Below are positions 1-64,000 of a DNA stretch of 64,000 bases, in pieces. The stretch is taken from assembly GCF_000003815.2 (NCBI RefSeq), contig NC_049992.1, positions 19,047,707-19,111,706 of the forward strand. The letters run 5' to 3'. The position numbers and the translations under genes are program-made. This DNA is from Branchiostoma floridae (lineage: Eukaryota; Chordata; Leptocardii; Amphioxiformes; Branchiostomatidae). How positions within the stretch are numbered: position 1 is the first letter of the stretch; every line of letters begins with the position of its first letter. Below the pieces are notes generated by a model. The model saw only the letters and a list, made by a program, of their open reading frames with translations. It was not told where the DNA came from and made no database searches.

Positions 1-69
1 TATTGTTGACGATAATATTACTTGTAACATGAACAGTTATACTTTTTTGTTTAAGATTGGATGAAGTAT

Positions 70-1130
70 AACTGAAGCTGTGCTGACAAAGAAGCTGTGC
101 TCGTATTCATTCGACTCCATAAATGGAAGATACTGGAATCTTACGGGATTCCGCCGGATGTCTTAAGTGCTGTTCGTGTCATCTATGAAGAATGGTATTC
201 ACTCCTGAGGGAGAAACTGATGCATTCAGCATCAATACCTGCGTCCTTCAGGGTGACCCCTAGGCACCCTTTCTCTTCATTATATGTCTCGATTATGCAT
301 TACGGTCTTCGATATCTGACTCGGAGGGACTAACACTCCGACGCAGACGAAGCCGACGACACCCGACTAAAAAACCCTACCTGATTTAGATTTTGCCAAT
401 GACATTGCTTTGTTGGAAAATTCTATAGAACTTCCACAAAAACCAAAGTTGAAACCGCCTGCCAAAACATAGGGTTTTGCCTCAATACTTCTAAGACTAA
501 GTTTATGCACTTAAATCCAACAACTCCTAGTCTACTTTGAACATCTGACGGTACCTCAATAGAGCAGGCCACCGACTTCAAATACTTTGGAGGTTTCACT
601 GATAGTGGTCATGATATGAATGTTACTAGCCTTGGCATGGAGTGCCCTTCACTCACTACACAGAGTTTGGAAATCCCCCATCAGAAAACAAACCAAGACA
701 AAACTCTTTCAGACATGTCATGTATAGAAACAATTCTTTTGTACGGTTCTGAATCTTGGCTTATGATTAGGTCACAATTCCAAAAACTCAATGGCACATA
801 TACGAGGATGCTTCGTGTAGTCTACAACTGTTCATGGTGGAAACACACTACAAACAAACAGTTGTATGGATCACTACCAAAAGTCTCTTTAAAAGTGAAG
901 CAGCCTATGCCTTGCGGGTCATGTAGCTCGTGGCAATGAACCAGCTGGAAGACTCTTGTTGTGGTCCCCCGACGCGAAGAGAAGGGTTGGCCGCAGAACC
1001 ACAACTCTTAAGAAACTCATTGAGGTCGAAACAGAGCTGGAAGGGCAAGGGCTACTCTCTGCGATGAAAGACAAGCTGTTCTGGAGGACTAACGTCGTCT
1101 GCTCCACCTCACACGAGGATGAATGATGAT
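70..1130 (+). mobile_element. Decayed RTE-type non-LTR retrotransposon (RT and C-terminal part)
   Basis: Three frames must be stitched to follow one retrotransposon polyprotein. Positions 97-333 encode an RT-like stretch (LESYGIPPDVLSAVRVIYEEW, then a degraded VLQGD-like motif). Around 390-435 the frame reads DFANDIALLENSIE, the catalytic FADD box with the first Asp changed to Asn. Positions 720-900 give LLYGSESW and YTRMLRVVYNCSWW, then NKQLYG-LPKVS, the typical C-terminus of RTE/BovB-like LINEs. The tail ends with AATGATGATGATT near 1120-1131, a usual short 3' repeat for such elements. Frameshifts, an internal stop and the lost Asp show it is dead. The clade is inferred from motif recognition, not from a search. 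Confidence 0.8.
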
Positions 1131-1390
1131 GATTTCCATTTATTCTGTTGCTATTGTATCAAATGACATACAACAACATAGAAGTGAGGATGATAGGCAG
1201 AAACTTTATCTGATATTGCAAATGATGAACAACTTATCTAAAGTGCATGGTTTGGGCAGTATTTGAAAACGTACCTCAAATGGAAAAGGACAAATGGATG
1301 ATCGTTAGCAAGATTGTTATATTTCAACCATATCAAAGGCATGGGTTCATATATATTGCTTTCCCTTACGTTTATTTTCTCCTCCTCCTC
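1131..1390. other. Intergenic, no recognisable feature
   Basis: AT-rich sequence between the LINE relic and the first TTAA element. I see no ORF, repeat or RNA gene in it. Confidence 0.4.
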
Positions 1391-2283
1391 TTAACCCTAT
1401 CTAGACAGGGGGGAGGGGGTTGCTAAAAGTGCCTGCGCCAACTTTGACGTCATATAACTGCCGAACGACGTGAGCTAGGACTACGAAACTTGGCGAATTT
1501 TTTAAAGTTTTTGTTTGTTTTTCTTGTTGCCATGGCAACGGGTTTCTGACAGGCACATTTTACCATATGTATTAATGTAATTTCAGTTTGAATTTGTTTA
1601 TCTTTATCATTAACATCTGTGTAATTTTAGATTACATTCATAATTGAATATTCATAATTTATGCTAATTTGATTACGTCTGGGCTGCTACAGTGGTTCGG
1701 GTGGCAGGGGAGGAGCAGCATCCGACATAAGTCAAGTCAAGTCAAGTCATGGGTCATGATGGTGGACAATATCATTATCAACGGTTATGTTATTTTTACT
1801 CAAATTCCTTCCAAATCTTTAATTTTTGTACAAAACACTATTACTTGAACGTTTTTAGTCTATTTCTATTAGGTTTGGGGGTTATATGTAGAAAAAAAGC
1901 GTATTTTAGATTCAAGCTTCTCAATCCAAGATGGCGGACGACTGACGTCATTTTCTGTCGTCGTCATTGGCAACAAAAGACTTGGCACTTAGATGCCTAT
2001 AAGATACCCTCTATAGTCATCGTTTTGTTTGATACCTATGAGTATAGCGAAAATTCCATATTTAGACCGTTTTAGCCTAATGACATTATGACGTCATAAT
2101 TGCGTCATATTACGTCATAACGATAGCAAAATTACGGAAAATATTAACCTTTACAACTACATCATCCGCTCCAAATTTGGTGATCGTAACCCAAGCCGTT
2201 TTGAAATTACGAAGGGGGGGGGGGGCAAAAGAGCCCCCCCCGGCCCCAGGTATCCCAAAAAAGTCCGGTCTAAATAGGGTTAA
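1391..2283 (+). mobile_element. TTAA-flanked MITE (piggyBac-type), copy 1, diverged
   Basis: It starts TTAACCCTATCTAGAC and ends with GTCTAAATAGGGTTAA, so the termini are inverted and carry TTAA at both edges. This is the target-site and CCC/GGG end pattern of piggyBac elements. Long G and C runs follow each end. The interior shares CCATGGCAAC, CAAGATGGCGGA and TGACGTCA motifs with copies 2-4. A foreign stretch of about 70 bp interrupts it at roughly 1678-1747. That stretch ends in tandem AAGTC units, which look like the 3' tail of a SINE or LINE. There is no transposase ORF, so it is non-autonomous. Confidence 0.75.
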
Positions 2284-2571
2284 AACCTCAAATTGATTGA
2301 TATCCGCCATCTTTTAGGAGATGAATAGTTTCAGTCGCAAAGATCATACCAACATCATCATAACTGACAAATGACTCACTAACACAGCTATTCCTACTTT
2401 CACGCCCAGTCAATCATTAAAAACAAACTTTCGTGTTTCTCTCTGTTCTACATGTTTTGCTTGATAATTGTTTGTTGTCTGAGGTTTGATTACTCTGCTT
2501 TGGATACATATGCCCGTACTGGTGATGTACTTCTGTTGCTCAGAATCTTATGTAACGTGATATTTTAATAC

Positions 2572-3658
2572 GAGAACTAGAGTTCCACGAACACATGCCT
2601 TTGCCAAATAAAGTAGGTTTGTTATGTAGAATGGTGTCTGTAGACAAATGCGTAAATCATTTCAATTTGTTTTATAATTATATGCTTGGAGTTGGTTTGA
2701 AAAATTTCGGCATTAATTATGCAAATTAGGTCCCAATTTACAATTAATCAATATCAAATTGTATCAAGCATTGCTTAAGCTATCAGCAAACCAAGAATCA
2801 TGATGATCCTTTCTTGACTTATTCTCTTTCAAAGTCTTATACACCCCTTATACTCTCTTTCCTATTTCTCAGTTACATGTGTGACAACGTTGAAACTACA
2901 GTAACTATAATGGAATGCAATGGATTTATGAACTTTTCATAATCAATTATGCAAATTAGCTGTTAATTTGCATAATAAGTATCACATTGTGTAAGTCTTC
3001 ACTTAGGCTATCTACATGCCAGAAATCGTGACGATCCGTCAACACGTTCATATTTTCTCATTAATTATGCAAATGAGGTCGTCAGTTGCATGACTAATAT
3101 GTATTGCTATTTCTCTCTTTCTCAGCTACATATGTGACAAGTTTGAAAGTCCTATCATGGAAAGCAGTGGATTTATAAACTTTCCTCATTAATTATGCAA
3201 ATTAGCTGTTGATTTACATAATTAGTATTCCATTATGTAAGTCAACACTCATTCTATCTACATACCAAAAATCATGAAGATCCGTCAACACGTTGCAGAG
3301 TTATTCTCGTCCAAAGTTTGAAAGGAAACCGGCGCCTGCAGTACCAAAAAAGCCGCTAGGGGGCCCAAACTCACAGCACATACTCTCTACCCCGTGGGCT
3401 ATCTACCACCCATAAATCATGACCACAGCATGTCCAGAACACGAGATATAAAAAATTGAGTTTCCGCTGCAGTACCTTAGCAAGCCGCTAGGGGGCCCAT
3501 TATCGAACTTGACCTTCGTTTTCCCAACCCCTGCCCACTTACCAAATATCATCAGGATCCATCGAAGGCTTCTCGAGTTATGCTGTTAACACACAGACAC
3601 ACAGACACACAAACACGCCCAAAACGTAACCTTAGTCATTCTGGCAAAGGTAACTAAT
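2572..3658 (+). repeat. ATGCAAAT-rich interspersed repeat (about 1.1 kb)
   Basis: It begins AACTAGAGTTCCACGAACAC and ends in GGCAAAGGTAACT. It contains several copies of TTAATTATGCAAATTA, a conserved block with CCGCTAGGGGGCCCA, and an ACACAGACACACAGACAC stretch just inside the right end. Related copies lie at 36.0-37.1 kb and 39.3-41.2 kb, with shorter fragments near 16.5, 18.7, 22.7 and 25.7 kb. No coding potential is visible. Near each end sits a short self-complementary motif, here CCTTTGCC / GGCAAAGG. Confidence 0.65.
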
Positions 3659-3685
3659 GTAACCATGTAAGTTATCAAGATGTAA

Positions 3686-6600
3686 TCAACACATACCTAA
3701 CTGGCAAATGAACGCCTTACTGCGGCTGCACGGTTCATCATTCCAGAAGAGCACATATGCACCAACTTCGGCGCAGTCTTCGCCTCCTTCAGACAAATCG
3801 TTCGGCTCACCCGACTTCCAGTTGGTATAGCCGGATGATTCCAGGATTTGGCCGTCTGCAAATACCCATCGACCTTCAGTGTTGGCGTCAGTCAATCCAA
3901 TCCAGCGCGGTTCGTTTGTTCCTCCCAGCTCGGGTATGAAAGTGTTGGTCGCGCAGTCCTTCGGCATGGCCAACAACCCTCCATCTGCGACGCACGCCTG
4001 TCTAGCATCACAATACGTCTTCCTTTCAGCAAAGTACTTGTAGCAGACACCATTAAAGCTGACGTAGTTTGCTTTTGGACACACTAATATAGAAGAAATG
4101 GGAAACTAGGTAAGGTGTCTGAAGGACAAGTGATTATGTTATTCATCAACAAACTTTGAGTGTTTGAAAAATGAATGATGTCATTGTACGTAGTAGAGTT
4201 TAAATCAGGTGACCATGGGTGTAGGTATTACCAGGGATATGGGTGGTGTCCGTAGTAGGCTGACCATCAGTGGAGGAAGTGCCCACCGTAGGTTGACCAT
4301 GGGTGGAGGTGGTGTTCTCTGGAGGATGACCATTGGTGTAAGGAGTGCTGAAAGCAGGTTGATCAGCCTTCATTGTCTGTGAATAGGAGAGATTCCTGAC
4401 TTAGTACAGTACATATGGTGCCAACAATGTCCTCCTAAAATGACATTATGAGTTAAGTACTTTTCCGATGGCTAAGTTAACCCTATTCCGTCGAGGAATT
4501 TTTGTTGCTTGACGGCAGCCGGGTACTTCACCTTACGAACAAGGTAATATAAAGATTTGGCATGTGAAACACGGCAAAAAAACAATACTAGTATACATGT
4601 ATATTAAATATAAAAGAGTTCTACTGATTTCTTACCTAACTAAAATGTTTTCTTAACCCTATTCAGACCGGGGGGGGGGGCTTTTGAGGCCCGCGCCAAC
4701 TTCGAGGTCCTATAACGCCAGAACGCCTTACGCTAAAGCCACCAAATTTGGTGAGTTTTCCTAAAATATTGTTGGCAACAATTTCAAGAAGTTTGACAAA
4801 TTTTCCATTTTTTCGTGTTGCCATGGCAACCGTTTGCTGACAGGCAGTTTTGCCAAAAATCACTATTTTTGGTTCTAACAATGTATTTTTCACATTTATT
4901 TGCTATATTACTGCTATTTTGTTACATAAATAAAATCTTATATTATTAAGCATATCTTTCATAATTATATATGCATAAATTATGCTAATTTGATGACGTC
5001 ATCAGCCCAAAATCCAAGATGGCGGACCGCATGGCCAGATCAAAAATAACAAGCTAATTATCCCTTAAAATTTGTAACTACCTGGTATTTTTTCATCAAA
5101 AACCATCTAAATGAATGAATTTAGTCTATTTCCATTGCCCTTTGTGATTATTTGTTGCAAAAAAAGTAGTTTTAAAAATTCCAGGTGGTGGATATAATAT
5201 GGCGGAGCCTAAATCGTATCTTACATGTGCATAACGTCATTTTATGACGTCATTATGACGTCATCGATGTTGATATTGGCAATACAAGTCGTAAAAAACA
5301 TTATCATTCTGTTATCTGCACTTGTTATTACATTTTTGTAGTATAACTCGAAGTTTTCTGAGAATACCCTTTTTTCATGGGTCCGGCCAATATAATCAAA
5401 TTGATGACGTCATTATTACGTCATTTTACGTCAACGTAACGTCAAACGTCAACTACTTGCTAGATATTATGTCGATATTATGTCCTGAAAATTTGGTGGC
5501 CCTACGGCACGTCGTTCAAGAGTTATAGGACTTAGAAGTGGAGGGCCTCAAAAGCCCCCCCCCCCCGGTCCAGGGATGACCAAAAAAGCCCGGTCTGAAT
5601 AGGGTTAAAGCCCTTACATTAGCTATGAATCGTTCAGTGTCATTGGTCAAGCCTTGATAATGGCCAAACTTCAAAAGCATCAAACAATGGCTTGTTTAGC
5701 AACTTTCCTGTGAGAAAATGTTATTTTTAACCGTTGCCATGGCAAACATTGTAGAAATTTGTCTGATTTTATTTCAAAATGGTTCCAAATATATTCAACA
5801 GGTATTTGTATGATCTAAGTGCAGAGAAATACTCATCAAAATGTGGTTGTGGATTATTAAACCGCATTTGATGACTTGTAATAAGCGATTTTTGTTAGTT
5901 CCATAGATTTGAGTGACGTCACAAAATCACGTGATAATTCCTATAAAGCTAGGCATCTGACATGGTTATCATGCAAAATAATAAAGTAGAAGAATCAACC
6001 TTTTCAAAAAAGTAAGTCACCCTTTGTCCCTTTGTTTGGTACCAAATGGCCATTTTTGGGGACCTGGCCCATGGACTAATAGTATGCTTTGCCTCGTCCG
6101 CTTTTCCTGAAATTATATCGACATTAGCACAGCATCGTTTGTCCCCTTCTCAAAGAAGGCACAGCCTCTTTATTTCTTTTACACGCTATTTTAGTGCCTT
6201 CAAAATTAAATTAAAAGTCAGTATAATAAAAATTGTGGTGGTGGTATACAATCTAGTTCATCAACATTATTTATAATATACAAATACAGATAGGGTACAT
6301 CTCGAAACAAAATAAAGACTGTTGACCTACCTTTTGAACTTCCCGAGCATTGTTGCTAAAATAAAGCCAGGTTCCGAAAATGATCAATGCTGCCAACAAG
6401 GTAGTTATTATCACGGCAAAGCCAATCCTGCCATAAGTGCAATCTGAAAATACATATGATGGAAACGTCTCTCTGAAAATGAAGCACGTATTCAGGCTAC
6501 ATATATTACAGATAATAAGTTGTGCATTCTTATATAATGTAGCATGACTTCTAAGTTTGTATTTAGCTTTGTTGGTATTAAAGCCAGTCAGCCATTAAGA

Positions 6601-7712
6601 ACTGTTGTACAATGTACTTATGTACTTCATCGAAACTTCAGCCAATACTTTTACACTTTTTCTACGGAAACATAATTTCAAACGTTTCTTGACATCCAAA
6701 ATAGGAAGATAATATTTGAAAATAGGTATTTGAAACAAATAGCCTTTATCTATTTTTAGATGCAAGATGATCACATACATTTGTGCTCAAATTGAACAAC
6801 TAGTTTATATGTGGAATATCATTATTTTTCACTTTGATCAGATATTGCTCCAACACCGCAATAAATGTAATCAGTAACTTAACTCTTAAAGAGCACAAAG
6901 TGCATTTATTATGTTTCCTTTTGATAAGGTTACATGAAAATATATCTGAACCTAAACAGATAAATAAACTTACGGCGACGTGCTTGTTGCGGTACGTTTG
7001 GCACGTACATCGGATTCCTGTTCAGGGCGTCTCGTATGGAGTTCGGATCTGGGCTTGGCATATGTCTGTTTTCATGTATGTCATTGTTATCATTTCCAGG
7101 AACCACGTTGTCACCATTACGTTCAGTTAAGTTGCATTCTAACGATGGGTTTGGGAATCCATATGCGACGGCATAAGGCATTTCAGGGTCTAGATTGGCA
7201 TCATTGTCTGTGATATCGACTTCGTCAGGAATCTCAGAATAAATGTCGTCTTTGTTTGTTTCATTGTTACCATTATCGTCGTTGTTTTTTGTGTATCCTG
7301 AATTTTGCGGTGAGGTTGGATTACTGTTCGATTTCGAAGCCTCCGTGTCACTCTGACAAATGCTTTCAGCGTCAGCTTTAGCGCTTGTTGTGTCAAGCAT
7401 ATGATTCCCCTCATCATTCTCATTATACTCGATGGATACTTCTTTTCCTGAGTGACTGGCGTTAGTCGGTCTCTCATCTGTATTTTGAAGTTCAGGTTTG
7501 GTAGTGCTATCTTGAACAGGAACCGAGCTGTCAGTATCATTCTCAGGGCTGCATCTTGTTTCGTACGTCGGATTCGGGAACACGTTTGTAACAACATAAG
7601 ACCGATCTTTCTGTATTTCGGCATCTGAACGAATTTGCGTCAAACCACCTTCGGAAACACCGTTTGTGTGGACTGTTGGTACAGCATCAGTGGTGATGTT
7701 GTCTTCAGCCAT
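3686..7712 (-). CDS. Gene A: type II transmembrane C-type lectin (4 exons, about 464 aa)
   Basis: Exons on the minus strand are 7712-6974, 6443-6331, 4376-4232 and 4083-3686. All junctions are GT/AG and the phases (1, 0, 1) fit. Residues 1-246 are an acidic, Asn/Asp-rich cytoplasmic tail with NPxY-type motifs (NPTY 47-50, NPMY 233-236) and a YSEI sorting-type motif (158-161). Residues 253-275 form one TM helix. Residues 285-332 are a Thr/Pro-rich stalk. Residues 334-464 are a C-type lectin domain with WIGL (393-396), EPN (425-427) and WND (446-448) plus the expected cysteines. In this family EPN with WND usually means Ca2+-dependent mannose/glucose-type binding. A strong donor-like AG|GTATGT at 3697-3691 leaves open a further 3' exon instead of the TGA used here. 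Start: the ATG at 7712, in frame with the rest. Ligand and role are unknown; a surface lectin receptor is inferred. Confidence 0.85.
4653..5608 (+). mobile_element. TTAA-flanked MITE, copy 2, in intron 2 of gene A
   Basis: The termini are TTAACCCTATTCAGACCGGG and its inverted partner ending CCGGTCTGAATAGGGTTAA, with TTAA at both edges, 956 bp in all. G and C runs, CCATGGCAAC, CAAGATGGCGGA and repeated TGACGTCA follow in the same order as in copies 1, 3 and 4. There is no ORF of transposase size. It sits between the stalk and TM exons of the lectin gene. Confidence 0.85.
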
Positions 7713-8480
7713 GATTACTTCCCACCCTGGATATACATGTAGTTGTAAAAATGCTTATCCTTACCATCATAGTGTCGTATGTACTCTACCTCCCTCCGTC
7801 CCTCCCATATCATATTTCAGTGATTACCCTTTATGTCATAGACAACCAGTTATATAGTGGACATGTTCTTTATTAAAGGACAGCATCAGAAAATCCTCAA
7901 ATCATTATTTTCCAGTAGTTTACTCATTAAAAAGTTGATGTACGTCAATTTTTACATTGATCCGCCTAATATGACCCTGTAGACACGTTTGAACTTCGCG
8001 CTCTCCTCCTCTCTTCCGCCGCGCTGGGCCATGACGTAATGGCCCCGTGCTGATCGTCTGACGTCACGGATCGGAAACTTCTGGCCAGCCATTTTGCTCG
8101 GTGAACCTCGATCCTTTCAGCGGTAAATAATCACTCCACCATTCTGGAGTTTAGTCCGCTGTTGTTGACAATTACCTTCGTGGACCTGTAAGTCGCGTTG
8201 TGAGCTGTCTACGAAGCCATAGTCCCCGGAAGACTGAACATGAATGAGCTTGCCTGCGAGTAAACCGCGCGGCGACGGAACGAAATCAAAACAATGGTGG
8301 TGGGGGAGGTTCACGCACCGTGCCATTCTGGACTGTTACAGGAGCGAGTTCGAGTCAGTTCTTACCTTCTCCTTTCCGGATAGCACATCGATAATTACAC
8401 GTAATCTTCCACGAATTAGGGTTGAATTTACAGTTGTCCAACTAACATTGACTTTAAACAAAACCGAGTTTTCGTGACAT
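7713..8480 (-). promoter_or_regulatory. Possible promoter / 5' UTR region upstream of gene A
   Basis: Between 7980 and 8330 the sequence is unusually GC-rich for this window and holds TGACGTAA (about 8032) and TGACGTCA (about 8060), which match the CRE/ATF site. A minus-strand donor CGAAG|GTAATT lies at 8180-8170 and a plus-strand donor CCT|GTAAGT near 8186-8192. It could therefore hold a noncoding first exon of gene A or of a divergent transcript. I cannot decide the orientation, and TGACGTCA also occurs inside the local MITEs. Confidence 0.3.
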
Positions 8481-11200
8481 TTTTCCTCTGACAACATACC
8501 CTTGATATATGGTAAAAAAAGTTCAACCAGAAAGGTTGTCTTCATAATTGTCAGGGAGGTTGTGCACACACAGTACTGCGTACACAAAAAAAACGGTACA
8601 CCAAATAATAAATGATTGATTTTGTTCTTTCACAACGTTTTTGACTTGAAATAGACGTTTGCATCCAATGATCATATTATACGTTTTCCGATATTTTCTC
8701 TTCAATCTTCGGCGTATTCTTTTGCTTACATTGCGGATGTCTTGTAACATCTATTATCATAATACCGGTACGTTTACGACGATTTCTCTAGCCATACTGA
8801 TTTGACAAATTGTCAACGCATCATTTTCTCCAGTTACATGTTGCTGTTATAGGTTACCCTTGCCACTTCTTCTATGTAACTTTTCTGCCACTCTTGTCCT
8901 GCTAAAAGCGTAATATTGTAATTGTAACACGCCGCGGAATTACACGGCGAACGGGCGCGCGTGGTTGGGAGGGGGTAAAAATACCGGTAGGAAGAAACAC
9001 GGCACAATTAACTGTCGTTATGTACCTTTATACATCCCCTGATGTTCCTTCGGAGTTCCTTTTCTGTTCGTAAATGCATAAAACATGAGCATACAAATGT
9101 CATGAGAAAACGGACGTATACTGTCAAGAATTTTCATTTAACTTCTGTCCGTCACAACCGCTATGACGTAACACTTCACTGCTAGCGTAGACATAAAAAT
9201 GGCGGGAAAATGGCATGCGTACGTTCAATTTTGTCCATTCAGTCATAGATCCGGGCTATTATGCAACGGTTCTTCACACTTTTACACGAGTTGTAGGTCA
9301 CCAACAGACATTCAAGATTGTTGTTTAATCATCTTCGTCTTGTGCCGTGAGCATGTGTAATTATGATCTATAAATTTGGCAATGAACGTGACGGTGTGTT
9401 CGTCCCACGACGAGCTGCCTACCTCGAAAAAGATACTGAAAACTTTTGGCCTTGTTGTCTTCGAATGCATTGTTATCGATGCTTTGTAAATGATGTATTG
9501 GACACCTAGATGTCTGAAGTGTGCACAGCTCAGAAATAACTATTGTTGCATGTGTAGATCTCATTAAGTTCCAGTATTTTTAATCTACCGGTATAAGTCT
9601 TACTACCGGTATTATGCCAATGCATGTTACTATTTACAGTATGGTTGAAAAATTTGTTTTGGAAACAGCCGAAAATGGATGTGGGCATGCACAGTTTTTT
9701 CATCAGCATCAGACAAACAACACGTCAAGTTCCTAAATATTTATCATATATTTGCGTTACGTCAGCGAAGTTCAAGTCAATATCCCTGGCGCCATTGTGA
9801 TTTCAAACATTGAAATATTTGCCTTCTTTTCATACATTTTTTGCTGTGTTATAGTATACGGGTTTGATTAATAATTTCTAAACTTGTTACTTGTAACCGT
9901 AGCTAACTAGGGAGTCGTGCGATATTTGATAGAACAAGTTGAATGCCAACATACTGTCTATTCCCTAAAATCCCCCTGCAAATGAAAATAAAAAAGTGCA
10001 AAATGCCATTGAACTCTTGCATAGAAACAACCTTACTTCAGACTCATCACAATATTGCATCGTATATTTGTGAGTCTTCTAGATCGAAGGTGGGTGGCTC
10101 TCCGATAGTACAATAAGAATGGTTCAAAAAAGTTATTGTGTGAGCGTAGAAAAAGGCACTTGCAAAGCCTGTTTAAGAATTGATATAATAAGTGCACAAG
10201 TTGCTTAGTGACAGTTCAGTAAAGTCTATAAGACTAGCGCACAGTCTGGTAGGTTGTACCCCGAGTTTATCATGGTTAAGAGTAACAACACAATTTAGCG
10301 TGGTGTGGAAGTCAGACAGAGATAAAATGTGTTTCACATTGGGGTTTGGTGCCTTTATACTAGAGGATGTTGTTTTTGTTATTTAGGATAATGTTACTTT
10401 TATCAAAAAGAGTATATACAGTAGTTTACCTTCGGTTAGAATAAAATGAAGCATACACATATAGATATTGTATATCGCCAGGGGAAGCTTCATTATTACT
10501 ATAATCGATGATAATAGTATAGGTTATTCATGCATGAAAGAATAAAGTGGAATGTTCAGTGAGCATTATATCAAGGACTCAATGCAATATACGAAGTTAC
10601 CTGTCTGCGAAAGAACTTGTAAATTCCTTCACGTTATATACGGTAGACGAACCCAATTCTATTTCAAACTGTACCTTCTATAATGAAAAAAGGGAGCGTT
10701 TTAAAGATGCCACCAAATTCCACCCTAATGTCCCTACGTTTACAGACAAAAAGAAAACTACCCTCCTCTTAACACCACAAAACCCATACATTGAAAATGT
10801 GGGGTCCTTCGTCTTCTGCTGTCTCCGAAAAAGAAATCAAACCCAATAGCTAAGTTTTTGCTTTCTTTTGTTTATTTGAATTAATCGCTATAATAAGTCG
10901 TTTATTATTGTATACCGTTTACCATTGTTTGCCATTTTTGTCACTTTGGCAAGAACATGCAATAAACTTTCATTATTAGTCCAAAACTGGCCCATCGGTA
11001 TGTGATGCAAAATATTTAGCTAGAAACGTAGCTGTATATGTAATAAGTAAATGATATTTTTTAGCAAAAGAATGGCTACAGTCAGGCGTTCACAAGGAAT
11101 GATTTTTATTACATTGTAACTGATAACTAGATATTCCTGTAAGCACAGAATGACATATCTAAAACAGAATATGGGCTCGCTGCAAAAAATAAAAGGTCGA
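8481..11200. other. Intergenic with diverged duplicated blocks
   Basis: No exon, RNA gene or intact mobile element is visible. The block around 10110-10560 (GTGTGAGCGTAGAAAAAGGC, then TTGCTTAGTGACAG and TTTAGCGTGGTGT, then CGCCAGGGGAAGCTTC) is repeated in diverged form at about 13565-13960. Old tandem duplication therefore extends upstream of gene A. Confidence 0.45.
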
Positions 11201-11224
11201 GACAACCCCAAGTGAGAACGAAGT

Positions 11225-11400
11225 CATTAGACATTTTGTACTCACCGGATGGCTTCTACGACTCACCGTCATCTCACTTTATCCGGACTCAAACGTCAAC
11301 GACAGGACTGCGACAGAGTTCACTTCTGATGTCAATTTACTGTAAAAAGACTCAAAACAAACCATTTTTGGGGCCCTAGTATTGTACCTCCATAGCAGCC
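11225..11400 (-). other. First-exon-like module, copy 1
   Basis: The minus strand carries CG|GTGAGTAC at 11246-11239, preceded by a conserved block (CTTCTACGACTC, then TTTATCCGGACTC, then CAGAGTTCACTTCTGAT). The same block with a donor recurs at about 12.2, 19.1 and 26.0 kb and, degraded, at 22.0 kb. In the last duplicated unit it lies upstream of gene C, so I read it as a noncoding 5' exon plus flank. Confidence 0.4.
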
Positions 11401-12189
11401 TCTCTGGGGCCTTTTCCGGTCTTTTCTTGGCTCATAATACACTTTTCCTGGCCATTTCTTTTGTGTAGAAAATATACAAATCACAAGCTCATACACTTAT
11501 TTAAAGCTTGATTTTGTCCTCAACAGGAAGGTATTCCTTAGCCAAAAAACGTCTAAAATTTACAAATATCCCTTCAGTCCTAAACCCATCATTTGCACTT
11601 CACTGTCCCCAAAGACCCTACATAAACTCTATGCATGATTCCTGGATCAAATGTATAATGTTATATGCCTGTGAGATCTGGGACAAGGTTTGTTATTCAA
11701 AAGACAATTGTCCTGTCAAAATAACTCAAAACCTTTTTTTCTTGGTAAAAACAACCGGGGTGTGCACAGGAATTCATGTAACTATGCATGCAGGACAGAG
11801 CTTGGGATGTTCCCAACAGATATAAATTTTAGATATATCCGTCCGTGTAACAATTAAAAAAATACTGGCTAAGACTTAAACAGCTGGACAACTCCGCACA
11901 TTGTCAAGAATTCAATTTGGGATATGGTGAACAAAAAAATCTGGATACACCGTATCAAAGAAATAGTAGGTAGACTATTATTTCTTACAACCAACTACCC
12001 TACATTAGACAATAAGAATATATGATTGTATATTGTTAAAGAGAAGAGTGATATGTATTTTCAATTATTCTTTCATCAATTGTCCGCAGATAATGGTAAG
12101 CCAGGATTTTACAAAAAAATACCAAAGCCGAATACTCCTCTTAGACCTTGAGACTGTACATGCAATTAGCCGTCGGGCATAATTTTGCA

Positions 12190-12420
12190 AAATAGTTAGA
12201 CAGTTTATACTCACCAGAGGTCTTCTATGATGGTGGCTCACAGTCCTCGCTTTATCAGGACTTAGACCTAAGTGACACGACTGTGATATTTAGTTCTCGG
12301 TAGACAGAGTTCGTTTCTGATATCGGTTGACTGTAATGAATTATTCAAGACACAGGACGAACCATTTGCAGGTGCATAAAATCGGATGTAGATGCATTGA
12401 TGTCATCGCCTGTTGGTATG
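12190..12420 (-). other. First-exon-like module, copy 2
   Basis: It has the same layout as the 11.2-kb copy: a minus-strand donor CTG|GTGAGTATA ending the block at 12215, then CAGAGTTCGTTTCTGAT and GAATTATTCAAGAC upstream. There is no ORF. It is probably a leftover 5' exon from a duplicated receptor gene. Confidence 0.4.
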
Positions 12421-13289
12421 TTGTAAGTATAGTGAACAAAGTGCTTGTTTTTACAAATATGTACTTCAATATGAAACAATTGTTATCGTTTACAGTAAAA
12501 AATGCACCTGTGGTTTATACATTCCTTGTTACTAAAAGCATGAACTTGCCCTGGCACGTTTCCCAACAACATCAGACAAATGAAACGGCAGACTCCTGAA
12601 TAAACATCAATACACCCACCGAGTCACGCAAGGTTTCTTTATCGCAATTGCGGCTTTAGAAAAACTGGATCAAATGCCTTGGTTTATTTTTCTTAGTCGT
12701 TTCCTGATAATGGTTTTGTATTAGTTACACGATTAGTAACTTAACCACGTCGGCATTAGGCAAGTACGAGTTTGACAACATTATATCTCCCAAGTCCCAT
12801 TTTTTTTCAAAATCCCTCTGCTCGTTGAAAAAAAAAACATGTGAAATGTCACTTAACTCTTACATAAAGGCAAACGCAGCCATGCCCGAGACTCATCGTG
12901 GTATTCTTCGTGTATTTATATATGTTTACCTCCCAACACGAGGTGGGTATTTTTTTCTTGTACAATTCAAAAAAGTTCTAAAATGATGGTGTGCAAACGT
13001 TAAAAAAATGCTGCACATCATTAATGGGGAACTGCAAGAAAGAATAAATAAGAAAAACGTTTTTGGAGTAACAAAAATCTAGTTTACTAATGATTCCAAG
13101 TGCACAGGCTGCTCGGTGATAATGGCTTTTCAGCAATGACAACACGTGCACAGTCTGATAGATTCCAACTAATGATATTATAGTAAACTTAAACATCACG
13201 ACTCATTATAGATTGCTTTTTGCTATCAGATGCACTCCCTCCACACTGTATATTGAAATGTGTAATTGTTAAGAATAACGTTTGCTTTT
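12421..13289. other. Intergenic, no gene seen
   Basis: AT-rich sequence with short homopolymer runs. I find no exon, inverted-repeat element or RNA gene here. Confidence 0.35.
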
Positions 13290-13515
13290 ACAAGAAGTAT
13301 GGCGATGACACATGGTATCTAAGATACGCATGACGTCATTTTATGACGTCATTTGACGTCATTGATGTTGCTATGGGCAACACATGTCGTAACAAACATT
13401 GTATTTCTGTTATATGCACTTGCTGCTACCTTTTTGTAGCATACCTTAAAGTTTTCTGGGAATACCATTTTAGGGTTCCAGTCAATACAATAGAAATTAT
13501 GACGGCATGAATTGT
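13290..13515 (+). mobile_element. Fragment of the TTAA MITE family
   Basis: ATGACGTCATTTTATGACGTC, then TTGATGTTGCTATGGGCAAC and AGTTTTCTGGGAATACC, align with the right half of copies 2-4. Both termini are missing, so this is a truncated relic. Confidence 0.6.
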
Positions 13516-13544
13516 GAGCACCTGTACACGATTTAAAAAAAAAT

Positions 13545-13960
13545 ACCAGACAAACAACACGTCAGTGTGTGAACGTAGAAAAAGGATCACTTGATAAGTG
13601 CAAAAATTGCTTAGTGACAGAGGGTAGTTCGGTAATAACTATAAGAACGATGTCTACTAAGTAGTACCTCAAGTTTGTTATGGTTGAGAGTTACAACACA
13701 AATTAGCGTGGTGTAAAAGTTACACAAGGATAGAATGTGTTTCACTTTCAGGTTTGTAGGCTTTAAAATAAAGGATGCTGTTTGTGTTTTTGTTGAGGAT
13801 GATGTAAGTTGTATCAGGAGTTTTTCTTATTTGTATCTATTAACTAAATGAAGCATACTGCAGCACATATATTGCTTGTCGCCAGGGGAAGCTTCGTTGC
13901 TAGTCAGAGATAGTATAGATTGTCCATGAAAGAATTAAAAGAGAATGTTCAGTGCTTATG
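13545..13960. repeat. Diverged duplicate of the 10.1-10.6 kb block
   Basis: GTGTGAACGTAGAAAAAGG, then TTGCTTAGTGACAG, TTAGCGTGGTGT and CGCCAGGGGAAGCTTCG appear in the same order as at 10140-10500. This indicates an old tandem duplication with about 3.4 kb spacing. Confidence 0.5.
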
Positions 13961-13961
13961 T

Positions 13962-14006
13962 GTGTTATTGTGTGTGTTTGTGTGTGTGTGTGTGAGTGTG
14001 TGTGTA
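13962..14006. repeat. GT microsatellite
   Basis: Imperfect run of TGTG units with TGAGTG interruptions. Confidence 0.8.
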
Positions 14007-14024
14007 AAAACGTTTTCGAAAAAC

Positions 14025-14134
14025 GTCTGTTGAGAGCCGGTTACCATGGCAACTGAAAAAAGAGGAATTTTTGTCAAACAATTTACAATTGTTGGCAAAT
14101 GAATTTTAGCAAAAGTCACTAAATTTGGTGGCTC
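14025..14134 (-). mobile_element. Left part of an older TTAA MITE, split by copy 3
   Basis: Read on the minus strand, this segment and 15098-15183 together match the 5' end of copies 2 and 3 (CCATGGCAAC, then ACCAAATTTGGTG-type sequence). The break between the two parts falls exactly where copy 3 is inserted with TTAA on each side. Confidence 0.75.
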
Positions 14135-15097
14135 TTAACCCTATTCAGCCTGGGGGGGGGGGGGGGGCCTTTGAAGGCCCGGAGCAACTTCGATGTCCTA
14201 TAACGCCAGAACGGCTTACGCTAGAGCCACCAAATTTGGTGAGTTTTTCTAAAATATTGTTGGCAAAAAATTTACAAAGTTTGACAAATTTTCCATTTTT
14301 TCGTGTTGCCATGGCAACCGTTTGTTGACAGGCTGTTTTGCCAAAAATCACTATTTTGGGTTCTAACAATGTATTTTTCATATTTATTTGTTATATTACT
14401 GCTATTTTGTAACATAAATAAAATCTTATATTATTTAGCATATCTTTCATAATTATATATACATAAATTATGCTAATTTGATGACGTCATCAGCCCAAAA
14501 TCCAAGATGGCGGACCGTATGGCAAGATCAAGAATAACAAGCTAATTATCCCTCAGAATTTGTAACTACCTGGTATTTTTCATCAAAAACCATCTAAATG
14601 AATGAAATTAGTCTATTTCCATTGCCCTTTGTGATTATTTGTTGCAAAAAAAGGATTTTTAAAAATTCAAGGTGGTGGATATAATATGGCGGAGCCCAAC
14701 TCGTATCTTAGATGTGCATGACGTCATTTTGTGGCGTCATTTTGACGTTATCGATGTTGCTATTGGCAACACAAGTCGTAATAAACATTATTATTCTGTT
14801 ATCTGCACTTGTTGTTACATTTTTTTAGCATAACATGAAGTTTTCTGAGAAAAACCCTTTTTTCATGGGTCCGGCCAATATAATCAAATTGATGACGTCA
14901 TAATTACGTCATCTTACGTCAACGTAACGTCAAACGTCAAACACTTGTCAGATATTATGTCGATATTATGTCCTGAAAATTTAGTGGCCCTACGGCACGT
15001 CGTTTTAGAGTTATAGGACTTAGAAATGGAGGGCCTCAAAAGCCCCCCTCCCCCCGGTCCATTGATGACCAAAAAAGCCCGGTCTGAATAGGGTTAA
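14135..15097 (+). mobile_element. TTAA-flanked MITE, copy 3, nested in an older copy
   Basis: The termini are TTAACCCTATTCAGCC and GGTCTGAATAGGGTTAA, 963 bp apart, and the interior is close to copy 2 throughout. The left and right flanks (14025-14134 and 15098-15183) rejoin into one inverted, older copy of the same family once this insert and one TTAA are removed. This supports a TTAA target-site duplication. Confidence 0.88.
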
Positions 15098-15183
15098 GAG
15101 TAAACCGTTCGGGCGTTATGCGACATGTAATTTGACGTGGGCCTCAAAAGCCAGACCCCCCTCGCCCGGTTCGAATAGGGTTA
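15098..15183 (-). mobile_element. Right part of the older TTAA MITE
   Basis: It continues the 14025-14134 segment and ends GGTTCGAATAGGGTTAA, the family terminus, after GGGCCTCAAAAGCC. Confidence 0.75.
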
Positions 15184-15606
15184 AACACTTGATTGGATCA
15201 TACTCCTACGCAGCTGTTAGACTACTACATATTTGATCATAGTGTAGTAACAGACTGTACATATTCTTAAGGTTCCCCAGTATTTACAGAAATGTACTGC
15301 ATGTATCTGTCTTGTCTAACTGTTCAACTACCCAAGTACTGCATGTTAAGTTACACATGTAATTCGTCCAAACACACCAATGTATGTTGTCCCTCCATGT
15401 GCAATAGTACTCGACTGTACAAACTCTAGTCATAGTGGTTGACAAATGTACTGTTGTTGTTGTTTTTAAGAAAAAAGAAAAAAATCCTCCTACGCAGGGA
15501 CATCCAACAGGGAAACCGCCTGTCTGTATGTACGCTGCTCTTTCAACCATCGCCCTTAGTTCCTGACCGCCCTGCTTATAAATATTAATGAGCTCAGTTT
15601 TGTATA

Positions 15607-15685
15607 CATGAATGAATGAATGAATGAATGAATGAATGAATGAATGAATGAATGAATGAATGAATGAATGAATGAATGAATGAAT
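15607..15685. repeat. GAAT microsatellite
   Basis: About 19 nearly perfect tandem TGAA units. Confidence 0.95.
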
Positions 15686-16194
15686 CTTTCTAGATAAACC
15701 TTTAGTTATTACTTTGTAACTTTTGTTGGGTTTATTTTCACAGATATTTTAAAAATCTTAAATTCTTTAACCATTTTTGGAGATCATTCTCGTGGTTATG
15801 GTTTACATTATATGTATCATGGGGCGTATGTACAATTGCCGTTTAAAAAGAATCCCTTGAATGGTGCCAGACGATTTTTGAGAGAAACATCCTGTTAATA
15901 TTGGCATAACATCTTTTTTTATTGTGCACAGAGAACATCTCATCTTATTGGGCGTCACTTTTGACCCGCCTAAAACAAAATTTTTCGACCACATTGTTAA
16001 TCGTACAAATCAACTATTAAAGGGTTCCATACATGCTGAAAATATGAAAATAAAATCAAAAGATGGATGCTTATGAGGAAGAATCCTAAATTTAAAGTAC
16101 ACTATTTCTTTTCATAAGACAATTATTTCCCATCTTCTCTTCAGTTTTGACTTTTCCGGAGGAAGTCATTTATATGATTTAATCAACAGATGTC
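15686..16194. other. Downstream flank of gene B, no gene seen
   Basis: Nothing coding is visible. From about 16140 the sequence (CTTTTCCGGAGGAAGTCA) is duplicated at 22224-22242 downstream of gene C. This marks the left part of the tandem-duplicated unit. Confidence 0.5.
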
Positions 16195-18119
16195 TTACAG
16201 GGAAATCCAGTCATTAGGGGTACAGTACCAATACCCTGTCAGGAGTTGAAACAAAAAATTATCCCCGCACGTTTCAAGTTTCTTGTCATTCTTCTCTCTG
16301 TAGTTGACACAGTCAGGGCAGTCACAGTGGTCAGTCGAGCCACCGCACCAGTTTCCATCGGAGCAACATGGGGTTACACCGCCAGGATCACATTCAGCAG
16401 GGTTACCATCATCTGCAGGGTAACCCTGGCCGCAACGCCAGTCGTCTCGCCACTTCTTAGGAGCTATTGGATGAAGTGTTTATTCCGTCATCATTTCCAA
16501 AATTAGAATTCCACGATCTCATACTTAGAAAATATGAATTGATTGGCCAAAATATATTGACCTTTTTGACTGATGAATCCTAAAGAATATTTGTGATTAA
16601 TAATACAATTATGATCCTTATTCGCAATGAATTATATAACTTCTGTGGTATCCCGTAGTGTCTTGAAATCTTTTACAAGGTGACTATGCTGTCAAAGGCC
16701 TTCTCATAGTCTATGAAGTGTGCATATGCGATCTTAAATAATGAGTTGATTGTTTATGAGTTGATCATCCAATTCTAATTAGTATGAAGTTATTTTTAGC
16801 CTTCGTTTCCTTAGCTAGGCCAGGTTACATCAAGATTTTAGCAAAATAGTCCAGATTAAACCGCCTGAAAACTACAAAAACAATTAATCGGAGCCTAACC
16901 TCTGCCTGGAGAGTTGTCCACGGCAGGCTGACCAATGGCGTAGGTAGTGTCCACTGCATGATGACCGGGGATGAAGGTAGTGTCTTCAACAGAAGTATCG
17001 ATGCTGTAGGTAATGTTCGCAGCAAGCTGACCATGGGTGTAGGTAGAGTCCAAAGCAGGCTGAACAGCGTTGGATGTATTATAAACAGCCTCCATTCTCT
17101 GAAAATAGGAGATATTCTAGCTTTAATATAGGGCTTATACAGTGAACAGAACTGCCGACGAATGTAAATACGTACGGCACTTTTAATTATGTAACATGAT
17201 GTACAATCAACAATGCCTTCCTTAACATGTTTACAAGACACAAAGGCACACACGTAGGCTACATCCCGAAACGGAATGAAGACCATTTCTTACCTTTTGA
17301 GCGTCTCGAACATTGTTGTGGAAATGAATCCAGGTTCCAAAACCAACCGATGCCGCCAACAAGGTTGTTACTATCACGGCAACGCTCAGCCTTCTATAAG
17401 TGCACTCTGGAAATGCATATTATGGAAACGTCAAGGTGTTGGTGTTAATGACCCATGTATATAGCCTACATGTATTACAGATATTCTTGAGAAGAGGGAA
17501 TATAAAAGCCATTTTCCATGTAGCGCGACTCCTGTATGTGTATATACTTTTGTTTGTTGGTACGACATTATTACAAACAGTTACTACTAAAGCTAAAAAA
17601 AACATTGACATTCATTAAACTTAAGTCAAAACTATTACACTTCTTACAAAAAATGATAAAAAATTACTAAACAACAAAAAATGATACACATACATATACA
17701 ACTTTTAATGATATGTTTAACGTATTGAAAGTGATGACCATGAACTAGTTAATGCAAGACCATTGATATATCTGGAATATCCAAAAAGACTTCCAGTGAA
17801 ACATAAAATAAAACCGAAAACGTACCCGGCTAGCTATAAGGAAACAAGTAGAATTGTCAAAAATTGAGAATGAGTTTTTCTAATTGCAATTTAGCATGAA
17901 ATGCCATATATTTGTTCCTTTTTTTATATATTACTGAAATTAAACACAACTATAAAAAAAAAACTTACGACAACGTGCTTGTTGCGGTACGTTTGGCTTA
18001 AGCTTGTACATCGGATTCCTTTTCAGGCCGTCTCCCCTAGAGCTCGGATCTGTAGTCGGGATTTGTCTGTTTGTGTTGACCGTTGGTACGTCGCCTGGTG
18101 TGATGATGTCTTCAGCTAT
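16195..18119 (-). CDS. Gene B: type II membrane protein with hevein-like domain; start codon changed to ATA
   Basis: Minus-strand exons are 18119-17969, 17406-17294, 17098-16900 and 16463-16195. The junctions are GT/AG with the same phases as genes A and C and sum to 732 nt in frame (about 243 aa). The short tail ends KPNVPQQARC, the TM exon is V-A-V-I-V-T-T-L-L rich, and the stalk has four 11-aa repeats of the DTTYxxGQPAV type. The C-terminal exon carries WRDDWRCGQGYPADDGNPAE, then PCCSDGNWCGG and HCDCPDC, a Cys pattern like hevein chitin-binding domains. The codon aligned with gene C's ATG is ATA, and an in-frame stop lies three codons upstream. The gene is therefore either a start-loss pseudogene, starts at the later Met in NPMY, or takes its start from another exon. 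Everything else is intact. Confidence 0.65.
16500..16640. repeat. Fragment of the ATGCAAAT-rich repeat family (left end)
   Basis: TTAGAATTCCACGATCTCATAC matches the terminus found at 2575 and 22733. Only the first part of the element is present. Confidence 0.4.
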
Positions 18120-18539
18120 GTTTATCTATCAACCTGTATGCGTATGACATTTCATAATTCCTAGTTCAAACATGCAGTCGCGATGGATTATGGTCGCTGA
18201 ACTTTTACTTTAACCCCATGTAGACCATAAAGAACGTTCCCAACGACAACGCTGCGCTCTTTCTGCGGAGGTACCCCTCTCTTAAAAATAAAGACTTTTT
18301 GCACGTCACTTGCTTTGATTTCAACGACTTTTCAGTGACCGTCTGTCACCTTCCCCAGTAGAATTCCGACTGGTTTATATTGTACTGCAGCTATAGGCCT
18401 CTCTGTTTACAGAATTCGGTCACAAACGTTAAGTATTTTCATCATTAAAATGGTTGTTTATGCTTTATTCAGTGACGTACTAACCAGATGAAACTACAAA
18501 GTCAAACCACGTATGCCTCTCTATTCTTCTACACATATG

Positions 18540-18625
18540 CATCAGGCGTAAGACATCTGTACTCACAGCAAGGCGTCTGTGGGGGCGACTCGTAGCAGAC
18601 GTCTTCTTCGCCTTGAAATTAGTCT
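18540..18625 (-). other. Possible second 5' exon of gene B
   Basis: The minus strand reads GCT|GTGAGTAC ending an exon-like block at about 18570. The matching position upstream of gene C (about 25528) keeps the same donor. No ORF is evident, so if used it is probably untranslated. Confidence 0.3.
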
Positions 18626-18734
18626 CAGCTGCAAAACAATTCAATATTCAGTTCTCAGCAGAAAGGTGTAAACCGATCACAATCGCTTATAGATATGGCA
18701 GTATTTCAACAAATAATATATGAGGGAAATTATC

Positions 18735-18995
18735 AATAACTAGAGTTCGGCGACCTCATATCTCAACGGAATATTTAGAGCTTTTATAGATGTTATGCAA
18801 ATGAAATGCACATTTACATGATTTATGCATGGTGGTGTTGATCATTGATTACCTTACACATGTAACAAGTACATTTATAAATATAAATCCTATAATTTAT
18901 CATTATGCGATTTTGCCACTTTATACAAATTTATCTATACACCATAGTTGCATTGTGAGATGTGGATAAAATGGCAGGCTCGCTAATGTTTATGC
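18735..18995. repeat. Fragment of the ATGCAAAT-rich repeat family
   Basis: It starts AACTAGAGTTCGGCGACCTC, the terminus shared with the copies at 36.0 and 41.2 kb, and loses similarity after about 250 bp. A matching fragment at about 25678 shows that it predates the B/C duplication. Confidence 0.55.
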
Positions 18996-19099
18996 ATGGT
19001 AACGTCATATGTTTACGCGTTGGTAAAATACATGAGAGCAATCACGGCAAAGTTCATCACCACAGTTTAGCAAACGAATTGGTTTAAGTTCGGCGTGCT

Positions 19100-19335
19100 C
19101 AATCAAGTAAACAATTAGACAGACTATACTCACCACAACTTCTATTGTGGTGACAAAAGCTTTGACTGGACTCCAAGCAAAATGTAGATAAGACTGCGAT
19201 ATTTGTTCCTGGGTAGACAGATTTATTTTGTTTCATTCCCAGTGTCAGTTGACTGAAATGAATTATTCAAGATTCAGGACGAACGATTTCGTGGATGCCA
19301 AACATCGACTGTAGATGCAAAAAAGTTGAGACCTC
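19100..19335 (-). other. First-exon-like module, copy 3 (upstream of gene B)
   Basis: A minus-strand donor TG|GTGAGTATA sits at 19134-19127, preceded by the conserved block with TGGGTAGACAGATTTATTTTG and GAATTATTCAAGATTCAGG. The block is nearly the same at 26.0 kb upstream of gene C, which suggests a shared promoter-proximal untranslated exon. Confidence 0.45.
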
Positions 19336-19639
19336 TTGTTAGCATAAATGGAATTAAGTAAATAGAGTTCTTGTCTTTACATAGATGTACCACATTACCA
19401 GACACATTTAATTGTGTTAAAATAAAAAGTGTACATATGGCGTATACAGACCCCTGTTGTTAACAAATACCTCAATAGATTTTTCCTGGCATTTATGAAT
19501 AAACATTAGACATGTCAGACAATGAAACATCGGGTTCCTGAATCGTTATCATAAAACCGCGTTGCGTAAGTTAAAGTCTAATATCGACGTAACCATTGGG
19601 ATTTTAAACATTGAAGAAAATAAAATTGAAGACGAATAA

Positions 19640-19850
19640 ATCTTTACTTCTGGATACTTTATTTTTTTACAGACGTTTCGGAAGGCATCCGCCTTCCTTC
19701 CTCAGTGAAAAGAAAATGAAGACGATTTTTTATATATATATATATATATTTTTTTTTTTACTTCTGGATACTTTATTTTTATACAGACGTTTCGGAAGGC
19801 ATCCGCCTTCCTTCCTCAGTGAAAAGAAAATGAAGAAAATAGTTTGATGT
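19640..19850. repeat. Two direct copies of a roughly 90-bp unit
   Basis: ACTTCTGGATACTTTATTTT, then CAGACGTTTCGGAAGG and CCTTCCTCAGTGAAAAG, occur at 19640-19729 and again at 19758-19847. They are separated by a short (TA)n/T-run. A third copy is not seen. It looks like a SINE- or MITE-derived unit duplicated in tandem. Confidence 0.8.
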
Positions 19851-19859
19851 TTCTCGAGC

Positions 19860-20468
19860 GTTTCCCAATGTGTCATAATGTACAGGTTTGTTGGTCAGTA
19901 CCTGAACTTGTGAGTTGACCCTTAGTAAGTAGGTAAATGAACAATATTTAATCTCGCAAGCCTTATGTCAAAATGCTTACTTTCATAAAAATTAGTCTCC
20001 TCATACAGTAGAAAAACAAAAGTGCGAAATGTCAAGCCTTTCCTCAGACGTATCACAAGATTGCTTGTCATATTCATGTATCTTTGACTAGCAAAGAAGG
20101 TTGTTGGTGAGCAAGGAGGCTCATCTGTATTTGTAGTAATCATAGCACTATGCTAAACTTTCTTCCAACAAAAATGTATACATACACGCTTTAAAACGCT
20201 CACTGAAATTTAACGTTAGATTTCTTGCATATAGAAACGCTGTCCTCTCTTAGTACATCCACATTGAATCACATGTAAATGAGGTAACAATTGAATTGAG
20301 CGCTTTTAGCCCCTTTGTAACGCTTTTATTTCATAGTTTATATGTCAACACACTATACGTAAATGTATGCAAAGCAAGAGGTCAGAGTTCAACTGTCAAA
20401 CTACTCTAAAAATCGATGAGTTAAATTCTTTGTCGCTTTCTTTGTTTTCAAACATCGGCGCAAACATA

Positions 20469-20531
<63 letters not shown>

Positions 20532-21100
20532 AATACTAGTATATATATCAGAGTTACCACAGCATTACTTCTCATATTCATATATCTTTGGCTAGCAAAA
20601 GAAGGTGGCTATATATAAAATAGTTTCATCTCAGCCGCTTCCTGATGTAAATAGGTTCAGTGGTCAGCATCCGAACCTGTTGGTTGGACATACTTAAGTA
20701 CGGATTCGTGCAATATCTCCCAAGTTCTATATCTAGATTGTACTACCTTCTTTTCCCAAAAACTAATCTGCAGCTGTCTGTAAAAAAAACACGATGGCAA
20801 AACATCGTCGAGCTTTTACAAAATACCAAAGGTCATCTTACTTCAGACAATAACAAACAAAAATTGCTTCTCATATTCATATATCTTTGTCTAGCAAAAG
20901 AATGTGGGTGGCTCTTTTCTTGCAAAGTACACAATAGTTTTAAAGAAATGGCAGTGTGTAAAAGCGACACATTAGTGTCAACTGGAAAAGCGAGCTACGG
21001 AAAGTTGTGACTCTAAAGTTTGCATCTGTTTCTCCACAAAAATAAAAAAATACATCATTTCACATAGGTGAATGTGCAAAAAATTTAATTGACTTAAGTT
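19860..21100. other. Upstream part of the duplicated B unit
   Basis: Blocks at 19850-20160 and 20640-21100 are repeated in diverged form at about 26530-26830 and 27110-27560. This extends the B/C duplication well beyond the exons. There are no further exons. A TA microsatellite at 20467-20527 accounts for the only long plus/minus ORFs here. Confidence 0.6.
20467..20527. repeat. TA microsatellite
   Basis: About 30 uninterrupted TA dinucleotides. Confidence 0.95.
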
Positions 21101-21934
21101 TTTAGCCCCCTTTTAGGGCTAATATTTCAGAGATCATGACAAGACACTATGTATATGCATTTTCAACTTTTGAATTGCTGTAAAAATTGATAAGTTAATA
21201 GGCGTAAGTTACATTGTTGTTAAGACAACATCTCTAAAATTATGTAATATTTGAAATGTATATATAACATGACCATCAAGTCTCTATTCAAAATGCTAGA
21301 CTATTACTTAGAGACTGATTAGACCTATTTTCAAGCACCGCAAACTGTTTTATCATGATTCTATTTCAAATCCCCCTTAGAAATAGCGCGTGTCGGGTAA
21401 AATTGACATGGCTACCTTATTGCACAACTTCAGCTTGTACGGAGTCTTACATACATTTGTGATACTAATAGGAACAGAGGCATGTAGACACAAGTCTCTT
21501 CTTTTTCCAATTCTGAAAGTGTTTCATGGCAAAAAAAATATCAGTATAAAGATAAATGTCAGTCGCAGCCAATCCCTCCCAATGGCATATTATTTTTTAC
21601 GCACGTTCGAAAACGAATGCATCAGACGTAATGTTGACGACTACCGTAACGATTGATACTCTTGGACTGCCACATTTCAAACATCTATATTGGTAATCCC
21701 AGTGTTATGTGCACTTCAGATATTCACGTCGCTCGTGAGAAAGCCTTTTTTACAACATTTTTTATATTGCAATCTTAAGGTACCTAGGGAAACTACTAGA
21801 ACTTGAGATAGACCATAATCTACAAATGGCTCAATCCTAGGATCCTAAACGATGTTGTGTAGTTAGTTTGAAAAACAGTTGTTTATGTCAGTTATCAGTG
21901 ATGATTTCAGTTGGGCGTTCTCATGACTATACAT

Positions 21935-22165
21935 TTAATGGTCAGTGAGTGACATCTATATCTCCCAGTCGTTTTAGCTTTCTCAGGAATAAGACCTTAA
22001 AGACACAACTACAATATTTAGTTCTGGGTCGACAGAGTTCGTGCCTGGCGTTAGATGACTCATGACGTAAACTATTAAGACTCAAGACGAACCATATTGT
22101 GGGTGCCAAACATCGAATGTAGATGCATAAACTTGTGATCGTTTGTAACGTGTAACAATAAATGA
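21935..22165 (-). other. Degraded first-exon-like module, copy 4
   Basis: It shares TAGTTCTGGGTCGACAGAGTT, AAGACTCAAGACGAACCAT and CATCGAATGTAGATGCA with the other copies, but the GTGAGT donor is lost. It lies between genes B and C with no other exons of its own, probably the relic of a deleted gene copy. Confidence 0.4.
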
Positions 22166-22471
22166 AGTACTTGCCTAAACAAATGTGGGCTTTATTATCA
22201 CACAACTACTCATCAGTTTTTACTTTTCCGGAGGACGTCAGTTATATAATTGAATCCGAGTATGCCTTACAGGGTCAATTAGTGGTAGAGTAAACTATAG
22301 ACACGAATTCCCTGTCAATATTGCCCAAAGACTTTTCGTCCCGCATTCTTTTTTCTTGCTCCTCTTCTTTCTGTAGTTCACAAAGCAACAGCGATTTCGA
22401 CAAAACCTCGACGGCCTATCGCCCAGAATAAACTTGGACAAGGACATCTGGCCAATTAGGGGTACAGAAAA

Positions 22472-25074
22472 CTATCGACATGTCAAGATTCCCAAAAAGC
22501 TATTCACAATGCATTCTTTTTTCTTGTAGTCAACACAGCTGCGGCAGTTACAATGGTACACCGAGCTACCGCACCAGTTTAACCCGGAGCAGCATGGGGC
22601 TACACCGTCAGGGTCACATTCAGCAGGGTTACCGTCATCTGCAGGGTAACGTTGGCCGCAGCGGAAGTCGTCTCGCCACTTCTTCTTAGGATCTATTGGA
22701 TGAAAGGTTTATTCCGTCACTACTTACAAAATTAGAGTTCCACGACCTCATACCTTTGCCAAAATATATTGACCTTTTTAACTGACGTGTCATTAATGGT
22801 TTCTGTGATTATACTAGTAGGATCCTCATTGGCAGGAATTATAAATTGATCATGTTATCATTTATTTCTAATAAAGGGTTAATGCCCCGCCCCGAGGTGT
22901 ATATGGTGCGATAACCACCGAATAAACCACCGAGTGAGCGTAGCGAACGAGGTGGTTTATGAGGTGGTTATCGCACCTGACCAGGGATTATCTCACCATA
23001 TACACCGAGGATAAGGCGGGGCATTAACGTTATTATCATATAGCCTATCCAACTGACAGTTATTTCACACAAATTCCTTTATAACAAATAAACACTTTAA
23101 TACATTACATAAAAATACATTTGCAACATCATCATCATTTAACTAATAATTTTAACTAATCATCTGTTTGTGAGATAGCATATCAGCATCAACATGTGGC
23201 TTATTTGCAATACAAACTACATGTATTAAGTAGAGTCCTGGTACCCCCCATGCAGAGCCTTTTCACTTGGGCACGACAAAGTACGTATATATGAAGTGAT
23301 TTAGGAAGGTACCGGCTTAATCACGTTAGAAAGCCATAATGAAAATGTGTAAAATCAGCATAATTCCTTTTCAAGTATCCCTATATTCCCCATGTGGAGC
23401 CCTAATTAACATAACCAATCAATCATAATTTTTTTGACAGTTATGCATGGTTTACACAAACAACAGTACAAAAAAAATTCATGACTGTCCCCTGTATAAT
23501 GGTGCGGTCCAAAAAGTGGTCGGTTATTAGAATAACCGACCACTTTTGAGGTTACTGCCTGATAACCCATGGGAAATGGGGGCCTCTGATTGGCCAACTC
23601 CATCTGGCTATATGATAATGTTGTTTAAAGTATAAAAGTCAGATCTTAACCTACAAAGTTATTGTTACCCTGGAGTCCAGCCTTGTTAGGCCGGTAGACA
23701 TAAAGATTTCAGTACACAATAGAAAGCCCGATAAAAACGCCTGACAAAATGTCAAAAAAGCCGGAGCCTAACCTCTGCTTGGAGAGTCGTCCGCAGCAGG
23801 CTGACCATTGGCGTAGGTAGTGTCCACTGCAGGATGACCAGGGATGTAGGTAGTGTCCGCAACAGGCTGACCATGGGTGTAGGTAGTGTCCGCAACAGGG
23901 GTATCAATGCTGTAGGTGTTGTCCACAGCAGACTGACCATGGGTGTAGATGGTGTCCACAGCAGGCCTACCATGGGTGTATGTAGTGTCCACAGTAGGCT
24001 GACCATTGGTGTAGGTAGAGTCCAAAGCAGGCTGACCAGGGTTGGATGTATTATAAACAGCCTCCCCTGTCTGCAGATAGGAGAGACTATAGTTTATATA
24101 GCCCTTACAGTAAACGATGAATGTAAATACGGACGGCCCTTTTTATTATGTAAGATGATGTACGATCAACAATGCCCTCCTCAACATGTTTACAAGACAC
24201 AAAGACATACACATAACATACATCCCGAACGGAATGAAGACCGTTTTCTTACCTTTTGATGAACGTCTCGAACATTGTTGTGGAAATGGACCCAGGTTCC
24301 AAAACCACTCGATGTCGCCAACAGGACAGTTACTATCACGGCAACGCTAAGCCTTCTATACGTGCACTCTGAAAATACATACGATTGGAACGTCAATGTG
24401 TTGGTGTTAATGACCCAAGTATCTAGGTTACATGTATTACAGATATTCTTGAGAAGAGGGAATATAAAAGCCATTTTCCATGTAGCACGACTCCTGTATG
24501 TGTCTATACTTTTGTTTGTTGGTACGACATTATTACAAACAGTTACTAAGCTCGAAAAAATATCATTGACATTCATTAAACTTAAGTCAAAACTATTACA
24601 CTTCTTACAAAAAATGATAAAAAATTACTAAACAACAAAAAATGATACACATACATATACAACTTTTAATAATACGTTTAACGTATGGAAAGTGATGACC
24701 ATGAACTAGTTAATGCAAGACCATTGATATTTCTGGAATATCCAAAAGACTTCCAGTGAAACATAAAATAAAACCGAAAACGTACGCGGCTATAAGGAAA
24801 CAAGTAGAATTGTCAAAAATTGAGAATGAGTTTTTTAATTGCAATTTAGCATGAAATGCCATATATTTGTTCCTTTTTTAATATATTACTGAAATTAAAC
24901 ACAACTATAAAAAAAAAACTTACGACAACGTGCTTGTTGAGGTACGTTTGGCTTAAGCTTGTACATCGGTTTCCTTTTCAGGCCGTCTCGCCTAGAGCTC
25001 GGATCTGTAGTCGGGATATGTCTGTTTGTGTCGACCGTTGGTACGTCGTCTGGTGTGATGATGTCTTCAGCCAT
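22472..25074 (-). CDS. Gene C: type II membrane protein, 11-aa-repeat stalk, hevein-like C-terminal domain (4 exons, 261 aa)
   Basis: Minus-strand exons are 25074-24924, 24368-24253, 24070-23773 and 22692-22472. The splice sites are GT/AG in phases 1, 0, 1 and the sum is 786 nt with a terminal TAG. Residues 1-50 are the cytoplasmic tail (start MAEDIITPDD, end KPNVPQQARC). Residues 57-79 are the TM helix. Residues 90-188 are a stalk of about seven 11-residue repeats (DTTYTHGQPAV type), rich in Thr and likely O-glycosylated. Residues 194-243 are a Cys-rich domain: FRCGQRYPADDGNPAECDPD, then PCCSGLNWCG, HCNC and CVDY. The C-x6-CCS-x3-WCG-x5-C spacing resembles hevein-type chitin-binding domains; the assignment is by pattern only. 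Tail and TM are homologous to gene A, but the ectodomain is not. Function is unknown; a carbohydrate-binding surface receptor is inferred. Confidence 0.82.
22725..22830. repeat. Fragment of the ATGCAAAT-rich repeat family
   Basis: TTAGAGTTCCACGACCTCAT followed by ACCTTTGCCAAA matches the left terminus of the 2.57-kb copy. It lies just inside intron 3 of gene C and corresponds to the fragment at 16500 in gene B. Confidence 0.5.
22878..23028. mobile_element. Small palindromic element (151 bp) in intron 3 of gene C
   Basis: The ends are GTTAATGCCCCGCC and its inverse GGCGGGGCATTAAC. Inside are GGTGTATATGGTG / CACCATATACACC and a second nested inverted pair, GGTGCGATAACCACC / GGTGGTTATCGCACC. 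The whole element could fold into one long hairpin. It has no counterpart in intron 3 of gene B. Confidence 0.7.
23029..23632. mobile_element. TIR element (about 600 bp) in intron 3 of gene C
   Basis: The left end ATTATCATATAGCC and the right end GGCTATATGATAAT are inverted. It is absent from gene B, where intron 3 is 436 bp instead of 1,080 bp. It contains the near-perfect hairpin at 23512-23547. There is no ORF. It may form one composite element with the 151-bp palindrome to its left. Confidence 0.6.
23512..23547. repeat. Perfect 17-bp inverted repeat with 2-base loop
   Basis: AAAAGTGGTCGGTTATT is followed by AG and then its exact reverse complement. Confidence 0.95.
23660..23790 (-). repeat. 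Repeat-derived sequence at the exon 3 donor of gene C
   Basis: On the minus strand ACTCTCCAAGCAGAG|GTTAG, then GCTC, spans the last codons of the stalk exon and its donor. A 24-bp exact match lies on the plus strand at about 62026-62049, far from any receptor gene, so this stretch looks like part of a dispersed repeat. Gene B shares it with one difference; gene A does not. Confidence 0.45.
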
Positions 25075-25504
25075 GTTTACGTATCAACCTGCATGCGTAT
25101 GACATGTCATAATTCCTAGTTCAAACATGCAGTCGTGATGGATTATGGTCCCTGAACTTTTACTTTAACCCCATGTACTGAGACCATAAAGAACGTTCCC
25201 AACGACAACGCTGCGCTCTTTCTGCGGAGGTACCCCTCTCTTAAAAATAAAGACTTTTTGCACATCACTTGCTTTGATTTCAACGACTTTTCAGTGACCT
25301 TCTGTCACCTTCCCCAGTAAAATTCCGACTGAGTCATATTGTACTGCAGCTATAGGGGTAACTGTTTACAGTAATCGGTCACAAACGTTGAGTATTTTCA
25401 TCGTTAAAAATGATTGTTTATGCTTTATTCAGTGACGTACTAACCAGATGAAATTACAAAGTCAAACCACGTATGCCTCTCTGTTCTTCTACACATATGC
25501 ATCA

Positions 25505-25570
25505 GCAGTAAGGCATCAGTACTCACAGCAAAACGTCTGCGGTGGCGAAGTCTTCTTCGTGTTAAGAATT
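25505..25570 (-). other. Possible second 5' exon of gene C
   Basis: A minus-strand GCT|GTGAGTAC donor at about 25528 mirrors the one at 18570 in unit B. The block before it is conserved between the two units but has no ORF. Confidence 0.3.
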
Positions 25571-25674
25571 GGTCTCAGCTGTAAAAACAATTCAATATTC
25601 GATATGCCCAGCAGAAAGAAGATTATAGATATGACAGCATTTTCACAAATAAAGTGTTCATATGAAGAATATTA

Positions 25675-25890
25675 TCAATAACTACAGTTCGGCGACCATG
25701 AAATATTTAGAGCTTTTGTAGATGTTGAAAATGACAAAAACATTTATAATGGTATAATATGCATAGTGGTGTTTATCAAATCCCATGATTTATCATTAAG
25801 CGCTTGTGTCGCTTTATATAAACTTATCCATGATGCCTGCGAATAATTGATTGATAGTTGCAACGTGAGGAGGATAAAATGTCAGGCTTG
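25675..25890. repeat. Fragment of the ATGCAAAT-rich repeat family
   Basis: AACTACAGTTCGGCGACCATG followed by ATATTTAGAGCTTTTGTAG corresponds to the 18735 fragment in unit B. Confidence 0.45.
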
Positions 25891-26014
25891 CTAATGTTTA
25901 TGCATGGTAACGTCATTTTTTATGCGTTGTCGAAATACAGAAATGATGGCAAAGTTCCTCATCATAGTGGAACAGTTCAGCAAACGAATTGGATTCAGTT
26001 CGGAGTGCTCAATC

Positions 26015-26240
26015 AAGTAAACGATGAGACAGACTATACTCACCGGGTAACGTCTATTGTGGTGCCTGTAGCTTTATCCGGACTCCAACCAAACTCTAGA
26101 TAGGACTGCGGTATTTGCTCCTGGGTAGACAGATTTATTTTATTTTTTTTCCTTTCCAGTGTCAGTTGCCTGAAATGAATTATTCAGGACTCAGGACGAA
26201 CCATTTCGCGGCTGGCCAACATCGAATGTAGATGTAAATA
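26015..26240 (-). other. First-exon-like module, copy 5 (upstream of gene C)
   Basis: A minus-strand donor CG|GTGAGTATA sits at 26044-26037, preceded by TTTATCCGGACTC, TGGGTAGACAGATTT and TGAATTATTCAGGACTCAGG. It is the best-preserved copy and lies about 1 kb upstream of the gene C start codon. Confidence 0.45.
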
Positions 26241-26499
26241 TTTGTGATCTACTGTTGGTATATATTGAATTCAGTAAATAAAGTTCTTGTCTGAACAAAG
26301 TTGTACTTAATCACCAGAAACATTTGATTGTGTTACACTCTAGAGTATATATGGCGTTTACATTACCCCTTCCATGTAAAATACCTTGACCTTGCCCGTG
26401 CAAATCTCATTAATCAGATGAAATGCCAGGTTTCTGAATAGTTATCATACCACCACGCTACGTAAGGTTAAGTCTATATCTCTTTGCTACCATTGTGAT

Positions 26500-27620
26500 T
26501 TCAAGCATGTGTTAAAATATTTGGATACTTTTCGGCCATTTCCCAATGTGTCATAATGTACAGGCTTGATACCTGTGAGCTGACCCTTGTAAGTACGGAT
26601 ATTTGCAATACTTAAACAGACCTTATCATAGAATACCTACTTTGCCAAACATTAGTCTCCCCATACAGTAGAAAAACAAAAGTGTAAAATGTCAGACCTT
26701 TCTTCAGACTTATCACAATATTACTTCTCATATTCATATATCGTTGGCAAGCAAAACAAGGTGGGTGGTGAGCAAGGAGGCTCATCTGTGTTGATAGTAA
26801 TCATAGCACAATGCTAAACTTTCTTCCAACACAAAAGTTTACACGGATCAAAACGCTCACTGAGAGTTAGATTCCTTGAATAGAATGACATTTAATCGCT
26901 TGTCCATGAGTAGACAATTGAATTAAATGTTTTAGCCCCTTCTTAACGTTTTTATTTCATAGTGTATATGTCAACAACACCATACGTAAACGAGAGGTCA
27001 GAGTTCAACTGTCGAACTATTCTAAAAATCAATGAGTTACATTTTTGGTAGCTTTTGTGATTTCAAACATCGGCGCAAATATTTATACATATATTAGTTT
27101 TATCTTAGCTGCTTCTTCGATGTAAATAGGTTCAGTGATCATCATCAGAACTTGGTTGGACATAGTCATAGTCAAGTATGGATTCGTGCAATATCTCCCA
27201 AGTTCTTTATCTGGATAGTACTGCCTACTTTTCTCAAAAACTAATCTGCATCTGTTTAAAAAAACACGATTACAAAACATCGTCGAGCTTTTCAAAAAGA
27301 CAAAGGTCATCTTACTTCAGACAATCACAACTATTCCTTCTCATATTCATATATCTTTGTCTAGCAAAAGAATGTGGGTAGTGTATAAAAGCTACACATT
27401 AGTGTCAACTGGAAAAGTGAGCTAAGAAAAGCGTCTGTTTCTTTCTGTTTTCCCCAAACTACCATTATAGAAACTCTATAAAAGTTCATATATAAATGTG
27501 CAAATAATTGTATTGAAGTTTTTAACCCCCATTTAACGCTAATTTTCCAGATTTCATTTGACAATACACTATATGTATACACATATATGTATATATACAT
27601 ATAGTTAAATATATCATTTA
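26500..27620. other. Upstream part of the duplicated C unit
   Basis: It matches 19850-21100 block by block. No exon is seen. The TA/TG-rich stretch at 27555-27602 is low complexity. Confidence 0.5.
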
Positions 27621-28237
27621 CCAGATTTAAAATGAACTAAGTATATATATATTCTAACACTGCACGGGGACAGTATTTTTGTTTTGGACCAAAGAAGAAT
27701 GTGTACGTGTCGGGCTGGTTGGATATTGTTTCAATCGATTTGAGAAAAAAAACATGAGGTTTCTATTGTGAATCGTAATAATTTACATAAAATGATGCTG
27801 GATTGCTCTTTCCATGTGGCTCTGACCTGCTTTTGTTAATTGAACTCGATATGTTAACTCTCGAGATCAGAAAAAAGCATGCCAAAATATGCCCTGATGC
27901 CAGACGTCGTTTTTAAGCCATAGCTATAGAGTGAAAAACGTTTACAGGTCGGGCATTCAGGTCATATTACAAAGTTCATGTCTGATGACTACGTGTGGAA
28001 ACTTCTGTTTTACGTGGCCATAACTTATTTGAAAATATTGAAAAGCTAGACAAATTTCGGAAATTTCTGATACTGTACGCGCGGTCCAAGAGCTTCAGAA
28101 CTCTGACATGTTGAGACCAATCTTTGTTGAATGGCCTCCATAGATTGTGCAGCTGAAAGACGTGGGATCCACTAGCACTAAAGCCGAGGCACGTGGAAGA
28201 AATCGTCGGTTTCCAACGTCGACAGAACTGTAGCAAA
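27621..28237. other. 5' flank of the 28.2-kb gene
   Basis: No repeat or ORF of note. From 28150 the sequence runs into the first ATG exon of the next gene, so this stretch probably holds its promoter, but I see no core element I would trust. Confidence 0.35.
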
Positions 28238-31200
28238 ATGGCTGGGTTTGGAGGGAATATTTTCTTCTATCCTGACCCTGTGGGCATGATGTGTCAACTG
28301 TTCAACAACAGAACTTGTCGTGCGGCTGTACAATTTGCTGCTTTTTGTGGACTCGGATACTTTGGCTACAAGTTTGCGAAGCACGAGTTGCTCAACAGTA
28401 TTAAAGGTATGATCACTTGCTACAAAAGAACTATAGGGCTTCCGGTGCCATTGTGTTCTTCTAAAGAAACTGACATGAATACCATAAACCACACCATAAA
28501 AACACTCGGTACGCTTCGTTTCACCATTTGCATCGTCCATGAACATGTCTGTGACTTTGATCATGACCTACGAAGACTGTTGGTTATTGTGGACGTATCG
28601 ACCATTTTTGTTCTTTACGGATTGTGGCCTCCTTCTCCAAACGAAATCAAAGAGTATAAGGTAAGTTATCAAAACATTTGTGCCCACTTCACTCTTCATA
28701 GTCCATACATTGTAACCAGTGCTTTGTATGTGTTCTTGTACATGTGTGTGTTTGACTTAACATGTATGTATGAGATCCCAGCAATTCTTCTAAAGGTACT
28801 TTCTCATCCCGTACTACATACTATTGTGAAATGAAGATATAGATAGATTGGCAGTTGTACATTGTGCCTTGTTAAGTAAGATGTTGTGCAATAAAGTATA
28901 AAATCTACTGTAATTGTGAAGAGGTTGAGGGTTCATGTGAGCTTTTTGACAAATATACTCTGCTGCGGGTTAAATGCATTGCATGTTGCCAGTGCTGGAT
29001 ATACACAAAGAGAAAATGGCTACTGTGATAGTTACACGTTTTCAAATAATGATACTAAAACACTGACAATACCAAATGTTGAAAAGTACATGCCATACAG
29101 GTAGTGTTCTCTATGACACTAGCTATCCTGGCAGGGGCATTGTGGGATAGCTGTATTTCAATGTCTGCAATACTGCCTCTTGACATACAGTTACTGCCAT
29201 ACTTGTCATATTAGCATACTGTAGTTGTCCCTGACATAACGTACACGCGAAGATGGCGGGTATCCGACATCTTACGTACCGTTTCTTTGTTTTCGTGTTC
29301 AGTTTAGTTACCAGGTTTGGAGCATTTTTCAAGACAATTTTATTCAGTCTTGTGGCATATCTAAAGAGACGTCTAAAGGTGAGGACAACGTTTTCATATT
29401 TGCTTGCTTAGAGACAAATAAGATGCCTTGTTGAGTAGTGAAATCATTTCTTTGTTAACTGTTTCTGTAACTCATGTCGGATAAAAAGTGTATAATGCCT
29501 TAATGACTAAAAACAATATAAATTCTTGTACGTGTTATTGGAAGTCCCTTTGTCGTGCCAGAAAAATACCCATCTGAGTTCATACGATAATTAAAACATC
29601 TCATGTAGGAAAAGTAACGAAGGAGCTGCATGAATTATCTTAATAAGATTACATGTATACAAGAAATACGTGACTGGTAGACGTTATTCTGTGATAGCGG
29701 TATTATTCTGGGTGCAATTATGGTAGGCGTAGTTTTCCCATGAGATTTGACGTGGGTTGAATGAAAGGTCTAGTTTGCTCGATCAATAGTTTTGTTGACA
29801 GAGCAGGTCACAGTACAGGAACAGGCGAAACCTGTCAATCAAACTGGTATTGCTTATCAGGGTAAAGCTGATACGACCTAGGGCGCTCCAACAGGCCCAA
29901 TGACTGTCGAGCTAGCTACAGCGAGTCTGTGCACATGTACAGTAGCCCGGTGTTGTCGGCGCGCGGCAATACATGGCGACACAAATACATCATATAAAAT
30001 ATGTAACTGCTGCATTTATCGTCTGCGGCTTTATCATACTCGTCAACATGAACGAGAAGCTAAGTGTAGTTCTTTTTGGTGACCTTGCTGTATTGGGAGC
30101 TACGGCGTTCTGCTCAATCATGTTTATATACATATGCGTGTCTTGCCTGAAAAGAAATCGCGGTCAGGTACGTCTACAGACTCTCTGTTTACAGTTTCAT
30201 GTTAACAGTTTGTATTTTTTTGTACTAAGTGTCCCATGACATACTGTGGCTATTCACCTTATTTATTGTCTGTACCCATAAGTGCTTAAGTATTCATACG
30301 TGACGATCCTTACGGAAAGCATACGATCTTTAAAGAATCCATACGCTCCACTCCTAAGAAACATACGATCCTTACAAAATTCGTATAATCCTTACGGAAA
30401 TCATACGATCCTTACAAAACTCGTATAATCCTTACGGAAATCATACGATCCTTACGGAATTCATACGATACTTACTAATGTGTCACCGCAAAACCGGGCC
30501 GTGCTCTGTTGAAGAATAGTCTCCTTTTCTCCAGCTAGCCCAATGGTATGAAATACACCGATATGTCACTCAATAAGTTAGCGCTATTGCAGGTGGAGGT
30601 TTTAGGGCTTAGCAGGGTGGGATAATCCAGATATCGTCGGAAGTAATGCAAGTTCCGAGGCCGCCATGTTGAATTAGTAAGGATCGTATGATTTCCTTAA
30701 GGATCGTATGGTTTTTGTAAGGATCGTATGAATTCCGTAAGGATCGTAAAATTTCCGTAAGGATCGATCGTATGAATTCCGTAAGATCGTATGAAAACTT
30801 AGGCACCCCTGGTACCTAGTAGCTGCAGTGTGCGATTCCACAACTTTGTAGGAATAAGGAAAAACTGAATATGTCCTTGTCTGTTTTCAAGCTTTATTTG
30901 AAAATCACTCATTCAATGGTGCGTTTATAATTGGTATAGTTTTTTCCTTCATTTCTCTGATCCAGAGAGGTGCGCAGGGCATCTGCAGGCTTGTCTATCA
31001 ATCTATATACATGCATTATGTTCAGGGTATATTAGTTGAGAATAGGGTGGCGCCCATCTACGTTTTAATAGCCCTGGGCCTCACAACAATTGTGCAATCA
31101 CTCTAGCAGGGGATTAGTTCACAGGTAGTGGTTTGTGTTCAACTCTTTCCCAAATGCTGAGTGCTAAGCAGCATTACCATTACCAAGTCTTTGGTATGGC

Positions 31201-32991
31201 TCGACCGGGATTAAACTCATGACCTACCGACTGAAAATTGTATTTTAGTGATTTTAATCCTACCTGTGTATTATCTGTGTATTATACGGTCTTTAGCTTG
31301 TACGATAGTGCAGCGTCTCTGTAAGTCAACAGATTTCATGTACCTATTTGTATAGTGTACATGCAAGTTGAATAATAAACTGAACTGAACTGAACTGCAA
31401 GGCAAACACTCAACCCACTTGCATCGACACCACAGCCAACAGTACTTGGCTCTGTTTTTTTTTTTCAAATTACAGTACTAACACTGGTGCTTTACTATGC
31501 CCCATTGTACTTGTTTATACAACCCAGAAGCTTAATTTCGTTAAAAATCAAATCACTATTGTTTCACAAATAACCTTTCTTACGTCCACTCGTCTTGTTA
31601 TTGGTTGCCTGTTACTTATATCATACAAAAGTCATGATCCAACTCCCTTTCACCTTTTTTTTCAGCCGCTAATTTCTCCCGCAAACCAGGCCACCCAACC
31701 AAAGGATGTTCGAAAAGTAATGAAACAGTTTATCCAGTTTTAATACCTCATTTGAAATTTGTTAAATTAGTTATAGGCTTTCTCATGTTTCTGATCAGGA
31801 GTAAGGTTCATGAGGATTAGCATGTCTACAAGCTTGTTTGCCAGTCTATATACAGTATTATGTTCTTTTCTGCAGTAGCTCTAGATCTTTTTGCAACTTA
31901 GGATACTCCTGACATCCGGCCTGTCAGTGTAGTTGTTCACCCAATGCAGAAGCTTAGTTTCGTTGAACAAATAAGTATTGTATCACAATTGGACCTCGCA
32001 TGTCATCATTTAAATAAACCTACATTTTCTCGTGTTTTGAAAATGATATCTTAATGATAAGTTATATCAACTTATAAAAGCCATGATCCAGCTCCCTTAA
32101 CTTTCACCTTTATTTCAGCCACTAGTAGATAAAGATGGCCTGTGCATAGTTGCCAATAACCTGGACACCCTTAACACCGTCACGGAGGAGGTTCAACAGT
32201 CTTACCCATGGCCAATCGTACAACACCTCGTCACCAACCAAAGAGAAATCGCTGACCTGCCCACCTACCAATACGCCATCTGTTGTGTTCGCAACGCTCC
32301 CAGGATCATCTCGTTCAACGAACACGGAGAACTTCAGCCGGAGGCAGACCTGGGATTTCGCGCTTTTGACAAGATGGAAAGGTCTACAGAGCCTAGTGGT
32401 AAGATATAATGTAGACTCATGAAGTATGCTGTTGGATTTATATCATCATAAGATTTAAGTTTGATCTTGTTCAGTTTTTGTTTAGTACACAGAAATTGCA
32501 TATTAAATCGAGGTTATACCAAATCATAATCACATCATACTTCACCATCCTATCACATTGACCGTCTCAGTCGATTTATTGATTCTAGATATTTATGACT
32601 CAATCAGTTTAAAACGCCTTTTAGGCCAAAGGAGCAAAAACCATACAGCATTTGTCTTATGATATTTTTTGCATAACATGACACATTATGATAAACAATA
32701 TAAAATACGTGCAGTAGGATGTTTTTACCGCCCCATCCTCTTTAACCATTCTAAGTTGATTAAGTAATAATGACGAATAATCTCACTCTTGTGTTTTACA
32801 TTCTAGGTGTGATTGTCATCCTGTTCAATCACCCCAGAAGTAAGGACATTTCCGAATTGCACTGCTTGGAAGGAATCACTCCATCACGCCTGAAGGACCT
32901 AGCATACAACAAGCGTTTCTTATCCGTTTACAGACAATTCAACAAAAATCAGAGAGAAAGGATCAAAGAGTGTTTCAAAGTCAAACCATGA
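28238..32991 (+). CDS. Unknown-family membrane-anchored protein with three candidate alternative first exons
   Basis: The common 3' part has two exons, 32119-32398 and 32807-32991 (stop TGA), joined in phase 1. It encodes about 154 residues starting PLVDKDGLCIVANN, with β-strand-like hydrophobic segments (LCIVANN, YAICCV, VIVILFNH) and a basic C-terminus. Three upstream ATG exons all end in phase 0 with good donors and could splice to it. They are 28238-28660 (141 aa, TM segments at about 29-47 and 113-130), 29253-29378 (42 aa, one very hydrophobic helix) and 29973-30167 (65 aa, two hydrophobic helices). The resulting proteins are about 295, 196 and 219 aa. Within the first exon a 60-nt in-frame segment (28407-28466) has GTATGA...AAAG ends and may be an optional intron. 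I do not recognise the family; the Rossmann-like look is a guess from hydrophobic spacing. Confidence 0.65.
30272..30818. mobile_element. Fold-back element with arms of about 20-bp tandem repeats
   Basis: The left arm (about 30290-30478) is a run of CATACGATCCTTACGGAAAT-type units. The right arm (about 30677-30798) is the same unit inverted (GTAAGGATCGTATG). The extreme ends GTGCTTAAGTATTCATACG and CGTATGAAAACTTAGGCAC are also inverted, and TAC flanks both sides, a possible 3-bp target duplication. It lies in the intron after the third first exon. The middle (30480-30676) is unrelated and noncoding. Confidence 0.7.
31350..31402 (+). mobile_element. 3' tail of a CR1/L2-type LINE or SINE
   Basis: AATAATAAACTGAACTGAACTG is a short tandem tail like that of the LINE at 53.4 kb (ATAAATAAACTAAAC). 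Only the extreme 3' end is identifiable. Confidence 0.5.
31666..31716 (+). other. Extra exon or duplicated acceptor in the 28-33 kb gene
   Basis: TTTTTTTTCAG|CCGCTAATT mirrors the acceptor of the next exon (TTTATTTCAG|CCACTAGTA), and the preceding 100-150 bp are also similar. An in-frame stretch PLISPANQATQPKDVRK ends at a weak donor AAAA|GTAATG (phase 0). It may be an optional exon or a dead duplicate of the real acceptor. Confidence 0.35.
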
Positions 32992-32999
32992 ATTGCAAT

Positions 33000-33660
33000 T
33001 TGTTTTTGTTTTCTGCTATCAAAACATTAATGTTATAAGGACATTAATCTTTGCTAGGATGAAATTTAATTAGCACGCACAAATTATCATGGGGAAACAA
33101 AAAAACCGCTTGCGTAGTGAGTGATACTACATTGTTCAGATTTAAGAAAACTTGGGAAGATGGTTTGCAAAAACAGGTCTAGCTTGCTATTAATCTAGTA
33201 AGGGTCTTTCTTTTTTAACATCTATTAACTTTTTTTGCTAAAAGGCTGCATAACGATTAACATAGATATTCTTTTTCTGTAAATCGCTTTCTCATTGATG
33301 AGATGAATGTTAACCATATGGATGTTATAAGCAGCAGCATCTTTTAATAAATGGGTTACCAAAATGTTTGATGTGTATTTTTCAAATTTGTAACACACAT
33401 GTCCCGAAAGACCTTCAATGAAAGTGCCTGCATTATACACTGTACATGTTGTTACACAATAACCCAGCAGGCCACAAAATGTTTGTTAGAAATATTTCTG
33501 AGATATCATTAAATGACGTTACGCTTTTTAAGCTTCCCTGTGCATTTCTTGTTATTTGTTTCATGTTGTATTCTTTTTTAGTCAGTCGTTTGGATCTGTG
33601 AAAATTTATTCAATTTATTTATTTAAGCAGGTCTTGAAACTTGTTTCTTATCAAACCCTT
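33000..33660. other. 3' flank of the 28-33 kb gene
   Basis: It probably contains the 3' UTR. No clear polyadenylation signal stands out, and I see no gene or repeat. Confidence 0.35.
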
Positions 33661-33665
33661 GTATT

Positions 33666-33928
33666 TACCCTGGAAACTAGACTTTTGCCCAGCGCCGGCA
33701 TTCATTTGTTCGGCAGCCAAGGCAGACTCTCCCGAGGACCTTAGATAAGCTCTCTGGAGAGGTGTTATTATCAATGTTGAGTCGCGTAGATATAGTAGTA
33801 GGTGGGCCGTTGAGTTAGTACTTTCTGGACTTTTTTTTTCAATTTATATTTATTTAGTTTTTTTTTTTTTTTTTTTTTTTTGTTTTTTTTCTATTATTAT
33901 TGTGATTTCCTTTGTACTTTTTTTCTTT

Positions 33929-33964
<36 letters not shown>

Positions 33965-34163
33965 TTTTTTTTTTTTTCATTTTTTTGTTTTTTTTTTTTT
34001 TGTTTTTTATGTTCTTTTTTGGAGAGTAGGGAGGTGCCACCTGTCTACCTGTCTAGCTAGGCCGGGAAAATCTCCATGCATGATCTATGACTCCTCCCCG
34101 TAGCCTTGGCTGAAGAACAGGTTCTCTACCGGTCCTGGCTGAAAAACTGGTTTCCAGGGTATA
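33666..34163. mobile_element. TIR element with homopolymer-T core
   Basis: The left end ACCCTGGAAACTAGACTTTT pairs with the right end reading, inverted, ACCCTGGAAACCAGTTTTTC. AGCCAAGGC also recurs inverted inside both ends. The core (33860-34010) is almost pure T with scattered G and C. No clear target duplication is seen and there is no ORF other than poly-Phe. Confidence 0.6.
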
Positions 34164-35586
34164 CAGTAGGATAAGATGAGAAACTACTCTAGAGGTACTT
34201 CTCTTTATTGTAGAAATAAGCTCAAAGGCAAAGTTGCAATCGAATACTTTATTCATGATAGACATTTCAATCAACAAAAAATACAATTACAAAGTATATA
34301 ACTTGTATTTAACTATCCATCAAATATCATTTAGAATACAAAGAATAATGAGTTCTAATACGTCGATGAAGATTAGACATATAATATCAGGCATATCAGA
34401 TAAGTTCTAAAAATGTCTGGAGTTAGAACTCAACTATTTTTTTTTCTAAACTCATATAATAGATACGGCATAATGTAACAGCTCTTATCTTTGGCGCACT
34501 AAAAATTATGTTGGACACATATAGATAAAGAGGATAGCAAATTATCACGCCTATCATATGCATGCTGCAATTACGGTAGAGCTAGGAAAACATGAAAGCA
34601 TGTGAATGTCATCTCCGAGTATCAACAGTGACCGTACGACTTGGTGATTGGCTGGTGGTTGGGAGTAATTCAGCAGTCAAGTTTGACTCTTAACCACGTC
34701 AAATACAGTGCTGACTTACTCGCAACTTGTTTTCAAATGCAACCTACCTATGCGTACGTATGTCTGAGGGATACGCCACCAGGGAAACTCTGCCTAAATT
34801 CTGAAGTACGTCTATGGCAAACAGTTGCTCGAGGTTTTCATTATTAGAGGACAGACAGAATCTCCTTGGCGACCTGGTACACGACCTCTGACTACACTTC
34901 TCCATAGATGGCCGTCAGGATCAATATTTTACGATATCGTTGATTGCGTATTACATTTATTGTCTAGTCATCCCACTGCAACTTTTCGAAGCAAGACTTA
35001 TTCAAGAACCTCCCAACGTAGGACAAGGGTAAGGAACTATGAACACTGGTTATTTGATAGATTGATCATTATCTGAAAACAACACTGGACCAAGGGTCGT
35101 AATATCGACATGTGTGCGTACACTCATGCTTCGAACGAAATTGTACCTAAAGTCTTGTGCTGGGTTATGTTGAGGGGAACTTTCATTTGTGACTTAATTT
35201 GAATAGCCGTCGTTTCGTCACGATTTGGCATCGAATACAATTTGGTTTGTCATGTAGAGATGAGCTATCTTAAGCTTTTGACGATTAGTGACGATTCCAG
35301 ATAAACAAGCACATGATATCTGCCTTACAGTTACAATGACATATGACGTCAGCTCTTATAAATCTGCTAGTTACTCTACTGAGGCTGCCACATCATGTTG
35401 TTGGGTTCTTTTGTCTGTCTTGGGCTACCGACGGGAATCATAAAACTTAACATTGTGCAGATATCGATGTAACATGCTAGTAAATGCAAGGCGTACACTC
35501 TGCTTAGTGAGTCCATATGTGGTTGGTAACAATTGTTCTACAGAAATGGTATGTGTTATGAAAGCTAGTTCGTGTAAGTCCGTTAT
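34164..35586. other. Intergenic; fragment related to the 44.6-45.5 kb TIR element
   Basis: Around 34640-34735, GGGAGTAATTCAGCAGTCAA followed by CTTAACCACG and GCTGACTTACTC matches 44875-44945 inside the TIR element described there. The remainder shows no gene. The last part probably includes the 3' UTR of the GTPase gene. Confidence 0.45.
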
Positions 35587-38261
35587 TTACAGCAAAACGC
35601 ACCAAATATTAGATCTAGGTGGCTCTTCATGGGGAGGTGGAGTCTCTATGACCCTGATATTCGGATCTGTGAGGTTCATCCAGGTGTTCAGTAAGACGCT
35701 GTCGATTTTTGGATTTGGCATCATTACTCGGTAGTCGTTTGGGTCGGTGCATGCCGTAACATCCTTACAGTACAGGGAAGTTGTCTTAAATCGAACGTTG
35801 TTGTCCGTGAGTGTAAGGGCTGCCTGGGCATCCTCAACACGCTTCTGTAGATCGTCAGCTTTGTCGATCTTGGTCATCATGGCGAAGATTGGTATATCTA
35901 TACAAATATCAACAATAAAATTGTAATTTAAAGGGAAAATAAATCACATTTATGTTACAATTTTAAGACCTTATATCTGTACACAAAATAAAGCAACTTA
36001 CCAACTAGAGTTCGGCGACCTCATACCTCCATGAATATTCAGAGCTTTTGTAAATTTTATGCAATTAACTAACATTAACATAATTATTGCATGGTGTTGT
36101 TCATCAGAGTAACGTACACATGTCACAATAATCAAATTCCAATCATTGATCATATTTAAAAGAGGTTTTGCAATTCTTACATAAATTATGCAAATAAGTT
36201 CCCATTACCATATTTGATATCTGATTATATTCCACCTATCATAATTAACATGTGTTACATTTATTGAAGTCCAGTTATTGAAAACAATGAAATTATGCAA
36301 TTTCCTCATTAATTATGCAAATTAAGTACCATTTGCATAACATGTATATCATTATAAACGTCTTTGCCTAAGCTACCCGCATGCCTAAAATGATGTCGAT
36401 TCGTCAATCCTTTCTGCAGTTATCCTCTTTGGAATGTTTTGACAAAAACGCCCCTGCAGTTCCAAAATTAGATGTTAGGGGGCTGAAACTTGCCCCACTT
36501 TAGCATGACACTGCATGCTATCTACCACCCAAATGTCAAGACCATATCATGTCCGGGACAAGAGATACATTGAAAAAACTGCTATGATATATTATTCTCA
36601 TTAATTATGCAAATGTACTCTAATTTTGCATAATTAGTACTTAATTCTGTACAACATTGTCTAAGGTACCTACATACCAAAAATCATGAAAATCCGTTGT
36701 TCCCTTCTTGAGTTATCCACTTCAGAAGTTTTTGACAAAAATGCCCTGCTATCCCAAACCTAGTTGCTAGGGGGCCCAAACCTATGTCACTTATTCCTGA
36801 GCATAAGAGCTATCTAACACCCAAAAATTGTGACCATACCTTGTTCAGAACACGAGATAGCAAAACCGGAAGTTGCACGGCAGTACCAAGGGAAGCCGCT
36901 AGGGGGCCCAAAATCTAATCACTTCCAGCTTTTGTCACACCCTACCAACACACCAAGTATGAAACCAATCCACCCAGCCGTTCTTGAGTTATCTTGTTGA
37001 CAGACAGACACACACACAAACGCAGGGTAAAATATAACCTCCATGACATTTCATGGAGGTAACAAGCTTTCGATCAGTCCTTCGAAAGCTTGTTGGTAAG
37101 CGCTTTATTTTGTGTGCGGACATAAGGTCTTAAAATTGTAACATGATGTTGACTTCTGTCACACATGAGCTTGCATTCAGATCACATTTATTACAGTTAT
37201 TCTTGTCAATAGACATTTTGCCCTTTACACGTTTAGGTTCGGATCAGAGTGACCAAATATGCACTGAATGAATTATCTAAACATTGCTAATAATAAGCTG
37301 CGATGTTAAATATATCATCTACCAATTTGTGATTTCAAAGTCAATCAACAAGCATCTATTCCTGACCATAAACTGGTCTGCATGCTGAAGCAGTTCCTTA
37401 CTCTTAACCAAATTCTCGGTTTCTTCTCTCGCAAATTTTAGTCACAGTCTATATAGAATACAGAAATTATGTTGTTTGCGTGGAATGCGTATAATTGCGC
37501 ATGGAAGTTAAAAGAGGAGTTTTACCGTGATCTTTCTGTGCCCCTGACTTGATAGCTGTCACCAGAAGTTTATGGACGTCGCAGTCTGCTGAATTGATGT
37601 AAACGATTCGGTCAAACGTCATCTTGCGGTTAACTCTTCCGAATTTATTTCGAAGCTGCTCAGGGCTTTGATTAATGAATTCGAGAACTTTGGTGCCAGG
37701 CGGTATACGGCCGTCAAGTGTCAGCGACACGATTGTAGAGTACGCTTCTTCGCTGGCATCAGGAAAGCCGGGACAGTCCCAGAAGATGACGTTCTTCCTG
37801 TAGCCAGGGATTGAGTGTTTCTCGTCTTCTTCTTTACATCTGAAAAAAAGAGAAAACAATATCTATTTTCATCTCTTGCCTGAAGTTCAATAGATAACTA
37901 AATAAAGTTATGTGGGCATCAAGCAACCCGATGAATGAATAGAGTATACTCTAAATAAGTGAGGTAATTTGATGAGGACCAGATAGAAGTACTACAACCA
38001 CAGCACAACTCACTTGTCATCAAACATGACATATCTCTCCAAACGTTTCGTCACACTCAAGTAAGGGGCGTTAGCGTAGTGTGCGTATTCGTGCCACGTT
38101 CCAGTAACGGCCATAACCATCGAGTTGATGAAGGAGGACTTCCCTGAGCCATACATGCCGACCACGAGGACGTTAAACTCCTTGCCCGGTATGTTTTGTA
38201 AGCGCTTTTTTACTTTGTCACGCAGCGATTCCAATTCACCGGGTTTCGGTCCTTGCGCCAT
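35587..38261 (-). CDS. P-loop GTPase-like protein with C-terminal CaaX box (3 exons, 290 aa)
   Basis: Minus-strand exons are 38261-38014, 37839-37526 and 35897-35587, GT/AG, phases 2 and 1, 873 nt including TAA. The start is the first in-frame ATG (MAQGPKPGEL). Residues 35-42 are a Walker A/G1 loop (GMYGSGKS), 104-108 a G3 motif (DCPGF) and 196-199 the G4 motif (TKID). The last four residues, CVLL, form a CaaX box, which in known proteins with a final Leu directs geranylgeranylation and membrane attachment. The layout is that of TRAFAC GTPases and recalls IFI44-like proteins of invertebrates; I cannot assign a subfamily. Intron 2 contains a 1.06-kb repeat. All motifs are intact, so it is probably functional. 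Induction or an immune role is only a guess. Confidence 0.85.
36004..37065 (+). repeat. ATGCAAAT-rich repeat, full-length copy in intron 2 of the GTPase gene
   Basis: It starts AACTAGAGTTCGGCGACCTC with ACCTCCATGAATATT just inside, and ends with ATTTCATGGAGGTAAC. The interior has TTAATTATGCAAATTA motifs, GGAAGCCGCTAGGGGGCCCA and an ACAGACAGACACACACAC stretch. The copy at 40131-41215 is the same element in the opposite direction. Confidence 0.75.
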
Positions 38262-39330
38262 TTTCCCCGAAAGAGTGCTCACTGGATGGAAGACAGACTA
38301 ATGCAATCCGTGAGCAACTTAATATGTAAATAGACCTCCATTGGCCAATGGCAGATCGACCTTCATATCATGTTATATGGTAGGTATAGATATGGAATGG
38401 ACTATGTAACGTTGGTAGGAGATTTCAAAATTTATTGGTAGGCCGCGGAAATTAAAAATATCTGGATGACATCCATGCGCTCATTAATTTTCGCATGATT
38501 TAAAAATCATACAAGATGTTTTGTATTCTTCGTAGATGGTCTTGACGAGAAAGTACCAAAATGGGAAGATCTCTTGTGTTGTAGCTTAATTATTGTTTTT
38601 GTAGAAAAAGTACAACTAGAGAGGTAGCCATGACTGTAGTTGTACTCATCAAATTGGCGTTTACTATTCTTGGTTGGTGCCACAGTCATAGGACAGTGTT
38701 TGGCTGATCAGGGGCCTTTGTTGCACGTGAGGAACAATGGTTCGGCGTAAGTAATCTATTTAGCTACGTCAGTATAGACTAGATTTTCCATAAACTCTCT
38801 CTCATCTACTTGTCACATAGTGATAATCATTCCAGCTTTGTTTTACGGTAACTTATTATGAAATATGTCAGCAAAATAATCATAATGTTATTGACATTTC
38901 CCACTGTGACCAAACATCTGAACTATGTGAACTATTTTCATCAACACTTTATATCATTATAGAACGATGTCACAGTCATGGGATGGTGTTTGGTTAATCA
39001 GTGGCCCTTGTCGCACGTGAGGAACAATGGTTCGTTATATCAGTAGTCCTTTGAAGTGTGGCAGGTTTGACATGGTTAAACACAACCTGTTACCTGATAC
39101 TTTGCCCGTACGCGTAAGCAATCTTTTGGGTTACATCGGCAGAGACTATGCATTCTATCTGAATCTCATCTACTTGTCACTGAGATCTAATCTAAGCTTT
39201 GTTTTGTGGTGGCCTATAGTAAATACGGTTTAACAGTGAAGAGGGAAGACTCATTTGAAAAGTCTGATCTTTTATGGGGACGTGGCACATACCGCTTGTA
39301 CTGGCGCTATTTTCATCTCAATGACAATGA
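38262..39330. repeat. 5' flank of the GTPase gene with two diverged copies of a roughly 250-bp block
   Basis: GGTGCCACAGTCATAGGACA, then GCACGTGAGGAACAATGGTTC and AGCTTTGTTTTACGG, occurs at about 38670-38850 and again at 38965-39215. A third copy is at 41425-41665. No exon is seen. Tandem copying of the GTPase upstream region is the simplest reading. Confidence 0.6.
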
Positions 39331-39336
39331 AGTTAA

Positions 39337-40130
39337 TTACCTCCATGAAATGTCATGGAGGTTATATTTACCTCCATGAAAATGGAGGTATAGTTTTTGG
39401 TGTGTCTGTGTGTCTGTGTGTGTGTGTGTGTCCGCATACTTGTGGTCAGCATAACTTAAGAACCTCTGAATGGATTGTAATGATATTTGGTATGTGGGTA
39501 GTGGTTGGGAAGACGAAGGTCAAGATTAATTTTGGGCCCCCTGGTGTGTGCCCTTGGTACTGCAGCAGACCTTCATTTTTTGTATCTTTTTATCAGGACA
39601 TGCTATGGTCTTGATTTTTTGGTGGCAGATAGCTTTTGATGTAAGGAAGAAGTGGTGTATGTTTGGGCCCGCTACCAACTTGCTCTTGAACTGCAGGAGC
39701 ATTTCTGTCAAAATCTTCCAAGAAGCATAACAGAACATAGGAATGATATTTGGTATGCAGGTACATGTGGCACACATGTACATAATGAAATCAAAATTAT
39801 GCAAATTTGGACTTCATTTGCAGACTTAATGAGGAAAATTTATATTTACAGTGTTTTCCAATATAGGGTTCAAATACATGTTACATATGTAGTTTGTGGC
39901 AGGCGGAAGTTAAGCAGATACTATTTATGCAAATAAGTCCATAATTTGCATAATTAATTTGAAAGTGTCCTAATTTTTCTTAGTACGTGTAGAAAATGAT
40001 TGGTCTGTCAACACTGTGACCTGTGTACGTTAGTTAAAGGTGTACATAAGAAAGCATAAATTATGCTAATGTGAAAGTCATTTGAATAATCAGACTATTT
40101 CATGGAGGTATGAGGTCTCTGAACTCTAGT
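39337..40130 (-). repeat. ATGCAAAT-rich repeat, partial copy, minus orientation
   Basis: It begins TTACCTCCATGAAATGTCAT (inverted right end of the family) and ends ATGAGGTCTCTGAACTCTAG, and it abuts the next copy. It includes a GT-rich tract (39400-39432) and GCAAATAAGTCCATAATTTG-type sequence. Confidence 0.65.
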
Positions 40131-41215
40131 TACCTCCATGAAAAAATGGAGGTATAGTTTTGAGTGTGTCTGTGTGTGTGTGTGTTTGTGTGTGTGTCTG
40201 TGTGTCCGCATATTTGTGGTCATCATAACTTGAGAACCTCTTGATGGACTACGATGATATTTGGTATGTGGGTAGGGGTTGGGAAGATGAAGGTCAAGGT
40301 CAATTATGGGCTCCCTGGTGTGTGACCTTGGTACTGCAGCGCAACTTCCGGTTTTGCTATCTCGGTGTTCTGAACATGCTATGGTCAAGATTTTTAAGTA
40401 TTAGATAGCTCTTGTGCTCAGGAAAAAATGACGTAAGTTTGGGCCCCCTAGCGTCTAGTTTTGGGATAGCAGGAGCATTTTTGTCAAAACCTTCTGACGA
40501 GGATAACTCAAGAAGGGAACAACGGATTTTCATGATTTTTGGTATGTAGGTACCTCAGACAATGTTGTACAAGAGTAAATACTAATTATGCAAAATAGGA
40601 GTACATTTGCATAATTAAAGAGAATATTCTATCATAGCAATTTTTTCAATGTATCTCTTGTCCTGCATGTGATATGGTCGTGACATTTAGGTGGTAGATA
40701 GCTTGCAGTGTCATGACAAAGTGGGGCAGGTTTTAGCCCCCTAACATTTAATTTCAGAACTGCAGGGGCATTTTTGTCAAGACATTCTAAAGAGGATAAC
40801 TGCAGAAAGGATTGATGGATTGGCATCATATTAGGCATGCGGGTACCTTAGGCAAAGATGTTCATAATGATATACAGTTTATGCAAATGAGGACTTAATT
40901 TGCATAATTAATGAGGAAATTGTATAATTCCATTGTTTTCAATAACTGGACTTCAATAAATGTAACACTTGTTAATTATAATCAGTGGAACATATGCAGA
41001 TATCAAATATGCAAAGGAGGAACTTATTTGCATAATTTATGCAAAAATTGCAAAACAATGGTCTGAATTGGGAATTTTACTTGTGACATGTGTACTGTAC
41101 GTTATCAAATGATGAACAACACCATGCATAAATCATGTTAATGTTAAGTCATTTGCATGAAATTATCAAAAGCTCTAAATATTCATGGCGGTATGAGGTC
41201 GCCAAACTCTAGTTA
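40131..41215 (-). repeat. ATGCAAAT-rich repeat, full-length copy, minus orientation
   Basis: It runs from TTACCTCCATGAAAAAATGG to GGTCGCCAAACTCTAGTTAC and matches 36004-37065 in reverse along its whole length, including the CAATGTATCTCTTGTCC and TAGCCCCCTAACAT blocks. The two copies form a large inverted pair around the GTPase promoter and first two exons. Confidence 0.75.
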
Positions 41216-41690
41216 CGTATAATTCCAAATGAAAAAAATAGATTTGGGAATACTTACTGTACATGTGCATGCGTAGACTTTGTGGTTCAAATTCAATGTT
41301 ACTTTTTGCGTTTACAGATCATACTGGCCCGCATATTGGTTATGTATTTATAAGTCTTGATATAGAAATAATGGTGAAGATACATGCCACTGATAGACAA
41401 AACACCAACCAAACTACCGTTTACAATTGTTGAATGATGTCACAGTCACGGGATGGTGTCTGGCTGATAAGCACACGAGGAACAAAGGCACGTTATATTC
41501 TGTAGTCCCTTGATGTGGCAAGGTTGACATGGTTAAACATAACCTTTTCCCCTGATACTTTGCACTTAAGAGTTATATTTTTGTCTACATCAGCATAGAC
41601 TATGTCTTCAGTAATCTCCCTTATTTACTTGTCACTCTGACCTCATTCCAGCTTTGTTTTACGTGACGTACAGTAGGTATTGTTTAATTG
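41216..41690. repeat. Third copy of the GTPase-upstream block plus flank
   Basis: GATGTCACAGTCACGGGATGG, then TGACATGGTTAAACATAACC and TTCCAGCTTTGTTTTACGTG, matches 38965-39215. There is no coding sequence. Confidence 0.55.
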
Positions 41691-41693
41691 TTA

Positions 41694-42185
41694 GGCCGCA
41701 GCAAGTAAAGTTTATGGACGACATCCTCTGCAGACTTAAAAAATAATAAGATAGGGTGAAAAAAACAAGATGGGTCAAAAATGCAAGATGGCTAAATTTC
41801 TAAAATGGACATCATAAACGTCGTATCAAGAACTGAAGTGGAAAAAACAAGCACAGAGACCAAATCATTCATTCCTGTATACAAGAAGTGAATTTCGAAC
41901 TATAGTGTAGTAAAAAATGACACTAGACTGGTATCATTTACAAAGTTGGCAACTGCACTCATGTCTTTCATAGTGATGACGCTTTTGTACAACCATAGTA
42001 CCAGTAACTACCTCGCTAGTGTCACTTCTACAAGTACAATCAGTACACACAACATATTTTCCTATTTTGACACTTTCTCGTCATGTTGACCATCTCAAAA
42101 GATGAAAAAAGTCTTTTTTTTTCTGAAATCAGGCAAAAATCATTGAGCGCACGGATGTCATCCATAAAATTTACTTGCTGTGGCC
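41694..42185. mobile_element. Harbinger-like MITE, 492 bp
   Basis: The TIRs are GGCCGCAGCAAGTAAAGTTT and the inverse AAATTTACTTGCTGTGGCC; both continue into GGAT-type sequence (ATGGACGACATCC / GGATGTCATCCAT). TTA lies directly outside each end (41691-41693 and 42186-42188), the 3-bp TWA target duplication typical of PIF/Harbinger. There is no transposase. Confidence 0.8.
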
Positions 42186-42797
42186 TTAAGTTGGAGATGC
42201 ATTTAAAGAAAGTTGCGCAATAGCGGCTGAAAATGAAGTAGCGACATATAGAACACATAATGATATTGGATAAAGTTATCAATGTCCCCATAACTAACGA
42301 TCGATGTTGTTGACATTTCTCACCGTGGCTTGTTTTTCAAGCATCTGAACTACTTGTCAGCATTTCTGGCGGCAGTGACGATAACGTTATTTGGTTTAGA
42401 ACCCAGATATGTCTGCCGATAGCACACACGTTCAGGCACAGTCTCGATAAAGAATAATTCAATAAAGATCAAAGGATTAAAATTTGTGAGCAAATGCAAC
42501 ATATTTCCTGTTAAAGCATAGCTACAAGTGTGTGCTCATTCTTTGCATATTTTCTGTCATTGAACAAAAATCTAAAGCAAACATTTTCCAATCCCTTTGC
42601 ACTGATTCATCGTTAAGAAATTTTGAAATGAATACATTCAATAATTTTGGGGACACATTTCCAATGAAAGAAAGTAACTCGCACATTGTGCACTTTAAAA
42701 CCTACGAATGGAACAAGTCAAGAGGGATTGCGATGTTTTCAAGACCTGCTTTAGCAGTTAGTTACTTGTAGCCTCCTTACACAGCTCGCATTAATCT
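42186..42797. other. Intergenic, no gene seen
   Basis: A 79-codon ORF at 42532-42771 has no recognisable motif and no splice context. I do not call it. Confidence 0.35.
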
Positions 42798-43712
42798 TTA
42801 ACCCTATTCAGACCGGGGGTATTTTTAGGCACACGCCAACTTTTATGTCACATAACGCCAGAACGGCTTACGCTGGAACCACCAAATTCGATGAGTTTTC
42901 TTAAAGTTTTGTTGGCAACAATTTTACAAAGTTTGAAAAACTTTCCATTTTACGTGTTACGATTGGCAATTGTTTGTTGCCAGGCATTTTTTAACAAAAA
43001 TCGCTAATGTCGGTTCTAACAATATATTTTTTCACGTTTATTTGCTACTAAGTATTTTCTTACATGAATAAAATCTTATTTTATCTAGAATATCTTGCAC
43101 AATTTAGTATGAGTAGGTTATGCTCACTTGATGACGTCATCGGCCACAATCAAAGATGTGACTATGTGACCAGATCAAAAATAAGTAGCTTATAATCCCT
43201 TAGAATTTGTAACTACCTGGTATTTTTTTCATTAAAAAACGTTTCAAGGAACGTTGTAGTCTATTTCCATTGTCTTTTGCGATTATATTCTGAAACTCTA
43301 TTTTTGAAAATTCAACGTGGTGGAGATAAGATGGCGGAGCCGAATTGGTATCTTAGATAAGCATGAGGTCGTTTTATGACGTCATTTTGACGCCATTGAT
43401 AATGCTATGCGTAAAATAAATCGTAACAAACAATATCATTCTTATATCTGCACTTGCTGTTACATTTTTGTAGTATGCCTTGAAGTTTTCTGGGAATACC
43501 CTTTGTCCATGGTTCCAGCCAATCAAATTGATGATGTCATAATTACGTCATATAGATAAATCAGACAGTACAGACATCATAGCGTCAAATTTCTTAAAAT
43601 GTTTAGCTATATATCTACATCATTCTCTAAAAATTTGGTCGTCGTATGATAAGTCGTTTAAAAGTTACAGGAGTTAGAAGGGGCGGGTCTCAAAAGCCCG
43701 GTCTGAATCAGG
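42798..43712 (+). mobile_element. TTAA-flanked MITE, copy 4, right end degraded
   Basis: It starts TTTAACCCTATTCAGACCGG and follows copies 2 and 3 through the interior (CAAAGATG, GATAAGATGGCGGAGCC, repeated TGACGTCA). The right end reads CCGGTCTGAATCAGGCCTGA, so the final AGGGTTAA is mutated. It is more diverged than copies 2 and 3. Confidence 0.75.
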
Positions 43713-43989
43713 CCTGATCTGAAAAGTATTTGATAGTTCGCTTAGGAGCGCTGGTCAATCGAATTTACACTTTTGGTGTGAAGACTTTCTCCCAGATAAA
43801 GGTGCGTTACTATGTACTTCTTTGACTAGCATTACATTTTCCGTACCAACTAGATTTTAGCCAGTGTTACTTAACATTGAATCTCTCGTTGGCGGGATTA
43901 ATTGATCCCCTCCCCAAGAGGCCGGCAATTGTCGGGCGGACCGCTAGGAGCGCAGTTTAGTCATCAGGCAAACCCGCCATGATTTCCTT

Positions 43990-46200
43990 GTCAACTTTAT
44001 GGTACCCTGACGACGTCATTACGCATTAATGTCTGTTAAATTTGTCACTTTGAGTACGTGGCGTAGACACACCGGTGTAATGAAAAAGAGTTTGGTCGAA
44101 GTTGTATGTTTAGTTTATTGTCTATGGCTTTATGAACTAGGTCAAAACAGTGGAAAAGCCGACCTGACTTCCTTCTGAGCGCATATGTCAACTTTATGAT
44201 ACCCTGACGTCATTACGTATTGATGTCTGTTAAATTTGTCACTTTGAGTACGTAGCGTAGACACACCGGTGTAATAAAAAAGAGTTTGGTCGAAGTTGTA
44301 TGTTTAGTTTATTGTCTATGGCTTTATGAACTAGGTCAAAACAGTGGAAAAGCCGCCCTGACTTCCTTCTGAGCGCATATGTCAACTTTATGGTACCCTG
44401 ACGTCATTACGTACATGTATTGATGTCTGTTAAATTTGTCACTTTGAATACGTAGCGTAGACACACCGGTGTAATGAAAAAGAGTTTGGTCGAAGTTTTA
44501 TGTTTAGTTTATTGTCTATCACTCTATGACTTTTTGAATTAGGTCAGAACAGTGGAAAACCCGCCATGATTTCCTTGTCAACTTTATGGTACCCCGACGT
44601 CATTATGCCTAGGTTACACATAGCCGAATTTGGCTCCCGACTCTCTCCCGACTATGGTTTAGGAGTGATTCGGGAGCTAGTCGGCTGTAGTCGGCTTGCG
44701 TTCGGCTGAGTCGGCTGGCGTTCGGCTGGCGTTCGGCTGAGTCGGCTAGTGTTCGGCTGCTCCATCCGAATGTTTTGAAATGTTCAAAACATTCGGCACT
44801 GAACGGCAACTCTGGAATGGGTCGGTTGGTGGTCGGCTGGTGTTCGGCACGGTCGGCTAGTGTTCGGTTGGTGTTCGGGAGTAAATCAGCAGTCAAATTA
44901 AATCTTAACCACGCCATAAACATTGCTGATTTACTCCCAGCTTGTTTCCAACTTACCAATGATTCACCCCAAGACCTTAGACAAATCTCTGCTAACTCAT
45001 TCCCAAGCAAAAAGACTATTGCCAGAACTTAGACGAATCACTCCCGAACTTCACACGACCGACATCCAGCCAAAAACAAAAAGACCCATAAATACCGCGC
45101 TGGAGCTATATGTGATCTAAATTTGATCTCTTGGTGATGTTTACAAATAGAACAAAGGACATTCTTGATAATAAAAACGAAAATGAGCACTCTTTTGAAA
45201 ATCGCTGATTATGTCTATTTCAAGTCGAAAAAGGGTCGGCAATCGGTTGGGGATCAGTCAAGAGTGATTCGGCAGTCTGCGGCTAGAGGTCGGGATGGCT
45301 GGTGATAGGTTAGTTAGCATTTGGGACACAGTCGGGAGTAAGTCATTTACTGGTCGGGAGGTGTTCGGGACATGTTCGGCGCTAAAAAATAGGCGTGGCC
45401 TAAACTGGTCAGACTACTCCCGAACTACTGCCGACTTGGGTCGGCTAAGAGTCGGCTAGTGTTCGGGAGCCAAAGTCGGCTATGTGTAACCTAGGCATTA
45501 CGCATTGATGTCTGTTAAATTTGTCACCTTGAGTACGTGGCGTAGACACGCCGGTGTACTTTAAAAGAGTTTGGTCGAAGTTTTATGTTTAGTTTATGTC
45601 TATGACTTTTTGAATTAGGTCAAAACAGTGGAAAACCCGCCCTGACTTTCTTCTGACCGCATATGTCAATTTTATGGCACTCTGACGTCATTACGCCTCG
45701 ATGTCTGTTAAATTTGAGAGTAGTAATACGTTGCGGAGACACTCCGGTGTAAACAGAAGGGGGTTGGTTGAAGTTGTATGTTAAGTGTATTGTATATGAA
45801 TTTTCAATTAGGTCAATAGCATGGAAAACCCGGCCTGACTTCCTTCTGACCGCATATGTCAACTTTATTGTACCCTGACGTCATTACGCATTGATGTCTG
45901 TTAAATTTGTCACTTTGAGTACGTAGCGTAGACACACCGGTGTAATTGAAAAGAGTTTGGTTGAAGTTGTATGTTTAGTTTATTGTCGAAGAAGCTATTG
46001 ATGCGATTAAAATGGTTGAAACCCGCTCTGGCTTCCATATGACCGCATATGTCAACTTTATGGCACTCTGACGTTATTACGCCTTGCTGTCTGTTAAATT
46101 TGTCACTTGAAGTACGACGCGTTGACATTTTAGTACACTTGAAATGAGTTTGGACAAGCTTCTATGTTTAGTTTAATGTCGATGAGGCTTTTAGTTCGGT
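43990..46200. repeat. Tandem satellite, period about 193-197 bp
   Basis: GTCAACTTTATGGTACCCTGA starts units at 43990, 44187, 44381, 44577, 45665, 45858 and 46051. Each unit holds GATGTCTGTTAAATTTGTCAC, GTAGACACACCGGTGTA and TTTGGTCGAAGTTGTATG. Unit length is 193-197 bp. The 44577 unit is 1,088 bp long because of an 888-bp insertion; without it and one 7-bp duplication it is 193 bp. About seven units, the last partial. Confidence 0.9.
44608..45495. mobile_element. TIR element (hAT-like) inserted in the 193-bp satellite
   Basis: The ends are CCTAGGTTACACATAGCCGA and the exact inverse TCGGCTATGTGTAACCTAGG; the inversion continues into GGCTCCCGA / GTTCGGGAGCC. The flanks CATTATG and CATTACG form a 7-bp (possibly 8-bp) target duplication with one change. 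The interior is rich in GTCGGCT and GTTCGGCTG repeats. There is no transposase ORF. The 7-8 bp duplication suggests hAT. Confidence 0.82.
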
Positions 46201-46295
46201 AAAAATGTAGGATTTTGCAAGACAGTAAGAAAGGACACTCACTCCGGTAGGTGTCGCTGTTAGAGGTTTATATAATTTTGTTGTTTTTTGTTTAA

Positions 46296-47165
46296 GGCCA
46301 TGTTGATTTGATTATATGGATGACATCCTCTGGGAACTCCAAAACTGATGCGAGCGAGCGAATAAAAAAAAAGTATGGCCAAAAAAAAAAGTTGCCTTCA
46401 GTATGAAATCAAAGTGGCCAGGAAGGTTGAACATAGGACTAAACACACATAGTATGGTATACCAACAGTTACGTGTAGGGACCAGTACATCATAGGGGTG
46501 CAAAACACGGGTTCTTCTTGGACCAATCCGAAAAAAAACTGACCTGAAAGAAAACAACAGAGGAACAGGTTTCGCCAATTACAAAATGGACACACTATGT
46601 CGGCAGGCATTTGGGGTCTTACCGTGGGCCAAGAAGACAACAAGAGCGAAGTCAAGTAGAGTTTATAGTCAATTGTACCAAGTTTCTACAGTCAAAGGTA
46701 CAGAGACAGTTAGCCTTTATTACATGGAGATGGGACTTTTAAATGCCAGTGGGAGTCCAATAATCCACCAAACAGATTCCTTTGTAGCAAAATTGACCAA
46801 TTACCATTGTTTTGAGTATTGCCAGTTCTCAAGTTTCCACAAACAATCAGGTCCGGGTTCAGGTCCGGACCTGGAAATGATCCTCTGGACCTGAATTTTC
46901 TGTACTGGTACCTCCCCCTACCAACAATAGATTTTTTTCTTTCTGTCCTTTGACATCTTATTCTTTGACTTTAGATTTATTTTGGCATTCTATGGCATTA
47001 GTTATCTGTTTTCTGATACTTTTTTTTTCAATCTACGGAATATTTGTGCTCATTTTACAACTGCTTTGCACAATTTATTGTGTGGTCGAAAACTTTTTTT
47101 TTTTGGAAACAGCCGAAAATTGGTGCGAGCGCGGATGTCATCCATATAATCAAATCAACATGGCC
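46296..47165. mobile_element. Harbinger-like MITE, 870 bp
   Basis: The TIRs are GGCCATGTTGATTTGATTAT and its inverse, continuing to ATGGATGACATCC / GGATGTCATCCAT, with TAA on both sides (46293-46295 and 47166-47168). The inner ATGGAT-GACATCC end is shared with the 41.7-kb element, so the two belong to one group with different outer sequence. There is no transposase ORF. Confidence 0.8.
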
Positions 47166-47168
47166 TAA

Positions 47169-48659
47169 CTAAGAGTCCCGACTTTGCCGTAGCATAAATA
47201 TGTGGTAATCCAAGAAATGTCATATTCTAGCTTCCAAAACGGGCCATAGCTAGCCAGAAATGTGTTTGAGAGGACATAGAAGTGATTGTAATAATGCTGT
47301 ACTTTCTCCCCTACAGGTACAATGGTACAGTCTGGCCCCCTCTCCCCGGCCTACTCTCCCCGGCCTGTCCTCCCCATATGGCTGGCACCGGGAGCGCTCC
47401 TTACCCCACTCCATCAGGCTACTGAAATTTCACAGGTTCTCAAAGTGTTGCAAGGTGCATGACGCGGGCGCAAAATTACAGTCTAGATCTGTCACAAATA
47501 ATGATAATCCCAGCCAGCAAACTGATACAGTGCACAGCAAGATCTGTCAAAAAACTGTAGAACTTTTGGATGAATAAAAGACAGGTTTGAGCCGACGGAC
47601 TGACTTACCGGTCAACCTGACCAAAGCAAGCCAACCCAGCCAAACAAATTATGCCAGTATGCATAACCTTAGAAGGGGTCTTAGCTGAGACAAGAAAAAT
47701 CTCCTTTCATGCATACTTTAGAGACAAGTTAACATATTGTATACCCCTTGCTGTATATCTAACATAAAAGCAAGCTTACCGCATAACCAAAATGCAGTTA
47801 TGTTTGCACTGTATGTAACTGTTAAACAGGATGTAACCCAATATTGCAGTATGGAAGCAGTCTCTAGAGGGCGTGCAGAAGCAGACTAACTGTCCACTGG
47901 TTTTCATGATCAAACCGAAGAAGGAGTCAGCTTTTGCTTCATCATACAAGAAGAATGGATATTGAGATACGTTGTTGGTACTGCTTTATTTTGAATCTTT
48001 GCTGTCACCCCACTTCTGATGAACAGTGATTGTGCAGGATATATTTTTTACTGCATGAATGAACCACAATCATACAAAATATTGACAAACCCCAAACCAG
48101 TAAAACCTGTATCTTACAGAAATCTATTGTTTAAAGTACACACCTCCGACTCAGGTTTGTTCAACTTAGCTTTATAGCTATTTACATTACTAGTACCTCA
48201 TTTTTCTCAAAGCATACTCCTGCAGAGCTGTGCTGACAACAGTATATACAAGTATTTACAAATTCCATATTTGTAAGCTTTTTCTCTACTCATTTTTCAA
48301 CTCTTCTTTTTAAGGGTTGAATTTCATGCCAATGTAATAATTTTTCGTTGAAAAGTGATATGTTGTGACTGTTAAAAGATGACTACATCTTCCCCTATTT
48401 GGGGAGGTTGTTGTAAGTGCCATGATATTTCTCCTTTTGTAGTAAATTTTACATAACCGCATCGTATAGGGAAAGTTTTGAATATCCCGAAATTCTGTTG
48501 TTCATCTTGTCTCTTGTACATTTGGTGCAATAGAAAATCTGAAGCAAGAATCCACTTAACAGTAATGTAGTTGTACAACCTAGGAAATTACAGAAATGAC
48601 TGTAATATAATAAAATAACATTTTCCATCACAATTCTCTTTGATATCAACTCTTTACGA
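47169..48659. other. Intergenic between repeats and CYB5D1
   Basis: Apart from the possible exon at 47320 (separate entry) I see no gene. The end of the stretch is 3' flank of CYB5D1. Confidence 0.35.
47320..47580 (+). other. Possible 3'-terminal exon of a plus-strand gene
   Basis: A good acceptor, TTTCTCCCCTACAG|GTACA, precedes a GC-rich segment unlike its surroundings, and AATAAA occurs at 47573. All three frames stay open for some distance (for example VQWYSLAPSPRPTLPG), so the phase cannot be fixed. No upstream exon is identified. Confidence 0.25.
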
Positions 48660-51600
48660 CTAAGCCTCTGTCAGATCATCATTAAAGTACAGATGTATGG
48701 CTGGCAGCCACTGTTCCTCCTGCATACTCAGCACGTAGAAATCCTCGCTCTCGTCAAAGATCTCGTTCTCCTCCAGCGTCATCCCCATGTCCAGGTTCTT
48801 CCCATCGTACTTCCACGTGTAGCTTCCCGCATGAGCGTTGTACTTCAGGTATCGCTCAAGGATCTCCGACAGATACTCTTCAGAACAAACCTGTATGGGA
48901 GCAAAATACAGACTGTTTATGTTGTCGTTGATGTCATTGTTTAATGTCCATTTTTCTACTGGACAACTTGGTAACAGGGTGCTGTAGCCTGACTAAAATT
49001 GAGCTCCTAGATGCCAGCCCTGCCGCAGCCAGCAAGAGATTGTGTAAACACAGGCTACAGGGTGCTGTGTCTTGAAATATGAAGTGATAAAACTGACTTG
49101 GGGCACTATAAAGCCCAAGATGACTGACTGCGGAATCAACAAAGACATAAACACAGAACGCTTCCTATACTGATATACACTTAGTAAGAAACCATTATCA
49201 GGAGTTATGATTTGGTTTGGTCCAAGATGGCTGCTGCCTAAATTTGTTAGAGAGCCTAAATTTGTTAGAGAGTATCCCAACTCCATCCGTTGTAAATCCT
49301 CCCTGGTTTAAGGTATTTTTATTGTCAGTACTGTCTTCTTGTCGGTACTACACACTCATTTATTGTGAGCTTGTTTCTGTTGCCGTTAAATCTTGGTGTA
49401 TCTCTGCCAAGTTCTGAAGCGTCCATCTTGGCCCATCCGACGGCAGATTGAGTGGCACAGCGCAATTAGGCCCGCACCCTCGGCCAGTTTGGGTAGAGCG
49501 ATTGGTCCCAGAGGTTTGTGTTTTTGATCACTATATCTCTGTGCACTTGAAAGTTGTCTCGTAGTGCATTTCAAAGTTTCTTGGGGCCAGCCTCACAGCA
49601 ACTGGCGTCCGATTGGGAAGGGGGGCAGTGTTTGAGCCGTGCCATCTCAACTGTAATCCCCAATATCTAAATGATCCATTGGTAGATGTTTTGTGAAATG
49701 TGCAATATTTAGCTATATGCAATTTTCTTCTTGATGTTGTTTTTAAGCATGGTCAGAATATACAGCTATGCAATTTATCTCATGGTGTACATTGATATGC
49801 ATATTAGGATAAGCCACTGATTTGGAATGCTAATTGCTGCTATTTAGGTGACTTGGTCTTGATATTTAAACTAGGCTCTGTATTAATTGATTTAATACGT
49901 AGCTGTAGGCAACACAACTAGGCCAGTAAAAGTTCTTTTAGTAATCCCGCACGTATTTGGAATTAAGCTGACATTGTGTTGAATTTGTATTGTTTTGGAG
50001 ACAAATAACAAGTAGGAACGGTAGCAGTAGCGTTTTTTATTGTGCATTACGCTGCAGAAGTATCTTTTTTGTATTGTTGCAAATATCACTGTATAAACCA
50101 TGTTTGTTGCTCAAGGCCTGTATAGTGTTGTAAAGGGGGTAGTTGTTTTCAGCATCCCCAGAGCATTATTTCTGAGTGTAGTAATATTGGTGGTGTTACC
50201 ACGACCAACTGTAGTTCCCAGACTTGACAAAGCCACTAGTAATGTACATGTAGAAACAGGAACATGGATTACTCAAGATGTCAGCTCTGTAAAAGTCAAT
50301 CCTGGGCTGTTAGGTCTAAGATCCCTTGTCAGGTCAACTACAAGCAGGGTAAAGACTGTAGAAACTCTGAATTTACTAGCCTGCGTAACGCTACTGTTGG
50401 CTGGCGACGTTTCACCCAACCCGGGACCCGTTACAGAGGGATTGCCGGACTGGAGAAAGGGCATTGTTTACGCCTTCTACAACGTGGTCTCCCTCTCACG
50501 AAATCTGGATGAAGTTCAGCAGTTACTTCTTAAGGACTCTCGTATACATGTGCTAGGACTTAATGAAACTCGCTTAAGTGATACCATCCCAGATTCCTCT
50601 GTGGGAATCAGTGGCTACACTTTGTACAGAAATGACAGGGACAGGCAAGGTGGGGGTGTAGGTGTGTACGTGAAGCAGACAATCCCTTCTCAACGACGCT
50701 GTGAGCTCGAGCAAGAAGACTTAGAGGTTTGCTGTGTCGAGATCAAACCGGAGAAGGTGAGAAAGACTCTGCTGGCTTGCGTTTACCGACCACCGAACTC
50801 TGGACCTGACTGGAGAGACTCTGCTGAATCACTTGTTCACAATCTCAGTCAGACTGCAGAAAAAGAGAATGCGGATATTGCTATCATGGGGGACTTTAAT
50901 TCTGACCTGCTGAGCTCTACTCATTCAATGTCGTCGGTGGAATTCTTAATGGGTCTATACCAGCTGGAGCCTGTCATACGCCAGCCTACCCGCATCACAG
51001 AGACTTCCGAGTCATGCATCGACAACATATTTGTATCGAACCCGGACAAGTACAAGTCTAGTGCAAGTGTGGCCTGGGGGCCTTCTGATCACAACCTGAT
51101 CATGACATGTGCTAAAGCTGGGAGAGTGGCCGGTGCTGCTCGGCGGTGTGAGTATAGGTCATACAAGCAGTACAACCAGCAACCCTTCATCGACAGTCTG
51201 AAGTCAGCTAGATGGGACACAGTGCTCGACTGCTTTGATGTCACAGAGGCCTGGAACGCCTTTAAAGACATTTTTCTGACTGTCGCCGATGAACATGCAC
51301 CTCTTCGCAACAAAACAGTACGGGAAAACAATCACACTGCTCCATGGTTGACAGACAGAGTGAAAAACATCATGGGCCGTCGAGACGCGGCCAGACGAAA
51401 AGCCATTAAAACCAGGGATGTTAAAGACTGGGAGATCTACCGTTCTCTCCGGAACCAGGCAACTTCTGTCATCAGGAAGGAGAAGAAAAGTCATTTTGCC
51501 CAAGCTGTGACAGAAGCTAAGGGTAACCAATCCCTTATGTGGAAAATCATCAATTTCACGGGGAAGGCCAAACCTAACAGCGAAGTCAGTCACTTGGAGC

Positions 51601-54600
51601 GTGCTGACAACACCACAACATCTTCTCCCTGCGAGATAGCACAGGACTTCAATGAATATTTTACGTCCTGTGCGACAAGACTTGTTGATGGGATGCCAGC
51701 TTCTCAGGAGGACCCCCTTCGTGACATCCCTGAGCCGACGAAGACGTTCAGCTTTGAATCCGTCGATGAAGTTACTGTACTAAATGAACTCCAGAGGCTA
51801 AAAACAAAGAAAGCGACAGGGATGGACAAAATCCCCTCCAGACTTATTAAAGACTCCGCCCCTGTGATAGTGAAGCCACTTACGCACATTTTTAATCTGT
51901 CACTCTCCACTGGAGAAGTCCCAACTGAGTGGAAGGAGGCGCAGATCTCACCAATACACAAGTCCGGAACACGAGCTAACCTTGCCAATTATAGACCAGT
52001 GTCTGTGCTAAGTGTCACGTCCAAGGTGATGGAAAAACTTGTGTCCTACCAAGTATCGCGCTTCTTGGCCAGGAACGATCTTCTCACAGAACATCAAAGC
52101 GGGTTTAGAAAGTATCATAGCACAGCGACTGCAGTCCAGAGGATTGTTGAGGATGTCAAGTGTGCGTTTAACAGTAGCAAGGTCACGGTTGCGCTTTTCC
52201 TGGATTTAAGGAAGGCCTTCGATACTGTTAACCACAATATTCTACTGGGCAAACTCAAGAAGCTGGGTTTTGATAGTGACGCTACAAAATGGTTCACATC
52301 CTACCTCTCAGACCGGTTCCANNNNNNNNNNNNNNNNNNNNNNNNNNNNNNNNNNNNNNNNNNNNNNNNNNNNNNNNNNNNNNNNNNNNNNNNNNNNNNN
52401 NNNNNNNNNNNNNNNNNNNNNNNNNNNNNNNNNNNNNNNNNNNNNNNNNNNNNNNNNNNNNNNNNNNNCGATGATACCATTCTTTACTACTCGGCATCTT
52501 CAGTAAAAGAGTGCGAAGAGACAATCTCCAGTGACATGAAGAGAGTAGCAAACTGGCTGAGAGAAAACAAGCTGCTACTGCACCCGGACAAAACCAAATC
52601 CATGTTATTTGGTCTCCCACAAAAACTAAGACATACTGGTCGGTCTGTCAATATAACAGATGGTGTAAACGTGTATGAACAAGTTCAATCGTTTACATAC
52701 TTGGGGGTCACACTTGATCCATCTCTCCTGTGGACTTCACACGCTGGGAAGGTGATGAAGAAAATCCTTGGTGGTCTCGGTGCCATGTGGCGGGCCAAAG
52801 GTTTTGTCTCTACGGAAATTCTACAGACCATGTGCCAAACTCTGTTGTTGTCTCACCTTGACTACTGCGCCACCGCGTGGCTACCAAGTCTCATTCAGTG
52901 CAATAAAGGTCAAACCGCAAAACTTGACAGACTGTTGAACAGAGCGGCAAGACTGATTACAGGATACAGACTTCAAGATCATGTCCCAGTTCACACCTTG
53001 CTAACTGCTGCAGGGCTGGAGTCTGTGCGTAAACGGTTGGAAACGGTCTCTCTTACTACAGTTTTCAAGTCAGTCCGGGGAAGAGCACCATCGTATATGT
53101 CCACATTATTCCGATGGATGTCACCCCCGACCCTAAGGGTCAACACACGTGCTGCGTCTACACGGTTACGGGACTATGACCCCCACTTACTTCAGTTGCC
53201 ACATGTCAGAGTAACGTCGTTTCGCGGGAGTCTGCAGTACTACGGTGTGCAGCTGTGGAACAAGCTTTCTCATGAAACACGAAGCATGATGAAGTTCAGG
53301 ACATTTAGGCGCCAATTACACCTAATGGCTTAGTAATGCTATTTTTACAGTATGTTGTTATTCATTGTTATTGTGTTGTTTTTATGTATGCGCATGTGCC
53401 CAGGATTGCCTGAAAAACAGGTCAACGCTGACCTGAGATGTATTCCTGGTAAAATAAATAAACTAAACTTTGCATCTATTTACTGAAAAGAGGCAGAAAA
53501 TTATACATATTTGTGTGACAGAGAACTTTAGGTCAGGGCAAAAAACTTAATTAGATATTAAAATGTAAGAAAAGAATTCTGCTGAGACTTCAGTTAGATC
53601 TAAAGATTGTTTGTGGATCCGAGACACTTCACAAAAGCAATGGACAAGTGCAATTAAGTTGGCTTTGGGTATCAGCAATTGAAGACAGCTATTGCCTGTA
53701 AATGCAGATGAAAAACAAGTGTTTGTCTTCAAAATGCAGAAAACTTTACAACTTTCAAAATATAACATTGTTTCCTGAAACCTGCCATTTCACCATCACC
53801 CAACAGTCATAAAATCTGATCATGAAAACTAAACCCTCCACCCCCATACCTCAATGGTTTGCTCCTGGGATGTTAGAGTGTTGAGAATGCGGATGAAGCG
53901 AGTTTTCTGTGACAGTTCTCCGATGTAGTACTTCTCGTCCTTCCACCACGGCCTGCCAAAGTCGTTGGCCCAGTCCGTGCGCGGGTACGGGGGCGGGATG
54001 TGGATGAAGCGCCCGTGCGGGGTGTAGTACTTCTCACATCCCGTCTCTGGGTCAATGTGCGTACGGATCTGAGCAGGAGAATGATAATAAAAGATATTTA
54101 TGCTGTTGTCAATCTGTGATAACGTGAAGTGTAATACAGTCTTTAGAAGGTCGCGATGTTTGATCAAAGGAGGTACTGTCAATGCAGAAATGTTTGTGGT
54201 GGTTTTATGTTTGCGGTTTTTGCGGTTTACGTGGCCACTTCACCGCGAATTTAAAACCACTGTGAACATTTTTCCATGGTAGTAAGATACTACAGTGCAT
54301 GGTGCTACCGCAAACTTAAAACCACCGCGAAAAGTCATTTTTCTTGCTACCGCGAAATTAAATGCAATTACAGTAGTACATAAGTTATGATTCTGCATAT
54401 TATTATTTTCCCTCCTATAATGTGGTATTATATATGGATTGGTAAAAAGATGTACAGTAGACTGCAGACTTCTGTATTAAAACAGACCACATTTCCAATG
54501 TTCTGTGACTTAAACTCTATGAGAGGGGACCTCCTGATATGAATGTAAACAGATAGAAGCAAACCAATTTTCATAATCAATACCAAATGGACTAAACAGT

Positions 54601-55279
54601 TGTAACATGGTAGGTGGTACACAGAAATCAGAACAAGTATTTTTGCAGTTGTATTGGAGTTGTCAACGGCAAATATAAGCCACTGCAAAAATTTCAAACA
54701 TTTAGAATACATTTACAGTTAAATATAAGCAACATAGCAAGTGTGTACAGGACATCTTTATATACATAGCACTTACATCTTTCGTTTTCTTGTTAAACCA
54801 ATGGGAGATGTCCTTCCCGGCCTCCGCAATGACTGGTTTCAGCAACACATTACCTGGAAATGGACAGCAGACAGATTATAAACAGTGCAAAGGAGATTCA
54901 CATAATTCATGAACTAAAGACAAGTTTGACTATTAAACCAAAACTAGTATAACTTTGTAACTTTCAGACACTGGCACTCAGCTCAGCTCTTGGACACTGA
55001 GTTCGTCTGGTCGTGAGTTAAGATAGTTAGAAGTTGACTTATTAATAAACGGACTTTATGTGGCTTTGTTTACAGTGATTTAAATAGAAACATGAGGTAT
55101 TTATCATCAGAATTGGGGGGAGGGTTTGCTGATCCTCACTGCACCTTACCTGCGTGTTCCTCTGCCAAAGGTGTCAAATCGTACACCTTGCCCAGGTAAG
55201 ACACCCACAGGTCCTTCAGCGTGTTGTGTATCGCCACCTCGTTTGGTGTGTAGAAGCTAGGCCGCCCAAATTTCCCCAT
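48660..55279 (-). CDS. CYB5D1: Cytochrome b5 domain-containing protein 1 (4 exons, 218 aa)
   Basis: Minus-strand exons are 55279-55150, 54853-54777, 54068-53850 and 48890-48660, all GT/AG, phases 1, 0, 0, 657 nt including TAG. The product starts [19 protein letters not shown] and contains [74 protein letters not shown] and a C-terminal [14 protein letters not shown]. These match vertebrate CYB5D1 in order and in length (human about 228 aa). The family has an N-terminal cytochrome b5-like heme-binding fold and is known from motile cilia, where it affects radial spokes and beating. The last intron is about 5 kb and holds an antisense LINE. The start is the ATG matching the conserved N-terminus. 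Confidence 0.95.
50100..53335 (+). CDS. LINE polyprotein: 2A-like peptide, APE endonuclease, reverse transcriptase (about 1,077 aa)
   Basis: Residues 1-110 are a hydrophobic N-terminus ending [13 protein letters not shown] (NPGP at 107-110), which resembles 2A ribosome-skipping peptides; the usual Glu is replaced by Ser. An APE-type endonuclease follows ([34 protein letters not shown]). The RT begins near [17 protein letters not shown] and continues through [19 protein letters not shown] and [14 protein letters not shown]. The catalytic FADD box falls at the edge of the gap: only DDTILYY is visible after it. The thumb and C-terminus follow ([23 protein letters not shown]). The 147-base gap keeps the frame and its length fits the expected spacing between motifs. 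Clade CR1/L2 is assigned from the motifs. No Cys knuckle or RNase H is seen. Confidence 0.9.
52322..52468. other. Assembly gap (147 N)
   Basis: A run of N inside the LINE reverse transcriptase. It hides the region around the catalytic YADD/FADD motif. Confidence 1.
54190..54375. repeat. Small element of GCGGTTTT / ACCGCGAA repeats
   Basis: GTGGTGGTTTTATGTTTGCGG on the left and CCGCAAACTTAAAACCACCG on the right are inverted, with further CCGCGAA copies between and after. It is probably a MITE in intron 2 of CYB5D1. Its edges are not resolved. Confidence 0.5.
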
Positions 55280-55475
55280 TTTGGCCGATAAAACTGGCAA
55301 AAAGGCGACAAAAACACAACCTGACCCCAACCTAGGATCGCGAAGCTTCCTGGTTGCCAGGAGAGACCGGACCACAATGCAATGCGAGGAACTGAACTCA
55401 CGGTGGTTCTCGTGAATTCTCGTGAGATTTTGCCGCAATCTTCGCAGTTTCTCGTAGGTTCTCGTGAGAACTGTC
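55280..55475. promoter_or_regulatory. Probable bidirectional promoter of CYB5D1 and a divergent gene
   Basis: Only 196 bp separate the CYB5D1 start codon (minus) from an ATGGCGGAGG in good context on the plus strand (55476). The interval contains CTCGTGAGA / CTCGTGAATTCTCGTGAGA repeats, which may be binding sites. No TATA box is evident. Confidence 0.4.
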
Positions 55476-55506
55476 ATGGCGGAGGGGAAACTGGAGAATA
55501 TGAGGG
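55476..55506 (+). CDS. Candidate first exon of a gene divergent from CYB5D1
   Basis: ATGGCGGAGGGGAAACTGG encodes [10 protein letters not shown] and meets a donor at AGG|GTACGG (about 55505). Vertebrate CYB5D1 lies head-to-head with NAA38 (LSMD1), so this could be that gene, but ten residues do not establish it and no following exon is found before the LINE and zinc-finger sequences. Confidence 0.35.
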
Positions 55507-55681
55507 TACGGACAAAATATTACATTTTTGTTGTTGTTGTTGTCCCTGCTTAACGTCTATTTCTTCGCTAGACGTGAGCTCCAGGTACTATTTCCATCTA
55601 GGTGCTTCTCATGTGGTTGTTGCTCATTGGTGCTTGAACTCTGGTGCTTTGCACATTCGTGTATAGTAAGTTGGTGACCTA

Positions 55682-56821
55682 TTAGTCCTCCCCGGCAAAT
55701 CTCCCTGTGTCTTCTATATACTTTGAGAATGCCTTGTACATCATTTTGTTTGTTTCTTCTCCCAGATCTTCTCTCATCCCTGCTAGCGTCACTATGTCCA
55801 GCCTTCTCTCTTTCTCCCGTGTACTGAGTTCTTGGTATATGTTGTCCACCTCGTTGTACATTCTGTGTCTGCTGGTCTCATACCTTGGGCAGTAGTACAG
55901 GAAGTGCTCTGTGCTTTCTCTCTCCCCACAGGCTTCACAGTTGGGTGACTCTGTGTCGTCTATCCAGTTTCTGTAGGCGTTGAGTGAGGTGTGCCCACTC
56001 ACCAGCTGGTTTATTGCAATTTGGGTTGACCTCAGTCCCAGTACTTTGCATTTTTTCTTCATTTGTACATTTATCTTCTGCATGTGTTTGCTGGTAGTAT
56101 GTAGCTCGCTTCTTCTTTTCCATCTTTCTTCTGCTTGTTTTTCTATGTGTTTGAGGGCTTGTTGTCTTGTCCACACTGTATTCATGTTGCTGTTTCTGGC
56201 CTCTTCAGCTGCAAGTTTGGCTTGTTCGTCGGCTAGCTCATTGCCTGCTACTCCCATGTGCCCTGGGCACCATTCAATTTGAATGTTGACTCTCTTCTGC
56301 TTCATTTCGTGCAGTTTCTGTCTTATGTTGTTAACTAGATCGTTATAGGCATCTACTTGGTGAGTGGTGATGACATTTTCTATTGCCGCCTTGCAGTCAC
56401 ATAAGATGAGCACTCTCTCTTCACTTCTTTCCCTCTTGCTCAGTGTGCTGAGTGCCAGGTGAAGTCCCTGCAATTCCCCCTCATAGTTGTTTGACTTTGC
56501 TGCAACGGGCTTCTTGACAGTGTATGGTTCTGTTCTGCCCCAATGTTCGTAGATCACTGCCGAGCATCCTGTCGGACCTGGGTTCCCTAGAGACGATCCG
56601 TCCGTAAAGACGACGGTTGTCTTTGTCTGCTTGATACTTTGCAGTAGCTGTGCTATTTCTTCTTTCGCTTGCTCTTTGCTGCATTGGTTGTTCATTTTGG
56701 GTGTGAATGACCCTGTTATTCTTCCAATGGAGAAGGGTGGTAACCTAGCATCAAAGTAGCTTGGTTTGATAATCTTTTTCGTGTATTTTATGGCTGTCAT
56801 TTTTGTCCCGTTCAGGTTCAA
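55682..56821 (-). mobile_element. 5'-truncated LINE: RNase H domain and C-terminal Cys/His motif
   Basis: One open frame of 379 aa. Residues around VVFTDGSSLGNPGP, NNYEGELQGL, LILCDCKAA and WCPGHMGVAGNELADEQAK supply the four acidic residues of RNase H. A later CEACGERESTEHFLYYCPRY resembles the C-terminal Cys/His motif of LINEs with RNase H (I/R1/LOA-like groups). No RT is present upstream on this strand, so it is a 5'-truncated copy. The intact frame over more than 1.1 kb suggests it is young. It lies just downstream of the putative divergent exon. Confidence 0.85.
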
Positions 56822-57235
56822 GGTTCATTTTTGTCACATTTTTTGGTTGCTTGGTGAACAAAATAGAATTTGAAGCAAAAACACCTATGTTTGTGTAAAG
56901 ATGTCAAAGATAAGTTAAGAGTCTGGCCTGTTCTTGGAGTGTACTGGAAATCGCATACATTACAGATATACCCATTCCTTGACTTTGTAATTGTTTCTCT
57001 TTCATAGCATTTCAGCTTGTTTTGATTGTTTTGTTTTCATGCACCATTTGAAAATTTTGTGGCCATGTTATAGCAAAAAGCACACTCCCATGAGTGTTGT
57101 GCGGGGCTTTGTGTAGATATTGGTATCAATCTTTTGAATTCCAAAACGCAGCCGACAAGATTGACAAAGAGGGCCGGATTAGCACGTTCATTTGCCTCAT
57201 GGTTGATAATCGTTCGTCTTGTCTTGTATTTACAG
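56822..57235 (+). other. 5' flank of zinc-finger gene 1, duplicated at 62.07-62.55 kb
   Basis: TTTTTGTCACATTTTTTGGTTGCTTGGTGAACAA-type sequence, TAAGTTAAGAG and GTTTTCATGCACCATTTG recur in order at about 62090-62340. The flanks were therefore copied together with the finger exon. An acceptor, TTGTATTTACAG, closes this stretch. Confidence 0.6.
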
Positions 57236-58684
57236 AAGTTGATCCCGATATTGCTGACATGGCAACAACAGACAGCATGCAGGGTGTGGATGAGGTCAGG
57301 AGAGGAGCAGCAGGGGGTTCTGCCGACAGTGTTCTTACCTGGCAAGGAGACAGACGTGAGGAGTCTAGGGAGAAATCCGGTAGGAGAGACAAGGGTGTGA
57401 GAGTGTACAGGTGTGAGGAGTGCAGCAAGGAGTTCAGTAAGCTCTTTAGTCTGAAGAGGCACATGCAGACTCACACAGGGGAGAAACCCTACAGGTGTGA
57501 GGAGTGCAGCAAGCAATTCAGTAGGCTGAATCATCTCAAAACTCACATGCAGACTCACACAGGGGAGAAACCCTACAGGTGTGAGGAGTGCAGCAGGCAG
57601 TTCGGTAAGCTGAGCAATCTAAAGATTCACATGCGCACTCACACAGGAGAGAAACCCCACAGGTGTGAGGAGTGCAGCAAGCAATTCAGTAGGCTGAATC
57701 ATCTCAAAACTCACATGCAGACTCACACAGGTGAGAAACCCTACAGGTGTGAGGAGTGTATTAGGCAGTTCAGCCAGCTGACTCATCTGAAGACTCACAT
57801 GCATACTCATACAGGGGTGAAACCCTATAGGTGTGAGGAATGCAGCAGGCAGTTCAACACGCTGAGTAGTCGAAAGAGACACATGCGCACTCACACAGGG
57901 GAGAAACCATACAGGTGTGAGGAGTGCAGCAGGCAGTTCAGTCGGCTGGGTGTGCTGAAGACTCACATGCGGACTCACACGGGAGAAACCTTACAAGTGT
58001 GACGAGTGCAACAGGCAGTTTAGTGTGCTTAGTAGTCTCAAGACTCACCTGCGTACCCACACTGGGGAGAAACTTTACAGGTGTGAGGAGTGCAGCAAGC
58101 AATTCAGTAGGCTGAATCATCTCAAAACTCACATGCAGACTCACACAGGTGAGAAACCCTACAGGTGTGAGGAGTGTATTAGGCAGTTCAGCCAGCTGAC
58201 TCATCTGAAGACTCACATGCATACTCATACAGGGGTGAAACCCTATAGGTGTGAGGAATGCAGCAGGCAGTTCAACACGCTGAGTAGTCGAAAGAGACAC
58301 ATGCGCACTCACACAGGGGAGAAACCTTACAGGTGTGAAGAGTGCAGCAGGCAGTTCAGTGAACTTTGTGTGCTTAAGAAACACATACGGACTCACACAG
58401 GGGAGAAACCCTACAGGTGTGAGGAGTGCAGTAGGCAGTTCAGTCAGCTGGGTCATCTGACAACTCACGTGCGGACTCACACTGATGAGAAACCTTATAA
58501 GTGTGAGAAATGCAGCAGGCAGTTCAGTCAGCTGGGTTCTCTGAAGAAACACATGCGCACTCACACAGGGGAGAAACCCTACATGTGTGAGAAGTGCAGC
58601 AGGCAGTTCAGTCAGCTGGGTGCCCTGAAGATACACATGAGGACTCACACTGGAAAAACTGAAGGTGTAAGTTCTGTGAACTAG
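57236..58684 (+). CDS. C2H2 zinc-finger gene 1: 15 fingers, frame broken after finger 7
   Basis: An exon opens after TTGTATTTACAG|AAGTTGATC; the first ATG in it is at 57259 (MATTDSMQGVDEVRRG). Fifteen C2H2 fingers of the [28 protein letters not shown] type follow, with canonical TGEKP linkers. Fingers 1-7 read in one frame to a stop at 58002 (HTGETLQV). Fingers 8-15 read in another to the TAG at 58682. The break is a 2-nt deletion in CACACGGGAGAAACC (about 57976), where the consensus has two more bases. A 248-bp block (57661-57908) recurs at 58079-58327, offset 418 nt, that is five 84-nt fingers minus the 2-nt deletion. If translated as is, the product has about seven fingers and could still bind DNA. 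It has no KRAB or BTB domain. A nuclear DNA-binding role is inferred from the family. Confidence 0.75.
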
Positions 58685-59702
58685 GAAGTCTGAAGAGAGG
58701 TGTACTCACATGAACCCTACATGTGTTAAAGGAATACAGCAGTATGATAGGGAAGACAGGAAGACGCACATTGCATTCAAACTGATGACAAATCTTCATG
58801 TGTTATGAATTGAGTAAAATTGGATGCACTGAAGGAACACATGAACACTACAGTCATGACAGTCTCACAATGTATAGGTGACAGACCAGAGCACCTAAGA
58901 TAGCAAGCAAATTATTAGGGTGAGCTTTAAATTATACAAAGGTTGGATATGTAGACTACCTCATACATTATGTACTTCATGTACATGTATAGTCTACTTG
59001 TTGGTAAAGTTATTTTTTCTGTTCTTGTTGGTTCAGCTTTGTTATAGCATTTCTTCTGTTATATAAGAAATCTACTCTGTACTTAATCACTGTAGACTTT
59101 ATTGGTTATACTGTTATAGGTTGTCCTTATCACTGTAGACATAATTGGTTATAGGATATGCGGACTTATCTATCTTTACAATCACAGCTAGAGGTTGTAT
59201 TTAGGAGCTAACAACTGGCTGTTGTTACAATTCATTGATTGTAACCTTTTGTAATCTGCTAAATGATAGAAACGACATTTTCTTTGGATTGTTCACACCT
59301 TTTTTCAGAAGTTCTTCTGTCTGTTTGTTGATCCCAGATCTTGTAGTTGATAGTAATCAAGTTTTGTTATTTTATAATGTTTGCATAACAATCATGTTTT
59401 CAATGTAGTGGAAGTACCAAGTTCAAAGTAGGGAAGTAGAAAGCAAAATGTTGTGAAGTAGAGAGTTTAAAGTTCAAAGTAGACTAGTAAAAGTAAAATG
59501 TTCAAAGTAGGAGAAGTAAATGGTTCAAAGTTCATAGTAGTGTAGAACAAAGTATAAAGTAGTTCAAAATACAATGTTCAAAGTAGTGAATTTACAACAT
59601 TCAATGTATTTACATATTACTGGAATTTGTCTTTGGAGTTCTCTAACAGATGTAGCAATCTTAGTAGTAGCAATTTTGTAATGTCCTTTTTACATTATAA
59701 AA
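58685..59702. other. 3' flank of zinc-finger gene 1
   Basis: 58690-58920 is repeated after zinc-finger gene 2 (63680-63900). 59070-59160 has a small direct repeat (CACTGTAGAC with TTGGTTATA). 59400-59600 is low complexity made of degenerate GTTCAAAGTAG units. No gene is seen. Confidence 0.55.
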
Positions 59703-59710
59703 GCGTTACA

Positions 59711-60037
59711 GGGCTCGAAATACCACCTGCATATGCAGGTTAGTGCAGGTAAAATTGGAGCTGTGCAGGTATTTCTGATATCTACCTGCACCTGAACCTG
59801 CACTGGTCCATGTACTAGGTTTTATACATAAATATCCTATGGTGTAGGTGCATGTGGATTGTTATTAGCTGCATTGACTGTTACCACCTATTAATTAAGT
59901 ATAAAATAATGGTTCCTGAAAAATTTGAGTATGATCCATACTTCCTAAATTGGTGCAGGTAAAATTTGTCTGGTGCAGGTAATTTTCAAAGCCACCTGCA
60001 CCAGTGCAGGTATGCAGGAAAAAGTATTTCGAGCCCT
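59711..60037. mobile_element. hAT-like MITE with perfect 8-bp target duplication
   Basis: GGGCTCGAAATACCACCTGC on the left is matched by the inverse GTATTTCGAGCCC(T) on the right. Both sides carry GCGTTACA (59703-59710 and 60038-60045). An 8-bp duplication and C/AGGGCTCG-type ends are usual for hAT. The interior has many TGCAGGT / ACCTGCA motifs. There is no ORF. Confidence 0.9.
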
Positions 60038-60459
60038 GCGTTACAATATACATGTAGTACATACTAACACAGGTTTATTGTTTTCGTTGAGTTTTGCAAC
60101 CAAGTTATTGAAGAATTCTGTTGTCTGATAAATAAAACAAGCGCAGAAGAAGAAGATTATGTTATTTTATTCATTGATGTGATGATGTTTGATATAGCCT
60201 GTAGAGGCAATGAGAAAAAATACGTTTTATTTGCAAGAGAAAAGAGAGACTGTTTTAAGTCCAAAAGTCATGCCTGAAGGCTAATTGCCTGTACATTCTC
60301 AATGACTAAGAGAAGTAAATACAAATGTAGTGTGATACATAACACTAGTATCTAATCAACTATATGGTGTGCTATTGACGGGTTTTACTCCTTTGAAGGC
60401 AGTGGTAAATGAACGGTCCCAGTATGATGATTGGATTTTGTGCTTTTACTGGAAATATA

Positions 60460-60642
60460 CTAGTAGTCATTTGGTGTTCTTCTTAATGGTAAAAGCTTGG
60501 TGAAACTGTGGCAACTGTTTGAAATAATGTTTCTTTCGGCTTCATAGTGTGTACATTGACTGATAAAATGAATTTCATTTTCTACTGCTTTCATTGACCA
60601 ATATATACATAATCTCTCGTGGACAGGGAGCTGAATATGCAA
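60460..60642 (-). mobile_element. Relic of a LINE C-terminal Cys/His region
   Basis: The minus-strand frame reads HIQLPVHERLCIYWS, then ENEIHFISQCTHYEAERN, similar to the C-terminal C-x2-C-type motif of CR1/L2-like polyproteins, with one Cys replaced by Trp. There is no RT nearby, so it is a short dead fragment. Confidence 0.6.
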
Positions 60643-61069
60643 AATATATATTAAGTTGTGCTTGTTTCCTGTAGACTCTTGAGAGAATGACGAAGTGTGG
60701 ACTACTGGAAACCCGTGTTAGTCTATGAAGGTCACCGGAGGATCATGTACAATAGATGGGTAATCAGGGAACGAAATCTGACCTCTCGCCATGAGTACTT
60801 CCGGGTCGTAGTGTCCCGACTTCCTGTCCGCGAGGATACGCGTGGCTTGGAGTTCGGGGCCGTTTCTCGTCCTTCGAGAAGAAGTCCTCATTCATTCCGT
60901 AGCGCGTTCTAGTGTTTCATCAGGCATCCCTGTGTCGACTAAGTTCCAGGTAAGAAGACTTGACTTGTGACTCGGTATTCAAAGATTTGTAGAACAGTGT
61001 AAGAAGGAAAAGAGTTTCATGAAATCTGAACTCGCCACACCGGCATGCATAATTTTTTCAGAGCTGGAC
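60643..61069. other. Intergenic, no gene seen
   Basis: A 71-codon ORF (60697-60912) lacks recognisable motifs and splice sites. Confidence 0.35.
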
Positions 61070-61251
61070 TGTTGAAACAACCAGAGGGGCGAGTAAGAAC
61101 AGAAAGAAACAACATCCCGACTCCCGGGATTCGAACCCGCGCCAAACCCGGGCAGCCGGATCACAAATCGAACGTGCAAACCGTTCGGCCATAAAGGCTT
61201 AAGCCGTTAGGCGTCTTCGGTTTAGCAGTCCTTGAACACCACTGTTACACT
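61070..61251 (-). repeat. tRNA-like SINE or repeat, copy 1
   Basis: The minus strand contains a B box (GGTTCGAATCC) within GGCGCGGGTTCGAATCCCGG and, upstream, TGGCCGAACGGTTTGCACG, which resembles an A box. The sequence is almost identical to 61352-61533. I do not call it a functional tRNA because the acceptor stem cannot be closed convincingly. Confidence 0.6.
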
Positions 61252-61351
61252 ACTCCCCCTTTTCTTTTCAAGATTCGTCCTCGAATCTCCGAGATCGACA
61301 TCCCTGTGTGGCACATACTAGCCTGTTACTCACAGGGCCGGCGTGGGAACC

Positions 61352-61533
61352 AGTGAAACAACCAGAGGGGCGAGTAAGAACAGAAAGAAACAACATCCCG
61401 ACTCCCGGGATTCGAACCCGCGCCAAACCCGGGCAGCCGGATCACAAATCGAACGTGCAAACCGTTCGGCCATAAAGGCTTAAGCCGTTAGGCGTCTTCG
61501 GTTTAGCAGTCCTTGAACACCACTGTTACACTG
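61352..61533 (-). repeat. tRNA-like SINE or repeat, copy 2
   Basis: It repeats 61070-61251 almost base for base, from TGAAACAACCAGAGGGGCGA to CACCACTGTTACACT, 282 bp downstream. The spacer carries CTACTCCCCCTTTTCTTTTC and TCGTCCTCGAATCTCC, sequence of a kind seen near LTR-element ends, so the pair may instead be parts of an LTR element. Confidence 0.65.
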
Positions 61534-62552
61534 TCATCAGGCCGTAAAAACCTACTTTTCTTCTGCTCAACTGCGTAAAACATTTTGTAGTGGGGAAGAA
61601 GGAAAGGATGTTGTATATTTGGCGCTTTGTTGTGTTGTTTGGCGGTTAAAATGTGACTATTCAGGAGCTGGGCTTGATAAAGTAAAAAAATTATGTAAAC
61701 AAGGGAGGGTCGATAAGGGTTTTTTGATTTTGTTAGCTTGGAGGAGCAAAGATGGGCGCTTTGCCGCAATGACTTGTAAAATAGCTACGTATAGTGTTTT
61801 GAATCAACATCAATAGACCAGGTTCACGGTTGTTCATATGGTAAGGACTCCAGTTACCTGTCTTAGTTGTACTGCAAACCCCTACGTGCGCCCCGACCCC
61901 GAAAGTTCGCGCCCACATCTGGATTCCATTGTCACCCTGAAGCAAGGGGGGGGGGGGTGAATTTCACGGGACGGTTCACTAACTGTTACATTGTTACTCC
62001 TGAGACATGTACACCTTCACAGAACTACTCTCCAAGCAGAGGTTAGGCTCAAGCTTGGTTTGATCTTTTTCATGTATTTTATGGCTGTCATTTTTGTCAC
62101 ATTTTTTAGTTGCTTGGTGAACAATCGTAGGACCTGGCAAAATAGAAATTGTAGCAAAAACGCCCACGTTTGTGTAAAGATGTAAAAAATAAGTTAAGAG
62201 CCAGGCCTCTTCTTGGAGAGTACCAGAATTGCATACATTATATATATCTCACCCCTTCCTAGACTTTTAAATTATTTCTGCTTCATATCATAGCATTTCA
62301 GCTCTTTTTAATTGTTTTGTTTTCATGCACCATTTGAAACTTTATGGCCATGCTAGAATAAAAAAACACACTCCTATATGAGTGTTATGTCCTGCGAGGG
62401 GATTTGCTCTGTACTCCATAGATGTAGATGTAGATGTTGGTATCAATCTTGTAAATTGCAAAGCATGTAGCCGACAAGATTGACAGAGAGGACCGGATTG
62501 GCTCCTTCATTACCTCATGGTGATAATCGTTTGTCTTGTCCTATGTTTGCAG
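61534..62552. other. Intergenic, then duplicated 5' flank of zinc-finger gene 2
   Basis: 61950-61964 is a short G run. About 62026-62049 holds a 24-bp exact match to the exon 3 donor region of gene C. From about 62070 the sequence parallels 56822-57235 and ends in the acceptor CTATGTTTGCAG at 62552. Confidence 0.5.
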
Positions 62553-63679
62553 AAGTTGATCCAGATATTGTTGACATGGCAACAACAGACAGCATGCAGG
62601 GTGTGGATGACGTCAGGAGAGGAGCAGCAGGGGGTTCTACCGACAGTGTTCTCACCTGGCAAGGAGACAGAAGTGAGGAGTCTGGGGAGGAGTCCGGTAG
62701 GAGAGACAAGGGTGTGAGAGTGCACAGGTGTGAGGAGTGCAGCAAGCAGTTCAGTAAGCTGAGTAATCTGAAGAGGCACATGCGCACTCACACAGGTGAG
62801 AAATCCTACAGGTGTGACGAGTGCAGCAGGCAGTTCAGTCAGCTGGGTGATCTGAAGACTCACTTGCGCACTCACACAGGGGAGAAGCCTTACAGGTGTG
62901 AGGAGTGCAGCAAGCAGTTCAGTAGGCTGGGTCATCTGAAGAGTCACATGCGCACTCACACAGGGGAGAAACCCTACATGTGTGAGGAGTGCAGCAAGCA
63001 GTTCAGTAGGCTGGATAGTCTGAAGAGTCACATACGGACTCACACAGGGGAGAAACCCTACAGGTGTGAGGAGTGCAGCAAGCAGTTCAGTAGGCCGGAT
63101 AGTCTGAAAACTCACATACGGACTCACACTGGGGAGAAACCCTACAGGTGTGAGGAGTGCAACAGGCAGTTCAGTAAGCTTAGTGATTTCAAAGACACAT
63201 GCGGCCTCACACAGGGGAGAAACCCTACAGGTGTGAGGAGTGCAGCAAGTAGTTCAGTAAGCTGAGTAATCTGAAGAGGCACATGCGCACTCACACAGGT
63301 GAGAAATCCTACAGGTGTGACGAGTGCAGCAGGCAGTTCAGTCAGCTGGGTGATCTGAAGAAACACTTGCGCACTCACACAGGGGAGAAGCCTTACAGGT
63401 GTGAGGAGTGCAGCAAGCTGTTCAGTAGGCTGGGTCATCTGAAGAGTCACATGCGCACTCACACAGGGGAGAAACCCTACATGTGTGAGGAGTGCAGCAG
63501 GCAGTTCAGTAGGCTGGATAGTCTGAAGAGTCACATACGGACTCACACGGGAGAAACCTTACAGATGTGAGGAATGCAGCAGGCTGTTCAGTCAGCTGGG
63601 TAATCTGAAGAAACACGTGCAGACTCACCCTGGAAAAATTGATGGTGTAAGGGACGAAGCAGGCAGTTCTGTGAACTAG
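62553..63679 (+). pseudogene. C2H2 zinc-finger gene 2: 11 fingers with three lesions
   Basis: An exon opens after TATGTTTGCAG|AAGTTGATC; the first ATG is at 62576 (MATTDSMQGVDDVRRG, as in gene 1). Fingers 1-5 are intact. In finger 6 one base is lost at GATTTCAAAGACACATG (about 63189). Finger 7 has TAG for CAG in AGCAAGTAGTTCAG (about 63249). After finger 10 the 2-nt loss CACACGGGAGAAACC occurs, as in gene 1. The frame recovered after it ends SSVN and TAG at 63679, again as in gene 1. Finger blocks from 62741 and 63244 are offset by 503 nt (six fingers minus one). A five-finger product from the first ATG remains possible. Confidence 0.75.
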
Positions 63680-64000
63680 GAAGAAGATGTGTACTCTTAT
63701 GAAAACTCTACATATGTTCAAAGAATACAGCATTGAGTATGATAGGGAAGATAGGAAGAAGCACATTGCACTCAAAGTGATGACATACCCTCAAGTGTTA
63801 GGAATTGAGTCAGCTTGGGTACACTGAAGGAACTAATCTTACACAAGTTACAGACCAGAGCACTTAAGATAGCAAGCAAGTTTAGTGGGGCAAATAATGT
63901 CATAATTGATATGCAGCAAAAAAATTCCTTTTGGTGTTTTATGTGCAGAAATCAGTTCTGTCTTACTACATGTATTTTGTGAGCTTAAAATTTTACGAAC
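63680..64000. other. 3' flank of zinc-finger gene 2
   Basis: It parallels 58685-58920 (ATACAGCA, TAGGGAAGA, CAGACCAGAGCACTTAAGAT) and then becomes unique to the window edge. Confidence 0.6.

Follow-up and report, generated by a model that had tools for sequence, protein, structure and literature searches.

A tandem family of predicted type II membrane receptors in the lancelet Branchiostoma floridae combines one scaffold with C-type lectin or hevein-like heads

The vertebrate receptors DC-SIGN/CD209, langerin, and CLEC10A are type II membrane proteins in which a cytoplasmic N-terminus is followed by a stalk and a C-terminal lectin domain. In lancelets, a hevein-like chitin-binding domain stands N-terminally to the PGRP domain in the proteins BbtPGRP1-3. 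The N-terminal domain of PGRP3, which is represented by the structures 4Z8I and 4ZXM, is described as having a hevein-like fold with four disulfides and as binding chitin beads (PMC4610682). The chitin contacts reported for this domain are S51, W53, W55, and H62, and the binding was abolished in the double mutant W53A/W55A (PMC4610682). According to the same paper, the fusion of a chitin-binding domain with PGRP is known solely from amphioxus (PMC4610682).

Lancelets are also described as having the fastest exon shuffling and the fastest gain of domain combinations known in metazoans, with new domain pairs arising at a rate above ten per million years and a bias toward the phase combination 1-1, and as having a fast turnover of immune receptors, including those of the C-type lectin (CTL) class (Huang et al. 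2014, PMC4284660). B. floridae is cited as the eukaryote richest in novel domain combinations (PMC12373286). In B. belcheri, the phagocytic receptor FrLRR, the locus of which was ascribed to exon shuffling, is reported to bind bacteria and to promote phagocytosis (PMC10199209).

Here, we describe three neighboring genes, A, B, and C, from a window of 64,000 nucleotides of the B. floridae genome (assembly GCF_000003815.2, contig NC_049992.1, positions 19,047,707 to 19,111,706 of the forward strand). All of them are carried by the minus strand and consist of four exons each, A spanning 7712-3686, B 18119-16195, and C 25074-22472; the stop codon of A ends at 3686 and the ATG of C sits at 25074. 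The exon joins were predicted from the sequence, and on the reverse complement, where the splice sites were placed, all the modelled donors are GT and all the acceptors AG. The predicted proteins have 464 residues in the case of A, 261 in the case of C, and 243 in the case of B if it is read from an ATA codon. The features of the three genes are as follows:

6974..7712, minus strand: gene A exon 1, N-terminal tail of 246 residues with an ATG start, two NPxY motifs, the end PNVPQQARR, and a phase-1 donor
6331..6443, minus strand: gene A exon 2 (113 nt), transmembrane segment, from hydropathy and the DNA match to B/C including the intron flanks
4232..4376, minus strand: gene A exon 3, stalk of 33-nt repeats with a phase-1 donor within the IPG unit
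3686..4083, minus strand: gene A exon 4, C-type lectin domain (PF00059, E=2.4e-16) with EPN and WND, and the stop codon
17969..18119, minus strand: gene B exon 1, short tail with ATA replacing ATG and the end PNVPQQARC
17294..17406, minus strand: gene B exon 2 (113 nt), transmembrane segment
16900..17098, minus strand: gene B exon 3, stalk repeats
16195..16463, minus strand: gene B exon 4, hevein-like chitin-binding-type domain, C-terminal extension, and stop codon
24924..25074, minus strand: gene C exon 1, short tail with an ATG start
24253..24368, minus strand: gene C exon 2 (116 nt), transmembrane segment
23773..24070, minus strand: gene C exon 3, stalk with the longest array of 33-nt repeats
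22472..22692, minus strand: gene C exon 4, hevein-like chitin-binding-type domain and stop codon
12190..12380, minus strand: putative 5' non-coding first exon of A, ending in GGTGAGT, with a second copy at 11225-11380
19120..19300, minus strand: putative 5' non-coding first exon of B
26030..26210, minus strand: putative 5' non-coding first exon of C

The exon order and the intron phases 1, 0, and 1 are common to A, B, and C, as the first-pass annotation of this locus had claimed. The transmembrane exons, for which homology and a length of 113-116 nt had been proposed, measure 113 nt in A and B and 116 nt in C, and the A and B exons also match at the DNA level. In a self-comparison of the window's first 32 kb, A and B aligned around this exon and beyond both of its borders, with 73.9% identity over 268 bp (E=2e-40); a second match, of 79.3% over 116 bp (E=1.7e-22), lies where the tail exon ends. 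The DNA of the A stalk matched that of the C stalk at 70% over 177 bp, and the principal alignment of B with C is 2.76 kb long and 82% identical, with extra blocks flanking it on each side. Weaker matches (E about 1e-6 to 1e-10) connect A with B/C in the start regions and 5' flanks, and each gene is preceded by a block that resembles a first non-coding exon and ends in GGTGAGT, A having two such copies. The sharing of sequence between A and B/C is not due to chance. As the DNA homology extends into the introns and 5' flanks, we conclude that the three genes are tandem duplicates.

The tail of A (246 residues) is longer by 196 residues than those of B and C, which have 50 residues each, and it aligns with them at the first 17 and the last 45 residues. 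The ending PNVPQQAR, already pointed out in the first-pass annotation, is present in all three tails. Outside the heads, no Pfam match above the cut-off was found in the A, B, and C proteins; the matches of A to Chordopox_A33R and Gemini_mov and of B to K1-lyase_N were below the cut-offs and were discarded. It should be noted that one more block resembling the first exon, at 21960-22110, is degenerate, lacks the GGTGAGT end, and has no tail exon match nearby; it is perhaps the remnant of a fourth copy of the gene.

The last exon of A encodes a C-type lectin domain, as had been read from its EPN and WND motifs. It matched Pfam Lectin_C (PF00059) with E=2.4e-16 and 60.8 bits, the gathering cut-off being 22.6, and in the search of PDB its EPN...EDC...WND motifs aligned with the same motifs of the C-type mannose receptor 2. 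The EPN motif is associated with the calcium-dependent binding of glycans of the mannose, fucose, or GlcNAc type, and the A head should, as predicted from these residues, bind such glycans with calcium. The structure of this head predicted from the single sequence had a very low confidence (mean pLDDT 34.7).

The last exons of B and C encode a different domain. The B head matched the chitin-binding domain of amphioxus PGRP3 (PDB 4ZXM and 4Z8I) with E=1.5e-15 and 1.6e-14, and the C head with E=7.4e-16 and 1.1e-15. Identical to the PGRP3 domain were 29 of 53 residues in B and 30 of 53 in C, and all eight cysteines of this domain are kept in both heads, which are 73% identical to each other over 56 residues. 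The CCS-x3-WCG motif is found in both of them, so the Cys-rich end with hevein-like spacing that had been described for B and C holds good. Two further PDB matches of the B head, an RNA polymerase (E 0.66) and an antibody (E 1.1), were taken as chance. The comparison with a chitin-binding profile, proposed earlier as a check of the B/C last exon, gave a divided answer, as the heads proved homologous to the PGRP3 domain but stayed below the Chitin_bind_1 cut-off of 27.8 bits, both when taken alone (7.7 for B and 12.1 for C) and in the whole proteins (13.2 and 9.9, respectively). Since the proven PGRP3 domain, used as a control, scored 24.0 and was likewise under the cut-off, this threshold is not decisive for this branch of the family. 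The AlphaFold2 model of the C head, built from an alignment of two sequences, was of very low confidence (mean pLDDT 41.5).

Three of the four chitin-contact residues (S51, W55, and H62) are kept in B and C, and W53 is replaced by Gly in B and by Leu in C. Chitin binding by these heads is therefore likely but not assured, given that W53 is one of the two residues changed in the PGRP3 mutant that loses binding. Judging by the residues kept, the B and C heads should recognize GlcNAc polymers (chitin or the glycan of peptidoglycan) or a ligand akin to these; the lack of one contact Trp may make this binding weaker. The comparison of the two heads by the NG86 method gave dN 0.162 and dS 0.514 (dN/dS about 0.32), and the excess of dS over dN is a sign of constraint. 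These rates come from a separate codon alignment of the head; a whole-unit global alignment had given values of 0.31-0.50 for exons that reach 0.81 in the separate comparison, and these were rejected as an artefact, since the extra DNA in C misaligned intron 3 and exon 4. The differences between the B and C heads fall on 8 of 19 positions in the sugar-binding core and on 7 of 37 elsewhere, which is not significant (Fisher p=0.11). Meanwhile, the C-terminal extension of B (16122-16312) aligns at 68.6% with DNA lying 3' of the C stop (22194-22385, minus strand), and the last exon of C has apparently acquired an insertion or duplication by which the protein ends earlier.

The main claim of the first-pass annotation, one tail, transmembrane, and stalk scaffold bearing two unrelated sugar-binding-type ectodomains, is thus borne out by the lectin head of A and the PGRP3-like heads of B and C. 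No additional lectin or chitin-binding head was found by tblastn in the rest of the window at E<0.01; beyond this cut-off, the C head gave only matches at chance level (E 0.12-0.42).

The stalk of all three proteins is a Thr-rich repeat of 11 residues (33 nt), present in five units up to the donor in A, six in B, and nine in C, with the partial last units included. The default score of Tandem Repeats Finder reports only the C array, and those of A and B were read by hand. The fifth residue of the unit is usually a Gly encoded by GGT, which gives a GT in phase 1, and such a GT occurs in 4 of 5 units of A, 4 of 6 of B, and 8 of 9 of C (16 of 20 in total). The presumed head donors of A, B, and C are all GGT Gly codons of this kind. 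In A, the donor lies inside the IPG unit, past which the repeat persists for about seven codons and then meets a stop. In B and C, the IPG unit and one more unit are read through and the donor lies in the next one, after SPGR/SPSR.

Every head exon is entered in phase 1 and, being the last exon, has no downstream phase. The earlier claim of an identical stalk-ectodomain boundary in A, B, and C therefore holds for the phase but not for the position, as A uses an earlier repeat unit. This means that no clean swap of heads took place at a single homologous intron boundary. As most of the 33-nt units contain a phase-1 GT, a head exon with a phase-1 acceptor could be joined at several units with the frame kept, and the stalk repeat would in this way supply several in-frame donors and ease the exchange of heads.

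The likeness of B and C is unevenly distributed along the genes. The best-segment test was applied to an alignment of 2581 columns ending at exon 3, and it marked out the following tract:

17467..18545, minus strand: tract of B that is 95.7% identical to C over 1072 columns

In the remaining 1509 columns, the identity of B and C is 82.4%, and none of 2000 column shuffles and none of 2000 block shuffles gave a segment as extreme. The tract runs from the proximal 5' flank through the tail exon and into intron 1, most of which it includes, ending about 60 bp short of the transmembrane exon. The NG86 dS between B and C rises from 0.030 in the tail exon to 0.222 in the transmembrane exon and 0.514 in the head. 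In the tail, dN (0.046) is higher than dS (0.030), the changes being few and without a sign of protein-level constraint. Since dN is not below dS, such constraint does not explain the likeness of the two tails. The tract is a probable product of gene conversion, to judge from this pattern of identity, and constraint acting across most of the 562-bp intron is a less likely cause.

The Kyte-Doolittle hydropathy of the transmembrane segment (19 residues) reaches 2.43 in A and 1.95 and 1.79 in the other two genes. By eye, each protein has a single hydrophobic segment, the N-terminus lacks a signal-peptide-like stretch, and positive charge is commoner on the N-terminal side of the segment. A, B, and C are accordingly predicted to be type II membrane proteins.

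NPxY is a motif of endocytosis and PTB binding. The A tail contains two copies; at least two occurred in 74 of 20,000 shuffled tails and at least one in 1707 of 20,000, so that one NPxY by itself would be unremarkable. Exon 1 of B holds NPMY, which is lost if translation begins at the first in-frame ATG, and C has KPMY at that place and no NPxY in its tail. An ITAM in the A tail was considered and rejected, as the sole Yxx(I/L/V/M) is YSEI at residue 158 with DDI before it. The two NPxY motifs of A would fit endocytosis. Together with the sugar-binding heads, they suggest the uptake of glycan-coated particles, probably microbes, by this filter feeder, and these receptors may have an immune role.

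The window contains several other elements. A repeated element of about 960 bp is present at 4651-5608, inside intron 2 of A, and at 14133-15097, the two copies being 92.5% identical. It has terminal inverted repeats, with AACCCTATTCAGACC at each end of the copy at 4651-5608, and a third copy (42837-43699) is 76% identical. A piece of an interferon-inducible-GTPase-like gene lies at 38010-38297 on the minus strand (Pfam IIGP, 27.2 bits against the cut-off of 24), and the adjoining ORF 37467-37862 had no Pfam match. The plus-strand ORF 50097-53333 belongs to a non-LTR retrotransposon, with endonuclease and reverse transcriptase matches in its first 718 codons; it contains a stretch translated as X and the sequence GDVSPNPGP, which we take to resemble a 2A peptide. 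The ORF 55682-56824 on the minus strand has an RNase H domain and probably derives from a mobile element. Two plus-strand ORFs of the C2H2 zinc-finger type (57094-58684 and 62471-63570) have the look of tandem duplicates, and the zf-C2H2 match is strong in 57094-58002, the portion scanned.

The explanation that we consider probable is that A, B, and C arose by tandem duplication as type II pattern-recognition receptors for sugars and that one lineage of copies acquired a different last exon by exon shuffling. In each of them, a cytoplasmic tail at the N-terminus would be followed by a single transmembrane helix, a stalk of Thr-rich repeats, and a C-terminal sugar-binding head. After the tandem duplication of an ancestral gene, one lineage of copies would have obtained another last exon downstream of the stalk, where the phase-1 GT present in most units would let a new head exon splice in frame. 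The job of such receptors could be to bind microbes or particles in a filter feeder and then to internalize them. A bolder version, which we regard as doubtful, is that the stalk serves as a docking site for new heads, most of its units offering a phase-1 donor, and that gene conversion maintains an alike tail in all copies; the cluster would then belong to a larger germline family in which a single signalling scaffold carries many ectodomains, possibly with splicing between neighbors.

The locus might instead be partly decayed, with only A, or A and C, working and B a pseudogene, which would make the two-head family smaller than it appears. Exon 1 of B opens with ATA, which the first-pass annotation does not mention, in contrast to the ATG of A and C, and in-frame stops lie just 5' of it; its first in-frame ATG was read at codon 37, so B may be dead, may start internally at this codon, or may contain a sequence error. 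The divergence of the B and C gene ends by the insertion or duplication described above and the orphan first-exon-like block at about 21.96-22.11 kb, which has no tail exon near it, also speak for decay. However, the modelled exons of B are open and bounded by GT/AG splice sites, and the low dN relative to dS in the heads points to constraint, which may partly date from before a loss of B or have acted on C alone. On this balance, we think that decay of this extent is unlikely. It is more improbable still that the last exons are separate genes, or are joined to the stalks only in some transcripts, so that splicing between genes, such as from exons 1-3 of C to the lectin exon of A, yields mixed receptors. 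The common strand of the three genes and the phase-1 donors ahead of the heads would permit it, units 3 and 4 of the C stalk (6.62 and 6.42 bits) outscore the presumed donor (5.72) on an approximate matrix that is meaningful for rank order only, and B. belcheri FrLRR was reported as a transcription-mediated fusion gene (PMC10199209). Nevertheless, intron 3 is short in each gene (148 nt in A, 436 in B, and 1080 in C), the join within the gene is the simplest one, and no head exon was found on reading to open with a signal-peptide-like stretch.

The ligands raise another question. C-type lectin and chitin-binding heads can both bind sugars that are also present in hosts and food. The receptors could accordingly serve the animal's own glycans or chitin, in mucus, cuticle, or food particles, and not immunity; nothing in the sequence fixes the source of the ligand. 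Two weak arguments stand against this reading, namely that the nearest solved relative of the B/C heads lies in an innate-immune peptidoglycan amidase (PMC4610682) and that the interferon-inducible-GTPase-like piece is found upstream of C, at a distance of about 13 kb. We give this reading a rather small chance, and the shuffling of heads on a duplicated receptor remains the explanation that we prefer.

In its layout, gene A resembles DC-SIGN/CD209, langerin, and CLEC10A, having a predicted type II topology, a single transmembrane segment, and an EPN lectin head, and these three proteins were among the best 60 of its 161 PDB matches. The lancelet genes differ from the vertebrate type II lectin receptors by the Thr-rich stalk repeat of 11 residues and by having sister genes whose head is of a different fold. 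The heads of B and C are homologous to the domain of BbtPGRP1-3. PGRP3, however, is described with both a signal peptide and an amidase domain. In B and C, which are predicted membrane proteins, the domain stands alone as the head at the C-terminus, and W53 of PGRP3 is replaced in both. FrLRR is built from folate-receptor and LRR domains and is predicted to have a GPI anchor, so that its parts and topology differ from those of A-C. The lancelet survey of Huang et al. (2014) was genome-wide and based on Pfam domains, and the B/C heads score under the Pfam cut-off. The heads of A-C are, moreover, last exons with phase 1 at the entry only, and not internal exons of the 1-1 type.

The pairing of C-type lectin and hevein-like heads on a common type II scaffold was not found among the matches listed from the titles and abstract openings of the open-licence literature. 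The proposal that this is an undescribed system goes too far; it may perhaps hold for the pairing, but exon shuffling and the chitin-binding domain of PGRPs are both known from lancelets. The combination of the two heads on one scaffold may be new in print; the process that generates it is known.

If confirmed, the locus would be a side-by-side and nearly intact case of a receptor scaffold changing its recognition head, readable within about 22 kb from the shared introns, the recurring phase-1 donors in the stalk, and the homogenized tail. Surveys performed at the Pfam gathering cut-off can overlook this type of chitin-binding domain, a proven member of which scores too low. If confirmed, these results would also extend a domain published in lancelet PGRPs to a membrane receptor.
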